NCBI RefSeq assembly: GCF_014873915.1 | Contig: NZ_JADBEJ010000004.1 | Span: forward strand, 1,178,001 to 1,242,000 | Direction of reading: 5' to 3' | DNA: 64,000 nucleotides | Origin: Amycolatopsis roodepoortensis | GTDB lineage: Bacteria > Actinomycetota > Actinomycetes > Mycobacteriales > Pseudonocardiaceae | Shown here: positions 1-64,000 of the stretch, one piece after another | How the letters are laid out: each line of letters begins with the position of its first letter | Numbering within the stretch: the stretch's first letter is position 1 | Notes under the pieces: generated by a model | The model's input: the letters and a program-made list of their open reading frames with translations, nothing else | Told to the model about the DNA's origin: nothing | Database searches by the model: none | Made by a program: the position numbers and the translations under genes

Positions 1-1
1 C

Positions 2-58
2 CGGGACGCACCGGATCGTCCAGGACGCGAGTACGTGTTCATCGCCCAGCGGGACTAG
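2..58 (+). CDS. Possible C-terminal end of a plus-strand gene (partial)
   Basis: The first bases read as an open frame with no start inside the window, ending in EYVFIAQRD and a TAG at 56-58. This would be the tail of a gene that converges on and slightly overlaps the end of the uridylyltransferase gene. Only 18 codons are visible, so the frame could be chance and no function can be given. Confidence 0.25.
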   Translation, partial: RDAPDRPGREYVFIAQRD

Positions 59-1428
59 AGGATTTCGCCGTCCGGAACGGTTTTCGGCCCGGTGATCTTC
101 ACGTCGCCGCGGACGACGACGTTCTTCCCGAAGGTGACGTCGCCGTCCACGGCGAGGCTCGTGCACTCCTTGAGCGACGGCGCGGAAGGGATACGCGCGT
201 CGAAGTCCGGAAGGAGCTTGTAGAACTCCTTGCTCAGCGAAACGACCGGCGGGGTGGTGGTGAACTCCGGGATCATCTCCCCGCTCTCGTCGAGGACGTA
301 CGCGTCGGACCGGACGACGAGCAGGTCGTCGGTGGTCTTCACCGGTGCGAACCGGGTCCGCGGGATTTCGATGGCCCGCGCGCCCTCGACGGAGCCGATC
401 GCCGCGCCCATCGCCGTTTCGAGCTGGATCACCGGCGTGCTGGCCGCGTCGGCCGGATCGACGGTCTTCCGGTTCACGATAAGCGGCAGCTGCGGCGCGG
501 CAGGGTCTGCGTCCTGCAGGACTTTCAGGCGTTCGAGGTCGATCCAGATGTTGTTGGTGTTGTAGAACCGCCACTTGCCGACGTCGCCGAACGAGTCGTC
601 GCCGTCGGGGACCTGCGCGGATTCACGCAGGACGATGCGGCCCGCGCGCCGCGCGAGGTGCCCGCCCTTGCGGTCGGCCGCGGTGCCGAGCACCGTCTCC
701 ATCGCGAACGGGATGCTCTCCTTCGCCATCCACGCGGCGATCCGCGCGTCCGGCAGCGCGCCGAGGTTGTCGGCGTTGGACACGAAACACCAGCGGATCC
801 CCTCCGCCAGCAGCGTTTCGAGCATCCCGCTCACCGCGAGCGCGATGTAGATGTCACCGTGCCCCGGCGGGCACCATTCGAGTTCCGGGTTCGACGGCCA
901 TTCGGCGGGCCTGCCGTCGGCGGTGATCTTCGGCTCGCGGCCCTGCAGGAAGTCGGCCGGGATGACGTCGTCGGCGAGATCGGGGTACTTCTTCAGCAAC
1001 TCCAGCGAAGGTTCGCGGGTGCCCGCCGAATTCATCAGGATCAGCGGAAGCCGCGCGTGGTACTTCTCGCGGATGGAGAGCACCTGCATGGCGATGACGT
1101 CGAGGAACGTCTTGCCCGGTTTGATCTCCAGCAGCGACTTCGGCCCGGTGAGCCCCATGCTCGTGCCGAGTCCGCCGTTGAGCTTCAGGACCGCGGTGCG
1201 GTCCAGGACGTGGCGGCCTTCTTCGGCGTCCGGCTCGGGCAGATCGACGAGCTTGCTGATGTCCTCGAGCGGTTCGAGTTCGTCGCCCGGCAATTGGCCG
1301 GCGCCGGGTTCGGACAACTGCTCCAGGCGCCGCCGCAGGGCCGCCAGCTCCATGGCGTGGGCCCCCGCGGAACGCATTTTCGACAGCGTTTCGGCGAACT
1401 GATCGGACAGGTGCGCGTCAGAGCTCAT
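55..1428 (-). CDS. UTP-glucose-1-phosphate uridylyltransferase (UDPGP type)
   Basis: The 457-residue protein should make UDP-glucose from UTP and glucose-1-phosphate in the cytosol, supplying glycan and nucleotide-sugar synthesis. The nucleotide-binding signature KLNGGLGTSMGL followed by GPKSLLEI lies near residues 82-102, and a C-terminal beta-helix-like tail (TFGKNVVVRGDVKITGP) is present. These are features of the eukaryotic-type UDPGP family rather than the short bacterial GalU family, and the length fits. The ATG at 1428 is the only sensible start. The 5-formyl-THF cyclo-ligase gene lies 31 bp upstream on the same strand, so the two may share a transcript. Confidence 0.9.
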   Translation of the reverse strand: MSSDAHLSDQFAETLSKMRSAGAHAMELAALRRRLEQLSEPGAGQLPGDELEPLEDISKLVDLPEPDAEEGRHVLDRTAVLKLNGGLGTSMGLTGPKSLLEIKPGKTFLDVIAMQVLSIREKYHARLPLILMNSAGTREPSLELLKKYPDLADDVIPADFLQGREPKITADGRPAEWPSNPELEWCPPGHGDIYIALAVSGMLETLLAEGIRWCFVSNADNLGALPDARIAAWMAKESIPFAMETVLGTAADRKGGHLARRAGRIVLRESAQVPDGDDSFGDVGKWRFYNTNNIWIDLERLKVLQDADPAAPQLPLIVNRKTVDPADAASTPVIQLETAMGAAIGSVEGARAIEIPRTRFAPVKTTDDLLVVRSDAYVLDESGEMIPEFTTTPPVVSLSKEFYKLLPDFDARIPSAPSLKECTSLAVDGDVTFGKNVVVRGDVKITGPKTVPDGEIL

Positions 1429-1459
1429 TGTGCCCTTTCTGAACCACTGCGTCGGGTTA

Positions 1460-2056
1460 TCAGTCTATTACCGGGCGCGGAGCCAGCCCGTGCTCCGGGG
1501 TCAGTACCCCGGTCATGCGGACGTCATGCGGTTCCGCGGGCAACGCGCGCACGAGTTCGGCGTCCCGGACGACGGCGATCAGCGCGGCGTCCGGCGCGGC
1601 GAAAGCGAGCGACCGGTCGTAGTACCCGGCACCCCTGCCGAGCCGGACCCCTTCGTCGTCGACGGCGAGCGCGGGGATCAGCACCAGATCGGCCGTCCCC
1701 AGCGTGTCGGGACCGAGGCGGCGCCCGGTCGGTTCGAGCAGCCCCCGCAACCTGCCGGGCGCGAGACTCGACGGGCCCTCGAACGCGGCCCACTCCAGCG
1801 GCCCCGGCGTGCCGGGGACGATCGGCAGCAGCACGCGTTTCCCCTGGTCGAGAAGTTGATCAAGCAGCGCCGTCGACCCCGGTTCGGTACCGAAGGGGAC
1901 GTAGGCGCACACGACCTCGCCCGGCAGCCGGGCGGCCGCGGCGGCGAGCGCCACCGCCTCCCGCACGCGCACTTCCGACACCTGCGAACGTCGTTCGGCG
2001 GTTATCCGGGAACGCCACTCCGCTTTGCTCAGGTGTTCATTGCCGGGCTCGCCCAC
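1460..2056 (-). CDS. 5-formyltetrahydrofolate cyclo-ligase
   Basis: This enzyme converts 5-formyl-THF to 5,10-methenyl-THF with ATP, returning a storage folate to the one-carbon pool. The 198-residue protein has the N-terminal AEWRSRITAERR helix, the YVPFGTEPG loop and the C-terminal signature LGRGAGYYDRSL, all typical of the family. It is divergent from moeA/glp, with about 195 bp between the two starts in which I see no gene. In mycobacteria a cyclo-ligase gene also sits close to galU, moeA1 and rimJ, so this is conserved actinobacterial neighbourhood. Confidence 0.92.
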   Translation of the reverse strand: MGEPGNEHLSKAEWRSRITAERRSQVSEVRVREAVALAAAAARLPGEVVCAYVPFGTEPGSTALLDQLLDQGKRVLLPIVPGTPGPLEWAAFEGPSSLAPGRLRGLLEPTGRRLGPDTLGTADLVLIPALAVDDEGVRLGRGAGYYDRSLAFAAPDAALIAVVRDAELVRALPAEPHDVRMTGVLTPEHGLAPRPVID

Positions 2057-2250
2057 ATGGTCAGGTTAGGCTTCACGCCTATGACAGGCGCAGCGACCAC
2101 CCCGGCGGCACGGACCACGAGGAGCTTGCCCGATCGGGCGATTTCCGCGGCTTCGGACCGCATCACTCCTGGTAACGGTGGTGAACTTCAGTTCACCGAC
2201 GGGCCTTCATCGCGTGCCTGGTCGAACGAACGGATCGAGATCCCCCAGTC

Positions 2251-3522
2251 ATGACGGAGCCCATCGCCGAAGCGGCCGAGACCGAAGATGCGGGACAGTT
2301 CCGTTCCGTCGAGGATCAGATCGCGCTGACCCTGGACGCCGCGGTGCGCCCGCGCCCGGTCCGGGTCGCCATCTCCGAGGCCCAAGGCCTCCTGTGCGCC
2401 GAAGAGGTCGTCGCCGAACACGCGCTGCCCGGTTTCGACCAGGCCGCCGTCGACGGCTACGCGGTACGAAGCGTCGACGTCCGCGCCGCGGGCCAGGAGC
2501 CCGTGCAGCTGCCGGTGGTCGGCGAGATCGCCGCCGGTTCCCGCCAGCCGCGGCGGTTGCAGCCCGGCCAGGCCGTGCGGGTCGACACCGGCGCGCCGCT
2601 GCCCACGCTCGCCGACGCCGTCGTCCCGACCGCCTACACCGACGGCCACCAGGCCAAGGTCACCGTGCACAAGTCCGTGCCGTCGGCGGCCTACGTGCGC
2701 CGGACCGGCGAAGACGTGCAGATCGGCGACGTCGCCGTGCGCAAGGGCGACACCATCGGCTCGGCCCAGGTCGGCCTGCTCGCCGCGGTCGGCAGGGCGA
2801 AGGTCCTGGTCTACCCGCGGCCCCGGGTTTCGATCGTTTCCGTGGGCGACGAACTGGTCGACATCGACCGCACGCCGTCGGTCGGACAGGTCTACGACGT
2901 CAACTCCTACGCGCTGTCCGCGGCCGCGCGGGACGCCGGCGCCGAGGTGAGCCGCGTCGGCATCGTGCCCGGCGACCCGAAACGGCTGCGGGAGGTCGTC
3001 GAAGGGCGCCTGCTGATGTCGGAGATCGTCGTCGTCGCGGGCGGCGCCGGCGGAAGCGCGGGCGACGAGGTGCACGCGGCGCTGTCGGACCTCGGCCACA
3101 TCGACATGACGCGCGTCGCCATGCACCCCGGTTCCGTGCAGGGCTTCGGCAGGCTCGGACCCGATTCGGTGCCGACGTTCCTCATCCCCGGCAACCCGAT
3201 GAGCGCGCTGGTCGTGTTCGAGGTCCTGGTCCGCCCGCTGATCCGCGCCGCGCGCGGCACCCGCAACCCGCACCGCCGCATCGTCGGCGCGCGGCTGCTC
3301 TCCCCGATCACCTCGACCAAGGGACGCAAGGGTTTCCTGCGCGGCCAGCTGCTGCGTGACGAGGGCAACGGCGAATACCTGGTGCAGCCGCTCGGCACCT
3401 CCGGCGCGCATCTGCTCGCCTCACTGGCCGAGGCGAACTGCCTGATCAACATCGACGAAGACCTCACCGAGGTCGCCGCGGGCGAGCAGGTCAAGGTGAC
3501 CTTCCTGGCCCAGCGGGCGTAA
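2251..3522 (+). CDS. MoeA/Glp family protein (molybdopterin molybdotransferase or divisome Glp)
   Basis: The 423-residue protein has MoeA architecture: an N-terminal segment with DGYAVRS, a central region, the MPT-binding SIVSVGDELVD segment near residue 195, and a C-terminal domain with FLIPGNPMSALVVFEV. Canonical MoeA inserts molybdate into adenylylated molybdopterin. In Corynebacteriales a MoeA paralogue called Glp binds FtsZ and works with the membrane protein GlpR. Because a GlpR-like gene lies two genes downstream, this copy may be Glp rather than the cofactor enzyme; sequence reading alone cannot decide. The stop overlaps the next start by one base (TAATG), indicating translational coupling. 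Confidence 0.85.
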   Translation: MTEPIAEAAETEDAGQFRSVEDQIALTLDAAVRPRPVRVAISEAQGLLCAEEVVAEHALPGFDQAAVDGYAVRSVDVRAAGQEPVQLPVVGEIAAGSRQPRRLQPGQAVRVDTGAPLPTLADAVVPTAYTDGHQAKVTVHKSVPSAAYVRRTGEDVQIGDVAVRKGDTIGSAQVGLLAAVGRAKVLVYPRPRVSIVSVGDELVDIDRTPSVGQVYDVNSYALSAAARDAGAEVSRVGIVPGDPKRLREVVEGRLLMSEIVVVAGGAGGSAGDEVHAALSDLGHIDMTRVAMHPGSVQGFGRLGPDSVPTFLIPGNPMSALVVFEVLVRPLIRAARGTRNPHRRIVGARLLSPITSTKGRKGFLRGQLLRDEGNGEYLVQPLGTSGAHLLASLAEANCLINIDEDLTEVAAGEQVKVTFLAQRA

Positions 3523-4193
3523 TGGGCGCACCGATTTCCGGCGTCGCGTATCCGATCGAGAGCAGGCATCCGGGCTGGCCCGCGAAGCTGGGCCCGCTCC
3601 GGGTGCCCGCCGGGATCCTCGCCGTCCGGCCGGTCCGGCTGCGGGACGCCGGCGACTGGAGCCGCGTCCGGCTGCGGGACCGCGAACACCTCGAAATGTG
3701 GGAACCGACCGGCGTCGGACCGTGGCCGGAGCGCAACGCGTACTGGTCGTGGCCGTCCCAATGGCTGGCGCTGCGCGGCCTCGCCAGGCGCGGGCAATGT
3801 CTCCCGTTCACCATCACGGTGGATGGACGCTTCGCCGGGCAGATCACTGTGGGTAACGTCATCCGGGCGTCGCTCCGGTCGGCCTGGATCGGCTACTGGG
3901 TGTCGTCGGACATCGTCCGCGGCGGCGTCGCGACCGGCGCCGTCGCCCTCGTCACCGACCACGTCTTCGACTTCGGCGGACTGCACCGGCTCGAAGCGAC
4001 CGTCCGCCCCGAAAACACCCCCAGCCTGCGGGTTCTCGCCAAAGCGGGCTATCGGCAAGAGGGTCTTTTCGAGCGTTACCTCGATGTCGCGGGCGGCTGG
4101 CGGGACCATTTCTGCTACGCCGTCACCAAGGAGGAGACCGGTGACGGACTGGTCTCGCGGCTCGTCGCGAAGGGCCTCGCGGAGCGCGTTTGA
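3522..4193 (+). CDS. GNAT family N-acetyltransferase, RimJ/RimL type
   Basis: The 223-residue protein has the RimJ/RimL fold signature: VRPVRLRDAGDWSRVRLRDREHLEMWEP at the N-terminus, ITVGNVIRASLRSAWIGYWV, and the acetyl-CoA region ending in RLEATVRPENTPSLRVLAKAGYRQEG. Members acetylate N-terminal or side-chain amines using acetyl-CoA; the substrate here is unknown. It is coupled to moeA/glp by a one-base overlap and precedes the glpR-like gene, the usual order in actinobacteria (compare the rimJ neighbourhood in mycobacteria). Confidence 0.88.
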   Translation: MGAPISGVAYPIESRHPGWPAKLGPLRVPAGILAVRPVRLRDAGDWSRVRLRDREHLEMWEPTGVGPWPERNAYWSWPSQWLALRGLARRGQCLPFTITVDGRFAGQITVGNVIRASLRSAWIGYWVSSDIVRGGVATGAVALVTDHVFDFGGLHRLEATVRPENTPSLRVLAKAGYRQEGLFERYLDVAGGWRDHFCYAVTKEETGDGLVSRLVAKGLAERV

Positions 4194-4354
4194 CCCCGTC
4201 ACCGGGTCGTTCCGGTGACCGCGTTACCACAAGCTGTGAGATTCACCTAATTTGGTGATGCATTTTCCGTGATCGAAACCGGCGAGTCTGCGCGGCGTGT
4301 GTGACTGTTGTGGCTAGCGTGACTACAGCAGTGGATCGGGGGAGGTGACGGGAG

Positions 4355-5176
4355 ATGCCCAGTTCGGTGATCATCGTCGCGCTCGCAGCGGCATGGCTCG
4401 TCGTTCTCGTGCCCATGGTCGCCCGCAAGCGCCAGCAGGTCGCACGGACGACGGACTCGGCCTTGGCGGCGCGAGTCGTGCGGAGCGGGAGCACACGCCA
4501 CGAGGGACCGGAGGAGTTCGCGATGGCGGAAAACACGGAACCATCGGTTGAAGACGACCTGGCCGAACTCGAGGCGGAGCTCGACGCCGACCTCGAAGAC
4601 GAGGCACCGGAGGCCGAGCCGCTTCCCCAGCCCTCGCGCCCGGCCCGGCCCGAAAGAGAACGCCAGAGCACCGGCTACCGGCCAGGCCGGGGCGGATTCG
4701 ACCCGGAGGCGGCGGACATCGCCGCGCGCGCCAAATACGCGTTCCGGCAGCGGATCGTCATCGCTCTCCTGGTGCTGGTGGTCACCACCGCGGCCGTCGC
4801 CGGCTTCCTGACCCCGACGGTCTGGTGGGCCAACGGTGTGGTCGACGCCGTCCTCATCGGCTACCTCGTGTACTTGCGCCGTCAGGTCCGCATCGAGAAC
4901 GAGATCCGGCAGCGCCGCCTCGCCCGCTTCAACAGCACCCGCGCCCCGCGCCGCCCGGCGGTCGACGATGACGAGGAAACCCACGAGTCCCGCGAGTCCC
5001 GTGAGGACATCGAGGTCGTCGCCACCGAACGCCCGGCCGTCGTGGAACGCAAACCGTCCCCGATGTCCCGCCTTCGGCGCCAGGCCGTCGTCGTCGACCT
5101 CGACGACGAGGACCCGGCCTTCCACGAGCTCGACGAGCCCGGGACCAGGCCTTTCCGACGGGCCTCCGGAGAGTGA
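4355..5176 (+). CDS. GlpR/SepX-like divisome-associated membrane protein
   Basis: The 273-residue protein has one membrane segment at the extreme N-terminus (SSVIIVALAAAWLVVLVP), an acidic low-complexity cytoplasmic stretch (about residues 60-100), then a hydrophobic pair near residues 130-175 (RIVIALLVLVVTTAAVAG and VVDAVLIGYLVYL), and a charged tail. This layout, and its place after a moeA/glp gene and rimJ, match the actinobacterial GlpR/SepX family. That family recruits Glp to the septum in corynebacteria and affects division in Streptomyces. The assignment rests on topology and synteny, since the sequence is low in complexity. The acidic tail ends with a stop at 5176, and 72 bp later the tRNA gene begins. 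Confidence 0.75.
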   Translation: MPSSVIIVALAAAWLVVLVPMVARKRQQVARTTDSALAARVVRSGSTRHEGPEEFAMAENTEPSVEDDLAELEAELDADLEDEAPEAEPLPQPSRPARPERERQSTGYRPGRGGFDPEAADIAARAKYAFRQRIVIALLVLVVTTAAVAGFLTPTVWWANGVVDAVLIGYLVYLRRQVRIENEIRQRRLARFNSTRAPRRPAVDDDEETHESRESREDIEVVATERPAVVERKPSPMSRLRRQAVVVDLDDEDPAFHELDEPGTRPFRRASGE

Positions 5177-5248
5177 CCCCCCTGCGTTCGAGGCTCCGGA
5201 GCCACTGCTAAGCTCATGGAGCCTCAAACGCAGGGGCAAGCTTTACCA

Positions 5249-5321
5249 GGGGCTGTAGCGCAGTTGGTAGCGCGTCTCGTTCGCATCGAGAAGGTCAGGG
5301 GTTCGATTCCCCTCAGCTCCA
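5249..5321 (+). tRNA. tRNA-Ala (anticodon CGC)
   Basis: The 73-nt sequence folds as a cloverleaf. The acceptor stem GGGGCTG pairs with CAGCTCC and contains the G3-U70 wobble that marks tRNA-Ala; the D-arm GCGC/GCGC, anticodon stem TCTCG/CGAGA and T-arm AGGGG TTCGATT CCCCT are all present. The anticodon loop TTCGCAT gives CGC (codon GCG). CCA is not encoded. The 3' half from 5279 is repeated at 13829, because an integrative element uses this gene as attachment site; the tRNA stays intact since the element supplies the missing 3' half. Confidence 0.95.
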
Positions 5322-5324
5322 CAG
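5279..5324 (+). repeat. Left attachment site (attL) direct repeat
   Basis: This 46-bp segment begins in the anticodon stem of tRNA-Ala and runs through the T-arm and acceptor 3' strand to ACAG. It is identical to 13829-13874, and the flanking bases differ on both sides (C against A before, C against T after), so these are the exact repeat limits. Confidence 0.93.
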
Positions 5325-5330
5325 CAGCTC

Positions 5331-5366
5331 AAAGGCCCTTCCCAGGGAATCGGGAAGGGCCTTTTT
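5331..5366 (+). terminator. Terminator after tRNA-Ala, carried by the element
   Basis: The stem AAGGCCCTTCCC/GGGAAGGGCCTT with an 8-nt loop is followed by TTTTT. It lies just inside the left attachment repeat, so it is element DNA that replaces the original tRNA terminator displaced to 13879-13912. Confidence 0.85.
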
Positions 5367-5373
5367 GCTACCC

Positions 5374-5394
5374 GTACAGCAGCAAAGTACAGCA
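5374..5394. repeat. Putative integrase arm-type site, left
   Basis: Two GTACAGCA boxes start 13 nt apart at 5374 and 5387, and the same 21-bp block occurs at 13724 near the other end. Paired short direct repeats inside both ends of an element integrated by a tyrosine recombinase are typical arm-binding sites. This role is inferred from position and repetition. Confidence 0.6.
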
Positions 5395-5399
5395 GCAGG

Positions 5400-6614
5400 T
5401 CATTGCAAGCTGTCTCCGAGTTTCTTGAGCGCCGCCCGCGTCTGGTCCGACGAAATCTCGGTGTAGATCTCCATCGTCACCGCGAACTGAGCGTGCCGGA
5501 GAATCCGCATCGCGACCCGAGGGTGCACGTCGAGATCCGCCAGCAGCGACCCGCAGGAGCGACGACCATCGTGCACGGTGATGTACCGGACGCCCGCCTT
5601 CCTGCATCGCGTCGCCCACGACCGAAGGAAGTTACGCGGCTCGATCGGCGTGCCGTGCTCGGTCGTGAACACGAGACCGCTGTCTAGCCAGGCGTCAGCC
5701 TTCTCCTTGTCCCTCTCCCGACGCTCCAGCCGCAGCTTCAACGCGGTTGTGACGATGTCGATCAGGGGCATGGTGTCGTCAGACGTCGGTGTCTTCGTCT
5801 GGCGATGGAGAAGCTTCTTCTGAACCCTTTGCAACTGCCAGGAGATGTCCAGCTCCGACGTTTCGAAGTTGATCGCCTCGTCCGGAAGGCCGAGCACCTC
5901 GCCCTCACGCATGCCCATGATCAGAACGAGGGCATACGCCGCGTACAGCGGATCGTTCTCGGCCTTGGCCGACTCCAGGAATCTCCGAGCCTCATCACTG
6001 GACCACCGTTGCCGCTTCGGCTTTCGGAGAGTCGGCAGGGTCACAAGCGCCACCACATTTCGGCTGATCAACTCTTCGCGACATGCGTAGTTCAACGCGC
6101 TACGCAGGCAGTCCCGAATGTCTTTGATCGTGCGACCTGACGGTGCTTGCTCACAGCATCGCCCGAGCGCGCAACACCGCTGCTTGGCCCGCGACCTACG
6201 GGCATCCTTCCCCTGTGCACAGCACTGGCACACCGAAGGCAACTTGTTGACCCACTTCTGTGCCTCACGAAGTTGCAGACGGTCAAGACGCTTGTCTCCC
6301 AAGAACGGAGCGATGTACAGCCGAACGAAAAGCTCATAGTTCACGTACGTCTTGGGCGCCCGGTTCGGCCGGATGACCTCCTCAAGCCAGTAGTTCAGAT
6401 ACGGCCCCAGGTTCGGAACCCGAGTCGCGACAGGCCCCTTCTTTGCCTCCTGATGCAGCTTCAACCACTTGTCGTGAACTTCCTCGCGCGTCTTCCCGTA
6501 AACGTATTTGCGCTTCCGATCCCCGCTAGGAGTCGTGACCCACACGTAGGCGGCGAAACCGTTACGGTGGGGGTAAATCGAGCCTTCCCCGTCAGCACGT
6601 GCCTTTCCAGTCAT
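5400..6614 (-). CDS. int: Tyrosine recombinase (integrase)
   Basis: The 404-residue protein integrates and excises the element at tRNA-Ala. The catalytic residues are visible: Arg in MGMREGEVLGL, the HxxR box in VHDGRRSCGSLLADL, the following His in ILRHAQFAVTM and the nucleophile Tyr in EIYTEIS. The N-terminal SAM-like core-binding domain contains a Cys-rich insertion around residues 150-180 (CQCC...RCCALGRCC), which I recall from other actinobacterial integrases and which may bind zinc. The start ATG overlaps the excisionase stop (ATGA), and the stop lies only 76 bp from the left attachment repeat, the normal position for int. Confidence 0.93.
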   Translation of the reverse strand: MTGKARADGEGSIYPHRNGFAAYVWVTTPSGDRKRKYVYGKTREEVHDKWLKLHQEAKKGPVATRVPNLGPYLNYWLEEVIRPNRAPKTYVNYELFVRLYIAPFLGDKRLDRLQLREAQKWVNKLPSVCQCCAQGKDARRSRAKQRCCALGRCCEQAPSGRTIKDIRDCLRSALNYACREELISRNVVALVTLPTLRKPKRQRWSSDEARRFLESAKAENDPLYAAYALVLIMGMREGEVLGLPDEAINFETSELDISWQLQRVQKKLLHRQTKTPTSDDTMPLIDIVTTALKLRLERRERDKEKADAWLDSGLVFTTEHGTPIEPRNFLRSWATRCRKAGVRYITVHDGRRSCGSLLADLDVHPRVAMRILRHAQFAVTMEIYTEISSDQTRAALKKLGDSLQ

Positions 6615-6796
6615 CAGGCAGCCTCCGCCACTCGATCGTTGATGTACTGATCAACCCATTCAGGAAGAATCCGCCGGTTATGACCGTCCTTAACGGACCG
6701 AATCTGACCAGTGGCAACCAGCATTTTTGTCTTCGACAGTCCGTAGCCCAGCATCTCCGCCACCTCAGCGACGGTGTGCCATTTACGCGTGATCAT
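6614..6796 (-). CDS. xis: Excisionase (winged-helix, MerR/AlpA-like)
   Basis: The 60-residue protein has the family pattern: TVAEVAEMLGYGLSKTKMLVATGQI forms a helix-turn-helix, followed by a beta wing (RSVKDGHNRRILPEWVDQYI). Such proteins bend DNA at the ends and turn the integrase towards excision. The ATG at 6796 is chosen because AAGGGGGAA lies 6 nt before it; the frame extends upstream but overlaps the rep stop. It is coupled to int by a 4-bp overlap. Confidence 0.85.
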   Translation of the reverse strand: MITRKWHTVAEVAEMLGYGLSKTKMLVATGQIRSVKDGHNRRILPEWVDQYINDRVAEAA

Positions 6797-6806
6797 CAGT
6801 TCCCCC

Positions 6807-8471
6807 TTACGCCGCTTGCCGAGTTGCCGAAGTTTCCAGCCCGTCACCGGGTGGGCCTTGTGCGGCCAGTAGCGCCCGGTCGTACTCGGCCCGCCAGGTG
6901 ATCCGCTCAGCGATGGCGCGCATCACCAGGTGATCCCTCGGTGGACAGTGGGTGTCGCCGGGTTCGACCTTGCGCCAGACGAATCGATCCGGCGACGGTT
7001 CCTCTTTCACCACTCCGATATCGGCCAGCGCGGACACCACGAACGCTTTCCGGTCCGCCTTGTGATCGGCCACGGTCTTGCCCGACCACTTCCGCGACAC
7101 CAGCACCCGCCGCCCAGGAAGCCCGAGCGTCGTTCGACGATGAGCGCGTCCCTTGCAGTGTCCGGGGACGGTCTTTCCGTTGGCTCCCTTGGGGTTGATG
7201 CCGTACAGCAGCCACACCGCGCACCGAGGCGAACACGGAGTCACCGACAGTTCCGCGTGAAGCCGGTCGTGGTGATCCCGCTGCGCGGGGGTGTCCGCGT
7301 CGACCACCTCACCCGTGGATTTCGTCAGGTACTTGGTGAGGTAGCCGATGTGACGCCCGGATTCCTCCGTACCGCCGAGAATGCCCTTAGAGTGCACCTG
7401 ACGGCCGAACGTGACCACGTGCGCGGGTTCCTCCACCGCCTCCCGTGCCTCCTCGAACGACGGCAGCGGAGCGCGGGTGTCCGGGTCCACGAACGTCCGG
7501 GAATCCATGTCCCACAACGGTTCCCGGTCGTTGTAGACGATCTCGTCATGGTTGGGCCACCACACCTGGTGATAGGTGGCCTCCGTGACCATCCGGATCA
7601 CCTCGTGCGAGATGGAGCCCCGTAGGGCGGTGTGCAGGTGCGGAGCCGCCCGCCGTTGGGGTTCCACGGTGGCGAAGTACTGCACATCCCAGCCGACCAC
7701 GCGCCGCAGGTTCTGCCACCAGCGATCCACCAGGGCCGAGAAGTGCACCGCGTCCCGAGCCGCCCGCCGGTAGTCGTACGTCGACGGGTTCACCGGCGAA
7801 CCATCGGACCGCACCGGGCCGTAGGTGTCGCAGGTGAGCGTGACGAACATCGACGGCCGGAACCGCCCCGCGTACTCCCGCCCCACGGTGGTCTTGGCGA
7901 CCTTGCGGCGTGGCAGGTTCGGCGCGTCCTGCCGCCGCTTGGTCGACCGCTTCACCGGACGCTTCTCCGGGACGTCGAGAGCGGGCAGGCGCCCCGTCAT
8001 CCCGGACGCCCGCAGTTCCTCGTCCACCGTCGCGACCTCCGCGCGCAGTTCCTCCGCCTCGACCTCGTCACCTGCCGCCATCGCGTCCCGGTAGTGGGCG
8101 GCCAGGTCAGCCCGGAACTCCAGCAGCTCCGTTTGGGTCTCCGAGGGTGCCTCTCGTTCGATGACGGGTTCCTCGGTCATGTGCCAGCCCTCACGGCACT
8201 GCGCCTGACGAAGCGCTTTTGCCTTGCGAGCGCAGGGAAGGCACACCGATTCGACCGTCGATCCACAGGGCACGGGCACGTAGCGGATCTCGCCGGTTTC
8301 GGTGTCTCCGACCTCCATCGTGAAGGGCCGGACACACACGCCGTGCTTTTCCGCAGTGGCCTTCACGACCTCCGCAGAGAGCGCCCCGCGGCTTGCCCTG
8401 ACCCCTACTCCATTCGGGGGTGCCGGCCGCGCGACCGCACCCGCTTCTACCTGCGAATCTGTGGTGGTCAT
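6807..8471 (-). CDS. rep: Replication initiator protein (rolling-circle HUH Rep, RepSA type)
   Basis: The 554-residue protein should nick the element's double-strand origin and start rolling-circle replication after excision. An N-terminal Cys cluster (CVRPF, VPCGS, CLPCARK, QCREGW) suggests zinc binding. The Rep core includes FVTLTCDTYGPV and the metal-binding HUH motif in RAAPHLHTALRG, with conserved WWQNLRR before it; candidate tyrosines lie in the GRHIGYLTKYLTKS segment. The start ATG overlaps the stop of the FtsK-like gene (ATGA). Length and neighbours match RepSA of pSAM2-like elements. Confidence 0.88.
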   Translation of the reverse strand: MTTTDSQVEAGAVARPAPPNGVGVRASRGALSAEVVKATAEKHGVCVRPFTMEVGDTETGEIRYVPVPCGSTVESVCLPCARKAKALRQAQCREGWHMTEEPVIEREAPSETQTELLEFRADLAAHYRDAMAAGDEVEAEELRAEVATVDEELRASGMTGRLPALDVPEKRPVKRSTKRRQDAPNLPRRKVAKTTVGREYAGRFRPSMFVTLTCDTYGPVRSDGSPVNPSTYDYRRAARDAVHFSALVDRWWQNLRRVVGWDVQYFATVEPQRRAAPHLHTALRGSISHEVIRMVTEATYHQVWWPNHDEIVYNDREPLWDMDSRTFVDPDTRAPLPSFEEAREAVEEPAHVVTFGRQVHSKGILGGTEESGRHIGYLTKYLTKSTGEVVDADTPAQRDHHDRLHAELSVTPCSPRCAVWLLYGINPKGANGKTVPGHCKGRAHRRTTLGLPGRRVLVSRKWSGKTVADHKADRKAFVVSALADIGVVKEEPSPDRFVWRKVEPGDTHCPPRDHLVMRAIAERITWRAEYDRALLAAQGPPGDGLETSATRQAA

Positions 8472-10051
8472 GCCGTCCCCCTCTCGCCGCGCCGCTCTGA
8501 CAGGTGCACCACCGAGGCGCCACCGTTGGTGACGTAGTGCTCCAGGTGCTTGACGGTCTGATCGGACACCCATCCGGCGCGGACCCGCAGCGGTTCGCGG
8601 ATGCCCTCACCCCACACGTAGCCGACGCCGGGCGAATCCTCCGTGATCCGGTTGGCCCACGCCCCGCGCTCATAGGCGCCGTCGCCCAGCACCATCGGAA
8701 CCTGCGACTTCGAGGTCACCCGCAGCGCCACCCGCCGGGGCAGCAACTCCCGCACCGGAACGGTTTCCTTCGTCGGCTCCTGCACATACCCGCGCACCGT
8801 GAACAGCAGCGCACGGCCTTGTGTCGCCAGGATCGCCACCCGCTCCACAATGGCCTCACGGGTCTTGCGGTCGGTGTAGCGGGTCAGAGCGCCGATCTCA
8901 TCGAACTCCAGCAACTCCAACGGATACTCCGTCGAGAGCGGCACCTCACGCGTGTGCCCGGCGAAGACGCGCTTACGGTTCTCCAGCTCATCAATCAGCG
9001 CGTCCAGAATGGCCAGAGCCTCCTTACCGCTCTGGCCATAGCGGGTGAAGATCCCACGCCCGTAGGACAGCTCCATCGCTTTCGGGTCGATCCCCGACAG
9101 ACGCACCAGGCCCGCGCGGATCGCCGGAGCGGCCGACACCAGCGGCGACCACATCACCGACCCCTTACCCGCGCCGGTCGCACCAGCCACAAGCGTGTGC
9201 GCGCCACGGCCCATCAACGGCACCGTCCACGCCGTCCCGTACTCCGTCGACCCCGCGTACACCGCCCGCAGATCCACCCCCGAGCCATCCGTGGCCAGCA
9301 GCTCCGGAACCGGCAGGCACGACACCGGCGCCTCCAGCAGATCCCGGCGCATGAAATCGATGGACACCACATTGGGTTCCAGCTCCCGCACCTGACACCG
9401 CTGAACCTTGCGCGCCACCGCCAGCTCCCGCGCGACCTCATCGAAGTCTTCCGGCTTCTGCCCCGGAACCAGCCGCACGCGGACCTCATCCCACGACGGG
9501 CCGGAGCGCACCGACAGCAGTTTCGGCACCGCCACCCCGGATGCCTGACGGGCCTTCGCGACCGCCTCACGCTTACGCCGACGAGATACCAGGTTCACCG
9601 TCACGTCGACGGGAATCGCGTCATCGCGCACCGTCAAGCCGCAGGCGTGCAGCCAACCGGCGAGCTTGCGACCGTAGAGCGCCCAGCGCAGCCACCACGC
9701 CCGCAGCCAGCGCCCGCACCACTGGTCATAGCCCACCGCATCCCAGCGCCACCACACCAGCAGCACAGCCGCCAGCACGCCGACCGTGACGACGAGGGAC
9801 ACCCAGCCCAGCCACGTGCACCAGGCCCACAACCCCAGCAGCGCCAGGCAAGTACGCCAGTGCGTCACCAGTTGCCGAACAACCCAGCCGACCGCCCGCA
9901 GCAGGCCCCACAGCGCCACGCCGAGCACCGCCAATGCGGCCAGCGCCTCAAACACCGCTGCCAGGGCACGGCCGACCTTGGCCAGCACCCACAGCACCAC
10001 CGCCAGGCCGCCACCCACGGCAAGGGTGGTCATGATCTCCTGCGCGTTCAT
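8468..10051 (-). CDS. tra: FtsK/SpoIIIE-type DNA transfer protein (Tra)
   Basis: The 527-codon gene encodes a membrane-anchored ATPase that in this kind of element moves double-stranded DNA between mycelial cells. Hydrophobic segments fill about residues 8-120 (LAVLGVALWGLLRAVGWVV, SLVVTVGVLAAVLLVWW). The motor domain follows, with Walker A GATGAGKGS, PKAMELSYGRGIF, and the FtsK-like LLEFDEIGAL Walker B region. The start at 10051 (MNAQEIM) is chosen because it overlaps the stop of the small gene upstream; a longer frame to 10123 exists but has no support. The stop overlaps the rep start. Confidence 0.88.
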   Translation of the reverse strand: MNAQEIMTTLAVGGGLAVVLWVLAKVGRALAAVFEALAALAVLGVALWGLLRAVGWVVRQLVTHWRTCLALLGLWAWCTWLGWVSLVVTVGVLAAVLLVWWRWDAVGYDQWCGRWLRAWWLRWALYGRKLAGWLHACGLTVRDDAIPVDVTVNLVSRRRKREAVAKARQASGVAVPKLLSVRSGPSWDEVRVRLVPGQKPEDFDEVARELAVARKVQRCQVRELEPNVVSIDFMRRDLLEAPVSCLPVPELLATDGSGVDLRAVYAGSTEYGTAWTVPLMGRGAHTLVAGATGAGKGSVMWSPLVSAAPAIRAGLVRLSGIDPKAMELSYGRGIFTRYGQSGKEALAILDALIDELENRKRVFAGHTREVPLSTEYPLELLEFDEIGALTRYTDRKTREAIVERVAILATQGRALLFTVRGYVQEPTKETVPVRELLPRRVALRVTSKSQVPMVLGDGAYERGAWANRITEDSPGVGYVWGEGIREPLRVRAGWVSDQTVKHLEHYVTNGGASVVHLSERRGERGTA

Positions 10052-10227
10052 CACCGACCACCCCGCAGACCAGCGGCGGGAACCACGATCGGCAGCGGCA
10101 GCATCCCCATGCACGGGGCGCACTTTTCCTCACCCGGCAGCAGCCGAGCGAACCGTTTGCATTCCGTACAGCGCGTTCGGGTGACCCCCGTTGACTCGCA
10201 CTGCTTGGCATCATTTATCTTCTTCAT
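10051..10227 (-). CDS. Small CxxC-CxxC (zinc-ribbon-like) protein of the element
   Basis: This 58-residue frame has a GGAG ribosome site about 9 nt before the ATG at 10227. It ends in a TGA that overlaps the ATG of the transfer gene (TGATG), so translation should be coupled. Two CxxC pairs (CTEC and CAPC, about 15 residues apart) look like a zinc ribbon. Small proteins with such pairs occur in this position in actinobacterial elements, but I do not recognise a named family and assign no function. Confidence 0.6.
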   Translation of the reverse strand: MKKINDAKQCESTGVTRTRCTECKRFARLLPGEEKCAPCMGMLPLPIVVPAAGLRGGR

Positions 10228-10312
10228 TGTTCACTGCTCCAGTGGACAGGCGCAGAACCGGAACAGGTTGGTAGCCAAGGGCCGGTTCTGCGTTTTAAGG
10301 GACACTTTTAGC

Positions 10313-10351
10313 CACGTGGGGACGTGTTTGTGTGCCACACGTCCCCACGTG
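10313..10351. promoter_or_regulatory. Perfect 15-bp inverted repeat upstream of the tra-rep-int operon
   Basis: CACGTGGGGACGTGT (10313-10327) and its exact reverse complement (10337-10351) are separated by 9 nt. The repeat lies in the only sizeable gap of the operon (10228-10380), after the end of the HTH gene and before the tra-rep-xis-int block. No T-run follows it on the minus strand, so an operator or replication/transfer locus is as likely as a terminator. Confidence 0.5.
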
Positions 10352-10380
10352 CGTTTTATTCGGATATTGACTTTTTGGAC

Positions 10381-10689
10381 CTAAGAAGCCGCTCCGCGTC
10401 CTCGAATTTGAACGCCCTCAGCCAGCAGAACCCGACGGGTTTGTCCGTAGCTCATGCCGTACATGGCGGCCACTTGGTGGATCGTCCGGCCGTTGTTATA
10501 GGCGTTGACCATGCCTGGTGGTGTTGCGGGTAGCCGGGGACCGGGGGGCCGAATCTCCACGTTCGCGCCGATGAGTGCGTCGCGCACGGCCGAATAACTG
10601 AGCGAGTATCGAGCGGCTAAGTCTTTGAACGACCTCCCTTTCGTGTAGTGGTCGGCAAGTTCTGCCACCACCGCAGGCTCAAGCAACAT
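10381..10689 (-). CDS. Small tandem helix-turn-helix protein
   Basis: The 102-residue protein consists of two similar HTH units of the Hin-recombinase/resolvase type. One is KGRSFKDLAARYSLSYSAVRDAL (residues 17-39) and the other NGRTIHQVAAMYGMSYGQTRRVLLAEG (residues 66-92), joined by a proline-rich linker. This suggests a DNA-binding protein reading two half-sites; the target is unknown. It overlaps the preceding gene by 11 bp and ends 30 bp from the perfect inverted repeat at 10313-10351, a plausible partner. Confidence 0.7.
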   Translation of the reverse strand: MLLEPAVVAELADHYTKGRSFKDLAARYSLSYSAVRDALIGANVEIRPPGPRLPATPPGMVNAYNNGRTIHQVAAMYGMSYGQTRRVLLAEGVQIRGRGAAS

Positions 10690-10936
10690 CGGCGGATTCC
10701 GCCTTTCGAGCCTGAATCTGCGCCGCCAATTCCTCCGCCTTGTTTTCTTCGTAGTTCACCCAGTACCGGAGTTCGTGGTGGTGCCACCGATCGATATCGG
10801 ACACCTCGCGGTACATCCGCGCATTCGTCTTGTGCCACTTCAGCCACGTGGCCTGATTCGCGCCCGGCAGAGGGCGGGTCGACGCGGCGACTGCGTGTGC
10901 ATCCTTGAGCGTCTGAGGCGCTTTAGAGTCGGCCAT
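10679..10936 (-). CDS. Small element protein, AMED_5909-like
   Basis: The 85-residue protein is mostly helical and charged, with a W-rich middle (ATWLKWHKTNARMYREV, RWHHHELRYWVNYEE). It resembles, from memory, the small AMED_5909 family named after an Amycolatopsis mediterranei locus; its function is unknown. The ATG at 10936 overlaps the stop of the XRE-type gene (TGATG), and its 3' end overlaps the start of the tandem-HTH gene, so it is part of the accessory operon. Confidence 0.6.
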   Translation of the reverse strand: MADSKAPQTLKDAHAVAASTRPLPGANQATWLKWHKTNARMYREVSDIDRWHHHELRYWVNYEENKAEELAAQIQARKAESADVA

Positions 10937-11250
10937 CACGCCTCCCTCTTTGCCGCGCGATACTCCTGCTCCCGGACAACCCAGTTGAACAGTTGATCTC
11001 GCGGCATTTCCAAGGCATCCGCCAGACGCATGATCGTGGGAACGTACGTCAGATGCCTCACGCCGCGCTCAATCTGGCTCAACGTGGACACGCCCATGCC
11101 AGCCTTGTTCGCGGTCTTCTGGAGAGTCCAGCGATGCCGTAGCCGAACGCGCGACACCAGTACCCCGAGTGGCACATATCGTCCTTGGTCAACGTCCGGC
11201 GTCTTGACTGGTACCAACGTTTTCGGCGCCCTAGTCGTTTGCAGCATCAT
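10936..11250 (-). CDS. XRE-family helix-turn-helix regulator
   Basis: The 104-residue protein has an XRE HTH at about residues 27-85: LVSRVRLRHRWTLQKTANKAGM, then VSTLSQIERGVRHLTYVPTIMRLADALEMP. It should bind DNA as a dimer and may regulate the element's accessory genes. Two adjacent ATGs (11250 and 11247) are possible starts. It overlaps the 3' end of the upstream small gene and the start of the AMED_5909-like gene. Confidence 0.78.
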   Translation of the reverse strand: MMLQTTRAPKTLVPVKTPDVDQGRYVPLGVLVSRVRLRHRWTLQKTANKAGMGVSTLSQIERGVRHLTYVPTIMRLADALEMPRDQLFNWVVREQEYRAAKREA

Positions 11251-11488
11251 CGTTCTCCTGCCGCGTGCTTGCCGCGTGCTTGGCGAGAAATACCGCCAGT
11301 TCGTCCGCTCCGTCCCGCACTTCCCGAAGCAGGCGGATGAACTCCGGCCACATAGCCGGGTCCGCTGGAGGCAGAATCGCCAGGCTGTCCGGATCGAGAT
11401 AGATCACCAAGGCCGGATTCGCCGAACCATTCCCCTGCATTCCCGCGACCGCCTTCGGTCCCGGTTTCCACAGCGCGTTGAACGCCAT
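11231..11488 (-). CDS. Hypothetical element protein, 85 aa
   Basis: The protein begins MAFNALWKPGPKAVAG and contains a predicted helical stretch (WPEFIRLLREVRDGADELAVFLAKHA). The ATG at 11488 is preceded by GGGAAGGCGGGACG, a good ribosome site, and the end overlaps the XRE-type start, as expected for a coupled operon. I do not recognise the family. A longer frame on the same strand covers it entirely (11247-11792), but the composition of that frame in the overlap looks non-coding, so this gene is the better reading of 11231-11488. Confidence 0.6.
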   Translation of the reverse strand: MAFNALWKPGPKAVAGMQGNGSANPALVIYLDPDSLAILPPADPAMWPEFIRLLREVRDGADELAVFLAKHAASTRQENDDAAND

Positions 11489-11792
11489 CGTCCCGCCTTC
11501 CCTCGTTATGGGCGCGCGCCTCCCATTCGCGCGCGTCGTATTGGAACGCCTCAGCCGCCGACACAACCGCAGCGCGTACCCACCACGACAAACGGCCCTC
11601 AGCCGCCAGCGCCTTGAACGCGTCCGCGACCGCTTCGCAGGCCAACGACAACTCATGTGCCAGGCGCGCAGTCACCCCAGACGCCGCCCGGTCGCTCAGG
11701 TCACCAAACTTGCGGTAAGCCTGCTCCCAGGCCACGACCAGGGGCGGAGGGACCACAGCGAAGCTGAGCCCCGTCCGCACCCCGCCGACCAT
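11247..11792 (-). CDS. Hypothetical element protein; C-terminal part doubtful
   Basis: The first hundred residues look genuine (AWEQAYRKFGDLSDRAASG, LAHELSLACEAVADAFKALA, AAEAFQYDAREWEAR), a mainly helical protein of unknown family. The ATG at 11792 overlaps the stop of the Pra-like gene (TGATG). From about residue 105 the frame continues without a stop, through the whole of the next gene in another frame, with Gly/Ser/Arg-rich composition. A one-base shift would give a TAA at the ribosome site of the 85-residue gene, so the natural protein may be about 100 residues and the tail a frameshift product. Confidence 0.5.
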   Translation of the reverse strand: MVGGVRTGLSFAVVPPPLVVAWEQAYRKFGDLSDRAASGVTARLAHELSLACEAVADAFKALAAEGRLSWWVRAAVVSAAEAFQYDAREWEARAHNEGRRDDGVQRAVETGTEGGRGNAGEWFGESGLGDLSRSGQPGDSASSGPGYVAGVHPPASGSAGRSGRTGGISRQARGKHAAGER

Positions 11793-12265
11793 CACGCCGC
11801 CTTGGACGTTGCGTCACCAGTGCCCGCAGCGCCAGAACCAGCCCGAGCCGATTTCGAGCCGCCGCCCGCAGCAGCCGCCTTGAAGCCCGTCGCCCGGAAC
11901 GCGTACGACTGGTACTTGTACTCGCCCTGACCAGCCACCTTCGGCTCAGCCGTCAGCCCTTCCAACTCGATCGGCCGCATCCCCGGCAGCACCTCCGACG
12001 TCGACGGCACCGGCTGAACATCCGCCAAGAACGTCACCTCGAACGAAGCCCGCTTCGCCTTCTCCTCACTCGGGTCAGTGACCGTTGCCTTCCACTGCCG
12101 CTTGCCGGTGATCTCGTCCACCCGCTGCCGCGCAGGCCGACCAGCCGCCTTGTCCTCCCGTGACTGGAACTCGTTATCCGGTGTCACGACTCCGACCAGG
12201 ACCAACCCTTGCGGGAACGCCTCATCGAAGCTGATCGCGAACCTGTGACCCCTGCTGATTGCCAT
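11792..12265 (-). CDS. pra: Pra-like activator of replication, integration and excision
   Basis: The 157-residue protein begins MAISRGHRFAISFDEAFPQGLVLVG, continues with VTPDNEF, a QxxxxEITGKRQWKATVTDP segment and ADVQPVPSTSEVLPGMRPIELEGLTAEP, and ends in a low-complexity tail. This pattern matches what I remember of Pra, the pSAM2 activator of rep, xis and int. It is divergent from the GntR repressor with two operator-like palindromes between them, as with pra and KorSA in pSAM2, which supports the assignment. The start at 12265 is preferred over frames reaching into the operators. Confidence 0.68.
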   Translation of the reverse strand: MAISRGHRFAISFDEAFPQGLVLVGVVTPDNEFQSREDKAAGRPARQRVDEITGKRQWKATVTDPSEEKAKRASFEVTFLADVQPVPSTSEVLPGMRPIELEGLTAEPKVAGQGEYKYQSYAFRATGFKAAAAGGGSKSARAGSGAAGTGDATSKAA

Positions 12266-12325
12266 GTCTTGTCCCTTGCTCGTGCGGTGCCCGCCGTCCG
12301 GGCCTTCGGTTACGCCCATCGGGCC

Positions 12326-12378
12326 AACCTCGTATACGAGGTTAAACCTCGTATGTGAAGCTGTCAACATACGAGGTT
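12326..12378. promoter_or_regulatory. GntR (KorSA-like) operators between pra and its repressor
   Basis: AACCTCGTATACGAGGTT (12326-12343) is a perfect 18-bp palindrome. Two further half-sites, AACCTCGTATG (12345-12355) and CATACGAGGTT (12368-12378), form a second inverted repeat with a 12-nt spacer. All lie in the 152-bp gap between the divergent pra-like gene and the GntR gene. A dimeric GntR protein bound here would repress both genes. Confidence 0.75.
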
Positions 12379-12417
12379 CATGAGACACTGACCGACAACG
12401 CGCACAGGGAGGACGAC

Positions 12418-13227
12418 ATGTCAGAACTGATGTTCGGCGACCATCCGGAGTGGCCGGACAACGACGAGCCCCGCTACAAGCAGATCGCCAAGGAGTACCG
12501 GCAGAAGATCATTGACGGCGAGTTACAGGACGGCGCGAAGCTGCCGAGCGAAGCGCAGCTCTGCGAGATACACGACGTCTCGCCGATCACTGCGCGTTCC
12601 GCGATGCGCCAGCTTCGCGATTGGGGCTTCGCGAACGGGATCAAGGGCAAGGGCGTGTTCGTCCGCCGCCTCCAAAAGCTGACGCGGATAGCTCCGATGC
12701 GCTACTTCCGAGGGCAGCAGGCGCGCACGTACGTACGGGAGGCCGAGGCTGCCGACGTCGGGATGACGGTCGAGCACCACACGACCAAGACCACCGCGCC
12801 CGCCAACATCGCGGAACGTCTCGGTATCGAAAAGGGCGACCCCGTTACGTGCACGCGCTACTTCATCCGCATGGGCAATCCACCTCAGCCTGTCACCAGC
12901 AGCTACGCGTGGGAGCCTCTGGCCATCACCGGTGGAACTGAGATTGAGCTACCGCACGAAGGGCCGCACGCCGACAAGGGCGTAGCTGATCGGTTCGCCG
13001 CCATCAAGATCTACGTAAACCAGGTCGAGGAAGTGCTTGACATCCGTACTCCCACGGCCGAGGAAGCCAAGCTTCTCGACATTTCAGCCACTCGGCCGGT
13101 AGTCCAGATCACCCAGACCTTCCGCAAGGTCGAGGAGTGGGGGACCGACGATATCGCCGTCGAAACGGCCGACATTCTGTTCCCCGTCGACCGCTACGAG
13201 ATGCGCTACGTCATGGAGATCCACTAA
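12418..13227 (+). CDS. GntR-family repressor with UTRA domain (KorSA-like)
   Basis: The 269-residue protein has an N-terminal GntR winged helix (RYKQIAKEYRQKIIDGELQDG, KLPSEAQLCEIHDVSPITAR, GKGVFVRR) and a C-terminal UTRA ligand-sensing domain ending in VDRYEMRYVM. It is the only plus-strand gene of the element and faces pra across repeated palindromes, as KorSA does in pSAM2, so it probably keeps the element integrated by repressing pra. The ATG at 12418 is preceded by GGGAGGACGAC. A strong terminator follows. Confidence 0.85.
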   Translation: MSELMFGDHPEWPDNDEPRYKQIAKEYRQKIIDGELQDGAKLPSEAQLCEIHDVSPITARSAMRQLRDWGFANGIKGKGVFVRRLQKLTRIAPMRYFRGQQARTYVREAEAADVGMTVEHHTTKTTAPANIAERLGIEKGDPVTCTRYFIRMGNPPQPVTSSYAWEPLAITGGTEIELPHEGPHADKGVADRFAAIKIYVNQVEEVLDIRTPTAEEAKLLDISATRPVVQITQTFRKVEEWGTDDIAVETADILFPVDRYEMRYVMEIH

Positions 13228-13245
13228 GCACCATGCAGCACTGAG

Positions 13246-13274
13246 CCCGGCTGGTTCTTCCGGCCGGGTTTTTT
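13246..13274 (+). terminator. Rho-independent terminator after the GntR gene
   Basis: A 9-bp stem, CCCGGCTGG (13246-13254) with CCGGCCGGG (13260-13268), has a 5-nt loop and is followed by six T residues. It lies 19 bp after the GntR stop. Confidence 0.88.
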
Positions 13275-13828
13275 GCTGCCGAATTTGGCTCTATGGGATC
13301 AAGGCGCCGCCGTTGGCGGCGCGCGGGTCACCACCCGTCCGGCGGGCTACGCCCAAGAGGCGACGCCGGCCTCCCGCTCCGCTCCGGCAGGCGCCGCCGG
13401 GCGAGCCCGCCGCAGGGCAGCACCCGCAGCGCGCCGCCAACGACGACGGAGACCCCAGGAGCAACACGGCCCAATCACCCGACCCGCCTCATCGACGCGC
13501 AGTGGTCACCGGGGGCTCCCTCACCTCTCAGCGTCTTACGCCGAGCCGACCGCATCAAGGCGGGAAAGCGTGCCTTGACACGACCGACTCAGCGCAAGGC
13601 GTGGCGGTGACGAGGGGAACGGGGAAGAGCAGGTATCAGGGCACTCAGGCAGCCCATGAGGGGCCGGAGTGCGATAGATTCAGGGCGAGGCACAGAGCGC
13701 TGACCAGCGACGATGAGACTGCTGTACAGCAGCAAAGTACAGCAACCGCAGCGACCACGAGCGACCGTCACCAGCCTCTAAGGCCCTGGACATGACCTCA
13801 GCGACCTGGGGAAACGTCGCTGCCGACA
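13275..13828. other. Non-coding right end of the element
   Basis: About 550 bp with no convincing gene; the long plus-strand frames are Arg/Pro/Ala-rich and lack ribosome sites. The stretch holds a G+C-rich hairpin, GCGCCGCC GTT GGCGGCGC (13304-13322), more hairpins to about 13420, and the arm-type repeat at 13724. Structured DNA at this end could include a replication or transfer locus, but nothing here proves it. Confidence 0.5.
13724..13744. repeat. Putative integrase arm-type site, right
   Basis: This block is identical over 21 bp to 5374-5394 and in the same orientation, with two GTACAGCA boxes at 13724 and 13737, about 85 bp inside the right attachment repeat. A further partial box (CTGCTGTACAG) overlaps its left edge and makes a small inverted repeat. 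Confidence 0.6.
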
Positions 13829-13874
13829 GTTCGCATCGAGAAGGTCAGGGGTTCGATTCCCCTCAGCTCCACAG
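13829..13874 (+). repeat. Right attachment site (attR) direct repeat
   Basis: This is an identical copy of 5279-5324. It is only the 3' half of tRNA-Ala, so it cannot be a second tRNA gene. It marks the right junction of the element, and chromosomal sequence resumes at 13875 with what looks like the original tRNA terminator. Confidence 0.93.
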
Positions 13875-13878
13875 TTCG

Positions 13879-13912
13879 AAGGACCCGCACTCGGGCAGAG
13901 TGCGGGTCCTTT
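13879..13912 (+). terminator. Displaced original terminator of tRNA-Ala
   Basis: The stem AAGGACCCGCACTC/GAGTGCGGGTCCTT with a 5-nt loop is followed by TTT. It lies 5 bp after the right attachment repeat, where the chromosomal tRNA terminator would have been before integration. Confidence 0.75.
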
Positions 13913-13935
13913 GCGTTTCACGCCACTCGACCAAG

Positions 13936-14266
13936 TCAGGTCACGGTATTGGTGTAGCAACCTGTTGAACCGTCGCAGCTTTCGACCGCGTCCTCCGGCA
14001 CCGGGTCGGGATGGAAGTGCGTGACCTTGTCGCGGGTGACCCGGGTCGAAGCTGTCGACCTTCCTATCGCAATACGGCTGAATGGAATCGACGTCGAAGG
14101 AGCGCCTGATCCAGCTCACCCAGCTGAAGAACGGCGTCGCCGACTCGCCGTAGCGCTACGCGACATCGCCGGTCGTGACAATGCCTTCGATGACCTTGCT
14201 TTCGTTCAAGGCGGAGACGAAATCGCGCTGCTGAAGCGTAGGAAGCGTCTCGAACACAGAAGGTCA
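13936..14266 (-). pseudogene. Degraded gene remnant next to the element
   Basis: On the minus strand one frame reads VFETLPTLQQRDFVSALNES and on to a TAG, resumes as RYGESATPFFSWVSWIRRSF through CDRKVDSFD, then needs a one-base deletion in GACCCGGGTC to continue as VTRDKVTHFHPDPVPEDAVE and end NTVT-stop at 13936. The segments look coding but are split by one stop and one frameshift. I do not recognise the protein. It lies directly right of the attachment site, in a stretch (13913-14464) with no other gene. Confidence 0.35.
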
Positions 14267-14464
14267 GAGCTAGGACCGATTCCACAGCATGCCGGCTTTC
14301 ACTTGGAGAACCACCCTTTCCTTGCCGATTTCGTCAGTACACATGTCGCAATTGACGAATACGGAAGAGCGCATCACTGACCGGGCCCACCTGCTGCCGT
14401 TCGTGGCCGGTCCGCCACTAGGATGATCACCCGTCGCACAGCGGATCTGGGAGGGACGTCGCCT

Positions 14465-16795
14465 GTGGCCGGTCGGTTCGGCGTTCTCCTCCGCGACGCC
14501 CGCCGCCGGGCAGGTCTGACGCAGGAAGGCCTGGCCGCCCGCGCAGGCGTCGGGGTGCGAACCATCCGCCGTCTCGAAAACGGTGGGGGCACCGACCCTC
14601 GCGTCGGCACCGTGACGTTGCTCGCCGACGCCCTCGGCATCACCCCGCGCGAGCGCGCCGACCTCCTCGCCGCCGCCGACGGCAGGCAACCGGACGAGCC
14701 CGTCGAAGTGCCGTCCGAGGACGCCGGCGAGACACCGGTGGTTCCGGCCCCGTCCCTCGTCGTCGTTCCCGACGAGGTGTCCGAAGCGGCGGACCACCTG
14801 GCCACGATCATCGCCACCCGGCTCCGGCGCGAGGAGGAACTGCGCCGCGTGCACGATCCGTTCCCCCTGCCCGTTCGGTGGCGGACCGCCGCCGATCTCG
14901 CCGACCACTGGGACAACATCTGCCGCGTTCCGCACGGTATGACCGCCGCACCGCTCGACCTCTCTGGCGAGATCGGCGACATCGCGGACATCTACCGCGG
15001 CATCCCCTCACGGAAACTGGTGCTGCTCGGCCGCGCTGGAGCGGGCAAGACCGTGCTGACGCTCCGATTCGCGCTCGACGCGCTGGCCGTCCGGAATCGC
15101 GGCGGCGTCGTACCGGTGATCTTCACCATCGGTTCGTGGGACCCGACCACGACGCCGTTGCGAACCTGGCTCGTCGAAACGCTTCAGCGGGACCATCCCG
15201 GCCTCTCCGCCGAGGCACCCGGCGGCTCGACGCTGGCGGCCGTGCTGGTCGACACCGGGTACATCCTGCCCGTCCTCGACGGCTTCGACGAGATCGCCGA
15301 GGGCCTGCACCGGCCGGCGCTCGAAGCGCTCAACTCCCTCTCCGGACCGCTGTTCCTGACCAGTCGCTTCGACGAGTACGAGCGTGCGGTCACCAACGTC
15401 CACACGCTGACGTCGGCCGCCGTCGTCGAACTGACCGACCTCACCGTCGACGACCTCGCCGGCTACCTGCCCCGAACGGCACGGCGACTCACTCCCGGCG
15501 GCGCGGCCACGGCGTGGGATCCGGTCTTGGCCGCCTTGCGGGACACCGAAGCGCCTGCCGCGAACCTGGCCACGGTCCTGAAAACCCCGCTCATGATCGG
15601 GCTCGCCCGTACGGTCTACAGCGACTCGCGCGACCGCGATCCGGCGAGCCTGCTGGACATCGACCGCTTCCCGACGGCGCAGGCTCTCGAAGAGCATCTG
15701 CTCGACACCTTCGTCCCCACCGTCTGGGAAGCCGGCGACGTCCAGCAGCGCTGGGACCTCGAACAGGTCCGGCACTGGCTGGGCTTCCTCGCCGACGACC
15801 TCGACCGGCGGGACACCGGCGATCTCGAGTGGTGGCGGATGGGCGGCTCGCTGACGCGCCGGTCGCGTGTCCTCCTGGTGACCGCCTCCACCTGGCTGAC
15901 CACGGCGCTCGTCATCTGGTTCGTTCTCTGCCCGCTCAATTCGCTCACTTCCGGGCTGCCGTTCCGGTTACCCGTCGTTCTCGTCGACGGGCTGGCCAGC
16001 GGGGCCGTGATCGCCGTTCCGTTCGGTCTGCTGTATTCGCTCCTGGTGGTCCGCAAGACCGGGCACCTCGAACCGACGCGCGTGCGGTTGCGGCTGTTCG
16101 ACCGGCGGGCACGCCGTCCCCGCCTCCGGCGTAGGATCGCCGTCAGGTTCGCGGCGGGGGTGGCGGGCGGCGTGCTGGCGGCCGTCGTCATCACCTTCGT
16201 CGGTGTCTTCGTGCGGGCACTGTCGCCGGATCTCGTCGTCATCGACGATCTCGGTCATCTCCTCCGCCTGATCCTCATCGACATCATCGTTTTCGGGCTC
16301 GCCTTCGGCCCCGTCTGTGGCGGGTTGCTGGCGCTCCTCACCGTTCTCGAGGTACCCGCCAACCTGACCACCGCCACCAGCCCCGCCGACCTGCTCGCGG
16401 CGAACCGCTCGACCGTGCTGCGTGTCGTCGCGTTGTTCGCGCCGGTGTTCGCGATCGCGATCGGCCTCGGCGCCTTCGGGGCCGCTGCCGCGCTGGAAGA
16501 CCTCACGGGGCCGTCCTTTCACCTCGTGAAGTCGTTCAGGGTCAGTGCTCTGCTCGGGCTCACCGCGGGACTCGTCACGGCCTCCGCGTACGTGATGACC
16601 TTCACCGCGTGGGGCCAGTGGCTGGTCTTCGCCCGCTTACGGCTCCCGCTCCTCCGCAAGCTGCCGTGGGCCGTCACCGCCTTCCTGGACGACGCGTACC
16701 GGCGAGGAATCCTGCGCCAGTCCGGCGCCGTCTACCAGTTCCGGCACGCCCGGCTGCAGCAACACCTCGCCAAGGCCTACCGCGCCCGGCGCTAG
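14465..16795 (+). CDS. HTH-NACHT NTPase with C-terminal membrane domain
   Basis: The protein is 776 residues from the GTG at 14465, chosen because GGGAGGG precedes it by about 10 nt; an in-frame ATG at 14423 lacks a good site. It starts with an XRE HTH (LLRDARRRAGLTQEGLAARAG, RTIRRLENG). A NACHT-type NTPase follows, with Walker A GRAGAGKT near residue 190 and Walker B-like ILPVLDGFDEI near 270. Several membrane segments lie between about 470 and 710, and a short soluble tail (YQFRHARLQQHLAKAYRARR) ends the protein. Such STAND proteins are regulated oligomerising switches, and some bacterial NACHT proteins act in phage defence. Its trigger is unknown. It is monocistronic, about 590 bp right of the element. 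Confidence 0.82.
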   Translation: MAGRFGVLLRDARRRAGLTQEGLAARAGVGVRTIRRLENGGGTDPRVGTVTLLADALGITPRERADLLAAADGRQPDEPVEVPSEDAGETPVVPAPSLVVVPDEVSEAADHLATIIATRLRREEELRRVHDPFPLPVRWRTAADLADHWDNICRVPHGMTAAPLDLSGEIGDIADIYRGIPSRKLVLLGRAGAGKTVLTLRFALDALAVRNRGGVVPVIFTIGSWDPTTTPLRTWLVETLQRDHPGLSAEAPGGSTLAAVLVDTGYILPVLDGFDEIAEGLHRPALEALNSLSGPLFLTSRFDEYERAVTNVHTLTSAAVVELTDLTVDDLAGYLPRTARRLTPGGAATAWDPVLAALRDTEAPAANLATVLKTPLMIGLARTVYSDSRDRDPASLLDIDRFPTAQALEEHLLDTFVPTVWEAGDVQQRWDLEQVRHWLGFLADDLDRRDTGDLEWWRMGGSLTRRSRVLLVTASTWLTTALVIWFVLCPLNSLTSGLPFRLPVVLVDGLASGAVIAVPFGLLYSLLVVRKTGHLEPTRVRLRLFDRRARRPRLRRRIAVRFAAGVAGGVLAAVVITFVGVFVRALSPDLVVIDDLGHLLRLILIDIIVFGLAFGPVCGGLLALLTVLEVPANLTTATSPADLLAANRSTVLRVVALFAPVFAIAIGLGAFGAAAALEDLTGPSFHLVKSFRVSALLGLTAGLVTASAYVMTFTAWGQWLVFARLRLPLLRKLPWAVTAFLDDAYRRGILRQSGAVYQFRHARLQQHLAKAYRARR

Positions 16796-16916
16796 GGCCT
16801 TTTCGCAGCTCAGCACCACCGGCCGTAAATGGCCGCCGCTCGACCTTCCGGCTCCGGCACGCCCGCCGCCAGCATGGGTCGCGTCGACAAGCGGTCCGTG
16901 GGAAGGGGGAACCGGG

Positions 16917-17885
16917 GTGAGTGCCGAGACCGCGCCGGAGGGCGAGGTGCACTGGGAGGCCTACAGCCACGAAGAGCTGCACCGGATGCTGTGGCAGGAC
17001 GCCGACGTCACGAACGTCAGCACGATCGCCTCGGACTGGTCCGGACACCGGGCGGCCTTGGTCAACCACGCCGAGGTGCTGCGCGAACAGCGCGCGGCGT
17101 TGCTGGACGGCTGGCGGGGCAGCGGCGCGGAGGAGGCGGCCGGGCGACTGCTCGTGCTCGCCGACCGGGTGGAGAAGATCGCGGAGCTCGCCCACGCCGG
17201 CGAGCGGGCCGCGCAACAGGCGGCCGACGCGCTGGCATGGGCCAGGGCCACGATGCCCGCCCCGGCGGACGACCCGGTCGCACCGATGACGAGCATGTTC
17301 CTGGACTGGACCTTCGGCGGAGCCGGTTTCAGCTTCTACGCCGCCACCGCCACGACCGACGTGCGGAAGCAGCGCGCCGTCCAAACGATGCGGACCTACG
17401 AGTCCAGCCTGACGAATTCGGGCAGGCTGATCGGTCGGGCACAGAGCACGATCCCGGCCGCGTCGACCACGCCGGGCGGTGGCGGCACCACGGCGAGCGC
17501 CTCACTGCCGGATGGCACCGCCCCGAGCGGGTCTTCGTGGCAGCGCCTCACCGGGTCCGGCGCGGTGGGACAAGGCCCGGCCGTCGGTGCCGGGACCACC
17601 GCCGGGCCTGGCGCCTTCGTGGGCCCCCTCGCGCACGGGGTGCGGGTGGGCACGGCGGCGCTGCCGGCCGGGTCCGGCGCGATGGTGGCGCGGGCGCCCG
17701 CCGAGCCGGCCGCGACGCGCACCGCCTCCGTGGGCCCGTTGGTTCCGCCTGGCACAGGCACGCACGGCCGGTCCGACGAGGACGACCACACGAACCAGCT
17801 GCCGACGATCGACCACGCGCTGTTCCCCCTCGCGGAACCCGCCAGTGAGGCGGTCATCGGTCTTCCCCAGCAGGAGTGGCGATGA
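16917..17885 (+). CDS. PPE/WXG100-like type VII secretion-associated protein
   Basis: The 322-residue protein starts with GTG after GGAAGGGGGA. Its N-terminal half is a helical bundle resembling PPE/WXG100 proteins (YSHEELHRMLWQDADVTNVS, LLDGWRGSGAEEAAGRLLVLADRV, where WRGSGA is a WXG-type turn). The C-terminal half is Gly/Thr/Ala/Pro-rich and probably disordered. It lacks a signal peptide, as expected for an ESX substrate. The stop overlaps the next start (ATGA), beginning a run of six tightly packed genes. No ATPase or membrane core gene of a type VII system is nearby, so the set would depend on one elsewhere. Confidence 0.7.
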   Translation: MSAETAPEGEVHWEAYSHEELHRMLWQDADVTNVSTIASDWSGHRAALVNHAEVLREQRAALLDGWRGSGAEEAAGRLLVLADRVEKIAELAHAGERAAQQAADALAWARATMPAPADDPVAPMTSMFLDWTFGGAGFSFYAATATTDVRKQRAVQTMRTYESSLTNSGRLIGRAQSTIPAASTTPGGGGTTASASLPDGTAPSGSSWQRLTGSGAVGQGPAVGAGTTAGPGAFVGPLAHGVRVGTAALPAGSGAMVARAPAEPAATRTASVGPLVPPGTGTHGRSDEDDHTNQLPTIDHALFPLAEPASEAVIGLPQQEWR

Positions 17886-18208
17886 GCGAGGGGCGGGGAA
17901 TCGAAGTCGAACTGGAACTGCTCGACGCGCGCATCACGACGCTGGCCGACCTCGGCGATCTCACCGCCGATCTGGTGGGAACGGCGAGCAGGCTCGCGGA
18001 TCGGCTGCCGTTGCTGGGAACCGCACCACCCGCCGCGCATCTGGCGAACCGGCTGCGGGAGGCCGCGGGCGGCTCCGGGCTCGCGGGCGAGATCAAGGCA
18101 GCGGAACGCGAAGTCAGGGAATACCAGCAGCTGCTCGCGTCCGCCAAGCGCAAGTACCAAGAACAGGACGAGCGATCCGGCGACGACCTCAGGGGGCGGA
18201 CGTCATGA
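17882..18208 (+). CDS. Small type VII secretion-associated helical protein
   Basis: The 108-residue acidic protein is mostly helical (ELLDARITTLADLGDLTADLVG) with a charged coiled-coil-like end (IKAAEREVREYQQLLASAKRKYQEQDE). The ATG at 17882 overlaps the stop of the PPE-like gene, and its own stop overlaps the start of the EspG-like gene. It has no WXG motif and I do not recognise a family; function is suggested only by its coupling to ESX-associated genes. Confidence 0.6.
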   Translation: MSEGRGIEVELELLDARITTLADLGDLTADLVGTASRLADRLPLLGTAPPAAHLANRLREAAGGSGLAGEIKAAEREVREYQQLLASAKRKYQEQDERSGDDLRGRTS

Positions 18209-18924
18209 CGACCATCGCCACCCCGCTCGACGAACACGGCCGCCGTTTCGAGCTCGTGGAGCTCGATCTGCTCGCGACGCACGCCGGGGCACCGCTGCCG
18301 TTCCCGTTGCGGATTCCGTCGTTCGGCCGGATCGCGGGCGAACGCGAGGCATCGCTCCGCGCCGCGGGCGGTTCGCTGACGGAGCGTGGCCTCGCCACGG
18401 CGGACGGACCAGCCGGCCTGGCCGCGGCTCTGGTCGCCGCGCTGCGCGGGTTCCACAGCTCGGTCGATCTGGTGCTGGCCCGCGACGGAATCTTGACGGG
18501 TTTCGCGGCCATGATCCACGAAGACCGAGCGATCCTGTGCGGACAGCCGCTCGGTGGCACACCGAGCCCGGTGACCGTCATGAGGGTCGCGTACGACGCA
18601 TTGGCCGACACGCTCGCGGGGCTCCTCCCCGAGGTGCCTGCCGCACCGACCCTGCCGATCACCTTGCCGCCGGGAGCCACCGCTGACGACCCGGCCGTCG
18701 AAGCGCTCGCCGCCGTGCTGCCTTCGGTGGTGGGACGCGGCCAGCTCGGTGTAGTGCGCGGATCGGGCACCGAGAAGCGGCCACTCGAACTTTCCTGGCT
18801 GGACGCTCCTTCGGGGAGAGTACGGATCGATCACGACGACCGCGGCTGGGTGAGCGTCAACCCGTTGCGGCACAACGAACTCGTTCACGTGCTACGCGAA
18901 GCGGTGGCATCGGCCGCCGGATGA
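18205..18924 (+). CDS. EspG-family ESX secretion chaperone
   Basis: The 239-residue protein has the EspG-like pattern: an N-terminal strand region (FELVELDLLATHAGAPLPFPLRIPS), the middle GFAAMIHEDRAILCGQP, and the C-terminal VSVNPLRHNELVHVLREAV. EspG proteins are cytosolic chaperones that bind PE/PPE or WXG100-type substrates before export. Position between a PPE-like gene and WXG-like genes agrees with this. The start overlaps the preceding stop by 4 bp. Confidence 0.75.
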   Translation: MTTIATPLDEHGRRFELVELDLLATHAGAPLPFPLRIPSFGRIAGEREASLRAAGGSLTERGLATADGPAGLAAALVAALRGFHSSVDLVLARDGILTGFAAMIHEDRAILCGQPLGGTPSPVTVMRVAYDALADTLAGLLPEVPAAPTLPITLPPGATADDPAVEALAAVLPSVVGRGQLGVVRGSGTEKRPLELSWLDAPSGRVRIDHDDRGWVSVNPLRHNELVHVLREAVASAAG

Positions 18925-18958
18925 CGACGCATTCCATCGAACAAGGAAGGGGAACACC

Positions 18959-19306
18959 ATGGAGCCGGCACAATGGCTCGCCGACTACCGAGGCCGGCTC
19001 GAACGCGCCGCGGACGGCGCACGACAGGCCAGGGAGAGCCTCGAACAGGCGGGGGCGACGGCCCGTTCACCCCGGGGCGAGGTCACCGTCTCGGTCAACG
19101 CGGCGGGCGTGCTCGAAGATGTCGCGTTGACGCCCTTCGCGCGCAAACTCGAAGCCGACGCGCTCGCCGCGCTGATCGTGACCACCGCACGCGTGGCACA
19201 GCGTCTCGCCGGGGAACGGATGGCCGACGTGATGGCAGGGTATCTCGGCGACGGCCCGGCGCTCACCCAGCTCACCCGGCACCTCTCGCCGGAGGTCGTG
19301 CGATGA
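18959..19306 (+). CDS. YbaB/EbfC-like protein of an ESX-associated cluster
   Basis: The 115-residue protein resembles the YbaB/EbfC nucleoid-associated fold: an N-terminal helix (WLADYRGRLERAADGARQARE), a beta segment with GEVTVSVNAAGVLEDVALTP, and a C-terminal helix pair (LAALIVTTARVAQRLAGERM). YbaB-like members (EspL type) occur in ESX loci, where they affect substrate stability. AGGAAGGGGAAC precedes the ATG. Its stop overlaps the next start. Confidence 0.72.
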   Translation: MEPAQWLADYRGRLERAADGARQARESLEQAGATARSPRGEVTVSVNAAGVLEDVALTPFARKLEADALAALIVTTARVAQRLAGERMADVMAGYLGDGPALTQLTRHLSPEVVR

Positions 19307-19620
19307 CCGCGGAACGGTCCTACACCGTCGATCCCGGCCAGTTACGCCGGCACGCGGGCCGGCTCGCCGCGCACGCCGGCCAGTTGTCGTCGCTCGGCGC
19401 CGCACTGCCCGGCGAAATGCCGTCGGCTGCGCTCGGGCCGTTCGCGCAGTGCTTCACCGCGGGCATCGGCGCCGCGATGAACCGGACGAGGGAAGCGTTC
19501 GCCCACACGGCGTCGGTTTTGGACGACGTCGGTGACGGTATGCGGAGGGCGGCCGAGCTGTATCAGAGCACGGACGAAGGCCACGCCGCCCGCCTGAACC
19601 GCGACGGAGGCCCACTATGA
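19303..19620 (+). CDS. EspC/WXG100-like secretion target
   Basis: The 105-residue helical-hairpin protein (LRRHAGRLAAHAGQLSSLGAAL, FTAGIGAAMNRTREAFAHTASVLDDVGDGMRRAAELYQSTDE) fits small type VII secretion targets; the ending YQSTDE is like the C-terminal YxxxD/E export signal. It overlaps both neighbours by 4 bp (ATGA). It could pair with the following WXG100-like protein. Confidence 0.72.
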   Translation: MTAERSYTVDPGQLRRHAGRLAAHAGQLSSLGAALPGEMPSAALGPFAQCFTAGIGAAMNRTREAFAHTASVLDDVGDGMRRAAELYQSTDEGHAARLNRDGGPL

Positions 19621-20378
19621 CGACGGCGGTGGAGATCAACACCGCCCTCGCCGACCTGCGTATCGCGCGGGATTCGGTCGGTGGCAAGGAATGGTTGTCC
19701 GCGGAGCTCAGCGGCGAGCCCGCTGTCTCGCTCGGCATGCTCGGCTCGACGGCGAGCCCGCTTTCGGCGCTGAGCAGCGCGGGGTGCGACTTCCTGACGC
19801 CGATGATCTCGTTCCTCGAAGAGCCGCTCGGGCAGCTTCGCGGCGAGCCGGGGTCGGTGTCGGCTCCCTCCGCCGAGCACGACAAGGGCGCGCAGGGCGC
19901 GAACTCCGTCGCCGAGGATTACGGCTCCACGACGGAGAACGAGACGAGCGAATGGTCCGGGGACGCCAAGCGGGACTACACCGCGACGGCGACGAAACTG
20001 GTCGAGGGGATCAAAACGGTCGCGGAGTCGGCGGCGACCAACGCGAAGGCGATGGTCGCCGCCGGAGAGGTGGTGGCGCAGGCCGTCGACATCGTCACCC
20101 GCCTGATCACCGAGGCCGTCGGGAAGATCGTGCCGATCATGACCAGGGCCATCGCGGCCGCGCCCGCGACGTTCGGGGCGAGTATCGCCGAGGCGATCCC
20201 GGAGTGCGTGGCGATCGCCGTCGAACACGGCGGCCGGATCGCGGCGAAACTGGGCGAATTGCTCGCCAGTGGCGAAAACCTCGTGAAATTGCTCGAAGGC
20301 GTCGCTGGTGTGCTCGACGTCGTCGAGAAGGGCCTCACCGCTATCGGTGACGCCTCCGCGAACTCCGGAAAAGACTGA
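19617..20378 (+). CDS. WXG100-like helical protein (ESX-associated effector or scaffold)
   Basis: The 253-residue protein contains a WXG100-like region in its middle (YGSTTENETSEWSGDAKRDYTATATKLVEGIKTVAE, with WSGDA as the WXG turn). Long amphipathic and hydrophobic Ala/Ile/Val-rich helices follow (residues 140-230), which might insert in membranes. No enzymatic toxin domain is visible. It is the last gene of the coupled run starting at 16917; the next gene, an exported serine hydrolase, begins 11 bp later and may be co-transcribed. Confidence 0.65.
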   Translation: MTTAVEINTALADLRIARDSVGGKEWLSAELSGEPAVSLGMLGSTASPLSALSSAGCDFLTPMISFLEEPLGQLRGEPGSVSAPSAEHDKGAQGANSVAEDYGSTTENETSEWSGDAKRDYTATATKLVEGIKTVAESAATNAKAMVAAGEVVAQAVDIVTRLITEAVGKIVPIMTRAIAAAPATFGASIAEAIPECVAIAVEHGGRIAAKLGELLASGENLVKLLEGVAGVLDVVEKGLTAIGDASANSGKD

Positions 20379-20389
20379 GGGAGAAGAGA

Positions 20390-21502
20390 ATGGGAACGAA
20401 GATCCAGCGGATCGCCGGTATCGCACTGGCCGTCGCGCTCGCCGTGCCGGTCGCGCCCGCGGTGGCGGCCGGGACCGGCGATCACGCCGCCACGCAAGCC
20501 GTACTCGATCGCTACCAGCGGAAGGTGGGCCCCGGCGCGGCCGTGCACGCCGGCGACGCCCAAGGCTCGTGGACCCTGTCGAGCGGCTCGGCCACCTCCC
20601 CCGGACAGCGGCCCATCACGGCGGGCGACCATTTCCGGATCGCCAGCCAGACCAAGACCTTCACCGCGGCCGTGGTGCTCCAATTGTTCGACGAGGGGCT
20701 CGTCGACCTCGACGCTCCCATCGAGAGGTACCTGCCCGGCGTCGTCACCGGGAACTACGACGGCACCGTCATCACCGTGCGCCGATTGCTCAACCACACG
20801 GCGGGCTTCCCCCACGACCCCGCCGGCGCGAAGACCAAGCCGGACGGCACGTTCGACCTGGCCGAGCTGGTGCGCGCCGCGATGGACGACAAGCCGGTTT
20901 CCGCGCCGGGCGCCTACCACTACTCCAACGTCGGCTACCTGGTGCTCGGCCTGCTGATCGAGAAGTTCACGGGCAAGTACGTCGGTGACGCGATCACCGA
21001 GCGGATCGTCGAACCGCTCGGATTGACCGGAACCTCGTTCCCGCCGCCGGGAAAGCGGACGCTCACCAGCCCGTACCTGCCCGGCTACCAGGGTTTCCAG
21101 CTCGGTGGCGGCTACTTCTGGGTCGATATGACGACCTCGTTCGAGCTCTCGAAGTGGAGTTCGTCGGCCGCGATGGAATCCACCTTGACGGATCTCGCGA
21201 AGTTCGGGCGTGCGCTCGTTTCCGGCGCTGTCGTCTCGCCGAAGGCCCTCGCCGAGATGCGCACCGTCGTGCCGTGGACGCCGGGCGCTCCCGCCGGATA
21301 CGGGCTCGGGCAGTTCAGCATCCAGCTGTCCTGCGGCGGCGTGGCCTGGGGACACGACGGTGCCCTGCCGACCGGGCACGCGTCGCTCACGCTGACCACC
21401 GACGACGGCCGGTTCGCTTCGGTCGTGACCAACACGAACAAGTTCCCGACCGATCCGAGCGGTATCGACGTCGCCAACGCCGCCCTGTGCGAGGGGAGGT
21501 AG
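20390..21502 (+). CDS. Secreted serine hydrolase, beta-lactamase class C/DD-peptidase family
   Basis: The 370-residue protein has a Sec signal peptide (IAGIALAVALAVPVAPAVAA) and the penicillin-binding fold motifs: SQTK at residues 86-89 (nucleophile Ser and Lys), YSN at 178-180, and a third-motif segment GHDGALPTGH near 325. Such proteins are exported DD-carboxypeptidases, esterases or peptidases; the true substrate is unknown. AGGGAGAAGA precedes the ATG. It follows the ESX-associated genes by only 11 bp. Confidence 0.85.
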   Translation: MGTKIQRIAGIALAVALAVPVAPAVAAGTGDHAATQAVLDRYQRKVGPGAAVHAGDAQGSWTLSSGSATSPGQRPITAGDHFRIASQTKTFTAAVVLQLFDEGLVDLDAPIERYLPGVVTGNYDGTVITVRRLLNHTAGFPHDPAGAKTKPDGTFDLAELVRAAMDDKPVSAPGAYHYSNVGYLVLGLLIEKFTGKYVGDAITERIVEPLGLTGTSFPPPGKRTLTSPYLPGYQGFQLGGGYFWVDMTTSFELSKWSSSAAMESTLTDLAKFGRALVSGAVVSPKALAEMRTVVPWTPGAPAGYGLGQFSIQLSCGGVAWGHDGALPTGHASLTLTTDDGRFASVVTNTNKFPTDPSGIDVANAALCEGR

Positions 21503-21585
21503 ATCGGTGAGCCGGGTTGTACGAATCTTGTACGCGCGTGAACAACCTTCGATCGAACCGCGAAACCCGACGAAGGCGAGCGCTC

Positions 21586-22569
21586 ATGTCCGAGCAGGTT
21601 CCCCGCTCCCCGTTCTCCCGACGTTCGCTGCTGCGCGCCGGTGGTGGTCTCGCCGCGACGACGGCACTGCTCGGCACGGGCGCGGTGTTCGCCGCGCCGG
21701 CTTCGGCCGCGGTGCCGGCGTCCAAGCGGTTCGACCTCACCCAGCCGTCGTACGACGAGTTCCGTAGCAAGATCCTGCACGAGTCACATCACGTGATGCA
21801 GGGCTTCGCCTTCGACAACCAGAACGTGCGCATCTTCATCGTGAACGCCCGCAACGGCGGGACCGGCGACGACCTGTGCGTCACCCAGGTCAACTTCTCG
21901 GGTGAGATCCAGGGCTCGATGCATCTCAACAACGCCGGGCACGGGGTGTCGATCGGCGTCGAGCCGGTGGGTACCGATTCCTACATCTGGATGGAATGCG
22001 ATTCGGACGGACCGACGAGCACCGGTCGTGGCACGGCGCTGGCCAGGTTCAAGTTCGTCAACGGTGGCACGCCGTCGGTGAAGAAGTTCCTCACCGGCAG
22101 CAAGACGATCACCTGCGCCACCGACCCGATCAACAAGCGGATCGCGGTGCGCCGCAACGAGGGCGGGAAGATGTTCTACAGCGTCTACCCGCTCGCGTCC
22201 GCCGCCGCGGGCAACTTCAGCTCACCACTGGCGCATTTCGCGCAGCCCGCGCTGTCCACCGTACCGGTGACCTTCCAGGGATACACCATTTACGGCCAGT
22301 ATCTGTACACATTGGACGGTGAAGGACACGCCGATCCCGCCGACATCAACTCCTACGTCACGTGCATCGACATGAACTCCGGCACGGTGAAGAGCCGCGC
22401 GCTGACCAGGGCGGGGAAGTCGCTGGTGTTCCGCGAGCCGGAGGGACTCGGGATCTACCGGAGCCTGGCCGGGGAGACCCGGCTGTACATGGGTTTCGGG
22501 TCACGCAGCAGTATGGAGAACATCAATCGCTACGCGAACCTGTTCTACAAGAACGTCCTCATCGACTGA
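21586..22569 (+). CDS. Tat-exported protein with P68 RBP/TagC-like beta-propeller
   Basis: The 327-residue protein begins with a Tat signal (SRRSLLRAGGGLAATTALL, ending APASA). The mature part is rich in short repeated beta segments (HHVMQGFAFDNQNVRIFIVNA, CVTQVNFSGEIQGSMHLNN, GYTIYGQYLYTLDGEG), as in the beta-propeller shared by phage P68-type receptor-binding proteins and proteins annotated as teichoic acid biosynthesis protein C. It is probably a secreted or wall-associated carbohydrate-interacting protein. The start at 21586 is chosen because the Tat motif follows at once; the upstream extension in frame has no coding character. Confidence 0.72.
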   Translation: MSEQVPRSPFSRRSLLRAGGGLAATTALLGTGAVFAAPASAAVPASKRFDLTQPSYDEFRSKILHESHHVMQGFAFDNQNVRIFIVNARNGGTGDDLCVTQVNFSGEIQGSMHLNNAGHGVSIGVEPVGTDSYIWMECDSDGPTSTGRGTALARFKFVNGGTPSVKKFLTGSKTITCATDPINKRIAVRRNEGGKMFYSVYPLASAAAGNFSSPLAHFAQPALSTVPVTFQGYTIYGQYLYTLDGEGHADPADINSYVTCIDMNSGTVKSRALTRAGKSLVFREPEGLGIYRSLAGETRLYMGFGSRSSMENINRYANLFYKNVLID

Positions 22570-22572
22570 ACG

Positions 22573-22612
22573 CCGAAGAGGCCTGTCCCCGGGGAAGGAC
22601 AGGCCTCTTCGG
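22573..22612 (+). terminator. Terminator after the TagC-like gene
   Basis: A perfect 16-bp stem, CCGAAGAGGCCTGTCC (22573-22588) and its complement (22597-22612), has an 8-nt loop. There is no T-run. Confidence 0.75.
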
Positions 22613-22620
22613 ACGGACGT

Positions 22621-22728
22621 CACTTGTCGCGCGAGGCGCGGATCGCGTTGTGGTCGGCGACCCCGGATTCGCCCTTGTACAGCACGCCGCCCCGGGTCAG
22701 CAGCACCGCGGAGTCCGCGGAGAGGAAG
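22621..22728 (-). pseudogene. Remnant of an SgcJ/EcaC-like gene (C-terminal fragment)
   Basis: Read on the minus strand this segment ends LYKGESGVADHNAIRASRDK-stop, matching the end of the intact SgcJ-like protein at 41021-41437 (LYKGESEVADHNAIRAS, then 19 residues, then RDK). The 19 residues between RAS and RDK are missing by a clean in-frame deletion, and everything upstream of the LSADSAVLLT segment is gone. The right edge passes directly into a plus-strand DAHP synthase fragment, so the two remnants together mirror the outer ends of the 41.0-43.9 kb segment. Confidence 0.8.
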
Positions 22729-23100
22729 CAGGCGGCGGGCCGGGCAGGGAAACCCGTGCTGCTCAAACGCGGGATGAACTCCACCATCGAGGAATGGCTG
22801 GTGGCGGCCGAGTACATCGCGCAGCGCGGCTGTCTCGACATCGTGTTGTGCAAACGCGGGATCCGGACCTTCGAGACCTCGACCCGCAACACGCTCGACG
22901 TTTCGGCTGCGCCGGTGGTACAGCATCTTTCGCATCCGCCGGTGATGATCGACTCGTCGCGTTCCGATGGTGGGCGCCGACGGCGTGCTCGTGGACGTGC
23001 ACCCGCATCCGGGGAGGCGCTCTGTGACGGGCCGCAGGCGTTGGACGCGCTGGGCAGGCAGCCGATGGTCGAGCCGTGCCGCCATCTTCGGGCCAGCTGA
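22729..23100 (+). pseudogene. Remnant of a DAHP synthase gene (C-terminal fragment)
   Basis: The plus-strand frame from about 22729 reads KPVLLKRGMNSTIEEWL, then AAEYIAQRGCLDIVLC and RGIRTFETSTRNTLDVSA, almost the same as residues in the intact DAHP synthase at 42871-43920. The first 190 or so residues, with the substrate-binding KPRTS region, are absent. After MIDSSRSDGG about 50 bp are deleted, another one-base change follows, and the frame ends CRHLRAS-stop where the intact gene ends RRYLRAS. It cannot encode a working enzyme. Confidence 0.85.
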
Positions 23101-23101
23101 T

Positions 23102-24361
23102 TCATTCCCGGCGGGCCGCGGCGTAGGCGGCGGCCGCCAGTGAGGCCGCGAAAAGCGCGTAGGAGGCGGACAAACCGGTGCCGGAGGAGCTCAACGCGCC
23201 ACCGACGGCCCGGCCGAGCAGCTGCCCGACGCATTCCGCGGTGATGACGGCGGTCGCCAGTTCCGCGGCGGTGAAACCGCTCGTACCCGCGGTCGTGGCT
23301 CGGATGTACAGGCCGGGGTAGGCGAGTCCGACGCCGATCCCGGCGACGGCCCAGGCGGCGAGAGCCGTGGCGAACGAACCGCCGAAGGCGAGGACGGCGG
23401 TGCCGAGCGAGGTCATGCCCAAGCCCACGACGGGAAAGCGCGCCGAAGTGAACTTGGCGGCCACCAGGCTCGTCACCGCCCAGCCGAGCGGGGCGGCGCT
23501 CAACACGATCGCCGCCTGCCCGAGGCTCACCTGGTAACCGCTCGTCAGGAGCACGGTGATGAGACTGTCCGCGCCGAAATAGCCGACGGCGAACAGCACC
23601 ATCGCGCCGAGCGCGGCGGGGGTGCCCGGCCGGAGCCGTGCGGTGCCCGGCGGCAGGATCGCGATCATCCCGGCGACGGTGATCGCCGCCCCGGCGATCG
23701 CGAGCGGCCAGTAACCCGCGCTGAACACGACGAGTGCCGCTCCCAGCGGTACCGTCAGCGTCTTCGCGAGCGGTCGCTGTCCGTCCTCTGTGGACGGTTC
23801 ACCGCGGGCGGCGCGCACGACCAGCAACCGTCCGAAAAGGACGAACGGCACCGGGAGCAGCAGGGTCCACCGCCAGCCGACGAGATGCTCCAGGCCCAGC
23901 GTCGCGGCCGGGCCGACCAGCGCGGGCACGATCCACATCGCCGAGGACGCCGCGACCACGCGGATCCGCAGCCGGTCGTCGAGATACCGGATCGCCGAGC
24001 TGATCCCGAAAATCGCCAGGAGGCCACTGGCGAGCCCGGCGGAGAACTGGCCGAGGGCGAACATCCACGCCGTCCGTGCCGTCGCGGCCAGGAGCAGCCC
24101 GCCGAGATAAGCGGCCATCCCGACGGCGAGGGTGCCGCGCGGGCCCAGCCTGCCGAGAACGCGGCTCGCCAAGGGAAGCGCGACGAACAGCCCCAGTGTC
24201 GAGCCGGCGATCAGGAGCCCGAGGTCGTTCCTCGCGTCGAGCTCGGCGGCGACGATCGGCAGCAGGCTGGAAGCGACGAAACCGGTGACGGCCGCCGCGA
24301 ACTCGAGCGCGACGATGCCCACCGCGAGAAACAGCGGGCCCGCGCGCCGGGTCTCGGTCAC
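23102..24361 (-). CDS. MFS efflux transporter (12 TM)
   Basis: The 419-residue protein starts with a GTG that overlaps the stop of the VOC gene (GTGA). It has 12 hydrophobic segments and the MFS motif A-like loop SRVLGRLGPRG between TM2 and TM3; GFVASSLLPIVAAELDARNDLGLLIAG is typical of drug-H+ antiporters of the DHA1 group. The substrate is unknown. It is the last gene of an operon with a ribbon-helix-helix regulator and a VOC protein, suggesting response to a toxic compound. The frame extending upstream to 24721 is an artefact. Confidence 0.85.
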   Translation of the reverse strand: MTETRRAGPLFLAVGIVALEFAAAVTGFVASSLLPIVAAELDARNDLGLLIAGSTLGLFVALPLASRVLGRLGPRGTLAVGMAAYLGGLLLAATARTAWMFALGQFSAGLASGLLAIFGISSAIRYLDDRLRIRVVAASSAMWIVPALVGPAATLGLEHLVGWRWTLLLPVPFVLFGRLLVVRAARGEPSTEDGQRPLAKTLTVPLGAALVVFSAGYWPLAIAGAAITVAGMIAILPPGTARLRPGTPAALGAMVLFAVGYFGADSLITVLLTSGYQVSLGQAAIVLSAAPLGWAVTSLVAAKFTSARFPVVGLGMTSLGTAVLAFGGSFATALAAWAVAGIGVGLAYPGLYIRATTAGTSGFTAAELATAVITAECVGQLLGRAVGGALSSSGTGLSASYALFAASLAAAAYAAARRE

Positions 24362-24705
24362 GTGTAGAGGTCGCGGTCGTACAGATTGAGCTGCACCCAC
24401 ACCCCGTCCGGGTCCTGGACGCGCATCGAGTGACCGAAACCTTCGTCCATCGGCGGCCCCGGCTCGAAACCGGCCGCCCGCAGGCGTTCCGCGACGTCTT
24501 CCAACGGTTCCTCGGCCTCGAACGCCAGCTCGCAACGGCCGACGTCGTCGCCGGAGGACCGGTGGATGGCCAGCATCCCGCCCGCGGCGGGCATCTCGAC
24601 CCAGCCGCCGGGCCGCGACACGGGCCCGGTGCCGAGGCCGAGCGCCTCGTAGAACCGCGTCATCGCCTCGATGTCCGCGCTGTAGCGGATCGGCATGACC
24701 TTCAT
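24358..24705 (-). CDS. VOC family (glyoxalase/bleomycin-resistance-like) protein
   Basis: The 115-residue protein is a single VOC unit pair: IRYSADIEAMTRFYEALGLG at the start, GWVEMPAAGGMLAIHR, and FGHSMRVQDPDGVWVQLNLYD at the end, where metal-binding positions are expected. Members are lyases, dioxygenases or drug-binding proteins, and the substrate cannot be told. It is coupled on both sides by 4-bp overlaps, to the RHH gene before and the MFS gene after. Confidence 0.8.
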   Translation of the reverse strand: MKVMPIRYSADIEAMTRFYEALGLGTGPVSRPGGWVEMPAAGGMLAIHRSSGDDVGRCELAFEAEEPLEDVAERLRAAGFEPGPPMDEGFGHSMRVQDPDGVWVQLNLYDRDLYT

Positions 24706-24863
24706 CGCTCACGTTCCTCACTGGTCCGCAGCAGGTACTCCTCCAGCACCCGTTCGACGAACGACGAGAGCGACTCGTCGGCGTCGACGGACGCGTGCTT
24801 CACCCGCTTGATGAGGTCGTTCGGCAGGTAGACGTTGAATTGCCGCTTGGTGACCTCAGCCAT
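24702..24863 (-). CDS. Ribbon-helix-helix (CopG/Arc-like) regulator, 53 aa
   Basis: This short gene encodes MAEVTKRQFNVYLPNDLIKR, continuing to VKHASVDADESLSSFVERVLEEYL. The beta strand (QFNVYLP) followed by two helices is the classic ribbon-helix-helix fold. The stop overlaps the start of the VOC gene (ATGA), making it the first gene of a three-gene operon with VOC and MFS genes. A 9-bp inverted repeat just upstream of its start is a natural autoregulatory site. Confidence 0.75.
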   Translation of the reverse strand: MAEVTKRQFNVYLPNDLIKRVKHASVDADESLSSFVERVLEEYLLRTSEERER

Positions 24864-24865
24864 GC

Positions 24866-24891
24866 TCGCATGCTAGCAAGTGAGCATGCGA
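24866..24891. promoter_or_regulatory. Inverted repeat upstream of the RHH gene
   Basis: TCGCATGCT (24866-24874) and AGCATGCGA (24883-24891) are perfect complements separated by 8 nt, directly before the RHH start and overlapping the end of the next MFS gene. It is probably the RHH operator. Confidence 0.5.
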
Positions 24892-26033
24892 TCACGCGAG
24901 CGGTCGAGCAGCACCAGCGGGATCGTGGCCAGCGCCAGCGCCGCGCCGATCCACGGGATGGCCGTCAGCGACGCCCCCAGGTTCAGCGCCCCGGCGGCGA
25001 AGGCCGGGGTGAGGCTGATACCCAACTGGAAGGCCGAGACCGTGGTCGCGCCGGCGAGGGTCGGGGCGGCAGCGGCGATCGTGAAGACCCGCCCGTAGAG
25101 CGCCGGATTGAGCACGAAGGCCGCGACACCCAGCAGGAACACCGTCGGCACGACCACCAAGGCGGAAGACGCGAAAAGCGCGAGCAGCACCGAAAAGACC
25201 GCGATGCCGACGGCGCCGCCCAGCAGCGCGTGGTGCGGCCGGCGGTCCGAGATCCGGCCGCCGAGCGACAGTCCGGCGAAGGCGCCGATCCCGAACAGCG
25301 CGAGGACCGCGGGGATCCAGACCGCGGGCAGGACGTCCGCGAGCATCGCCGCCAGGTAGTTGAAGGACACCATGTACGCGGCCGTGCTCAGGATGGTGAC
25401 CGCGTAGACGCCCCAGAGGCGCGGCGTCCGCATGGCGCGCAATTCACCCGACAGGCTCGGCGCGGCGGACGTCGTGACCGGCAGCCCAACAGCACAGGCG
25501 ACCACGCCCAGAACGGTGAGCGCGACGACCCCCCAAAAGCCGCCGGTCCAGTCGGTGAGGTTGCTCAGCAGGGTGCCCGCCGGTCCCCCGGCCACCATCG
25601 CGACGCTGAGCCCGGCGACGACGACACCCGAAGCGCGGGCGTTGCGGTCGGGCGTCACCAGGCTGATCGCGGTCACGGCGGCGACGGCGAAGAAACCCGC
25701 GTAGGCGAGACCGGCGACGAACCTGGTGATCAGGAGGATCCAGTAGTCGCCGGAGAGCAGGCCGATCGCGATGGCGGCGGCGAAGACGGCCTGCGTCGTC
25801 ATCAAGGCCGTCCGCCGCGGCCACTTCAGGCTCAGCACGGCGAACGGCGGGCCGCCGAGGACGACACCGAGGGCGAACGCGGTGATGAGCGCGCCCGCGG
25901 ACGACAGGGAGACGCCGAGATCGGCGGCGGCCGCGGGCAGGACGCCGGCCATCAGGAATTCGGCGCTCCCCATCGCGAACAGGCTGAAGGACAGGAGATA
26001 GACCCCGGCGGGAAGGCGTTTCGTCTCGATCAT
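24873..26033 (-). CDS. MFS transporter, Cmx/AraJ (DHA1) type
   Basis: The 386-residue protein has 12 hydrophobic segments and the family signature FSLFAMGSAEFLMAGVLPAAAADLGVS in TM1, with LKWPRR as the loop 2-3 motif. It resembles chloramphenicol/arabinose-type efflux proteins of actinobacteria. The ATG at 26033 (MIETKRL) is chosen over 26069 because the upstream part would cross the promoter. The gene is divergent from a cupin-type regulator, which probably controls it through the palindromes between them. Confidence 0.85.
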   Translation of the reverse strand: MIETKRLPAGVYLLSFSLFAMGSAEFLMAGVLPAAAADLGVSLSSAGALITAFALGVVLGGPPFAVLSLKWPRRTALMTTQAVFAAAIAIGLLSGDYWILLITRFVAGLAYAGFFAVAAVTAISLVTPDRNARASGVVVAGLSVAMVAGGPAGTLLSNLTDWTGGFWGVVALTVLGVVACAVGLPVTTSAAPSLSGELRAMRTPRLWGVYAVTILSTAAYMVSFNYLAAMLADVLPAVWIPAVLALFGIGAFAGLSLGGRISDRRPHHALLGGAVGIAVFSVLLALFASSALVVVPTVFLLGVAAFVLNPALYGRVFTIAAAAPTLAGATTVSAFQLGISLTPAFAAGALNLGASLTAIPWIGAALALATIPLVLLDRSRDRMLTC

Positions 26034-26113
26034 GCCGCCAGCATCGGGAGCTTCTGGCTGTTTCGGCAAAGAACTTTGCCGGAACCGGGACGACCTGCTG
26101 TGCTGGCGGCATG
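26031..26113. promoter_or_regulatory. Divergent promoter region with palindromic operators
   Basis: The same 13-mer TGCTGGCGGCATG, ending in the start codon, precedes both divergent genes (26031-26043 reversed and 26101-26113), so the whole region is bounded by an inverted repeat. In the centre GGCAAAG-AA-CTTTGCC (26065-26080) is a second, tighter palindrome. The arrangement suits control of both genes by the XRE-cupin protein. Confidence 0.6.
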
Positions 26114-26668
26114 GAGAGCCAACCCACCGTCACCGCGGCGATCGAACAGATCGCGCCCCGGCTGCGCCGCGCCAGGGAGAAGAAGGGCACCACGCTGGTG
26201 GAACTGAGCCGCGCCACCGGTATCTCCACCAGCACCCTGTCCCGGCTCGAATCCGGGCAGCGCAAACCGAGCCTCGAACTGCTGCTGCCGGTCATCGCCG
26301 CGTTGGGCCTGCGCGTCGACGAGATCGTCTCGTCACCGAGAGTGCTGGAACCGCCCGCGGACGGCCGGGTCCTGATCCCGCTCACCCGGCACGAGGACGG
26401 GCCCCGTGCCTACAAGATGACGATCCCGGCGAGCGACGACGAACCCCACCCGCGAACGCACGGCGGCCGTGAATGGCTGTACGTGCTGCGCGGCAGGCTC
26501 CGGCTCGTGCTCGGCGACCAGGACGTCGTACTCGGCGCGGGCGAGGCCGCCGAGTTCGACTGCCGGACGCCGCACTGGTTCGGCGCCACCGGCCGCGGGC
26601 GGGTCGAGGTGCTCAGCCTCTTCGGCGAACAGGGCGAACGGGTCCACGTCCGCGCCCGCACCCGGTAG
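26111..26668 (+). CDS. XRE-cupin transcriptional regulator
   Basis: The 185-residue protein joins an XRE HTH (LRRAREKKGTTLVELSRATGIS, STLSRLESGQRKPSLELLLP) to a C-terminal cupin barrel (HTHGGREWLYVLRGRLRLVLGDQDVVLGAGEAAEFD). Such regulators sense a small ligand in the cupin and usually control a neighbouring transporter or catabolic gene. It is divergent from the MFS gene, its likely target. Confidence 0.85.
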   Translation: MESQPTVTAAIEQIAPRLRRAREKKGTTLVELSRATGISTSTLSRLESGQRKPSLELLLPVIAALGLRVDEIVSSPRVLEPPADGRVLIPLTRHEDGPRAYKMTIPASDDEPHPRTHGGREWLYVLRGRLRLVLGDQDVVLGAGEAAEFDCRTPHWFGATGRGRVEVLSLFGEQGERVHVRARTR

Positions 26669-26671
26669 CTC

Positions 26672-27079
26672 TCAGACGCGCTGCTGGATACGGATCAGGT
26701 TCCCCGACGGGTCGCGGACGGCGCCGTCACGCAGGCCGTACGGCTGGTCGGTGGGCTCCTGGATGACCTCGGCGCCCGACTCCTGCAGGTGCTTGAAGAG
26801 ACCGTCGAGGTCATCGGAGGAGAACAGGATGCCCGCGTAGGTGCCCTTGGCCATCATCTCGCCGATGACGCGCCGTTCGTCCTCGGTGATGCCCGGGTCG
26901 ACGGCGGGCGGGTGCAGCACGATCGACACCGGCTGCCCCGGCGGGCCGACGGTGATCCAGCGCATGCCGTCGTAGCCGACGTCGTTGCGAACCTCGAAGC
27001 CGAGGAGGTCGCGGTAGAAGGCCAGGGCGGCGTCGGGGTCGGTCTGCGGGAGGAAGCTCCCGTGAATGGCGATGTCCAT
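26672..27079 (-). CDS. VOC family (glyoxalase-like) protein
   Basis: The 135-residue protein starts MDIAIHGSFLPQTDPDAALAFYRDLLGFEV and ends GLRDGAVRDPSGNLIRIQQRV, the paired beta-alpha-beta units of glyoxalase-type proteins. The central SIVLHPPAVDPGIT segment is as in phenazine/antibiotic-binding members. The reaction cannot be predicted. It ends 4 bp after the XRE-cupin gene, convergently, and begins 10 bp after the decarboxylase gene on the same strand. Confidence 0.8.
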   Translation of the reverse strand: MDIAIHGSFLPQTDPDAALAFYRDLLGFEVRNDVGYDGMRWITVGPPGQPVSIVLHPPAVDPGITEDERRVIGEMMAKGTYAGILFSSDDLDGLFKHLQESGAEVIQEPTDQPYGLRDGAVRDPSGNLIRIQQRV

Positions 27080-27089
27080 GACGGTCACG

Positions 27090-28469
27090 CTAGGTGAGAC
27101 CGGTTCGCGGCGCTTCTCGATTCCTGATCGCCTCGATCGCGGCCACGCTGCGGTCGACGTCCGCCTCGGTGGTGCTCCAGTTGGACACGGAGACACGCAT
27201 CAGGCGCATGCCGTGCCAGGTGGTCGCGCCCATCCAGCACTCGCCGGAACGCTGAAGGGCCTCGACGACCCGGTCCGTATCGTCGCCGAAGCTGACGAGG
27301 ACCTGGTTCAGCACCACGTCGTTCACGACGGAGACGCCTTCGCACGCTTCGAGTTTCTCGGCGAACCTCCTGGCCAGCGCGCAGCATCGCTCGATCATCT
27401 CGGCGATCCCCTCGCGGCCGAGTTCGCTGAGCGCCGCCCACGTCGCGAACCCCCGCGCCCGGCGGGAGGATTCCGGCACGAAGTCACTCGGCGCCCTCAC
27501 CCCGCCCTCCCCCTGGCCGGTCAGATATGCGGCGGTGAGCGCCATCGCGGCCCGGTGCGACTCGGGATGAGCGCAGAACGCGTAACCGCAGTCGTAGGGG
27601 ACGTTGAGCCACTTGTGCCCGTCGACCGCCCAGGAGTCGGCCTTCTCCAGCCCCACGGTCAGTCGCTGGAGCGCGGGAGCGGCGGCCGCCCAGAGCCCGA
27701 ACGCGCCGTCGACGTGCACCCAGGCTCCGTGGCGATGGGCGATCTCCGTCGCGGCGGCGAAGTTGTCGAACGCGCCGGTGTTCACGTTCCCGGCCTGGAG
27801 GCAAACGATTGCGGGCCCATCGAGCGTCCGTTCGAGATCGGCATTGTCGATGGCGCCCTGGCCGTCCGCGCGGACCGGCCGGACGGCGTCGGTGCCCAAG
27901 CCGAGCAAGCGGAGCGACCGGTCGATCGTCGCGTGCCGCTCCTCGCTGGCGACGACCGGCAGCGGCGGCGCCCCGTGCAGCCCGCGGCGCTCGACGTCCC
28001 ACCCGGCCCGCGCGAGGACGTGGTGCCGGGCGGCGGCGAGGCCGACCGTGTTCGCGCCCTGCCCGCCGGTCACGAAACCGAACGACGCACCGGACGGCAG
28101 GCCGAGGACGTTCTTGAGCCATTCGCCCGCCACCTCCTCGACGATCGCGGCGGCGGGCGAGGTGATCTTGTTGAACGCGGGCTGGTCCCAGCCGGTCGCG
28201 AGCATGTCGGCCGCGGTCGCGGCGTCCAGCGCCCCACCGGTGACGAAACCGAAGTACCTCGGGCCGGTGTTCGCCACCAGCGCCGGCTCGACGGCGTCCG
28301 CCAGCCGCCGGATGACGTCGGCGGGCGCGGCGGGTTTCTCCGGCAGGTCACCGAGCTTCTCCCGGACGCCCGTCGTGTCCTCGGGGAAGACCGGGGCGTC
28401 GGTGACGCTTGCGCGGTAACGGGTGACACGGGCGGCGACATCGGCCAGCAGATCCCCCAACTCGGTCAT
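27090..28469 (-). CDS. PLP-dependent group II amino acid decarboxylase family
   Basis: The 459-residue protein has the fold-type I aspartate aminotransferase-like domain of group II decarboxylases. It contains GPRYFGFVTGGALDAA, the cofactor region FGFVTGGQGANTVGL, the Asp-containing HVDGAFGLW, and the Schiff-base Lys in VDGHKWLNVPYD. It probably removes the carboxyl group of an aromatic or acidic amino acid; some relatives are aldehyde synthases. The ATG at 28469 is chosen by family alignment, and the upstream extension is non-coding in character. The DUF6463-like gene ends 5 bp before it. Confidence 0.85.
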   Translation of the reverse strand: MTELGDLLADVAARVTRYRASVTDAPVFPEDTTGVREKLGDLPEKPAAPADVIRRLADAVEPALVANTGPRYFGFVTGGALDAATAADMLATGWDQPAFNKITSPAAAIVEEVAGEWLKNVLGLPSGASFGFVTGGQGANTVGLAAARHHVLARAGWDVERRGLHGAPPLPVVASEERHATIDRSLRLLGLGTDAVRPVRADGQGAIDNADLERTLDGPAIVCLQAGNVNTGAFDNFAAATEIAHRHGAWVHVDGAFGLWAAAAPALQRLTVGLEKADSWAVDGHKWLNVPYDCGYAFCAHPESHRAAMALTAAYLTGQGEGGVRAPSDFVPESSRRARGFATWAALSELGREGIAEMIERCCALARRFAEKLEACEGVSVVNDVVLNQVLVSFGDDTDRVVEALQRSGECWMGATTWHGMRLMRVSVSNWSTTEADVDRSVAAIEAIRNREAPRTGLT

Positions 28470-28473
28470 GCGT

Positions 28474-28917
28474 TCATGATTCACGACCGCGCCGGGCTCC
28501 TGCCAGGAAAAGCGCACCGACGAGCAGCAGGGCGATCGTTCCGGCGTCGAAACCGCCCAGCAGGCCGAGCAGGACCGCCCACGCGAGAACGCCCGACCCC
28601 AGCCAGGCGGGCACGCGTCCACCGCGCCGGGTGTGCCGGAGCACCAGCCCGCCGAGCAGGAGCAGCGGCACCCCGAAACTTCCCGGGCTGAGCCAGAACG
28701 CCTCGGCCATGGGGAGCCGGTCGGGCGTGGGGTCCAGCGTGACCGTGTTGAAGAATCCTTCGTCGAAGATCCGCTCCCAGACTTCCCGGCGCATGAAGCC
28801 GGCGACGACGGTGTGGAAGACGCCGCCGCCCAGCGCGAGGATCCCGCCCCAGGTGGCCGGATCGCGCCACCGGACGCGGGGGGTGGTCGCTTCGTGAGGC
28901 CTATCGATTGTCTGCAT
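28474..28917 (-). CDS. Small membrane protein, DUF6463-like
   Basis: The 147-residue protein has four likely membrane segments (GGILALGGGVFHTVVAGFM, FGVPLLLLGGLVL, WLGSGVLAWAVLLGLLGG, AGTIALLLVGALFLAG). Between the first and second lies the segment EVWERIFDEGFFNTV, which I recall from DUF6463 proteins. The function is unknown. ATG at 28917 (MQTIDRP) is preferred; an upstream ATG at 28941 is possible. Confidence 0.65.
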   Translation of the reverse strand: MQTIDRPHEATTPRVRWRDPATWGGILALGGGVFHTVVAGFMRREVWERIFDEGFFNTVTLDPTPDRLPMAEAFWLSPGSFGVPLLLLGGLVLRHTRRGGRVPAWLGSGVLAWAVLLGLLGGFDAGTIALLLVGALFLAGARRGRES

Positions 28918-28997
28918 GCGCATCAGGCTGCTCGCCGGCACGGCGGGAATCCTCGGCCTGAGGTGCTCAGCCCCTCCTCCGAAAGGATGAGATCGCC

Positions 28998-29642
28998 TCA
29001 GCTCGGCCGCACGAGCCCGTTCTCGTACGCGAAGATCACCGCCTGCACCCGGTCACGGACCTCGAGTTTGGCGAGGAGATGACCGACGTGCGTTTTCACC
29101 GTGGTTTCGGAGAGGAAGAGCCGCTGCGCGGTCTCGGCGTTGGAGTAGCCCTGCGCGATCTCCAGCAACACGTCGCGTTCGCGCGCGGTGAGCCGGTTCA
29201 GGAGCGGGGAAGTCTCGCGGGCGACCGCGAGCTGGTCCAGCATGCGGCGGGTCGTGGAGCGCGCGATCACGGCGTCGCCGGCGTGGACGGCTCGGATGGC
29301 GTGCAGCACTTCGCCGGCCGACGCGTCCTTGAGCAGGAACCCGCTCGCCCCGGCTCGCAGGCCGGCGATGGCGTACTCGTCGAGATCGAACGTCGTCAGC
29401 AGGATCACCTTGGGCGCGTTCTCGCGGGCGGCGATCAGCCCGGTGGCCTCGACGCCGTCCATCCGTGGCATCTGGACGTCCATCAGCACGACGTCGACCG
29501 GCGTCTCGGCGAGCTTCGAGACGGCCTCGACACCGTCGGCCGCCTGGACGACGATCCGGATGTCGTCGGTCGCGTCGACGACCATGGCCAGCCCGGTCCG
29601 GACCAGTTCCTGGTCGTCGACCAGCGCGACGTCGATCGTCAT
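28998..29642 (-). CDS. NarL/LuxR-type response regulator
   Basis: The 214-residue protein has a receiver domain (VALVDDQELVRTGLAMVVDA, with phosphoacceptor Asp in VVLMDVQMPRMDG and Lys in GFLLKDAS) and a C-terminal LuxR HTH (LTARERDVLLEIAQGYSNAE, SETTVKTHVGHLLAKLEV). It is coupled to the sensor kinase gene by a 4-bp overlap (ATGA), so the pair forms one two-component system. The target genes are not evident; the divergent P450 of the biosynthetic cluster lies only one gene away. Confidence 0.92.
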   Translation of the reverse strand: MTIDVALVDDQELVRTGLAMVVDATDDIRIVVQAADGVEAVSKLAETPVDVVLMDVQMPRMDGVEATGLIAARENAPKVILLTTFDLDEYAIAGLRAGASGFLLKDASAGEVLHAIRAVHAGDAVIARSTTRRMLDQLAVARETSPLLNRLTARERDVLLEIAQGYSNAETAQRLFLSETTVKTHVGHLLAKLEVRDRVQAVIFAYENGLVRPS

Positions 29643-30889
29643 CCCGAAGCTCCCTGTTCACCGACGCGGAACTCCGCGCGCACCCGGAAACCGCCGCCGG
29701 CCGGACCGGCCTCGAACGTACCGCCCGCGGCGCGCACGCGTTCCCGGACGCCACTCAGTCCGGCGCCCGTCCCGGGGAGCGACGGCCGCTCGCCGGCACC
29801 GGCCCCGTCGTCCTCGACGACGAACTCCGACGCCTGCGGGGTGTGCGTGATCGTGACGGTGACACTCGTGCGCGGGCCCGCGTGCTTGACGCTGTTGGTC
29901 AAGCCCTCCTGGACGAGCCGGTACGCCGCCATGGCCGCGTTCGCCGTCAGCGCGTCGGGCCGCCCCCGCTCGGACAGCCGGACGTCGACGCCCGTCGCGC
30001 GGACCCGCTCCACCAAGTCCGGTATCCCGGCGAGCGAGGGGCGCGTTTCGCTGTCCCGCAACACCCGTAGCGTGTCCCGCATGTCGGCCAGTGCCTCACG
30101 AGCGGTCCCGGCGATGACGGTGAGCGCCTGTGCCGCGCGGTCCGGCGACTTGGAAGCGATGGCGGAACCGCCTTCGGCCTGACGCACGATGACCGCCAGC
30201 GAATGGGCGACGATGTCGTGCATGTCGCGGGCGATGCGCTGCCGTTCGCCGGCCGCGGCACGCTCGGCGGCTTCCGCGGCCTCGTCGGCGAGGCGGCGCC
30301 GCCGGTCGAACCGGAAGCGGCCGACGGCCCAGGTGCCCGCCACCGCCGCGACCAAAGCGAGCACGGCCAGCAGCAGCGTGAGCCACCCCGCGGGCAGCGC
30401 GCCGTAGGCCGTCGCCGTCCGGGCCGTGCACAGCACCGCTCCGAGCACGCTGATTCCCAAGGCGAGCAGGCTCTCGCGCAGCGGCCGATGCGCGGCGACG
30501 GCGTACAGGAGCACCAGGTAGACCGCCGACGTCGGGAGGAAGAAAAGCGGGATCTCCATGCTGTCGCTCGCGCTCGCCAGCCCCAATGGCTCGGCCCGGA
30601 CCACCGTGTTCGGCAGCACGACGAGCACCGCCATCGCCAGCGTGGCGGCGGCGAACGCGGTTTTGGTGGCGATCCGCCGCAGCGCGACGGTGGAGTGCAC
30701 CACGATCGCGCAGACACCCGCCACCCACAGCGCCCAGGCCGGCGAATCGGCGACCAGGAGGATGTCGAGCGAACCCGGCCCCAGCAGTGCCGCGACGGCC
30801 AGGGCGAGCAGGAGGTCCGAACCGGCCGGGTGTGCCCGCGTCCACCGGTCCACGCGGTCGGTCCACGTCACGGCCATGATCGTAGACAT
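29639..30889 (-). CDS. Sensor histidine kinase (HisKA_3 type)
   Basis: The 416-residue membrane protein has about five to six hydrophobic segments in residues 20-185. A dimerisation/phosphoacceptor helix follows (ERQRIARDMHDIVAHSLAVIVRQAEGG, with the acceptor His in DMHD), and then the HATPase domain with N-box LVQEGLTNSVKHA and G-box GAGLSGVRERV. The start is 30889 or 30877 (two in-frame ATGs); neither has a strong ribosome site. The frame continues upstream through the P450 region on the opposite strand, but that part is a shadow. Confidence 0.9.
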   Translation of the reverse strand: MSTIMAVTWTDRVDRWTRAHPAGSDLLLALAVAALLGPGSLDILLVADSPAWALWVAGVCAIVVHSTVALRRIATKTAFAAATLAMAVLVVLPNTVVRAEPLGLASASDSMEIPLFFLPTSAVYLVLLYAVAAHRPLRESLLALGISVLGAVLCTARTATAYGALPAGWLTLLLAVLALVAAVAGTWAVGRFRFDRRRRLADEAAEAAERAAAGERQRIARDMHDIVAHSLAVIVRQAEGGSAIASKSPDRAAQALTVIAGTAREALADMRDTLRVLRDSETRPSLAGIPDLVERVRATGVDVRLSERGRPDALTANAAMAAYRLVQEGLTNSVKHAGPRTSVTVTITHTPQASEFVVEDDGAGAGERPSLPGTGAGLSGVRERVRAAGGTFEAGPAGGGFRVRAEFRVGEQGASG

Positions 30890-31291
30890 CGTCGCCGGGC
30901 GTGACCAGGCCCTCACGGGACCTTGGGAAACCTTGTTCGACCTGCGTCGGAATGCCCCGGCACCGTAGGGCGTCGGCACTGTTGCCGGCAGAGTACCGGC
31001 GAAAATCCGGTTACAGTCCGCGATCCCCTGCCAGGCAGGTTCAGAGGGAAGGGCGAGGGTGAGGCGTCGCGAAAGCCACTTTCGGGACGTCCAGGGTCGC
31101 GAAAGTGGCTTTCGCGACACGCCGTCGGGGGCGGGGGAGGAAGGCGCGCGCGACCGGGCCGGGCCCTCGCGGGGACGGCAATCGACGAGACGAGCAGGCG
31201 CGGGTGGCGGTGTGACGATGGGCCCGAGCCGCCGGGACGAGACCGTCGAAGTGATGGCCGACGCCGGGTTCTGACATCTGAGGGCGGAAGA
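30890..31291. other. Divergent intergenic region at the left edge of the biosynthetic cluster
   Basis: About 400 bp between the sensor kinase and the first P450, with no gene that I can support. It holds one copy of the hairpin repeat at 31066-31118. The cluster promoter for the P450-methyltransferase operon should lie between the hairpin and 31292. Confidence 0.6.
31066..31118. repeat. Hairpin repeat, copy 1
   Basis: Two 23-nt arms beginning GTCGCGAAAGCCACTTTC and its complement are separated by the 7-nt spacer GTCCAGG. This copy has one arm mismatch. It belongs to the family at 40949, 47108, 58629 and 58720. Confidence 0.85.
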
Positions 31292-32491
31292 ATGACGTCG
31301 ACGCGACAGGATCCCATCGAGCGGCTCACCCGGCGGTTCGACTACCACGATCCCGAATACACCCCCGAAGTCGCGGAGATCGTCAACCGCGAGATCGGCA
31401 AGAACGAGGGTGTCACCTATTCCGAAGCGCACGGGGGCATGTGGATCCTGTCGCGCTACGAGCAGGTCAAAGCGGCCTTCAAGGATCACGCCACGTACAG
31501 CTCGGGCAGCGGTGTCTTCTTCCCGCGGGCGGCGGGGACGCCGAAGTTCTCGCCGATCGACTTCGATCCGCCGGAGCACCGCGCCCGTCGCAGGCTGATG
31601 TCTCCCCCGCTGCAACAGGATGTGGTGCGGAGCCTCGAGTCCCAGGTCGCCGAGCTCACTTCTCGCATGGTCCGGCCGATGGTCGAGCGCGGACACGGGG
31701 ATTTCACCGGGGAGGTGTCGAAGCCGCTCGCGATCGGTGTGCTCGCGATCGCCCTCGGGTTGTCGGAATCGGCGCAGCACCAGATCCGGGAACTGACCAC
31801 GACGTTGTGGGCGCGGCTTTCGAAGAACCCCGACCTGACGGATTTCTGGCCGGAGTTCCGCCAGCTGGTCTCGGAAGAGGTCCGGCGGGCGAAGGAGGAG
31901 CCGGGCGATTCCTACCTGTCGCGGCTGGTCGGGGCCGAGCTGAACGGTGAGCCGCTGTCCGAGGAGACCCTCCAGTCGATCATCGTCTCGTACTGCATCG
32001 CCGGTCACGAAACCACGATGAACACCATCAGCCGGATGTTGTGGTATCTCGGGAGCAATCCCCTTCTCCAGGAACGGCTCAAGGCCGAACCGGACCTCAT
32101 GCCGGTCGCGGCCGACGAGACGCTGCGCCGGTGGTGCCCGACCGATCGGTTCACCCGGGTCACCACCCGTGACGTGACGATCGCCGGGACCGCGATCCCC
32201 GAAGGCTCCCGGGTGGTCTTCCTGCTGGACGCGGCGAACCGTGATCCGGACAAGTTCCCCGACCCGGACACGTTCTCCCTCGACCGCGGGAATTCGCACC
32301 AGCACTTGAGCTTCGGCTTCGGCATCCACCACTGCATGGGCGCGCACCTGGCGAGGCTGGAGCTGCGGATCGTGCTCCAGGAGCTGGCGCGGCACCCGGT
32401 CTACCACCTCACCGAAGATCCGGGCCGCCATTTCGAAAACGGCAGGCACATCGTGTTCGAAAAAGTCCCGGTCAAATTCGAAACCAGCTAG
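31292..32491 (+). CDS. Cytochrome P450 (probable aryl-acid hydroxylase)
   Basis: The 399-residue soluble P450 has the I-helix motif AGHETT (237-242), the ExxR motif E276-R279 in DETLRRW, and the heme loop FGFGIHHCMGAHLAR with Cys348. GGGCGGAA precedes the ATG at 31292, and the frame further upstream is non-coding. It leads a two-gene operon with an O-methyltransferase, next to an iterative aromatic PKS. In the neocarzinostatin and azinomycin clusters a P450 in this position hydroxylates the naphthoic acid before O-methylation, so the same step is inferred here. Confidence 0.9.
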   Translation: MTSTRQDPIERLTRRFDYHDPEYTPEVAEIVNREIGKNEGVTYSEAHGGMWILSRYEQVKAAFKDHATYSSGSGVFFPRAAGTPKFSPIDFDPPEHRARRRLMSPPLQQDVVRSLESQVAELTSRMVRPMVERGHGDFTGEVSKPLAIGVLAIALGLSESAQHQIRELTTTLWARLSKNPDLTDFWPEFRQLVSEEVRRAKEEPGDSYLSRLVGAELNGEPLSEETLQSIIVSYCIAGHETTMNTISRMLWYLGSNPLLQERLKAEPDLMPVAADETLRRWCPTDRFTRVTTRDVTIAGTAIPEGSRVVFLLDAANRDPDKFPDPDTFSLDRGNSHQHLSFGFGIHHCMGAHLARLELRIVLQELARHPVYHLTEDPGRHFENGRHIVFEKVPVKFETS

Positions 32492-32504
32492 AAGGGGAAA
32501 CCCA

Positions 32505-33518
32505 GTGGACACTCAACCCGCCCTCGACGGCCTGGTCCGGCTGACCAGCGGCCTGTGGGCATCGCAGACACTGGTCGCCGCCGAAGACCTCGGCCTGTTC
32601 ACCTTCCTCTCCGGCGGGAGCGCGACCCCGGCCGAGGTCGCGGCGGGAACCGGGATCGCGGAGCGGCCGGCGGAGATCCTGCTCACCGCGTGCGCCGCGC
32701 TCGACCTGCTGGACGCCGACGGCGGCCGGTTCCGCAACACGCCGGTCGCCGAGGCGTATCTGGTGAAGGGGAAGCCGGACTACTTCGGCGACTACATCAG
32801 GATGCTCGGCCAGTACGCCAACCCCGGCTGGATGCGGGTCACCGAGATCGTCCGGGCGAACAGGCCGGGCAGGCTGCTTTCGGGAGACCAGGAGGAGATC
32901 TTCGAGGAAGGAACCCGGCCGAGGATCTTCTGGGACGGCCTGTACCCGCTTTCCGCCGGCACGGCCCGGGTCCTGGCGGAGGAGGTCGACTTCGGCGAGA
33001 CCTCCACCCTGCTCGACGTCGGGGGCGGGGGCGGCGCTTTCGCCGTCGAATTGTGCCGTCGCCATCCCGGCCTCCACACCACGATCTTCGACCTGCCCTT
33101 CGTGTGCGAGTACACAGTGGACAAAGTCGAGGAAGCGAAACTGTCCGACCGGATCAGCCTGCGTTCCGGCGACTTCCTTCAGGACGCGGAACTGCCGCCG
33201 GGTCACGACGCGATCCTGCTTTCCATGATCCTGCACGATTGGGACGAGGCCAGGAACGCCGAGCTGCTGGCCAAATGCCATCGCGCGCTGCCGAGCGGCG
33301 GGCTGCTGGTGATATCCGAGCTGCTGGTCGACGACGACAAGGCCGGTCCGGCCGACGCCGCGCTCATGAGCATGGCAATGCTGGTCGGGACCTGGGGGCG
33401 CAACTACACGGCCGCGGAGTACCACGAATGGCTGACTGCCGCGGGATTCGACGACATCCGGACCGTGCGGTTCCAGGCGCCGGGCGCCAACGGGGCGATC
33501 ACGGCCAGAAAGCCCTGA
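32505..33518 (+). CDS. SAM-dependent O-methyltransferase (plant/ASMT type)
   Basis: The 337-residue protein starts with GTG after GAAGGGGAAA. Its N-terminal dimerisation/winged-helix domain is followed by a Rossmann domain with SAM motif LLDVGGGGGAFAVEL near residue 170 and the active-site segment ILHDWDEARNAELL near 243, whose His is the general base in this family. It should methylate a phenolic hydroxyl. The gene lies 13 bp after the P450, so hydroxylation followed by methylation of the PKS-derived acid is the simplest reading. It converges on the PKS gene. Confidence 0.88.
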   Translation: MDTQPALDGLVRLTSGLWASQTLVAAEDLGLFTFLSGGSATPAEVAAGTGIAERPAEILLTACAALDLLDADGGRFRNTPVAEAYLVKGKPDYFGDYIRMLGQYANPGWMRVTEIVRANRPGRLLSGDQEEIFEEGTRPRIFWDGLYPLSAGTARVLAEEVDFGETSTLLDVGGGGGAFAVELCRRHPGLHTTIFDLPFVCEYTVDKVEEAKLSDRISLRSGDFLQDAELPPGHDAILLSMILHDWDEARNAELLAKCHRALPSGGLLVISELLVDDDKAGPADAALMSMAMLVGTWGRNYTAAEYHEWLTAAGFDDIRTVRFQAPGANGAITARKP

Positions 33519-33531
33519 CCGGACCGAAACG

Positions 33532-33563
33532 AAGGGCGCCTTCCTCACGAGGAAGGCGCCCTT
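33532..33563. terminator. Bidirectional terminator between methyltransferase and PKS genes
   Basis: A 15-bp stem AAGGGCGCCTTCCTC/GAGGAAGGCGCCCTT with a very short loop is followed by TTTCTCTT on the plus strand. Confidence 0.8.
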
Positions 33564-33588
33564 TCTCTTGTCCCAAGCCGGATACGGG

Positions 33589-33631
33589 GAAAGCCCCTGT
33601 CGCAACCCGCGAGGTCGTGACAGGGGCTTTC
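33589..33631 (-). terminator. Terminator after the PKS gene
   Basis: A perfect 13-bp stem GAAAGCCCCTGTC/GACAGGGGCTTTC has a 17-nt loop. It lies 14 bp from the PKS stop on the minus strand. Confidence 0.65.
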
Positions 33632-33644
33632 GCCACTCGTGCGA

Positions 33645-36600
33645 TCAGGCCGCTTCGGGCTCCCGCAGGACCTCCGTGACGTGCGCGGAGAGCGCGGCGA
33701 CGGTCGGCTTCGCCCACAGGATCGTCGGCGGCAGATCGAGCCCGAACCGGCGGCTCAGCCGGACACGGAGACCGACGGTCATCACCGAGTCGACGCCCAG
33801 CTCGACCAGCGGACGCCGGAGGTCGACGTCCTCGGCGGCCAGGTTCAGCTCGGCGCCCACCTGTTCCCGGACCTCCTGGGTGATCAGCTCGTGCGCCTCT
33901 TCGGCGGACAGGCTCGCCCAGTCGACGTCCGTACCGCCGTCGGCCTCGGCCGCGTCGGCGTCGATGGCGGCCAGATCCCGGAACATCGGCACCCGGGTGG
34001 TCCGCGCCGGCAGCGGCAGGACCCGCAGGACCGCCTGGTACGGCGCGTCGTACCGCTCGGCGAACGCCCAGGCGCGGAACGCCTCGGACGCGGTGATCGC
34101 TTCGAGGCCGCGGGCGTTGGCCTCGAACATCGTGCTGGCGATGCTCTCCGACATCCCGACACCGAGCCAGGACGTCCAGCCGATGCTCGTGGTCTCGGAG
34201 TGCCCACCGGCGTTGCGGTGCGCGGCCAGCGCGTCGAGGAACGAGTTCGCCGCGGCGTAGTTGGTCTGCCCGGTGAGCCTGGCGAACTGGCCACAGGACG
34301 AGAACAGGACGAGGAAGTCCAGCGTCCCCGGCGGGAACAGCCGGTGCAGCACCAGCCCACCGCTCGCCTTGGGAGCGAGCACGTCACGCAGGCCGTCCAG
34401 GTCCACCTTGTCGATCAGCGCGTCGTTGACCACACCGGCGGCGTGGATGACGCCACGGATCGGCGGCAGCCCGTGGTTCGCCGGGTCGAGGGCCCTGGCG
34501 ACGTCCACCTCGTCGGTGATGTCCACCGGCACCGCGCGCACCGTGACCCCGGCCGCCTCGAGCGCGAGCACGCTGTCGATCTGGTGCCGGACCTGCGGAT
34601 CCGTGACGGCGTCCCAATCCGAACGAGGCGGCAGGCCGCGCCGTCCCGCGAGCAGGAGCCGCCGGGCGCCGCGGTCGGCGAGCCACTGCGCGACCTCGAG
34701 ACCGAGACCACCGAGACCACCGGTGATCAGGTAGGTACCGGTGGCCCGGCACTGGAGGCTCGCGCCGTCCGACGGCCGCTCGATGGTGGTCAAGCGGGCG
34801 ACCTCGGTGGCGTCGCCGGACAGCGAGATGACGTCTTCGGTGCCACCGGCGTGCCGGAGCAGCGTGAGCAGCCGATCCGCGGTGTCCTCGTCGACCTCGT
34901 CGACGTCGATCGCGCCACCCCACAGCTCCGGACGTTCACCGGCGGCGATCCGCGCGACACCCCAGAGCGGTCCGTGCGCGAGCGCCGCCTCGTCCACGGC
35001 TTTGCGGACGCCTCGCGAGAGCGCCCAGACCTGCTGCGATGCGAAGTCGTCGCCGGCGATCGACGCGATCTCGCTGATCCGCTGAAGGGTCCGGATCACC
35101 GTCCAGCTCGCCCGTTCGGTCGCGGCTTCGAGCGTTTCGCCCGACCGGGCGAGCGAGGGCGCGATCACGACCGCGCCCGGCTCCGACAGCATCGACTCGC
35201 CGAAATCGGCGGCACAGTCGCAGTCGCGCGCCGCGTCCTGGTGCGGATCCGGCCCGCAGACACGCACCGCCCGGGTGCCGAGCGCTTCGAACCGGGCCGC
35301 GAGGAGACCGGTGACCGACGGGTCTCCGACGAGCAGGACCTGGCGCAGTTCACGCCGGGTTTCCGCCGGCTCCAACGGCTTCCAGGCGATCTCGTGCACG
35401 AGGTCGCGCGGGCCCGCCGCCGCGGCGCCGAGGTGTTCCACCGCCGCGAACCGCAGTCCGGTGACCTCGCAGACGATCCTGCCGGTCTCGTCGGCGACCA
35501 GGACGTCGGTGGTGTCCCGCGGGGAACGCGGCGATCGGCGGCTGTGCACCACGATCTTCGCGGGCGGGACACCGTCGAAGACGACCTTCTCGATCGACCT
35601 CGACATCCACAGCACGGGGGCGTCCTCGGGGGTCACCACGACCGCGCTGATGGTCAGCGCGCCGTCGATGACGTGCGCCCAGCTGGCCGCGTTCGGGGCG
35701 CCCGGCTCGATGGTCATCACCGCGAGCTGCTCCGAATCCGTGCGGCGCAGTTCGTCGAGGTCCCACGGGAACGCGTAGCCACCGACTCCCATCCGGCGGA
35801 ACATCGTGTCGACCTTCTCCCACGACCACTCCGGCAGCCGATCGCGGAGATCCGCGGTGTCGATCGTGCCTTCGGTGACCCGCACCCCGGGTTCGACCGC
35901 CGCCGTGGTGTGGGTGATCCACTCGTGTTCCTCACCGGCGTTGCCGTCTTCGGCGAGCCGGGTGGAAAGCCGGAGGGTGTTCTCCGAGGACACGATCTGC
36001 ACGACCCGCGGCGGGACGACGGAAAGCGGGGTGCGCAGGACGATGTCGGTGATCGCCGCCTGCTTGCCGTCGCGGACCGCCGCCTCGGCGAAGGTGTTGA
36101 TGATCGACGCCGCCGGGGTGATCTCGACACCGACCACCTCGTGGCTGAGCGGGTACGGGCGGCAGTCCATGTCCAGATAGGTCTGCCACACCACCCGCGC
36201 GGGAGAGCCGCTGACGGCCATCTTCCCGCCGAGCAGGCTGTGCTTCTCCGGATCGTGCCCGCCGCCGACACCGTTCGATCCGGTGGCGTCGTCGCCGAAG
36301 ATCCAATAAGGACGGTGCTGCCACGCCACGGCGGGCAGGGCGAGCAGCGGGGTGTCCGGATGCTCGGCCGCCCAGTCGAAGTCGGCGCCCTCGCAGTGCA
36401 ACTCGGCGAAGTTCGTCAGCAGCGTGGCGACCTCGTCCTGGTCGCGCCGCATCGTGAAGGCGACCTTCGCCTCCTCGACATCGAGGTGGTCGAGCGTCTC
36501 CTTGATCGAGTGGGTGACCACCGGATGCGAAGAGACTTCGAGGAACAACCGGTATCCGTCTTCGATCGCCGCCGTCACGGCCTGCGCGCAACGGACGGGC

Positions 36601-39038
36601 TGCCGGAGGTTCGCCACCCAGTAGGCGGTATCACGGGGAGCCGCCGAACGGACATCGGTCAGCGCCGTGCTGTAGAGCGGGACGTCCGGGGTACGCGGGG
36701 TGAGCTCGGCGGCCGCGGCCGCCACGTTCGCGACGACCTCGTCGACGTGCTCGCTGTGGAAGGCGATGTCCGTGTCGACCGTCCAGATCCCGATCCCGTC
36801 GGTCTTCCATTCCGCGGCGAGCCGTTCGACAGCGGCGCGGTCGCCGGAGACGACGGTCGAGCCAGGGCTCGCGGCGATGGCGGCTTCGACGCCGTCGTGC
36901 CCGGCCAAGCGCCGCTCGGCCTCGTCGAATGCCAGGCCCGCCATGGCCATCCCGCCACGGCCGGCGAGCGGCTGCAACGCGGCGGCCCGGCGGCAGGCGA
37001 AACGCGCGGCTTCCCGGACGTCCAGCGCGCCCGCGGCGACCGCCGCGGCGATCTCGCCGACCGAGTGGCCAAGGACGGCGGCGGGCTTCGCGCCGTGGCG
37101 GCGCCAGACCGCGGCGAGACCGATCTGCATCGCGAAGGTCATCGCCTGGACGTGCGAGGCACTCCACGGCCCACCGTCCACAATGGCCTCACGCGGGGTC
37201 CAGCCGAGTTCGGCGCGGAACACGTCAGCGAGGGAATCGATCGCTTCGGCGAACACGGGTTCCTCGACGAGCAGACGGCGACCCATCCCGGACCATTGCG
37301 CGCCGTGTCCGGAGAACACCCAGACGACCTTGCCGTCCGCGGCCGAGGGCACCCGTCCCTTGGCGACGCCGGGTGCGGGCCGTCCCTCGGCGAGCGCGCG
37401 CAGGCGTTCGGTCAGTTCGGCGGTCGAACCCGCCACGACCGCCGCGCGCTGCGCGAGGTGGGAACGCCGCCGGGACAACGTGTTCCCGACGGAAGCGAGC
37501 GAGACACCGGGGTTCGCGGCCAGCCACTCCGCCGTCGTCGCGGCGAGGGCCCGTACTCCCCCGTCGGAAGCCGCCGACAGCGGGAACACCGACGTGCCCA
37601 GTTCCGCGTTGGCACCCCTCAGCGCCTCGGGCGCGGCGACCGGGGCCTCCTTGAGGATGACGTGGGCGATCGAACCGCCGACGCCGTAGCTGGAAACTCC
37701 GGCGATCCGCGGCTGCTCGCCACGCGGCCACTCCTGGCGGTCCGCCACCAGGCGCAGCCCGGAACCGGCCCAGTCGAACTCGGGGTTCGGTTCGTCGTGC
37801 AGGCTCGGCGGGATCTCTTCGTTGCCCAGCGCGAGAATCACCTTGATCACCCCGGCGATCCCGGAACCGGCCTCGACGTGCCCGATGTTCGGCTTCACCG
37901 AACCGATCAGGCAGGGGTCGTCCACCCTGCTCTCACCGCCGAACACCGCCGCCAGCGCCTGGGCCTCCTCGCGGTCTCCGACCGGGGTGCCGGTGCCGTG
38001 CGCCTCGACGTAGCCGACCGCCCCGGGCGCGACGCCCGCCCGCCGGTACGCCTGACGCAGCATGTGTTCCTGCGCCTCTCCGTTCGGCGCCATCATGCCG
38101 TCCGATTTGCCGTCCTGGAACACCCCGCTGCCCGCCACGATCGCGAGCACCTGGTCGCCGTCACGGCGCGCGTCGGACAGTCGCTTGAGCACCACGACAC
38201 CGGCGCCTTCGCCACGTCCGTACCCGTCGGCGTTCTTGTCGAAGGCCTTGGACTTCCCGTCCGGTGCCAGCGCTCCCGCGGCTTCGAGCGCGATATTGAG
38301 CGTCGGGCTGGCCATGATGTTGACCCCGCCGACGATCGCGACCGGGGTCTCCCCGATCCGCAGGCTCTGGCAGGCGAGGTGCAACGCGGTCAGCGAACCC
38401 GCGCAGGCCGTGTCGACGGCGAGGCTCGGCCCGCGCAGGTCGAGGAAGTAGGAGATGCGGTTGGCGATGCCGTAATAGGTGGTGCCGTTGACCGCGTAGG
38501 CGCCGGTGCGGCCGACGTCCTCGAGCAGCCGCCGCCCGTAGTCGTTGGAGTTCGCCGCGACGAACACGCCCGTCTCCGAACCACGCAGGAGATGCGGCGG
38601 GAGCCCGGCGTCGACCAGCGCCTCCCAGGCCAGCTCCAGGATGATGCGCTGCTGCGGGTCGAGGAAATCGGCTTCCCTGGGGGAAATACCGAAGAAGTCC
38701 GCGTCGAATCCCTCGATGTCATCGAGAAAAGCACCCTTGCGGGTGGTTTTCCGAAGAATGTTCGTGGCCTGTGGGCTGGCGGCCGCGTAAGATGACCATC
38801 GTCTCTCCGGCATCTCGCGCACCGAATCACGCCCGTCGATCAGGAACTCCCACAACTTTCCCGGAGAGTCGAGGTCAGGGGCGAACCGGCAGCTCATGCC
38901 GACGACGGCCACCGCGTCTGAAAATTGCACGTCCTGGCTCAAGTCCCTGCTCCTCTTCGCATTCAAGACCCGGCCGCGTAAACGATCATCGCGGATGACG
39001 GAATTGTTCGTCATGGCCGGGAACTCCGACCGAGTCAT
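33645..39038 (-). CDS. Iterative type I PKS (KS-AT-DH-KR-ACP, 6-MSAS/naphthoate synthase type)
   Basis: The 1797-residue protein has one full module. The KS covers about 40-465 (Cys212 in VDTACAGS, His347 in EAHGTGT, His387 in NIGHVE). The AT covers 570-890 (Ser659 in GHSVG; AFH at 759-761, the malonyl-type specificity motif). The DH or thioester-handling domain has His966 in [10 protein letters not shown] and Asp1125 in HVIDGALT. The KR covers 1430-1610 (GGLGGLG at 1440; Tyr1594 and Asn1598 in NYAAANSF), and the ACP has Ser1751 in GVDSV. Size and order match bacterial 6-methylsalicylate and naphthoate synthases (ChlB1, NcsB, AziB types), which act iteratively and release an aromatic acid; there is no thioesterase. 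A second ATG at 39014 with GGAG upstream is an equally good start. Chain length cannot be read from sequence. Confidence 0.93.
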
Positions 39039-39196
39039 TTTTTGTCGCCGTCGTCAGCGCTGGCATCTCCTGCGTTGCCACCGCGTCCGATTCGCCGCCC
39101 CAGGGCCGACTCCCCGCATTCGAGGAGACGGGACGGCCAGGTCAGAGCCTTATCGTTCGGTGCAGTCGAGCCGCGTCGCGCATATGGAGGTCCGGC

Positions 39197-40849
39197 ATGC
39201 CACGAAAAACCGCCGAAGGAACCGTTCCCTGGCCCAGGGACTTCGCCGCGAGATACATTTCAAAGGGATATTGGGAAAATCGCCCACTGATCTCATTCTT
39301 GGAAAAGGCGGCCGCCGCAACGCCGGACGCGGTCTGCCTTGTCGACCGCGGCCTGCGGTTGACCTACCGCCAGCTGTTGTCCCGTGCGGACGGCGCGGCC
39401 GCGCGGATGCGTGAACTCGGGCTACGCCCGGACGACCGGGTCGTGCTCCAACTGCCCAACCACTGGGAATTCGTCGTCACGACGGTGGCTTGCCTTCGAC
39501 TCGGCGTCGTCCCGGTGATGGCGTTGCAGGGCCACCGGAAACAGGAGATCGCGGCCGTCACCGAACACGCCGGCGCGCGGGCGGTCATCACCGCCGGGAT
39601 CGTCAAGGGCTTCGACCACCAGGCACTGGCCCACGAAGTCGCCGCCGAATCCGAAACCTGCGAACACGTCCTGGTGACCGCGGACGAACTCCAAGAAGGA
39701 AGCCTCGACCTCCGGGCGTACCTGTGCCCGTCGAGCGACGAAGTCTTCGAACCCGCGGAGCCTTCGGGTACCGACGTCGCGCTTTTCCTGCTGTCCGGGG
39801 GAACCACGGGTGCGCCGAAGCTCATTCCCCGTACCCACAACGACTTCTCCTACCTCGTCAAGCGGGCCGCGGAGATCTGCGGGATCGGGCGCGACACCGT
39901 CTATCTGGCCGTTCTTCCGCTCGGACACGGTTTTCCGATGACGTGGGTGCTCGCCACGCTGTTCGCCGGAGGCCGGGTGGTCGTCACCGATTCGCCGACC
40001 GCGGAACGGAATTTCCCGTTGATCGAGGCGGAAGGGGTCACGATGACCTCGCTCGTCCCGGCGATCGCGCAGCGCTGGCTCGAGCACCGCGTCGCCGACT
40101 CCGCCCACGATCTCGGTTCCCTGGAACTGGTTCAGGTCTCCGGCTCCCGGATCCCGGACGAGATCGCCGGCCGGTTCGGACCCGTGCTCGGCTGCGCGCT
40201 CCAGAACGGCTACGGAATGGGCGAGGGACTGATGTGCCTCACCCGTCCCGGAGACCCCGCCGAAGTCGTCTGCCGCACACAGGGCAGGCCGATCTGCCCG
40301 GACGACGAGCTGAGGCTGGTCGACGCCGACGGCCGGCCGGTCGCCGACGGCGAGCCGGGCATCCTGCTCACCCGGGGGCCTTACACCGTTCGCGGTTACT
40401 ACCGGGCGGAGGAGCGGAACGCGACGGCCTTCAGCGACGGCTGGTACAACACCGGCGACATCGTGCGCATGCTTCCCGACGGGAACCTCGTCGTCGAGGG
40501 GCGGGAGAAGGACGTCATCAACCGCGGGGGCGAGAAGATCTCCGCCGAAGAGATCGAGAACTTCGCCTACCAGGCCGGGGCGAGTCTCGCCGCGGCGGTG
40601 GCCATGCCGGATCCGGACCTCGGCGAGCGGGTCTGCCTCTACAGCACGGGAAAACGGCTCGACCCCGGCCGGCTGCACGCGGCGATGGAAGCCGCGGGGG
40701 TGGCGACCTTCAAGTTCCCCGAGCGGCTGGTCCACACCGACTCGCTGCCGCTGACGGCGGTCGGGAAGGTCGACAAGAAGGCGTTACGCGCCGACATCGC
40801 CGCCCGGCTCGCGACGGAACGGCTGCTGGGCGAACGCCAGGCGAGCTGA
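39197..40849 (+). CDS. Aryl-acid AMP/CoA ligase (EntE/DhbE-like)
   Basis: The 550-residue ANL-family enzyme starts after GGAGGTCCGGC. It has the nucleotide-binding loop LLSGGTTGAPKLIPRTHND (199-215), YGMGEGLM, YNTGDIV and the catalytic Lys524 in VGKVDKKAL, and aligns best with 2,3-dihydroxybenzoate-AMP ligases. In EntE and DhbE the acid-binding segment reads HNY, with Asn contacting the aryl 2-hydroxyl; here it reads HGF (244-246), so the substrate differs. It is divergent from the PKS, and most likely activates the PKS-derived acid for transfer, like NcsB2 in neocarzinostatin. Whether the final acceptor is CoA or a carrier protein is open. Confidence 0.88.
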   Translation: MPRKTAEGTVPWPRDFAARYISKGYWENRPLISFLEKAAAATPDAVCLVDRGLRLTYRQLLSRADGAAARMRELGLRPDDRVVLQLPNHWEFVVTTVACLRLGVVPVMALQGHRKQEIAAVTEHAGARAVITAGIVKGFDHQALAHEVAAESETCEHVLVTADELQEGSLDLRAYLCPSSDEVFEPAEPSGTDVALFLLSGGTTGAPKLIPRTHNDFSYLVKRAAEICGIGRDTVYLAVLPLGHGFPMTWVLATLFAGGRVVVTDSPTAERNFPLIEAEGVTMTSLVPAIAQRWLEHRVADSAHDLGSLELVQVSGSRIPDEIAGRFGPVLGCALQNGYGMGEGLMCLTRPGDPAEVVCRTQGRPICPDDELRLVDADGRPVADGEPGILLTRGPYTVRGYYRAEERNATAFSDGWYNTGDIVRMLPDGNLVVEGREKDVINRGGEKISAEEIENFAYQAGASLAAAVAMPDPDLGERVCLYSTGKRLDPGRLHAAMEAAGVATFKFPERLVHTDSLPLTAVGKVDKKALRADIAARLATERLLGERQAS

Positions 40850-40857
40850 GGCGAGCG

Positions 40858-40888
40858 AAGGCCCCTTCCCGAGGTGGGAAGGGGCCTT
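40858..40888 (+). terminator. Terminator after the aryl-acid ligase gene
   Basis: A perfect 13-bp stem AAGGCCCCTTCCC/GGGAAGGGGCCTT with a 5-nt loop begins 9 bp after the stop. No long T-run follows. Confidence 0.8.
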
Positions 40889-40948
40889 GAGGCGTGAAGC
40901 CAGGTGCCGGGTCGGCTCGACCGCTCGCACGTCTGCCGGGGTTCGGGT

Positions 40949-41001
40949 GTCGCGAAAGCCACTTTCAGGACGTCTGATGTCCCGAAAGTGGCTTTCGCGA
41001 C
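40949..41001. repeat. Hairpin repeat, copy 2
   Basis: It has the same arms as copy 1 with spacer GTCTGAT and one mismatch (A for G in the left arm). It lies between the convergent ligase and SgcJ-like genes. Confidence 0.9.
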
Positions 41002-41020
41002 GCTCGGCCGCACGGGGAAG

Positions 41021-41437
41021 CTACTTGTCGCGCGGGGTGTTCTGGTACGCGGCGAGCCGCCATTCGCCGTCCTGGCGGGCGACGGTCCACGAGGCGCGGA
41101 TCGCGTTGTGGTCGGCGACCTCTGACTCGCCCTTGTACAGCACGCCGCCCTGGGTCAGCAGCACCGCGGAATCGGGCGAGAGGAACCGCAGGCTGAGCGG
41201 CTTGCCCGTCACCTGGGTGCCCTTGTAGTTCGTGTCGTAGGCGTTCTTGAGGAACTTCCGGATCTCCTCGCGCCCGTTGGCGAAGCTGCCGGCGAGGATC
41301 ATCGTGCCGTCCTCGGTGAAGACGTCGGCGAAGGCATCGGCGTCGTGGTAGGCCCAGGCGGCGATCACCTTCTGCGTGAGCGCCGCGATGGCCGCCTTGT
41401 CCGCGTCGGTGACCTTGGCGGTTTCAGTGGTCGTCAT
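41021..41437 (-). CDS. SgcJ/EcaC-like small protein (SnoaL/NTF2 fold)
   Basis: The 138-residue protein has an NTF2-like cone fold: LTQKVIAAWAYHDADAFADVFTEDGTMILAG, then REEIRKFLKNAYD and a C-terminal sheet ending WRLAAYQNTPRDK. Members named after SgcJ occur in enediyne clusters, though the family is broad and also found elsewhere; the exact role is not settled. The gene follows the flavin monooxygenase gene by 27 bp on the same strand. A truncated copy with a 19-residue in-frame deletion is at 22621-22728. Confidence 0.8.
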   Translation of the reverse strand: MTTTETAKVTDADKAAIAALTQKVIAAWAYHDADAFADVFTEDGTMILAGSFANGREEIRKFLKNAYDTNYKGTQVTGKPLSLRFLSPDSAVLLTQGGVLYKGESEVADHNAIRASWTVARQDGEWRLAAYQNTPRDK

Positions 41438-41464
41438 CAGGACTCTTTCCCTTCGTGGCCGGTC

Positions 41465-42649
41465 TCAGATGTAGAGGGTGTTCGGCTCGAGCCCGCACAG
41501 CACGCGCCCGTACAGCTCGTTGTTGGTGTCGGGGTGCATGAGGGCGTGCAGGTTGACCGCCTGGATGTCGCGGGCGATGCGCTGGATCGGGACGTCGGAG
41601 AAGATCGACGACCCGCCGCTGGCGTTGGCGAAGATGTCGATGGCCTCCTTGCTCAGCCGCACCGTCGCGCCCATGTCGGCCCGCGCCTGCACCCGCTCTT
41701 CGAGCTTCCACTCGGTACCGTCTGACGCCTTTCCGTCGACGAGCGACGTCAGCCGCGTCGCGTGGAACTCGGCCTCGTCGAGTTTCATCACCGCGTCCGC
41801 TACCTGGTGGTGCGTCAGCGGCGCCTCGCGCTGGCTTTCGTAAGCGGTGTAGGTGATCTTGCGGTTCGGCAGGCGCTTGAGGAAGGACTCCTTCGCGGCG
41901 CGGCCGAGTCCGATCACGCTGCCGACCGACGACGCCGCGGCGACCGGGAGCAGGGGCGCGCGGAAGATCTCCAGCCCGGCGTTGGTCGCCGACGAGTACT
42001 GGCCCTGCAAGACCGCGGGCAGGCTGATGATCCGCTCGCCCGGGATGAACACGTCCTTCGCGACGGTGCTGACACTGCCGGAACCGCGCAGGCCGACCGT
42101 GTGCCAGTCGTCGACGATCAGCAGGTCCATCAGCGGGACCACGCCCATGACCGGGTACGGCTCGGCACCGTCCTCGACGAGGACCGCGATGACGACCTGC
42201 CAGTGCGCGTGGCGCGCACCGCTGATGAAGCCCCATTTGCCGTTCACGACCACGCCGCCGTCGGCGGGGGCCGCGATCGCGGTCGGGCTCAGCGTCCCGC
42301 AAACGCGGATGTCGGACCGCGAGAACACCTCGTCCTGGACGGCGTCCGGGAACAGGCCGGTCATCCAGCTGGTGATCCAGCTGACGCCGGTCGTCCACGC
42401 CGAGGAACCCTCGGCGCGGCCCAGCTCCGCCGCCACCTCGACGAGGGTGCGGGTGTCGGCCTCGTAGCCGCCGTACCGCTTCGGAACCCGAAGCCGGAAC
42501 AGACCGGCGTCGGTGATGGCTTCGATCGTCTCGTCGTGCAGGCGACGGTTCTCTTCCGTCCACGCCGCGTGCTTCCGGAGCGTGGGCACCAGATCGGTGG
42601 CCCGCTGGACGAGTTGCTCGCGAGTCGGGTTCTCGGTGGTCGACACCAT
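41465..42649 (-). CDS. Acyl-CoA dehydrogenase-like flavin monooxygenase (class D)
   Basis: The 394-residue protein starts after AGGAGGAA. It has the acyl-CoA dehydrogenase fold with an N-terminal helix bundle (LVPTLRKHAAWTEENRRLHDE), FRLRVPKRYGGYEADTRTLVEV, a central sheet (VCGTLSPTAIAAPADGG, GKWGFISGARHAHWQ) and a C-terminal type-2 bundle ending in ANASGGSSIFSDVPIQRIARD. The GKWGFISGA segment and the lack of an obvious catalytic Glu fit two-component monooxygenases such as HsaA or nitrososynthases rather than true dehydrogenases. It would need a flavin reductase, none of which is seen here. The substrate is probably a phenol or amine in the cluster. Confidence 0.8.
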   Translation of the reverse strand: MVSTTENPTREQLVQRATDLVPTLRKHAAWTEENRRLHDETIEAITDAGLFRLRVPKRYGGYEADTRTLVEVAAELGRAEGSSAWTTGVSWITSWMTGLFPDAVQDEVFSRSDIRVCGTLSPTAIAAPADGGVVVNGKWGFISGARHAHWQVVIAVLVEDGAEPYPVMGVVPLMDLLIVDDWHTVGLRGSGSVSTVAKDVFIPGERIISLPAVLQGQYSSATNAGLEIFRAPLLPVAAASSVGSVIGLGRAAKESFLKRLPNRKITYTAYESQREAPLTHHQVADAVMKLDEAEFHATRLTSLVDGKASDGTEWKLEERVQARADMGATVRLSKEAIDIFANASGGSSIFSDVPIQRIARDIQAVNLHALMHPDTNNELYGRVLCGLEPNTLYI

Positions 42650-42870
42650 TTCCTCCTAGCTGTGGAACCGAGGTGGGCTGGTAGCGGGAGGACACCGGTC
42701 CTCGCGTGAACCTGTTCAGACGATCCCAGTGCCGTCAGGCGCGGACGTCTCCCTGATTGCGGCAGGTTTGAGGACGTCGGCGTCCTGGCGGCGGAGCCAG
42801 GATGGGCCTGCCGAAACGGCGTCGCGCCGCGACGGTTTTCCGAAGAGCCCGACCAGAGGAGACCGCAACC

Positions 42871-43920
42871 ATGGTGATCGTGATGACACCGGACGCCACC
42901 GAAGACGAGATCGAGGCGATCGTCGCCCAGGTGGAATCCGCCGGCGGCGAGGCCTTCGTCAGCCGCGGGGTGAGCAGGACGATCATCGGATTGATCGGTG
43001 ACGTCGAGGGATTCGAGACGCTGAACCTCGCCAGCCGGCCCGGAGTCGCCAAGGTGACGAGGATTTCGGCCAAGTACAAGCTGGTCAGCCGCGAACACCG
43101 GCCGGAGGGCAGGTCGACCGTCGAGGTCGGCGGCGTCCCGATCGGACCCGACACGATGACCCTGATCGCCGGGCCGTGTGCGGTGGAGTCGCCGGAGCAG
43201 ACCTTGGCGGCGGCCGTGATGGCCAGGGACGCCGGGGCGACGCTGCTGCGCGGCGGCGCGTTCAAACCCAGGACTTCGCCTTACGCGTTCCAGGGACTGG
43301 GGGAACTCGGACTGCGGATCCTCGCGGACGTCCGTGCGGAGACGGGACTCCCGGTGGTGACCGAAGTCGTCGCGCCGCACGACGTCGACATGGTCGCCGA
43401 ATACGCCGACATGCTCCAGATCGGCACCCGCAACATGCAGAACTTCGGTCTGTTGCAGGCGGCTGGGCGGGTGGGCAAGCCGGTGCTGCTCAAACGCGGC
43501 ATGAACTCGACCATCGAAGAATGGCTGATGGCCGCCGAGTACATCGCGCAACGCGGCTGCCTCGACATCGTGCTGTGCGAACGCGGCATCCGGACCTTCG
43601 AGACCTCGACCCGCAACACCCTGGACGTTTCGGCGGTGCCGGTGGTACAGCACCTTTCCCATCTGCCCGTGATGATCGACCCGTCGCATTCCGGCGGCCG
43701 TCGAGATCTGGTGCTGCCGCTGAGCCGCGCCGCGATCGCGGTGGGCTCCGACGGGGTCCTCGTGGATGTGCACCCATGTCCGGAAGAGGCCTTGTGCGAC
43801 GGGCCGCAGGCCCTGATGACCGAAGACCTCCGGGAACTCTCCGGATCGTTGGAAGCGCTGGCCGTCCTGATGGGACGGCGCCCGTCCGCGGCCCCGCGGC
43901 GCTATCTGCGGGCGAGCTGA
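42871..43920 (+). CDS. DAHP synthase, type I-beta, cluster-dedicated copy
   Basis: The 349-residue enzyme condenses phosphoenolpyruvate with erythrose-4-phosphate, the first shikimate step. The N-terminal 70 residues form a ferredoxin-like regulatory domain as in the Thermotoga enzyme. The barrel has GPCAVES, the KPRTSPYAFQG substrate loop, LQIGTRNMQNF, the metal Cys region (LCERGIRTFE) and MIDPSHSGG. AGAGGAGACCGCAACC precedes the ATG. An extra DAHP synthase in a biosynthetic cluster usually boosts aromatic precursor supply; here it fits the 4-hydroxyphenylpyruvate-derived arm. A decayed copy of its 3' part lies at 22729-23100. Confidence 0.92.
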   Translation: MVIVMTPDATEDEIEAIVAQVESAGGEAFVSRGVSRTIIGLIGDVEGFETLNLASRPGVAKVTRISAKYKLVSREHRPEGRSTVEVGGVPIGPDTMTLIAGPCAVESPEQTLAAAVMARDAGATLLRGGAFKPRTSPYAFQGLGELGLRILADVRAETGLPVVTEVVAPHDVDMVAEYADMLQIGTRNMQNFGLLQAAGRVGKPVLLKRGMNSTIEEWLMAAEYIAQRGCLDIVLCERGIRTFETSTRNTLDVSAVPVVQHLSHLPVMIDPSHSGGRRDLVLPLSRAAIAVGSDGVLVDVHPCPEEALCDGPQALMTEDLRELSGSLEALAVLMGRRPSAAPRRYLRAS

Positions 43921-43941
43921 TCCGGCCGTTTTCCCATCCCT

Positions 43942-43977
43942 GGGCCGTTTCCGGTGCTCCGTGCCCGGAAACGGCCC
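43942..43977. terminator. Terminator between convergent DAHP synthase and P450 genes
   Basis: The perfect 13-bp stem GGGCCGTTTCCGG/CCGGAAACGGCCC has a 10-nt loop and ends 9 bp from the P450 stop, so it can serve both strands. Confidence 0.8.
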
Positions 43978-43986
43978 TCCCCCGCG

Positions 43987-45237
43987 TCAGCCGAGCCGGA
44001 CGGGCAGGGTCCGGTGACCGTTCATGATGAACGTCGGCAACGGGCGGAGTTCACCGGGTTCGACGGCGAGGGACAGCCCGGGGAACCGTTCGAACAAAGT
44101 GGACAGACCGATCGTCGCGACCGCGCGGGCGATCCCCGCGCCGAGGCAGAAGTGCGGGCCGTGCCCGAACGACAGGTGCTCCTTGTTCTCCCTGGTGATG
44201 TCGAAGTTGCCCGCCGTGTCCCCGTGGACCTCCGGGTCCCGTCCGATGGCGCTGTAGTTGACCAGGATCGCGTCACCACGGGGGATCGTCACCCCGTCGA
44301 GTTCGATGTCCTCCACCGCGTACCGCAGGGGCAGGTGCGCGAGCGGCGACTCGACCCGCAGGGTTTCGTCGATGACCTCGTCCCAGGAGACCTGCCCGCT
44401 GGTCACCAGCGCGCGCTGTTCGGGATGGGTGAGCAGCGCGGTGATGGAGTTGTCGAAGAAGTTGATCGTCGTTTCCGAACCGGCGCCAAGGATCGCGAAG
44501 ATCGTGTCGGTCAGTTCCTCTTCGGACAGCCGGGAACCGTCCTCGTCCCGCGCGGCGATCAGGTCGCTGGTGATGTCCTCGGCCGGCTCTCGCCGTTTGG
44601 CCGCGATCAGCTCGGCCATCGCGCCCCGCCAGCCTGCCAGCACCGCCTGCGCCTGCTCTGGGGTGACCGTGGTGTCGACCATCATGTCGATCACCTTGGC
44701 GGTCTTCGCCCTGGCATCCTCCGACATCCCGATCAGGTCGGCGACCAGCATCGCGGGCAGCGGATAGGCGAACCGCTCGCGCAGGTCGACGACCTCGCCG
44801 GCGGGCACCGACTCCAGCGCGGCGATCAATCCCTGCGTGAGCTCGACGATCCGCGGCTTGATGGCTTCGGTGCGGCGGCGGGTGAACGCGCTGCCGACGA
44901 GTTTGCGCAACCGGACGTGATCCTTGCCGTACGCGGTGACCATGTTGTCCATCGCGATCCAGCTGATCATTTCCCAGTCCGGCGGAATCTGCCCGTTGAT
45001 GAAGGCGGGCCAATGGTTTCGCGCGCTCTTGGTGACACGCGGGTCGGACAGGACGCGTTTGATGACCGAGTGGCTGTTGAGCGACCAGACCACGACACCA
45101 CCGGGAAGCTCCACCTGGGTCGCCGGCCCCTGCTTGCGCAGCGCGGCGGCTTCACCGTGGATGTCGGCCCCGGTGACATCGAGCGCGACTGGGCAGCGGT
45201 TCTCCATGAAAATCTCCCTCAAGGACTCCATAGGCAC
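43987..45237 (-). CDS. Cytochrome P450
   Basis: The 416-residue P450 has the I-helix LGAGSETTINF (about 250-260), ExxR in DETLR (E291-R294) and the heme loop FGHGPHFCLGAGIAR with Cys364. It resembles actinomycete CYP107/105-like tailoring enzymes and differs clearly from the P450 at 31292. Three in-frame ATGs (45237, 45231, 45207) could start it. The substrate is unknown; hydroxylation of a core or of a tethered acid are options. About 195 bp of upstream sequence without a gene separates it from the HxlR-type gene. Confidence 0.88.
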   Translation of the reverse strand: MPMESLREIFMENRCPVALDVTGADIHGEAAALRKQGPATQVELPGGVVVWSLNSHSVIKRVLSDPRVTKSARNHWPAFINGQIPPDWEMISWIAMDNMVTAYGKDHVRLRKLVGSAFTRRRTEAIKPRIVELTQGLIAALESVPAGEVVDLRERFAYPLPAMLVADLIGMSEDARAKTAKVIDMMVDTTVTPEQAQAVLAGWRGAMAELIAAKRREPAEDITSDLIAARDEDGSRLSEEELTDTIFAILGAGSETTINFFDNSITALLTHPEQRALVTSGQVSWDEVIDETLRVESPLAHLPLRYAVEDIELDGVTIPRGDAILVNYSAIGRDPEVHGDTAGNFDITRENKEHLSFGHGPHFCLGAGIARAVATIGLSTLFERFPGLSLAVEPGELRPLPTFIMNGHRTLPVRLG

Positions 45238-45433
45238 TGGAAGACGACTCCGGCGGCCGACCGGGATGACGAGTCAGTTCCGCGGGAAGGAGATCCTCGG
45301 GGACTACCTCGCTGCCCTGGATCGTAAGTGAAGAAACCCTGGTGTTTGAAGACTTTCAGCGGCCATACGGAGCACTCGGCACATTGGAAGACTTCGCCTG
45401 TGAGGAATGCCCGGCACCGGTGTGCGAATCCGG

Positions 45434-46120
45434 TCAGGGCCGCCGGGAAGCGTTCACGGGGAGGGCTGCGGGTTCGGGTAGCGGGAAGCAGCCGGTGAAT
45501 TCGGTGACCGCCTCCAGGTCGCCGTCGACCAGGACCGCTCCGTCGGCGATCGCCTGCGCGAGCCCGCGGCCTTCGAAGATCACTTCACGCAACGCCTCCA
45601 CCGAAGTGGTCACCACCGCGTCCGGCCGGTCCAGCGTGCCGTACCCGATCTCGAGGGCGCCTCCGCCGACCCGGGCGATCACCTCGAACTGCCCGAAACG
45701 CAGCTGAAACGCCACTTCGAGGTCGCCGGCCGAGGCCGGGTCGAACATCGTCCGCATCGCCAGCACCAGGGAATCGAGGGACAGCGGGGCACGCTCGGGC
45801 ATGAGCGGCGACCGGGCGGCCCAGCGGCCGAGGGCCAGCAGGGCGGGTTCGAGCTCGGCGCCCCACTCGGTCAGTTCGTACACGGTGGACGCCGCGGGTG
45901 GCGGCAGGGCGCGGCGTCGCAGGATGCCGGTCTGCTCCAGTTCCCGGAGGCGCTGGGCGAGCATGGTCGGGCTCGAACCCGGCAGCCCGGCCCGGAGATC
46001 GGTGAAGCGTTTGGGCCCCAGCAGCAATTCGCGCACGATCAGCAACGCCCACCGCGACCCCACCAGGTCGAGCGCGTGCGCGGTCCCGCATCCGTCGAAG
46101 TACTCGCGCGTGATCACCAC
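45434..46120 (-). CDS. HxlR-family regulator with SCP2-like C-terminal domain
   Basis: The 228-residue protein has an HxlR winged helix at the N-terminus (CGTAHALDLVGSRWALLIVREL, KRFTDLRAGLPGSSPTMLAQRLRELEQTGIL). A C-terminal domain resembling sterol-carrier-protein folds follows (DLEVAFQLRFGQFEVIARVGGG through LREVIFEGRGLAQAIADGAV), which may bind a small hydrophobic ligand. It is divergent from the alpha/beta hydrolase gene and likely controls it, itself, or the cluster, responding to an aromatic or lipophilic compound. Confidence 0.85.
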   Translation of the reverse strand: MVITREYFDGCGTAHALDLVGSRWALLIVRELLLGPKRFTDLRAGLPGSSPTMLAQRLRELEQTGILRRRALPPPAASTVYELTEWGAELEPALLALGRWAARSPLMPERAPLSLDSLVLAMRTMFDPASAGDLEVAFQLRFGQFEVIARVGGGALEIGYGTLDRPDAVVTTSVEALREVIFEGRGLAQAIADGAVLVDGDLEAVTEFTGCFPLPEPAALPVNASRRP

Positions 46121-46137
46121 GTTTTCACTATAACCAC

Positions 46138-46168
46138 ACTATCGAGTTGCGTCACTGAAGTTGATAGT
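46138..46168. promoter_or_regulatory. Candidate HxlR operator in the divergent promoter region
   Basis: ACTATC (46138-46143) and GATAGT (46163-46168) form an inverted repeat with a 19-nt spacer, in an AT-rich 104-bp gap between the HxlR gene and the hydrolase gene. The low G+C of this gap stands out in the window, as promoters often do. Confidence 0.4.
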
Positions 46169-46224
46169 CAGTTTTTCGTACTTTACGATACGGTTACAGT
46201 GACGTCGACCAAGGGAGAGCGATC

Positions 46225-47034
46225 ATGAGCACCGTCGTTTCGGCGGACGGAACCGCCATCGCCCGTACCCGGATCGGACAGGGAGCGCCGGTCGTGCTGG
46301 TCGACGGTGCGCTCTGCCACCGCCAGGCCGGACCACTGACCGGGGTCGCGGAGGAATTGAGCACGCGGTTCACCGTCACCACGTACGACCGCCGCGGCCG
46401 CGGGGACAGCGACGGTGCCGGTGTAGTCGCCGAGGACGCGCTGGAGCGTGAACTCGAGGACCTCGCCGCGGTGATCGCCGACGCGGGCGGCCCGGTGTCG
46501 CTGTTCGGCATGTCGTCGGGCGGGGCGCTGGCGCTGCGGGCGGTCGCCGCCGGACTGCCGGTGACCACCGTCGCCGCCTACGAACCGCCGTTCTACACCG
46601 CCGACGACCAGAAGGAACAAGCTCGCCGCTACCACGGCGAACTCATCGAGCTGATCGCCGCGGACCGCCCCGGCGACGCCGTCGCGCTCTTCCTGGACCG
46701 GGTCGGCTCGCCGCCGGAGATGATCGGCCAGATGCGCGAATCCCCGATGTGGCCCGGGCTGGCCGCCGTCGCGCCGACGCTGGCCCACGATTCGGCCATC
46801 ATGGCCGACGCGGACCTCGGCGCGGCCGTTCCCGCCGAACCTCTGTCCACAGTGGACGTGCCCGCACTCGTCCTCTACGGCGGGAACAGCCCCGACTGGA
46901 TGCTCGACGGCGCCCAGGAAGCCGCGAAGGTCCTGCCACGCGGCGAACAACGCACACTGGACGGGCAGGACCACGACGTCTCCGCGGCCGCGCTGGCCCC
47001 GGTACTCGCCGATTTCTTCTCCCGCAACGCCTGA
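46225..47034 (+). CDS. Alpha/beta hydrolase
   Basis: The 269-residue protein has the alpha/beta hydrolase core: VLVDGALCHRQAGP, TTYDRRGRGDSDGAG, the nucleophile elbow LFGMSSGGALALRA (GxSxG) and a C-terminal His in GQDHDVSAA. AGGGAGAGCGATC precedes the ATG. It is a close paralogue of the hydrolase at 60451, whose nucleophile is Cys. The substrate is unknown; it might be the ligand of the divergent HxlR regulator, or it may act in self-resistance or release. Confidence 0.85.
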   Translation: MSTVVSADGTAIARTRIGQGAPVVLVDGALCHRQAGPLTGVAEELSTRFTVTTYDRRGRGDSDGAGVVAEDALERELEDLAAVIADAGGPVSLFGMSSGGALALRAVAAGLPVTTVAAYEPPFYTADDQKEQARRYHGELIELIAADRPGDAVALFLDRVGSPPEMIGQMRESPMWPGLAAVAPTLAHDSAIMADADLGAAVPAEPLSTVDVPALVLYGGNSPDWMLDGAQEAAKVLPRGEQRTLDGQDHDVSAAALAPVLADFFSRNA

Positions 47035-47107
47035 CTTGCCGAACGGCCTTCCCCGCGCCGGGTCGATGGAGCGTGTCCCGAGCGTTTACGTCCGAGACGC
47101 ACCGGGT

Positions 47108-47160
47108 GTCGCGAAAGCCACTTTCGGGACGTCTGATGTCCCGAAAGTGGCTTTCGCGAC
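47108..47160. repeat. Hairpin repeat, copy 3
   Basis: Perfect 23-nt inverted arms with spacer GTCTGAT lie between the convergent hydrolase and MFS genes. Confidence 0.9.
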
Positions 47161-47196
47161 GTCGCCCCCGCTCACCGGCCCGGCACGGCACTCGCC

Positions 47197-48429
47197 CTAC
47201 GTCCCGATCGATTCGGCTTCCGACGACTTCGCCCGGCGGGCCACCCGGGCCGCGTTGAAGAGCGCCAGCAGGGTCAACGTGGCGAAGACGCCGATCGTGA
47301 TCGGGATGAGCGGTCCCGGCGTGCTGCCGGTGATCCCGCCGATCACGATCGGGGAGAGCACGCTGCCCAGCATCCCGCAGCCGAGGATGGCGGCGGTCGT
47401 CGACTGTGCCGAGGACGGCGCGACCTTGGCCATCCAGGCCAGCACCGTCGGGAGTACCGGGCCCAGCGCGAATCCGGCGAGGCTGTAGCTGATGGGCGCC
47501 AAGGCCGGCGACGTGGCGGTGAACAGGGCCACCACGGCGAAGGCGGTGCAGATGAGCACCACCCGCTGCGGCGCCATCCGGACGGTCAGGGCCGGGATCA
47601 CGAGCCTGCCGAGCGTCGATCCCGCCCAGAAGCCCGCGTCGAGCTGGGCGGCCGCGGACACCGAGTACCCCACACCGACGAGATAGGTGCTCTGCCAAGC
47701 GGAAACGCCGGTCTCGGTCGAGGCGTAAACGAGCCCGATGGCGGCGAAGGCCAGCAGGATCGGGAGGCCCCGGCGCAGCCGGCCGGCCGGAACGCCACTG
47801 TCCTCACCCTGCTCGGAGCCGGTGAGCAGTGACGCGCAATCCCTTACCTGCCAGCACAACAGGATCAGCACGCCGATCGCGGTGAACACGAACGGCAGGT
47901 TCGCCAGCCCGACCGTCCCGATCAGCAGCGGCCCCCCGATGGCGCCGAGCCCGAAGACGGCGTTGAGGATGCTGAGCTTGATCGCGCTGCGTTCCCCGAA
48001 TCCCTTGGCGAAAGCGGTGTTCAGCAGCACCACGAGACCGCCGAAGCCGGTCCCCGCGACCAGCGCCGTGATCAGCAGCATCGGCCACGAAGCGGCGAAC
48101 CCCATCAGCACCGCGGCGCAGCCGATGATCGACACCAGCACGCTGATCGACCGCCGTGGCGGCAATCTGCGCGCGGCGATCCCGAAGGTGAGGGTCGACA
48201 GCAGCGAGCCCGCGTTGAACACGCTGATGAGTTCGCTTCCCGACGTCGGGCCGAGCTGGTAGATCACCCGCAGCTGCGGCAGGGCCGCGCCGAGGCCGGC
48301 GAACAGCGCCCCGAGCATGACGAACAGGGCATAGGCCAGCAAGGTGTGCCGGACACTCAATCCCGGACCGGCCTGGGGCCTCGGCGGCGGGGCCGGACTC
48401 GCCTGCTCGCCGGTGATCACATTGGTCAC
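47197..48429 (-). CDS. MFS transporter
   Basis: The 410-residue protein has 12 hydrophobic segments; its N-terminal cytoplasmic part is Pro-rich (SPAPPPRPQAGPG). It resembles the fucose/sugar-permease-like branch of MFS (LLAYALFVMLGALFAGLGAALPQL), so export of the cluster product or an intermediate is only a possibility. The GTG at 48429 is chosen because AGGAGG lies 7 nt before it; the frame continues to 48483 without a ribosome site. Confidence 0.8.
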   Translation of the reverse strand: MTNVITGEQASPAPPPRPQAGPGLSVRHTLLAYALFVMLGALFAGLGAALPQLRVIYQLGPTSGSELISVFNAGSLLSTLTFGIAARRLPPRRSISVLVSIIGCAAVLMGFAASWPMLLITALVAGTGFGGLVVLLNTAFAKGFGERSAIKLSILNAVFGLGAIGGPLLIGTVGLANLPFVFTAIGVLILLCWQVRDCASLLTGSEQGEDSGVPAGRLRRGLPILLAFAAIGLVYASTETGVSAWQSTYLVGVGYSVSAAAQLDAGFWAGSTLGRLVIPALTVRMAPQRVVLICTAFAVVALFTATSPALAPISYSLAGFALGPVLPTVLAWMAKVAPSSAQSTTAAILGCGMLGSVLSPIVIGGITGSTPGPLIPITIGVFATLTLLALFNAARVARRAKSSEAESIGT

Positions 48430-48799
48430 GACCTGGCCTCCTGTGCCGAGTGTGCTCGCGTCGGTTGCGCGACTCAGCGTCACTCACTTGTGGAACGACC
48501 CTTCTCCGAAAGCGCCGGATCCTCCCGCGACATGAAAAATTCACGAGTCCGCGGTGGCTCGCTCACTGGCTGTGACCATGCCCGGAGCAGCACACTGAAC
48601 GCGTTCGCGTGCGTTGGATGTGTGAAGCAGGCCAAGGAGGCGTTCCGATGTCCGGGTCCGGGCGATCCACGACACGGCCCACCGGGGCGGGCGGCTCGCA
48701 ACCGAGAAGACGTTCTCCCCTGTGGCCCGGTGAAAGCCTGGGAAACGCTCAGGTGGTGGGTCTTTCGGTCACCACCCGATTCACGGATTGGAGACTTCG
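48430..48799. other. Divergent intergenic region before the adenylation-PCP gene
   Basis: About 370 bp with no gene I can support. It should hold the promoters of the MFS gene and of the gene run that begins at 48800. I see no clear palindrome. Confidence 0.5.
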
Positions 48800-50551
48800 A
48801 TGACCGTCGCGTCCATCCAGGAGGCCTTCTCGGCCCGCGCGCGAACCCACCCCGGCGCCGTCGCGGTGCGGTCCGGCGACTCGGCCGTCACCTACGCGGA
48901 ACTGGACGCACGGGCCGCTCGGCTGGCGGGCAGGCTCCGCGATCTCGGCGTCACCGCCGAGGCCCCGGTCGCCGTGCTGATGGACCGCTCCCCCGACCTC
49001 ATCGTCGCCCTGCTCGCCGTGCTCAAGGCGGGCGGCGCCTACCTCCCGCTGCACAGCGCCTACCCGCTCGACCGGATGCAGTGGATCGTCGACGACGTCG
49101 GCGCCGGGGTCCTGCTCACCGACACGGCGATGAGCGGTGGCGAGCTGCCGTCCGTCGGCCACGTCGTCGTGGTCGACCAGGAACCGGCGGCGGAACAGCC
49201 TTACGAGGCACCGCTTCCCGGACTGGACGACGAGCGCCTGGCGTACGTCATCTACACGTCCGGGTCGACGGGCAGGCCGAAGGGCGTCGAAGTCACTCAC
49301 CGCTCCGTGCTGAGTCTCCTCGGCGATTCCTGCTGGGACCCCTCGGTCCACGGAAAGGTCCTGATGGTCGCGCCCTACGCGTTCGGGGTGTCCACCTTCG
49401 AGGTCTGGGGCCCGCTGCTGCGCGGCGGCGAGGTCGTGCTCGCCCCGCCGGGGACCTTCGACCTCCAGGCGGTGCGGCGGATCCTCGCCGCGGAGGTGGT
49501 CACGTCGGTCCACCTGACCGCCGGTCTTTTCCGTGTGGTGGCCGAAGAAGCGCCGGAATCGCTGGCGACGGTCAAGGAGGTGATGACCGGCGGGGACGTC
49601 GTCTCGTCCGCCGCGGTCCGCCGGGTACTCGAAGCCTGTCCGGGTATCAGGGTCCGGATCATGTACGGCCAGACCGAAACGACGCTGTTCTCCACCTATG
49701 CCACCTTCGACGGCCCGGACGAGGTCACCGAGACGATCCCGATCGGCCGTCCGATGGACGACACCCGGACCTACGTGCTCGACGGCGACCTGCGGCCCGT
49801 TCCCGACGGGGAGGTGGGCGAGCTTTACGTGGCAGGCGCCGGAGTGGCACGCGGCTACGCGGGCCGTCCCGATCTCACCGCCGAGCGGTTCGTGGACGAT
49901 CCTTCCGGCGCGGCGGGCGAGCGCATGTTCCGTACCGGCGACTTGGTCCGCACCCGCGAGGACGGCGCGCTGGAGTTCTCCGGACGGACCGACAGCCAGG
50001 TGAAGATCCGTGGTTTCCGGGTCGAACTCTCGGAAATCGAAGCGGTACTCGGCAAGCACCCGGACGTGGCACACGCTCTCGTCGTGGGCGCGCTCGAGAA
50101 CGGCGAGCGCAGGCTGGCCGCGTACGTCGTCCCCGGCGCCGCCGAGGTCGACCTGGCCGAACTACGTGCGTACGTCGCCGAAAAGGTTCCCGACTACATG
50201 GTCCCCGCGTCCTTCCAGTCGCTCGGCGAACTGCCGGTGACGGCGAACGGGAAGATCGACCGGGGTGCGCTCCCGGAGCCGGTGTTCGGCGCGGACAACG
50301 GCTATCGCGCGCCGCGCAATCCCGTCGAAGAGACGCTGTGCGGGATCTTCGTCAAGGTGCTCGGCGCCGAACGCGTCGGCCTCGACGACAGCTTCTTCGA
50401 CATCGGCGGCCAGTCCCTGCACGCCGCCCGGCTCGTCCTGCGGGTCGAAGGTGAGCTCGGGGTCCGCATCACGGTCGCGGAACTCTTCGACCTCCCGACG
50501 GTCGCGCTGCTCGCCAAACACGTGGCGGAGCTGACGGCCGAAGACAAATGA
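48800..50551 (+). CDS. NRPS adenylation-PCP didomain, probably for a non-amino acid
   Basis: The 583-residue protein has an adenylation domain (A3 [11 protein letters not shown] at 152-162, YGQTETT, FRTGDLV, catalytic Lys485 in NGKIDRG) and a PCP with phosphopantetheine Ser539 in FDIGGQSLH. In alpha-amino-acid domains the A4 segment carries an Asp that binds the amino group; here AFGVSTF (194-200) has Gly in that place. The neighbouring 4-hydroxymandelate synthase-like gene makes a hydroxy acid the natural candidate. Function and genomic partners parallel SgcC1/SgcC2 of C-1027. GGAG lies 8 nt before the ATG; the next gene starts within 30 bp. Confidence 0.88.
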
Positions 50552-50577
50552 CCCGCGACCACAAGGGGAACAGCCAC

Positions 50578-51657
50578 ATGGCCACCTTCGACGACCTCAC
50601 GGTCGACCACGTGAAGATCTACACCTCCGACGCCGGCGCCACGGCCGATTGGCTGGCGGGCGGTTTTGGACTCGCGCCCTACGCGGAGTCGTACACGGGC
50701 GACCCGGACGGCACGCGCCTGATCGCGGTCGGCCGGAGCGACATCAGGCTGATCCTCGCCGAGCCCCGCAGCGAAGACCAGGCCGGCTCGTTCTACCTGG
50801 CCCGGCACGGCGACGGGGTGGGCGACATCGCGCTCGGTGTCCCGGACGCGGCCGCCGCCTTCGACGACGCCGTCGCCAGGGGCGCGCGCCCGGTGGCCGG
50901 GGTGGCCGAGACCGACGGCGTCGTCACCGCGACCATCGGCGGCTTCGGCGACCTCACCCACACCTTCGTCCAGCGTCCCTCCACTGTGGACGTCCGGACG
51001 CTGCCGGGGTTCCGTGCCGTCGAGGACCCCTCCGCGGCCGACGTCGACCTCGGCCTTGTCGACCATTTCGCGGTCTGCGTTCCGCCCGGGCAGCTCGAAC
51101 CGACCGTCGCCTACTACGAGCGGGTCCTGGACTTCCGGACGGTCTTCACCGAGAAGATCTCCGTCGGCGCCCAGGCCATGAACTCGAAGGTGGTCGAAAG
51201 CCTCTCGGGCGCCGTCACCTTCACCGTGATCGAACCCGACGTCAGCCGGGCGCCGGGGCAGATCGACCGGTTCCTCCGCGACCACGGCGGCGCCGGCGTC
51301 CAGCACATCGCGTTCACCGCGACCGACATCGTGCGGGCGGTGGACGCGATCAACGGCAACGGGATCGGTTTCCTCAGCACGCCGGAGTCCTACTACCGCA
51401 GGCTGGCCGACCGGCTCTCCCCGGTCGGCCACACGGTCGACGAGCTGCGACGGCTTTCCATCCTCGTCGACGAGGACCACGACGGCCAGCTGTTCCAGAT
51501 CTTCGCCAAATCCGTGCACCCGCGCAACACCTTCTTCGTCGAGATCATCGAACGGCTCGGAGCCCAGACCTTCGGCAGCGGGAACATCCAAGCGCTCTAC
51601 GAGGCCGTCGCCGACCAGGAGTCCGCCGACCGGGCGGTCGGCGAGAACGCCGCGTGA
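50578..51657 (+). CDS. hmaS: 4-hydroxymandelate synthase-like dioxygenase (HPPD superfamily)
   Basis: The 359-residue non-heme iron enzyme has the iron ligands His163, His243 and Glu322, each two positions from those I remember for Amycolatopsis HmaS (161, 241, 320). It also keeps features that separate HmaS from 4-hydroxyphenylpyruvate dioxygenase: VGAQAMNSKVV (Ser203, Val205) and NIQALYEAV with Tyr341 where HPPD has Phe. It should turn 4-hydroxyphenylpyruvate into 4-hydroxymandelate and CO2. No hydroxymandelate oxidase or hydroxyphenylglycine aminotransferase gene is in the window, so the hydroxy acid is probably used as such. The ATG at 50578 with AGGGG upstream is preferred to 50548, which overlaps the previous stop. 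Confidence 0.85.
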   Translation: MATFDDLTVDHVKIYTSDAGATADWLAGGFGLAPYAESYTGDPDGTRLIAVGRSDIRLILAEPRSEDQAGSFYLARHGDGVGDIALGVPDAAAAFDDAVARGARPVAGVAETDGVVTATIGGFGDLTHTFVQRPSTVDVRTLPGFRAVEDPSAADVDLGLVDHFAVCVPPGQLEPTVAYYERVLDFRTVFTEKISVGAQAMNSKVVESLSGAVTFTVIEPDVSRAPGQIDRFLRDHGGAGVQHIAFTATDIVRAVDAINGNGIGFLSTPESYYRRLADRLSPVGHTVDELRRLSILVDEDHDGQLFQIFAKSVHPRNTFFVEIIERLGAQTFGSGNIQALYEAVADQESADRAVGENAA

Positions 51658-51680
51658 CACACCTCGAGGAGGTTCACGAA

Positions 51681-53051
51681 ATGTCCGAAGTGGACGAAAC
51701 GGCATCGCGCCGCTACCCGCTCTCCCACACGCAGGAGTTCCTCTGCGGTTTCGACGACAACGTCGATGCCGACGAAGGACCGTTCGGCCCGCGGTATCAC
51801 AACGTCCGCGGCTGGCGGCTGCTCGGCTCGGTCGACATCGACCTGCTTCGTGCGGCGCTCGGCGACGTGGTGACCCGGCACGAGGCGCTGCGCACCGTGA
51901 TCAACCGGCCCTCCACCGACCGGTATCAGGAGGTCCGCCCGCCCTCGCCCGCCGGGCTGGAGGTGGTCGACGTCCCCGACACCGGGTCGGAACACCGCGT
52001 CGAAGAGTTCCTCGGCGTCGTGGAAGCGGGGACGATCTCCGCCGTCCGTCCGCCGTTGCTGCGGGCGGTGCTGGGCAGGCTGTCCGACGAGGAATCCCTC
52101 TTCGTTCTCGTCGGGCATCACATCGGCACCGACGGCTGGTCGATGCGGCTGCTGATGCGGGACATCGCCGAGTACTACGGCGCGCGGATCGAAGGACGCG
52201 AGGCCCGGCTTCCCGAGGTGCGCCAGTATCGGGAGTTCGGTGTCGCGCAACGGGAAGCGAGCAGTTCGCCGGCACACGAACGTGCCCGCGCGTACTGGCG
52301 GGACAAGCTGCGTGACGCGCGTCTGCTCGGCCTGCCCGCGGACGCCGCCGTCGTTCCCGGCCCGGACAAGGTGACTTCGACCTTCCGATTCGTGCTGGAT
52401 CCCGGGTTGACCGACGCCACCGTGCGCCTCGCCAGGAGTTCCCGCGCGTCGGCGTTCATGGTGTTGCAGACCGCCTACAACGTCCTGGTCGCGCGCCGGA
52501 CTTCGGCGACGGACATCGTCGTGCCGACCATCACCTCCGGCAGGCTCGACGAACGCTTCGAGGAGACCGTCGGCCCGTTCTTCAACTTCTTGCCGCTGCG
52601 GACCGATCTCGAAGGCTGCGTGACCCTGCGCGACGTCCTCCAGCGCACCCGGGCCACGTGCATCGAGGCGCAGGTGAACGACATTCCCTTCGCCCATCTC
52701 GTCGGCGAGGCCCCCGAGCTGCCGAGCACCTTCGCCACCCCGGGGGTCGCCGTCAGCGCGTTGCAGGTGTTCCAGCACCCGTTCGGCGCGGACGGCGAGC
52801 TCGGCGCCACCGCGAAGTACGCCGAGGTACGGCACCGCGTTCTCGGCCAGGCGATCTCCTCCGACATCCCCAACGGGATGCTCTGGACGCTCGACGTCGA
52901 CGCGGAGCACGGGATCTTCGGCAGCGTGAAGTACGACCGGCAGGAGTTCCGGGAGGACACCGTCGCCGGCCTGGTCGAGGAGTTCCGCGCGATTCTGTCC
53001 ACTGTGGTCACCGATGCCGACACCCCGCTCTCGGTGGAAGAGGCGCGATGA
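51681..53051 (+). CDS. Free-standing condensation enzyme (SgcC5-like)
   Basis: The 456-residue protein is a single NRPS condensation domain. [10 protein letters not shown] is the first core motif, HHIGTDGWS carries the catalytic His147 and Asp151 (HHxxxDG), and [13 protein letters not shown] is motif C5. There is no carrier or adenylation domain. In C-1027, SgcC5 joins the PCP-bound beta-amino acid to a hydroxyl of the enediyne core; by analogy this enzyme should transfer the PCP-bound mandelyl unit to an alcohol or amine. GAGGAGG precedes the ATG, and its stop overlaps the hydroxylase start. Confidence 0.88.
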
Positions 53052-54607
53052 GCACCGGACCCGTCCCCCGGAAGACCCGCCCGCTGACCGGGGACGAGTA
53101 CCTCGAGTCGCTGCGGGACGGCCGTGAGGTCTTCCTCTACGGCGACCGGGTCAAGGACGTCACCCGGCATCCGGCCTTCGCCAACCCGGCGAGGATGACG
53201 GCGCGGCTCTACGACGCGCTGCACGATCCGGAACGCCAGGCGACGCTGACCGCGCCGACCGACACCGGGAGCGACGGGTTCACCCACCGGTTCTTCCGCA
53301 CTCCGCGCAGTGCCGAGGACCTGGTCGCGGACCAGGCCGCGATCGCGGGCTGGGCCCGGATCAGCTACGGCTGGATGACCAGGACACCGGACTACAAGGC
53401 GTCGTTCCTCGGCACCCTCGGGGCCAACGCCGACTTCTACGCGCCGTTCACCGGGAACGCCGATCGCTGGTACCGGGAAACCCAGGAGAAGGTGCTGTTC
53501 TGGAACCACGCCTTCGTGCACCCGCCGATCGATCGCAGCAAGCCGCCGGACGAGATCGGCGACGTGGTCGTCCACGTGGAGAAAGAGACCGACGCGGGTG
53601 TCGTGATCAGTGGCGCGAAGGTCGTCGCCACCGCTTCGGCGATGACCCACTACAACTTCATCGCGAACCAGGGCATGCCGGTCAAGGACAAGCGGTTCGC
53701 GCTCGTCGCGACGGTGCCGATGGACGCGCCCGGTGTGAAGCTGATCTGCCGCACCTCCTACGCCGCGACCGCGGCGGTGATGGGCAGTCCCTTCGACTAT
53801 CCCTTGTCCGCGCGAATGGACGAGAACGACAGCATCCTCGTCTTCGACAAGGTGCTCGTGCCGTGGGAGAACGTCTTCGTCTACGGGAACATCGGCAAGA
53901 TGCAGATGTTCACCGGCCATTCCGGGTTCAACGAACGCGCGATGTTCCAGGGCTGCACCCGGCTCGCGGTGAAACTGGAGTTCCTGGCGGGCTTGCTCTT
54001 CGAAGCGCTGGAACTGACCGGCTCCAAGGACTTCCGCGGCGTGCAGACCAGACTCGGCGAGGTACTGGCGTGGCGGACCTTGTTCCAGGGCTTGTCCGAC
54101 GCGGCGGCCCGCAACCCGGTGCCCTGGAAGAACGGCGCGGTCCTGCCGAACCCCCAGTACGGGATGGCGTACCGCTGGTTCATGCAGCTGGGCTATTCCC
54201 GCATCAAGGAGATCGTGATGCAGGACGTCGCCAGCGGCCTGATCTATCTCAATTCCAGTGCCGACGATTTCCGCAATCCGGAGATCCGCGGTTATCTCGA
54301 CCGGTACGTCCGCGGTTCGAACGGAACCGATTCGGTGGCCAGGGTCAAGGTGATGAAGCTGCTCTGGGACGCCATCGGCTCGGAATTCGGTGGCAGGCAC
54401 GAACTGTACGAACGCAACTACTCGGGAAACCATGAGAACACCCGGATCGAACTCATGATGTCTCAGGTCGTCTCGGGGCAGGTCGACGGGTACAAGGACT
54501 TCGTCCGCGAGTGCTTGGCCGAATACGACCTGGACGGCTGGACCGCTCCGGATCTCTCCTCCTTCGACGAGCTGAGAAGGACGAGCGGCGATTTTCTCCA
54601 GCGGTGA
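53048..54607 (+). CDS. FAD-dependent 4-hydroxyphenylacetate 3-hydroxylase family (SgcC-like)
   Basis: The 519-residue protein is of the HpaB family: [22 protein letters not shown] at the N-terminus, [40 protein letters not shown], and a C-terminal helical part. These enzymes use free reduced flavin to hydroxylate a phenol ortho to its OH, and SgcC acts on a PCP-tethered beta-tyrosine. Here the likely product is a 3,4-dihydroxymandelyl-S-PCP. The required flavin reductase is not in the window. Start coupled to the condensation gene (ATGA). Confidence 0.88.
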
Positions 54608-54651
54608 TCAACTGATCGTCGCCGGGCCGTGCCCCAGAGAAAGGAAGGTTG

Positions 54652-56262
54652 ATGGACGCAACAACAACGACGGGCAATGCGCCCGTCCTGGCAGGGCGGA
54701 AGGAATGGTTCGGGCTGTTCCTGCTCGCACTGCCGACCCTGCTGATGTCGGTGGACTTGAGCGTCTTGGTGCTCGCGACCCCGCACATCACGGCGGATCT
54801 CGCGCCGAGCAGCACCGAACAGCTGTGGATCCTGGACATCTACGGTTTCCTGCTGGCGGGCTTCCTGCCCACCATGGGCGCGCTGGGTGACCGGATCGGC
54901 AGGCGCAAGATCCTGATGATCGGCGCCGCGGCGTTCGGGATCGCGTCACTCCTGGCGGCGTTCTCGACCAGCAGTGAGATGCTGATCGTGTCCAGGGCGC
55001 TGCTCGGCATCGCGGGCGCCACCTTCGCACCCTCGTCTCTGGCGTTGCTGAGCAACATCTTCCAGCACCCGAAGCAGCGATCCGCCGCCATCGGGATCTG
55101 GATGGCCTGTTTCATGGGCGGTTCGGTGCTGGGTCCCATCGTCGGCGGTCTGATGCTGTCGGGCTTCTGGTGGGGTTCGGTGTTCCTCCTCGCCGTGCCG
55201 GTGGTCCTGCTGGTGCTCGTCGCCGGCGGTTCGGTGCTGCCGGAGTTCAAGGCACCCGGCGGGCGGAAGATCGACCTCGGCAGCGTTCTGCTCTCGCTGC
55301 TCACGATCCTGCCGCTCATCTACGGCATCACCGAGGTCGCCCGTGAGGGCTGGAAGCCGCTGCTGGTCGGGTCGATGGTCGTCGGCCTGGTCTTCGGGGC
55401 GTTGTTCATCGTCCGGCAGAAGAGGCTGGACGACCCGATGATCGACCTCGGGCTGTTCTCCCACCGGGTGTTCCGCTCGTCGTTCATCCTGAGCATCGGC
55501 GGTGGCGCCATCCAGGGTGGCGGACTGCTGATGGTGAGCCTCTACCTGCAGACCGTGGTCGGGCTTTCCCCGCTGGCCGCCGGTCTCTGGCTGGTGCCCA
55601 CCGGCTTCGCCATGGTGGTCGCCATCATGCTCGGCGGCGGAATCGGGCGACAGGTCCGGCCCGCGTACGTGATGAGCGTCGGCCTGCTGGTCGCGGCCAT
55701 CGGCTACGGCCTGCTCACGCAGGTTTCGTCCGTCGACGGCCTGACGCTCACGGTGATCGGGTTCGCGCTGGCGATGGCGGGCATCGGCCCGGGCACCGCG
55801 CTCGGCTACGAGCTCATGATGGGCAACACGCCGCCGGAGAAGATCGGCGCGGCGTCGGCGTCCATGGAGATGGGCGGGCAATTCGGTGTGGCGGCGGGTA
55901 TCGCGCTGTTCGGCACCGTCGGGACCGCGGTGTACACCAGCCAGGTCGTCGTGCCCCCGGGTGCGGACGCGGCGAAGGAAAGCGTCACCAACGCCCTCGC
56001 CGTCGCGCCGGGACTCGGTGAACCCGCGGGTTCGCAACTGCTCGAATCGGCGAGGAGCGCGTTCACCAGTGGGCTGAACATCGTCGCGCTCGTCGGCGCG
56101 GTGTTGTTCGTTCTTCTGGCTACCCTGTGCATCAAGTCGTTCCGCCAGATTCCGCCGCTTTCGCACCAGAGCGCCGGCGGTGGGCAGGATGTCGCACCGG
56201 ACGCGAAAGACACCGCCACCCGGGAAGACTCCGAAGCCGAGACCGTTTCGGCCAAGGATTGA
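54652..56262 (+). CDS. EmrB/QacA-type 14-TM drug exporter (SgcB-like)
   Basis: The 536-residue protein has about 14 hydrophobic segments, the MFS motif LGDRIGRRKILMIG after TM2, motif C-like GGSVLGPIVGGLM in TM5 and a charged C-terminal tail. It begins LALPTLLMSVDLSVLVLATPHITADL, typical of the DHA2 family used for antibiotic self-resistance (as SgcB in C-1027). AAGGAAGGTTG precedes the ATG. It follows the hydroxylase by 44 bp and precedes the monooxygenase-like gene by 23 bp, in one probable operon. Confidence 0.88.
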   Translation: MDATTTTGNAPVLAGRKEWFGLFLLALPTLLMSVDLSVLVLATPHITADLAPSSTEQLWILDIYGFLLAGFLPTMGALGDRIGRRKILMIGAAAFGIASLLAAFSTSSEMLIVSRALLGIAGATFAPSSLALLSNIFQHPKQRSAAIGIWMACFMGGSVLGPIVGGLMLSGFWWGSVFLLAVPVVLLVLVAGGSVLPEFKAPGGRKIDLGSVLLSLLTILPLIYGITEVAREGWKPLLVGSMVVGLVFGALFIVRQKRLDDPMIDLGLFSHRVFRSSFILSIGGGAIQGGGLLMVSLYLQTVVGLSPLAAGLWLVPTGFAMVVAIMLGGGIGRQVRPAYVMSVGLLVAAIGYGLLTQVSSVDGLTLTVIGFALAMAGIGPGTALGYELMMGNTPPEKIGAASASMEMGGQFGVAAGIALFGTVGTAVYTSQVVVPPGADAAKESVTNALAVAPGLGEPAGSQLLESARSAFTSGLNIVALVGAVLFVLLATLCIKSFRQIPPLSHQSAGGGQDVAPDAKDTATREDSEAETVSAKD

Positions 56263-56285
56263 AAAGTTCGACGAAAGGACAGGAA

Positions 56286-56573
56286 ATGATCATCGTCGCT
56301 GGATACTTCCAGATCGACGCCGCCGATCGGGACAAGTACGTCAAGCTGCACGAGGACGTCATCTCGCGGGCCCGGAAGTTCGAAGGATGCCTGGACTTCG
56401 CCATCACGGCGGACGCGGTGGACCCCGAGCGCGTGAACCTGTTCGAGCGCTGGGAATCCGACGAGGTGCTGAACTCCTGGCGCGCGGTCGCCAACCCGCC
56501 GGAGCAGTTCACCGAGATCAAGGGCGGTGACCTGGCGAAGTTCGAGATCGCCAGCGTCGGCTCGCCGTACTGA
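56286..56573 (+). CDS. Antibiotic biosynthesis monooxygenase (ABM) family protein
   Basis: The 95-residue protein has the dimeric ferredoxin-like ABM fold: VAGYFQIDAADRDKYVKLHED, ARKFEGCLDFAITADAVDPERVNLFERWES. Such proteins include cofactor-free quinol oxygenases (ActVA-Orf6 type) and non-catalytic members. AAAGGACAGGAA precedes the ATG. It ends the gene run from 48800; a catechol or quinone made from the mandelyl unit would be a suitable substrate, but that is inference. Confidence 0.8.
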   Translation: MIIVAGYFQIDAADRDKYVKLHEDVISRARKFEGCLDFAITADAVDPERVNLFERWESDEVLNSWRAVANPPEQFTEIKGGDLAKFEIASVGSPY

Positions 56574-56583
56574 TCGGCCACGA

Positions 56584-56626
56584 CGAAAGGGCCGTACCCG
56601 GCAGCCATCCGGGTACGGCCCTTTCG
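56584..56626. terminator. Bidirectional terminator between ABM and DUF899 genes
   Basis: A perfect 18-bp stem from CGAAAGGGCCGTACCCGG (56584-56601) and its complement (56609-56626) has a 7-nt loop and lies between convergent genes. Confidence 0.9.
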
Positions 56627-56631
56627 GTCTT

Positions 56632-57345
56632 TCAGCTCGCGGCGTGTTCGCACACCCCGCACCGGTCGGCGTTCTCGTAACGGTCGTGGTGGCGGACCCA
56701 TTCCTGGGTGAAGCCGAGTCCCTCTTCCTGACGGCCGAGCGGTGTCAGGTCGAGGTAGTTGTAGGTGGTGTTCAGCAGGTCGCTGCCGCGGCCGTGGGTC
56801 GAATACGCGTACTGGATCGTTTCGCCTTCACGGACGAAGGCGCTGATCCCGGGCGGCTGGACGCCACTGCCGAGCGAAACGTGGAAGTCCTGATAGAAAT
56901 CCGAGCCGAGCGACGAGACCCAGGGCACCGTCCAGCCCATGCGTTCCTTGAACGGCTGGATCTTCTCCAGCGGAGCCGGGCAGTCGATGATCAGCGTGGT
57001 GTCGCGGGCGTGCAGATGCGCGAGGTGCCCGATGTTGTCGATCCAGAAGGAGCAGCTCGTGCAGAACTCCTCACTGGGCCCCAGCATCATGAAGTGGTAG
57101 ACGATGAGCTGCCGCCTGCCCTCGAAGAGGTCGGAGAACGAGAGCTCGCCCCGTTCCGGATCCTGGAACGTGTAGTCCTTCTCGACCAGGATCCGGGGCA
57201 GCGCGCGACGCTGCGCGTTGATCTCGTCACGCGCCTTGGTCAATTCTTTTTCCTTGGCGAGGAACGCGGCGCGAGCTGCTGTCCATTCCTCTCGGGAGAC
57301 GACTTCGGAGGCGGTCACTGCTGCATCCTCACTCTCGGCGAACAT
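56632..57345 (-). CDS. DUF899 thioredoxin-fold protein
   Basis: The 237-residue protein belongs to the DUF899 group: VVSREEWTAARAAFLAKEKELT, the conserved RRALPRILVEKDYTFQDPERGELSFSDLFEGR divided by short turns, FMMLGPSEEFCTSCSFWIDNIGHL with a CTSC dithiol site, and the end LGFTQEWVRHHDRYE. The CxxC in a thioredoxin fold suggests redox function, though the family's role is unknown. Members are frequent in actinobacteria inside and outside biosynthetic clusters. Confidence 0.85.
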   Translation of the reverse strand: MFAESEDAAVTASEVVSREEWTAARAAFLAKEKELTKARDEINAQRRALPRILVEKDYTFQDPERGELSFSDLFEGRRQLIVYHFMMLGPSEEFCTSCSFWIDNIGHLAHLHARDTTLIIDCPAPLEKIQPFKERMGWTVPWVSSLGSDFYQDFHVSLGSGVQPPGISAFVREGETIQYAYSTHGRGSDLLNTTYNYLDLTPLGRQEEGLGFTQEWVRHHDRYENADRCGVCEHAAS

Positions 57346-57523
57346 TCCCGTGTTTTCATCCGATATTAGCCCGCCGGAGACAGCTCGTCCTACTCCGTGT
57401 TTGCCACGAGAGGACGCTTATCCTGGATTGTCACACCTTTCACGAGCACCCGGAACGCGTATTCACTCCGGTATTCTGACCAGTGGGGAACCGTCCGTGC
57501 CGGAGGCGAAAGGGAGCTGCCGC

Positions 57524-58444
57524 GTGACATTGCACAGGCTGGGATCGGTCACCATCGGGGTGCCCAATCTCGCGGAGACCTCCACCTACTACGACGACTT
57601 CGGCCTTGCCAGGGAAGAGGACGGCTGGTACTCCACTGTGGACGGTGGACGTCAGCTGCGGCTGGTGCAGTCCAGGTTCCGGCGGCTGGCGGGGATGACC
57701 GTCTCCGTCGACGACGAGGACGACCTCGGCCGGGCCGAGGCGAACCTGGAGCGGATCGGCGCCGCCCACCGCCGAGTGCCAGGCGGGCTGGTCGGCACCG
57801 ACCCGGCCACCGGGACCGAGGTGACGCTGAAGATCGAGCCGCGGATCCGGCAGACCGCCGGCGCCCCGACGCCGTACAACGCCAACGGGCGGATCGAACG
57901 ACCGGGAACGCGGGCGCCCGGCGTGCTGCGCGACGACCGGGTGCGGCCGAAGCGGCTCGGGCACGTGGTCCTCGGTTCGACCGATTTCGCGATCTCCCAG
58001 AAGTTCTTCGTCGAAGGCATCGGCTTCAAGGTCAGCGACCTGATCCGGAACGCGGGCGCGTTCCTGAGGTGCACGACGGAGCACCACAATCTGCTGCTCC
58101 TGCGTTCCCCGGTGACCTACCTGCACCACACCGGCTGGCAGGTCGACGACGTCGACGAGGTCGGCCGCGGCGCGACGTCGATGCTGGAGGACCATCCGGA
58201 ACGGCACGTCTGGGGCCTCGGGCGGCATCACGTCGGGTCCAACTTCTTCTGGTACCTCAAGGATCCCGCCGGCAACTTCAGCGAGTACTACAGCGACACG
58301 GACTGCATCCTCGACGACGAGCTGTGGAAGCCGGAGGTGTTCGAGGGCGCGCTGAGCTTCTTCAGCTGGGGCACTCCGCCGCCGCCGTCGTTCCTCGCGC
58401 CGGAGGACCTCGCCGCGCTGATGATGGGCGCGGAAGACGCCTGA
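57524..58444 (+). CDS. Extradiol dioxygenase-like VOC protein (two-domain)
   Basis: The 306-residue protein starts with GTG after AAGGGAG. It has two VOC domains as in BphC-type enzymes. In the C-terminal domain the presumed iron ligands are His in GHVVLGSTDF, His in YLHHTGWQVDD and Glu in NFSEYYSDTD, and the HVGSNFFWYLKDPAGN segment is close to catechol 2,3-dioxygenases. The N-terminal domain (GSVTIGVPNLAETSTYYDDFGL) is the usual non-catalytic one. It should cleave a catechol next to one hydroxyl. Possible substrates in this cluster are a 3,4-dihydroxyphenyl unit or a tryptophan-derived aminophenol. Confidence 0.82.
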   Translation: MTLHRLGSVTIGVPNLAETSTYYDDFGLAREEDGWYSTVDGGRQLRLVQSRFRRLAGMTVSVDDEDDLGRAEANLERIGAAHRRVPGGLVGTDPATGTEVTLKIEPRIRQTAGAPTPYNANGRIERPGTRAPGVLRDDRVRPKRLGHVVLGSTDFAISQKFFVEGIGFKVSDLIRNAGAFLRCTTEHHNLLLLRSPVTYLHHTGWQVDDVDEVGRGATSMLEDHPERHVWGLGRHHVGSNFFWYLKDPAGNFSEYYSDTDCILDDELWKPEVFEGALSFFSWGTPPPPSFLAPEDLAALMMGAEDA

Positions 58445-58628
58445 GCTCGGCCGTGGGTCACTCGGGTCGTTCTCCGCGGGCGGCTTCCCGCTGCGGCGGG
58501 TCGGTGAGCGTGTCCCGCCCTGACGATTCGGGTAGCCCGGGGGTAGGTCGAACAGGGTGCGGTCAAGTCTCGTGTCGAGCGGGTTTTCCGGGCCTTCGCG
58601 GCGCGGCCTGGATGACTCGCTGCGCTGT

Positions 58629-58681
58629 GTCGCGAAAGCCACTTTCGGGACGTCTGATGTCCCGAAAGTGGCTTTCGCGAC
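58629..58681. repeat. Hairpin repeat, copy 4
   Basis: Perfect 23-nt inverted arms with spacer GTCTGAT, identical to copy 3. Confidence 0.9.
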
Positions 58682-58719
58682 GCTCGATGCCGCCAGGACC
58701 GCTGGGCCCGGGTGCTCGT

Positions 58720-58772
58720 GTCGTGAAAGCCACTTTCGCAACGTTGAAGGTTGCGAAAGTGGCTTTCACAAC
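58720..58772. repeat. Hairpin repeat, copy 5 (divergent, with paired changes)
   Basis: The same length and core (AAAGCCACTTTC) as the other copies, but several arm positions differ and most changes are matched in the opposite arm, so pairing is kept. The spacer is GTTGAAG. It stands 38 bp from copy 4. Confidence 0.85.
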
Positions 58773-58983
58773 CTGCGCCGGACTGATCAAGGCCGTGCCG
58801 TGCACGTCCAGTGTCAGACGACGTGACGGACCCGGCAGGTAGGTGAACGCGAGTCCGCCAGAACCCGAAACGCCACACGCGAAACAGCTCATACGGACAT
58901 GAATCCGGCACTCGATCGCCGCTTTGTGTCCCCTGTGGACGATCAGAGCGTGCTCCGACCGCCCGCCGAGGCCGCATACGAGG

Positions 58984-59028
58984 CGAAGGGCGCTTTCCCC
59001 GCATAAGTCGCGGGGAAAGCGCCCTTCG
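58984..59028 (-). terminator. Terminator after the epoxide hydrolase gene
   Basis: A perfect 18-bp stem, CGAAGGGCGCTTTCCCCG with its complement (59011-59028), has a 9-nt loop and ends 12 bp from the epoxide hydrolase stop. Confidence 0.85.
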
Positions 59029-59039
59029 GCCTTTCCGGC

Positions 59040-60221
59040 TCAAGCGGCCCGCGCGTCCCGTCCGGCCCCGGCCACGAGCTTCCGCGTGAACTCCCGCAGA
59101 TCGGCCACGAGCAGATCCGGCTGCTCCAGCGCCGCGAAGTGCCCGCCCCGGTCGTGCTCGGTCCAGTGCGAGATGCTGGGGATGTCGCGTTCCGCGAGGC
59201 GGCGCACCGGCACGAAGATGTCGCGGGGGAACACCGCGACCCCGACCGGCACCGGTACCGGGGGCGGCACCGCGCCGCTCGCGGCCTGGCGGACGGCGTC
59301 CGCGCCCTCGTAGTAGAACTGGGCGGACGAGCCGGCGGTGGCCGTCAGCCAGTACAGCGTCACACCCGTCAGGATGTGGTCCCGGGCGACAGCGTCCTCG
59401 GGGAGCTCCGCCGAATCGGTCCACTCACGGAACTTCTCCACGATCCAGGCCAGCTGGCCGACGGGCGAGTCGGTGAGGGCGTAGGCGATCGTCTGCGGCC
59501 GGGTCGCCTGCACCTTCATGTAGCCCGAGAGTTCGGTGTCGAACCGGCCGAGCCCGGCCAGTCGCGCGCCGTCGGCTTCGGAGATGCCTTCGAGTTCCGC
59601 GGGGTCGCCCGACGGGAAGGTCATCAACATGTTCACGTGCACGCCGAGCACGTGTTCGGGGTCGATCATCCCCAGTACCAAGGAAATCGGCGAACCGGCG
59701 TCACCGCCTTGCGCGACGTAGCGATCGTATCCGAGGCGTGCCATGAGTTCCCGCCAGGCGCCCGCGATCCTCGGCACGTCCCAGCCGGGCTCGCGCAGCG
59801 TGGAGAACCCGTAGCCGGGGATGGACGGAACGACCACGTGGTAGGCGATCGAGGGATCCAGTCCGTGCGCGCGCGGGTCGGCCAGCGGCCCGATGACGTC
59901 GAGGAACTCGGCGAACGAACCGGGCCAGCCGTGCGTCAGCACGAGCGGGGTCGCGTCCGGTTCGGGTGACCGGACGTGCAGGAAGTGCACGTCCTCGCCG
60001 TCGATCTCGGTGATGAACTGCGGGAACTCGTTGATCCTCGCTTCCACCGCGCGCCAGTCGAACTCCTCCGCCCAGTACTCCGCCAGCTCGCGCAGATAGC
60101 CGAGCGGGACACCGCGATCCCAGCCGACGCCGGGAAGTTCGTCGGGCCAGCGGGTCTGCCCGATCCGGCGACGCAGATCCGCCAGGTCGGCCTCCGGCAC
60201 TGCGAGGCGGAAGGGCTTCAT
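59040..60221 (-). CDS. Epoxide hydrolase with EHN domain (SgcF/NcsF-like)
   Basis: The 393-residue protein has an N-terminal EHN domain (PFRLAVPEADLADLRRRIGQTRWPDELPG, VPLGYLRELAEYWAEEFDWR) and an alpha/beta hydrolase core. HGWPGSFAEF is the oxyanion region, QGGDAGSPIS carries the nucleophile Asp, and a C-terminal catalytic His lies in DRGGHFAALEQPD. It should open an epoxide to a vicinal diol. Enediyne clusters carry such enzymes (SgcF, NcsF2), though the family is also general. The ATG at 60221 has GGAG 6 nt upstream; 60236 is an alternative. Confidence 0.88.
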   Translation of the reverse strand: MKPFRLAVPEADLADLRRRIGQTRWPDELPGVGWDRGVPLGYLRELAEYWAEEFDWRAVEARINEFPQFITEIDGEDVHFLHVRSPEPDATPLVLTHGWPGSFAEFLDVIGPLADPRAHGLDPSIAYHVVVPSIPGYGFSTLREPGWDVPRIAGAWRELMARLGYDRYVAQGGDAGSPISLVLGMIDPEHVLGVHVNMLMTFPSGDPAELEGISEADGARLAGLGRFDTELSGYMKVQATRPQTIAYALTDSPVGQLAWIVEKFREWTDSAELPEDAVARDHILTGVTLYWLTATAGSSAQFYYEGADAVRQAASGAVPPPVPVPVGVAVFPRDIFVPVRRLAERDIPSISHWTEHDRGGHFAALEQPDLLVADLREFTRKLVAGAGRDARAA

Positions 60222-60450
60222 AACGACTCCGATCATCGAAAACGACAGTGCTCCCCCGGCGAGCACGCTAACCCTCCGGTACGGCCGGGCACGTCTTCTC
60301 GGCTGCGTGCCCGGACCGGGAACCACCAAGCAGTCGGGAAGAAGTCTCCGCGCCGGCGAACATGTGACGATTTCCATCACCGGGATGAAAAATCCGGTGG
60401 CGCGGTCGCGGTGCGACGGCGTCCGGGAGACCTCGACCCTTTGGGGAGCC

Positions 60451-61233
60451 ATGGACAAGGTATTTTCGCGCGACGGCACCGCGATCACGGTCCAGCGGAT
60501 CGGCGCCGGTCATCCCGTGGTCCTGCTCGGCGGAGCGCTCTGCGACCACTGGGCCACCGCGGAACTGGCGGAGCTGCTGGCCCCGAATTTCGAGGTGTTC
60601 AACGTCAGCCGCCGCGGCCGCGGGGAAAGTGGCGACACCGCCCCCTACGCGGTCGAGCGCGAACAGGAAGACCTCGAGGCGGTCATCGCCGAGGCCGGCG
60701 GCCGGGCCCACGTCTTCGCCCACTGCACCGGGGCGGTGCTGGCCTTCGACGTCGCGTTGCGCGGGGACGGGATCACGAAGCTCGTCGCCTACGAGCCGCC
60801 GTACATCCTGGAGGGCTCGCGTGAGCGCCTCGACGAGAAGTACCGGTCCGACCTCGCGGAGCACATCCGCGACGACCGGCCCGGCGACGCCGTCAAGCAT
60901 TTCATGATCAACGCGGTCGGGTTCAAACCGGACTCGGTCGGCCGCATCGAGCAGTCCGAGGCGTGGCCGCATCTGGTCGGTCTGGCGCACACCCTGCCTT
61001 ACGACGGCGAGATCATCGGCGACTGCCACGTGCCCGACCGGATCTCGCGGATCACCGTGCCGACGCTGGGTGTCACGGGTGAGAAAAGCCCGCAGTGGCA
61101 ACAGGATTCCCTCGCCGAGGTGGTTTCGAGGATCCCCGGGGCGCGCGCGGTCACCCTGCCCGAGGCCGACCACAACCTGGTCGCCGCCTCCGTGGCCCCG
61201 TCGGTGATCGAGTTCTTCGGCACGGACGACTGA
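60451..61233 (+). CDS. Alpha/beta hydrolase with Cys at the nucleophile position
   Basis: The 260-residue protein is a paralogue of the hydrolase at 46225 (VLLGGALCDHWA, FNVSRRGRGESGD, VAYEPPYI, DRPGDAV in both with small changes). In place of the GxSxG elbow it reads VFAHCTGAVLAF, so Cys replaces the nucleophile Ser; the C-terminal His is kept in EADHNLVAA. Cys-type alpha/beta hydrolases include thioesterase- and dienelactone hydrolase-like enzymes. GGGGAGCC precedes the ATG. It begins a run with the FAD monooxygenase and tryptophan dioxygenase. Confidence 0.82.
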   Translation: MDKVFSRDGTAITVQRIGAGHPVVLLGGALCDHWATAELAELLAPNFEVFNVSRRGRGESGDTAPYAVEREQEDLEAVIAEAGGRAHVFAHCTGAVLAFDVALRGDGITKLVAYEPPYILEGSRERLDEKYRSDLAEHIRDDRPGDAVKHFMINAVGFKPDSVGRIEQSEAWPHLVGLAHTLPYDGEIIGDCHVPDRISRITVPTLGVTGEKSPQWQQDSLAEVVSRIPGARAVTLPEADHNLVAASVAPSVIEFFGTDD

Positions 61234-61284
61234 GCGGCCGTCCCGGCGACCGACCGAATACAGGACGAACACAGGGAGGCCCTG

Positions 61285-62676
61285 GTGGGCAAGCAAGTAG
61301 GAGAGCGCGCGGTCGTTCTCGGTGGCAGTATGGCCGGTCTGCTGGCCGCCCGGGTCCTGTCGGAGTCCTACGCGGACGTCGTCATCGTCGACCGGGACGA
61401 GCTGCACGGCGTGCGGACGGCACGCCGTGGGGTGCCGCAGGGCAGGCACGTGCACGGGCTGCTCGCGAGAGGGCAGCAGATCCTCGACGAACTGTTCGAC
61501 GGGTTCACCGAAGCCGCTGTCGAGGCCGGTGTCCCCACCGGCGACCTCGGGGAACTTCGCTGGTACTTCAACGGCAGGCGGCTTTCCCCCGCGCACACCG
61601 GCTTGGTCTGTGTGTCGGCCGCGCGCCCGGTGCTGGAAGGTCTCGTCCGCGACCGCGTCGAGGCGATCGGCAACGTCCGGCTGCTGGATGGCCACACGGT
61701 GCTCGGGCCGATCCTGTCCGAGGACCGCTCGCGGGTCGAGGGCGTCGAGATCCGGGACGGTGCCTCGGGAACCGATCAGCGGCTGGTGGCCGATCTGGTG
61801 GTCGACGCGACCGGGCGCGGGTCGCGGACCCCGGCGTGGCTGACCGAACTCGGTTACGCCGCGCCGGAAGAGGACCGGGTCAGGATCGACCTGACCTACA
61901 CGACACGGGTGTACCGGCTGCCGGACGGCGGACCGCTCGGCGACGATCTGTCGATCAACCCGGTGTCCACTCCGTCGCATCCGCGGGGCGCGTTCCTCTC
62001 GCGGATCGAGGGCGGCAAGTTCATGGTCTCCCTCACCGGCGTGCTCGGCGACAGCGCGCCCACCGACGAAGCCGGCTTCATGGCGTTCGCGAAGTCGCTC
62101 GAAGTCCCCGACGTGTACGACGTCATGAAGGACGCCGAACCGCTCGGCGACGCGGTCGCCTTCCGGTACCCGGCGAGCGTCCGCCGTCACTACGAACGGC
62201 TGACCGGGTTCCCGGACGGTCTGCTCGTCGTCGGCGACGCCGTGTGCAGTTTCAACCCGGTCTACGGACAGGGCATGACCGTCGCCGCGCTCACGGCGCT
62301 GACCCTGCGGAACCACCTGCGCGAAGGGAAGGCCCCGGAAGCACTGGCCTTCTTCAAGGACATCTCCGCGGAGATCGACGTCCCGTGGCAGATCTCCGCG
62401 TCGGGTGACCTGAGTTTCCCCGGTGTCGAAGGGAAACGTCCGGCGCAGGTCCGGATCGCCAACGCCTACATGGGCCGCGTGCAGCGCGCCGCGACCAGGG
62501 ACGGCCGGGTCACCGGCACCTTCATGCGGGTCGCCGGGCTGGTCGAGCCCGCGACGACCCTGATGAAGCCCGCCATGATGCTGCGCGTGCTGAGGCAGTC
62601 CCGCCGGGTCCCCGCCCCGGTACCCGCGCCCATATCCGTTGCCACCGACGAGAAATCAGGGAGGCGCGCGGCATGA
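61285..62676 (+). CDS. FAD-dependent monooxygenase/oxidoreductase (class A type)
   Basis: The 463-residue protein begins with a GTG after CAGGGAGG. It has the FAD-binding Rossmann motif RAVVLGGSMAGLLAARVLSE, the region DATGRGSRTPAWL and the second FAD motif VVGDAVCSFNPVYGQGMTVAA. It is related to aromatic-ring hydroxylases, but the RGVPQGRHVHGLLARGQ segment is typical of an actinobacterial subgroup without defined substrate. It is coupled by 4 bp to the tryptophan 2,3-dioxygenase, so it may act on a kynurenine-derived intermediate. Confidence 0.83.
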   Translation: MGKQVGERAVVLGGSMAGLLAARVLSESYADVVIVDRDELHGVRTARRGVPQGRHVHGLLARGQQILDELFDGFTEAAVEAGVPTGDLGELRWYFNGRRLSPAHTGLVCVSAARPVLEGLVRDRVEAIGNVRLLDGHTVLGPILSEDRSRVEGVEIRDGASGTDQRLVADLVVDATGRGSRTPAWLTELGYAAPEEDRVRIDLTYTTRVYRLPDGGPLGDDLSINPVSTPSHPRGAFLSRIEGGKFMVSLTGVLGDSAPTDEAGFMAFAKSLEVPDVYDVMKDAEPLGDAVAFRYPASVRRHYERLTGFPDGLLVVGDAVCSFNPVYGQGMTVAALTALTLRNHLREGKAPEALAFFKDISAEIDVPWQISASGDLSFPGVEGKRPAQVRIANAYMGRVQRAATRDGRVTGTFMRVAGLVEPATTLMKPAMMLRVLRQSRRVPAPVPAPISVATDEKSGRRAA

Positions 62677-63437
62677 CCGCTGCCGACGAAGCAGCCCATA
62701 CCGCCTACCGCGGTTATCTCGCCCTCGACGAACTGCTGGAGCTTCAACAGCCCAACACCGGCGAACACGACGAGTTGCTCTTCGTCATCGTGCACCAGGT
62801 GCACGAGCTCTGGTTCAAGCAGCTGCTGCACGAGTTCGCCGAGCTCGCGCGGGCGTTCGAAGAAGGCGAGCCGGGAGCGGCGCTGCGGACCATCGGGCGG
62901 CTCATCGCGATCGTGCGGGTGACGCTCCGGCAGATCGACGTGCTCGACACGCTCACACCGGGGCAGTTCGTCCGGTTCCGGGACGACCTCGGCGGCAGCG
63001 GGTTCTACTCCGCGCAGTTCCGCGAGATCGAGGTCGTCCTCGGCAGGCGTGACCCCGGCGTGTTCGACAAGTTCCCGGAGGGCACGTCCGACCGGGAGCG
63101 GCTGATCACCGCGATGACCAGGCCGCCCCTGTTCGACTCGTTCGCCGGCTACCTCACCGCGCAGGGGTTCCCGGTACTGCCCGGCGAATCCCCGGAAACG
63201 GCGGCGCCTTCGATCGCGAAGGCGTACCGCGAGGACGGCGTGGTGGCGCAGCTGTGCGAGCGCATGGTCGACCTCGACCAGATCTTCACCGAATGGCGCT
63301 ACCGGCATTCGACGATGGCCCGGCGCATCATCGGCGACAAGACCGGAACCGGTGGTTCGTCCGGCGCGGTCTATCTGCGCCGTGGCGTGTTCACGCCCTT
63401 GTTCCCCGCGCTGTGGGAGGTGCGGAACATCACTTGA
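62673..63437 (+). CDS. Tryptophan 2,3-dioxygenase
   Basis: The 254-residue heme enzyme opens the indole of L-tryptophan to N-formylkynurenine. Family signatures are visible: YLALDELLELQQ, FVIVHQVHELWFKQLLHEF with the substrate/heme-pocket His, RFRDDLGGSGFYSAQFREIE, and WRYRHSTMARRIIG followed by KTGTGGSSGAVYLRR with the axial His in WRYRH. A dedicated copy in a cluster usually supplies kynurenine, anthranilate or 3-hydroxyanthranilate building blocks, as in actinomycin or thiocoraline pathways. No kynureninase or formamidase is seen before the window ends. Confidence 0.92.
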   Translation: MTAADEAAHTAYRGYLALDELLELQQPNTGEHDELLFVIVHQVHELWFKQLLHEFAELARAFEEGEPGAALRTIGRLIAIVRVTLRQIDVLDTLTPGQFVRFRDDLGGSGFYSAQFREIEVVLGRRDPGVFDKFPEGTSDRERLITAMTRPPLFDSFAGYLTAQGFPVLPGESPETAAPSIAKAYREDGVVAQLCERMVDLDQIFTEWRYRHSTMARRIIGDKTGTGGSSGAVYLRRGVFTPLFPALWEVRNIT

Positions 63438-63488
63438 CACGCGGTGAAACCCTGCCGTCGATTCCGGACCTGATGAGGGAAAGCACTT

Positions 63489-64000
63489 ATGACACCGCAG
63501 AAGGACACCCCGGCCGGCTCGGTAGCCGCTCCGCCCACGACGACCGGGGTCGGCAGGCTCAGCCTCCGGGCCGTCGGCGCGGGCTCCTGGAGACGCTCAC
63601 CCCGGCTCGCCGTCGAACTCCTCGACCGTTGGTCCGCGCGGACCTCAGGGCCGGCGGCGGAGGGAACCTCGGGATTCCCCTTCGAGGCCGTGCTCGGGCA
63701 TTTCCAGGCGGTCGGCCGCAACCAGGCCGATCCGGACCTGATCGAGAGACTCCGTGTCCTCGCCGGATCGCTCCCCCCGCCGCGCACGGTCCACGACCGG
63801 ATCCTGGCGAACTGGCTGCCCGGCACCTTCGACCACGAGGACGGGAACTACGACTCCTACGCCGCGATCCCGCTCCTGGAGGAACTCGCCGGCGCGGACG
63901 GGCCGGACCGGATCGACGCCGGGCTCGACGGCTTGATCGTCGCGCTGCTGGCCGATCTCCTGCGGTTCGAAGCGACCGGGCTGCGGGCGAACCCGAACGC
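63489..64000 (+). CDS. Unknown protein, 5' part only (partial)
   Basis: The frame opens with ATG at 63489, 51 bp after the tryptophan dioxygenase stop (RBS GAGGGAAAGC), and runs off the window after about 170 codons. Visible segments include FPFEAVLGHFQAVGRNQADPD, ANWLPGTFDHEDGNYDSY and a helical ALLADLLRFEATGL. I do not recognise the family. Spacing and orientation suggest it belongs to the same operon as the FAD monooxygenase and tryptophan dioxygenase. Confidence 0.7.
   Translation, partial: MTPQKDTPAGSVAAPPTTTGVGRLSLRAVGAGSWRRSPRLAVELLDRWSARTSGPAAEGTSGFPFEAVLGHFQAVGRNQADPDLIERLRVLAGSLPPPRTVHDRILANWLPGTFDHEDGNYDSYAAIPLLEELAGADGPDRIDAGLDGLIVALLADLLRFEATGLRANPN

What the first reader, a model, noticed from the sequence alone, without database searches (positions are those of the whole stretch)
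31292..64000. Hybrid cluster joining an aromatic polyketide acid and a PCP-tethered mandelate, open at the right edge
Two acid-building arms lie together. One is PKS, P450, O-methyltransferase and aryl-acid ligase. The other is DAHP synthase, 4-hydroxymandelate synthase-like, A-PCP, condensation and HpaB-type hydroxylase. Both resemble peripheral-group pathways of chromoprotein enediynes (neocarzinostatin naphthoate and C-1027 beta-tyrosine), but I recall no described compound with both a 6-MSAS/naphthoate-type acid and a mandelate unit, plus tryptophan dioxygenase. The product could be new.
Basis: partly seen in the sequence, partly recalled or inferred. Interest (0 to 1): 0.85.

Follow-up and report, generated by a model that had tools for sequence, protein, structure and literature searches.

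The report
Decoration half of a split enediyne cluster
This DNA carries genes that look set to build and attach the side groups of an enediyne (a class of potent DNA-cutting natural products), while the genes for the enediyne core sit at least 1.8 million bases away in the same bacterium, an arrangement that recurs in relatives and that core-centred genome mining would miss.

Summary
In detail: every named gene is present. The arms look like enediyne periphery: condensation enzyme, HpaB-type hydroxylase and an epoxide hydrolase match enediyne enzymes best in the PDB (names recalled), and relatives carry homologues beside PksE/UnbV. But PksE does not lie beyond base 64000. The arms sit on a 79.5-kb stretch (28,455-107,998) absent from this site in a congener; the genome's only PksE and UnbV are on another contig, at least 1.84 Mb away. 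The split recurs: G054, G085 and G205, sharing this core (UnbV 89-99%), have SgcC-like, epoxide hydrolase and condensation genes on the core's contig 3.0-6.4 Mb away. Family-wide, 23 of 36 genomes with an SgcC-like gene have it within 70 kb of UnbV. The claim that no compound joins both acids is wrong: amycolamycins A/B do. This island adds an indole/anthranilate arm and perhaps a small polyketide. Cooperation of the loci, and the product, are inferred. Verdict: new variant of the 9-membered enediyne cluster type.

The parts
28455..64000 (.). Window part of the 79.5-kb island (it continues to about 107,998 in extended coordinates, outside the window)
   Evidence: blastn against congener G085: own 27129-28454 and own 107999-109921 are 701 bp apart there
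28998..30877 (-). Two genes inside the island border, probably response regulator and sensor kinase
   Evidence: gene calls; BLASTP similarity of 31-34% to C5 genes, one of which is a histidine kinase by Pfam; not Pfam-scanned themselves
31292..32491 (+). Cytochrome P450, aryl-acid arm
   Evidence: PF00067
32505..33518 (+). O-methyltransferase, aryl-acid arm
   Evidence: PF00891/PF08100; best PDB hit RedM 8tji 1e-50, 3i53 (recalled as NcsB1) only 4e-13
33645..39038 (-). Iterative type I PKS KS-AT-DH-KR-ACP making an aromatic acid (6-MSA type or naphthoate type not settled)
   Evidence: Pfam; 82% to Amycolatopsis sp. NPDC021455, 55% to AziB; 81% in A. vastitatis; tree
39299..40849 (+). Aryl-acid adenylating ligase (2,3-DHB-AMP-ligase-like)
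   Evidence: PF00501, TIGR02275 519.7 bits, below its 723.55 cut-off
41021..41437 (-). SnoaL-like protein
   Evidence: PF13577; 65-71% homologues in loci of G031, G201, G143, G085
41465..42649 (-). Two-component flavin monooxygenase, HsaA-like
   Evidence: NF045629 235 bits, below its 450 cut-off; 66-72% in loci of G031, G201, G143, G085, G190
42871..43920 (+). DAHP synthase (aromatic precursor supply)
   Evidence: PF00793; 75% in G148 enediyne locus, 79% in G085 island
43987..45237 (-). Cytochrome P450
   Evidence: PF00067; 68-80% in loci of G031, G201, G143, G085, G190
45434..46120 (-). HxlR-type regulator
   Evidence: PF01638
46225..47034 (+). Alpha/beta hydrolase
   Evidence: PF12697
47197..48483 (-). 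MFS transporter
   Evidence: PF07690
48788..50551 (+). A-PCP didomain, taken to load the mandelate
   Evidence: PF00501/PF00550; PCP serine motif GGQSL; 52-57% in G148, G031, G201, G085
50548..51657 (+). 4-hydroxymandelate synthase
   Evidence: TIGR01263 329 bits; best PDB 7yvv 1e-109 and 2r5v 6e-98; GNI motif against GNF in primary HPPD
51654..53051 (+). Free-standing condensation enzyme, SgcC5-like, HHxxxDG intact
   Evidence: PF00668; best PDB 4znm 1e-108, next 2e-31; motif
53048..54607 (+). FADH2-dependent hydroxylase, SgcC-like (HpaB family)
   Evidence: best PDB 4oo2 3e-270 against 5e-185 for HpaB proper; homologues at 70-78% in 35 other genomes of 249
54649..56262 (+). MFS transporter
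   Evidence: PF07690; 42-55% in enediyne loci and islands
56286..56573 (+). ABM-fold small monooxygenase-like protein
   Evidence: PF03992; 45% in G148 locus
56632..57243 (-). DUF899 protein
   Evidence: PF05988; 64% in G148 enediyne locus
57497..58444 (+). Extradiol-dioxygenase/glyoxalase-fold protein
   Evidence: PF00903; TIGR03211 68 bits, far below cut-off
59040..60266 (-). Enediyne-type epoxide hydrolase
   Evidence: PF06441; best PDB 5f4z 7e-166 and 4i19 7e-155, next 3e-62; 60-73% in enediyne loci and islands
60364..61233 (+). Alpha/beta hydrolase
   Evidence: PF12697; 44% in G148 locus
61285..62676 (+). FAD oxidoreductase, no halogenase WxWxIP motif
   Evidence: PF12831; motif scan; 45-67% in enediyne loci and islands
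62673..63437 (+). Tryptophan 2,3-dioxygenase homologue, third (indole/anthranilate) arm
   Evidence: PF03301 166 bits, TIGR03036 207 bits, below its 390.7 cut-off; 56% in island of G054
63489..64000 (+). Start of a 437-aa TDO-like protein with a long N-terminal extension (continues to 64,802)
   Evidence: PF03301 37 bits; 51% beside the TDO homologue in G054

Best explanation
The finding is the periphery half of a 9-membered enediyne pathway that is split into two unlinked loci. The window lies in an actinomycete of the genus Amycolatopsis or very near it. A 79.5-kb island (28,455-107,998) makes and attaches side groups. In the mandelate arm, DAHP synthase raises precursor supply, HmaS makes 4-hydroxymandelate from 4-hydroxyphenylpyruvate, A-PCP loads it, the SgcC-like oxygenase hydroxylates the ring on the carrier, and the SgcC5-like condensation enzyme transfers the acyl group to the diol that the epoxide hydrolase opens on the core. 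In the aryl arm, the iterative PKS makes an aromatic acid that the P450 and methyltransferase tailor and the ligase activates. A third, indole/anthranilate-derived arm uses TrpD/TrpC/TrpA homologues, two TDO-like proteins, a methyltransferase, a salicylyl-CoA-hydroxylase-like FAD enzyme and ligases. A short modular PKS may give a fourth unit. The core comes from a separate, conserved locus on contig C5 (PksE, thioesterase, UnbV, DUF1702, P450 and others). Shown: gene content, borders against one congener, physical separation, recurrence in relatives. Inferred: every reaction, the structure, and that the two loci act together.
For: Closest solved relatives of three enzymes stand apart from the rest: EH 5f4z/4i19, C enzyme 4znm, hydroxylase 4oo2; their names NcsF/SgcF, SgcC5 and SgcC are recalled. 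G148 has the whole mandelate set and EH in one locus with PksE and UnbV; G201 has it without EH in the fetched stretch; G143 has HmaS and the SgcC-like gene there. In L078 the aryl PKS, ligase and HsaA-like gene lie beside PksE; in A. vastitatis the aryl PKS and ligase lie beside homologues of k12, k14, k15 of the core locus. G054's island holds EH, SgcC-like gene, both TDO-like genes, the methyltransferase and a ligase, so the third arm looks like periphery too. The own genome has one UnbV (all 21 candidates scored) and one PksE (all 104 scored; the second match is a 38% partial hit), both on C5. Core and island are at least 1.84 Mb apart. The core locus is colinear at 80-100% in G054, G205, G085, G231, G183 and A. 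orientalis, with no match to the island's EH, C, SgcC-like or A-PCP genes in the ~40 kb fetched from each. Of 36 of 249 genomes with an SgcC-like gene at 70% identity or more: 23 within 70 kb of UnbV, 6 on the same contig 0.28-6.4 Mb away, 6 on different contigs, 1 without UnbV at the cut.
Against: No expression, knockout or metabolite data; the two loci could work independently. The modular PKS, YcaO/TfuA and glycosyltransferase genes at the right of the island have no enediyne precedent that I found. Unlike amycolamycin, no clear amino-sugar gene was seen among the scanned genes (one 543-aa protein has a 19.9-bit partial match to a dTDP-glucose dehydratase model) and no gene with the halogenase WxWxIP motif among the called genes. 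Four congeners with the conserved core (G015, G107, G157, G183) have no SgcC-like gene at the cut. G231's distant SgcC-like gene (70%) has no EH or C neighbour in the 60 kb fetched and its best EH lies elsewhere again, so G231 is a weak case; G124 was not fetched and is only a case of different contigs. One search scored at most 4 candidates per genome, so a second, weaker UnbV could be missed in relatives. The own genome is a draft of 8 contigs, though both loci lie deep inside contigs. The 70% cut was my choice after seeing the table; G141 and G223 (67%) fall below it.
Confidence: 0.72

Rival explanations
1. The island is a patchwork: the aryl, mandelate and indole arms serve the enediyne, while the right part (modular PKS, P450s, acyltransferase, YcaO/TfuA, glycosyltransferase, 73-107 kb extended) is a second, unrelated small cluster that landed in the same place.
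For: No modular PKS of this make-up was seen in the enediyne loci and islands compared; it has its own loading module and thioesterase.
Against: It lies inside the same 79.5-kb stretch missing from G085, and an Acyl_transf_3 homologue also sits in the islands of G085 (49%) and G205 (39%) and some 20 kb from G201's mandelate genes (53%).
Confidence: 0.45
2. Not an enediyne decoration set: the epoxide hydrolase and condensation enzyme attach the acids to the product of the modular PKS on the island, and the C5 enediyne core works alone.
For: The modular PKS with thioesterase is adjacent; nothing on C5 is physically linked to the island.
Against: EH, SgcC-like and SgcC5-like proteins match enediyne enzymes far better than anything else in the PDB, and homologous sets sit beside PksE in other genera and recur without this modular PKS.
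Confidence: 0.12
3. It is the amycolamycin pathway itself, merely rearranged, so the product is already known.
For: Same pairing of an iterative-PKS aryl acid and a PCP-bound mandelate; amycolamycin comes from an Amycolatopsis. The best PDB match of HmaS, 7yvv, I recall as AcmP1; a paper search for that name found nothing relevant.
Against: acm is described as one contiguous ~76-kb region with aminosugar, C-methyltransferase and halogenase genes; here a P450 and an O-methyltransferase-family enzyme flank the aryl PKS, no clear sugar genes or halogenase motif were found, and TDO/Trp genes are added. The acm sequence itself was not available for comparison.
Confidence: 0.07
4. The separation is an assembly artefact.
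For: Draft genome of 8 contigs.
Against: Both loci are more than 0.54 Mb from the nearer contig end, the flanks of both are colinear with congeners, and G054, G085 and G205 show the same separation within single contigs.
Confidence: 0.02

Closest known systems
Amycolamycin (acm) cluster, Amycolatopsis sp. HCa4
   Same: Iterative-PKS aryl acid with ligase, mandelate from 4-hydroxyphenylpyruvate via A-PCP and hydroxylase, type II condensation enzyme, enediyne core (review passages)
   Different: acm is contiguous with its core and has aminosugar, C-methyltransferase and halogenase genes as described; here core and periphery are unlinked, the aryl PKS is flanked by P450 and O-methyltransferase, and an indole/anthranilate arm is added. 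acm sequence not compared.
C-1027 (sgc) beta-tyrosine arm
   Same: SgcC-like hydroxylase, SgcC5-like condensation enzyme, PCP-bound aryl acid, SgcF-like epoxide hydrolase (gene names recalled)
   Different: The acid is a mandelate from HmaS, not a beta-tyrosine; no aminomutase among the scanned genes
Neocarzinostatin (ncs) and azinomycin (azi) naphthoate arms
   Same: Iterative PKS, P450, O-methyltransferase and ligase in one pathway (recalled)
   Different: PKS only 55% to AziB and in a separate clade; methyltransferase closer to RedM than to 3i53 (recalled NcsB1)
Enediyne cluster of strain CB03578
   Same: Said to carry tryptophan-degradation genes, methyltransferases and activation/condensing enzymes, implying an anthranilic acid-like moiety (PMC5181780, passage seen)
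   Different: Its sequence was not compared; no mandelate arm is mentioned in the passages seen
   Same: PksE, UnbV, DAHP synthase, iterative PKS, A-PCP, HmaS, C enzyme, SgcC-like gene, EH on one 59-kb contig
   Different: Core and periphery together; no match to the TDO genes on the contig

Membership tests
9-membered enediyne biosynthetic gene cluster | PksE with thioesterase and the UnbV/DUF1702 accessory cassette | tested here: inconclusive
   Present once in the genome, on C5, not in the window or within 79 kb to its right. Met by the genome, not by the island.
9-membered enediyne biosynthetic gene cluster | Periphery genes: enediyne-type epoxide hydrolase, SgcC-type hydroxylase, SgcC5-type condensation enzyme | tested here: met
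   homologues beside PksE in relatives
9-membered enediyne biosynthetic gene cluster | Core and periphery genes in one contiguous cluster (usual arrangement, recalled; 23 of 36 here) | tested here: not met
   At least 1.84 Mb apart
9-membered enediyne biosynthetic gene cluster | Enediyne or cycloaromatised product | not testable with these tools
   needs metabolite analysis
Amycolamycin-type cluster | Iterative PKS plus ligase for an aryl acid | tested here: met
Amycolamycin-type cluster | Mandelate from 4-hydroxyphenylpyruvate on an A-PCP (genes) | tested here: met
   activity not tested
Amycolamycin-type cluster | Halogenase for the chloro-mandelate | tested here: not met
   no WxWxIP motif in the called genes of either locus; the motif is recalled and other halogenase classes were not tested
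Amycolamycin-type cluster | Aminosugar genes | tested here: inconclusive
   none clear among the scanned island genes (one 19.9-bit partial match to a dTDP-glucose dehydratase model) or the scanned core genes; not all genes were scanned and genes elsewhere in the genome are not excluded
Chromoprotein enediyne | Apoprotein gene (PF00960) | tested here: inconclusive
   No match in own genome, but no control rang
Hydroxymandelate synthase | HPPD fold with Phe-to-Ile change in the C-terminal GN(F/I) motif (recalled) | tested here: met
   GNI here; GNF in own primary HPPD
Azinomycin-type naphthoate synthase | PKS in the AziB clade | tested here: not met
   Outside the 8-row clade with AziB (100/99 support), within a 30-row sister clade (98/93); tree of 42 rows, 34 of the 120 listed homologues used. 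NcsB was not available.

The most novel reading that the evidence does not exclude
A clade of Amycolatopsis keeps one nearly invariant, stand-alone enediyne core locus and pairs it with unlinked, exchangeable periphery islands, some at tRNA genes. The chemistry would then evolve by swapping islands while the warhead stays put. The island studied here would give one core three aromatic acyl arms (aryl polyketide, mandelate, indole/anthranilate) and possibly a short polyketide.
Probability: 0.42. Interest if true: 0.78.

Novelty: new variant of a known kind. Interest (0 to 1): 0.62.

Why it matters
Enediynes are potent DNA-cleaving compounds used as antibody-drug payloads, and few are structurally known. 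Genome mining usually looks for PksE and reads its neighbourhood. In this clade that would find a bare core, and a scan of the island would find aryl-acid genes without a scaffold, so the pathway would be misread twice. If the loci cooperate, the bacteria offer a natural experiment in mixing one core with different side-arm sets. Pairing the two halves by genome, not by distance, makes that testable.

Tried and rejected
1. PksE in the right flank: read 79 kb past the window; genes were called over all of it but Pfam-scanned only to 106,482. Found TrpD/TrpC/TrpA homologues, ligases and a modular PKS of five modules, no PksE; the genome-wide ketosynthase list agrees. PF10069 was a poor first guess for an enediyne marker and found nothing.

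2. HmaS as an enediyne marker: HmaS homologues in G209 and G142 sit among NRPS genes, so the SgcC-like gene and UnbV were used instead.

3. Naphthoate or 6-MSA: the tree puts the PKS outside the AziB clade, but no row of the other side has chemistry known to me, so the acid is left open. The O-methyltransferase does not favour NcsB1.

4. Epoxide hydrolase as a marker: too paralogous (150 of 249 genomes match, 7 matches in the own genome); used only within fetched loci.

5. Structure of HmaS from a single sequence: mean pLDDT 32.8, useless, not searched further.

6. Literature: ten searches, on enediyne with mandel-, Amycolatopsis/naphtho-, split, genome neighborhood network, unlinked/two loci, YcaO, CB03578 and core/peripheral/distant terms, and on amycolamycin and AcmP1/7YVV. 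I saw listings with the starts of abstracts (25 of 48 papers, 30 of 5,072, 15 of 103), plus passages of PMC8037709, PMC5181780 and PMC10381858. None that I saw describes an enediyne cluster with unlinked core and periphery. One search returned mostly unrelated papers and most subscription papers are not held, so this is weak evidence of absence. Ma et al. 2017 (amycolamycins) was not read.

7. Mobility of the own island: no tRNA at its edges and no exact direct repeat of 12 bases or more between the two border stretches. In G085 no second copy of the tRNA-Arg 3' end was found.

G231's distant SgcC-like gene has no EH or C neighbour and G124 shows only different contigs, so the firm cases are the own genome, G054, G085 and G205. 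For this the probability of the novel case was lowered from 0.45 to 0.42.

Full report
Where the window lies. The window is contig C4, 1178001-1242000, of a 9.1-Mb actinomycete genome in 8 contigs. It is taken to be an Amycolatopsis: chromosomal genes at the window's left edge are 91-97% identical to A. orientalis and its PksE is 95% identical to that of A. orientalis. I extended it to the right by 79 kb and number that DNA on from the window ('extended' coordinates up to 143,000). Genes were called by GC frame, so starts are approximate.

What is there. Beyond 64,000 come a TDO-like protein (63,489-64,802), a methyltransferase, homologues of TrpD, TrpC and TrpA, a salicylyl-CoA-5-hydroxylase-like FAD enzyme, a PaaK-like and a benzoate-CoA-ligase-like enzyme (to 73,181), then modular PKSs, two P450s, an acyltransferase, an MFS transporter, TfuA, YcaO and a glycosyltransferase. 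The modular PKS reads as KSQ (DSGQSSS) with an AT region lacking GHSxG and an ACP; then KS-AT-DH-KR-ACP; KS-AT-KR-ACP; KS-AT-DH-ER-KR-ACP; KS-AT-ACP-TE. There is no PksE.

Why these look like enediyne decorating genes. The epoxide hydrolase matches 5f4z and 4i19 (7e-166, 7e-155) and nothing else better than 3e-62. The condensation enzyme matches 4znm at 1e-108 and nothing else better than 2e-31. The HpaB-type enzyme matches 4oo2 at 3e-270 against 5e-185 for HpaB proper. I recall these entries as enzymes of the neocarzinostatin and C-1027 pathways; the tool names them only epoxide hydrolase, C-domain type II peptide synthetase and chlorophenol-4-monooxygenase. In other genomes homologues lie with PksE and UnbV. 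G148:C7 has DAHP synthase 75%, A-PCP 57%, HmaS 57%, C 52%, SgcC-like 77% and EH 73%. G201 has A-PCP, HmaS, C and SgcC-like genes but no EH in the 100 kb fetched. G143 has HmaS and the SgcC-like gene but no match to the C enzyme or EH. The aryl arm too: in a MAG (L078) the ligase (64%) and PKS (67%) lie within about 5 kb of PksE, and in A. vastitatis (L075) the PKS (82%) and ligase (75%) lie beside homologues (70-80%) of three genes of the own core locus; its PksE is on another contig. In G054 an island with EH and SgcC-like gene also holds both TDO-like genes (56%, 51%), the methyltransferase (63%) and a ligase (59%), but no match to the TrpD/TrpC/TrpA homologues. The modular PKS has no such support.

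Where the core is. The own genome has a single UnbV_ASPIC protein (21 of 21 candidates scored) and a single PksE (1942 aa), both within C5:2383-2411 kb, with thioesterase, carboxyl transferase, GMC oxidase, P450, DUF1702 and DUF5987 proteins. No gene of the 60-kb stretch fetched there has one of the island's EH, C, SgcC-like or A-PCP genes as its best match. Even if the nearest contig ends were joined, core and island would be 1.84 Mb apart (548,759 + 1,293,471 bp).

The island. In congener G085 the DNA left of own 28,454 and right of own 107,999 is 701 bp apart, so 28,455-107,998 (79.5 kb) is an insertion in one genome or a loss in the other. G085 has its own periphery island (EH 69%, SgcC-like 74%, HmaS 53%, DAHPS 79%, C 40%) in the same region, starting right after a tRNA-Arg (own 128,328-128,401). 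In A. orientalis the stretch with aryl PKS, ligase and EH runs up to the tRNA-Ala that follows the genes at own 3522-5176; its PksE is on another contig. The own island touches no tRNA and shows no terminal repeats.

How often core and periphery are apart. In 249 genomes of the family (own included), 94 have an HpaB-type match at E <= 1e-180. I kept those at 70% identity or more, a cut chosen after seeing the table: 36 genomes. Of these 23 have UnbV within 70 kb on the same contig, 6 have it on the same contig 0.28 to 6.4 Mb away (G099, G190, G205, G231, G054, G085), 6 on another contig (own, G031, G124, G009, G228, G011) and 1 has none at the cut. In the own genus (17 genomes with the own) 10 carry a UnbV 89-100% identical to the own. 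Six of these 10 have an SgcC-like gene at 70% or more, and in none is it found linked. Four of the six are firm: the own genome, and G054, G085 and G205, where SgcC-like gene, EH and C enzyme lie together 4.8, 6.4 and 3.0 Mb from UnbV on the same contig (6.4 Mb in G085 is at most 3.1 Mb if its 9.5-Mb contig is circular). G231 is weak: its SgcC-like gene (70%) is 3.2 Mb away but has no EH or C neighbour, and its best EH lies elsewhere again. G124 shows only different contigs. The other four (G015, G107, G157, G183) have no SgcC-like gene at the cut. The two congeners with a different core and an SgcC-like gene at 70% or more (G194, G214) have them 64 and 52 kb apart. Outside the genus, G190 (2.0 Mb) and G099 (0.28 Mb) are further cases on one contig. 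The fetched core stretches of G054, G205, G085, G231, G183 and A. orientalis are colinear with the own (80-100%) and show no match to EH, C, SgcC-like or A-PCP genes; the 60-kb periphery stretches of G054, G205, G085, G231, G190 and G099 show no match to PksE or UnbV. One search scored at most 4 candidates per genome, so a second, weaker UnbV may have been missed in relatives. G054, whose UnbV is 99% identical, has an SgcC-like gene only 74% identical, so the core is shared while the periphery differs.

How it most likely works. Shown: gene content, families, separation, recurrence. Inferred from family knowledge: HmaS makes 4-hydroxymandelate (GNI motif here against GNF in the genome's primary HPPD; the meaning of the motif is recalled), the A-PCP loads it, the SgcC-like enzyme hydroxylates it on the carrier, the epoxide hydrolase opens the core epoxide, and the condensation enzyme joins the acyl group to it. 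The iterative PKS makes an aryl acid, tailored by P450 and methyltransferase. Its class is open: 55% to AziB and outside the AziB clade. TDO, TDO-like protein and Trp homologues suggest an anthranilate- or indole-derived group; the order of steps is unknown. In the first TDO both histidines I recall as catalytic look present; in the second only the heme ligand does (sequences printed, read by eye, not aligned).

Compared with what is known. A review describes amycolamycins A and B and their acm genes (PMC8037709, passages): both acids, a type II condensation enzyme and an enediyne core in one ~76-kb region. So the combination is not new. A tryptophan-degradation arm was proposed for strain CB03578 (PMC5181780, passage). 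What I did not find in the searches listed under Tried and rejected is an enediyne pathway with unlinked core and periphery; most subscription papers were not searchable.

Verdict. I rate it a new variant of a known kind, interest 0.62. Cooperation of the two loci is the step that most needs an experiment.

Noticed in passing
G000:C5:2406750-2410601 (L139): A ThcOx/nitroreductase-like protein and a 782-aa YcaO protein sit next to the enediyne core; 88-99% in six relatives' core loci and present (46%, 55%) near the core of G190. The one paper search made listed one paper with both words, not a link.
   Followed up: partly
extended 101820-106482 (L002, L003, L006): TfuA and YcaO genes (McrA-glycine-thioamidation-like models, below those cut-offs) with a glycosyltransferase at the right end of the island.
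   Followed up: partly
window 5249-23148: tRNA-Ala at 5249-5322; colinearity with G085 stops exactly at the tRNA end and resumes at 23,148, so an accessory element probably sits there; its genes were not annotated.
   Followed up: no
extended 84829-97179 (L002): Loading module with KSQ (DSGQSSS) followed by an AT region without GHSxG: the starter would have to be loaded in trans.
   Followed up: partly
L001:489-1802: A TDO-like family with about 200 extra N-terminal residues and, by eye, no histidine where TDO has its substrate-binding one; 104 proteins at E <= 1e-3, among them ones of Salinactinospora and Thermobifida, which also have close relatives of the condensation enzyme.
   Followed up: partly
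G183:C1 1.94, 3.36 and 4.00 Mb: One congener has three UnbV genes: the conserved core plus two others with epoxide hydrolase genes about 11-26 kb away.
   Followed up: no
G031:C4 64-102 kb and G031:C45 65-105 kb: In another genus a mandelate periphery with epoxide hydrolase and the PksE locus are on different contigs; a possible further case of separation.
   Followed up: partly
window 56632-57243: DUF899 protein, 64% identical to one inside the G148 enediyne locus; role unknown.
   Followed up: no
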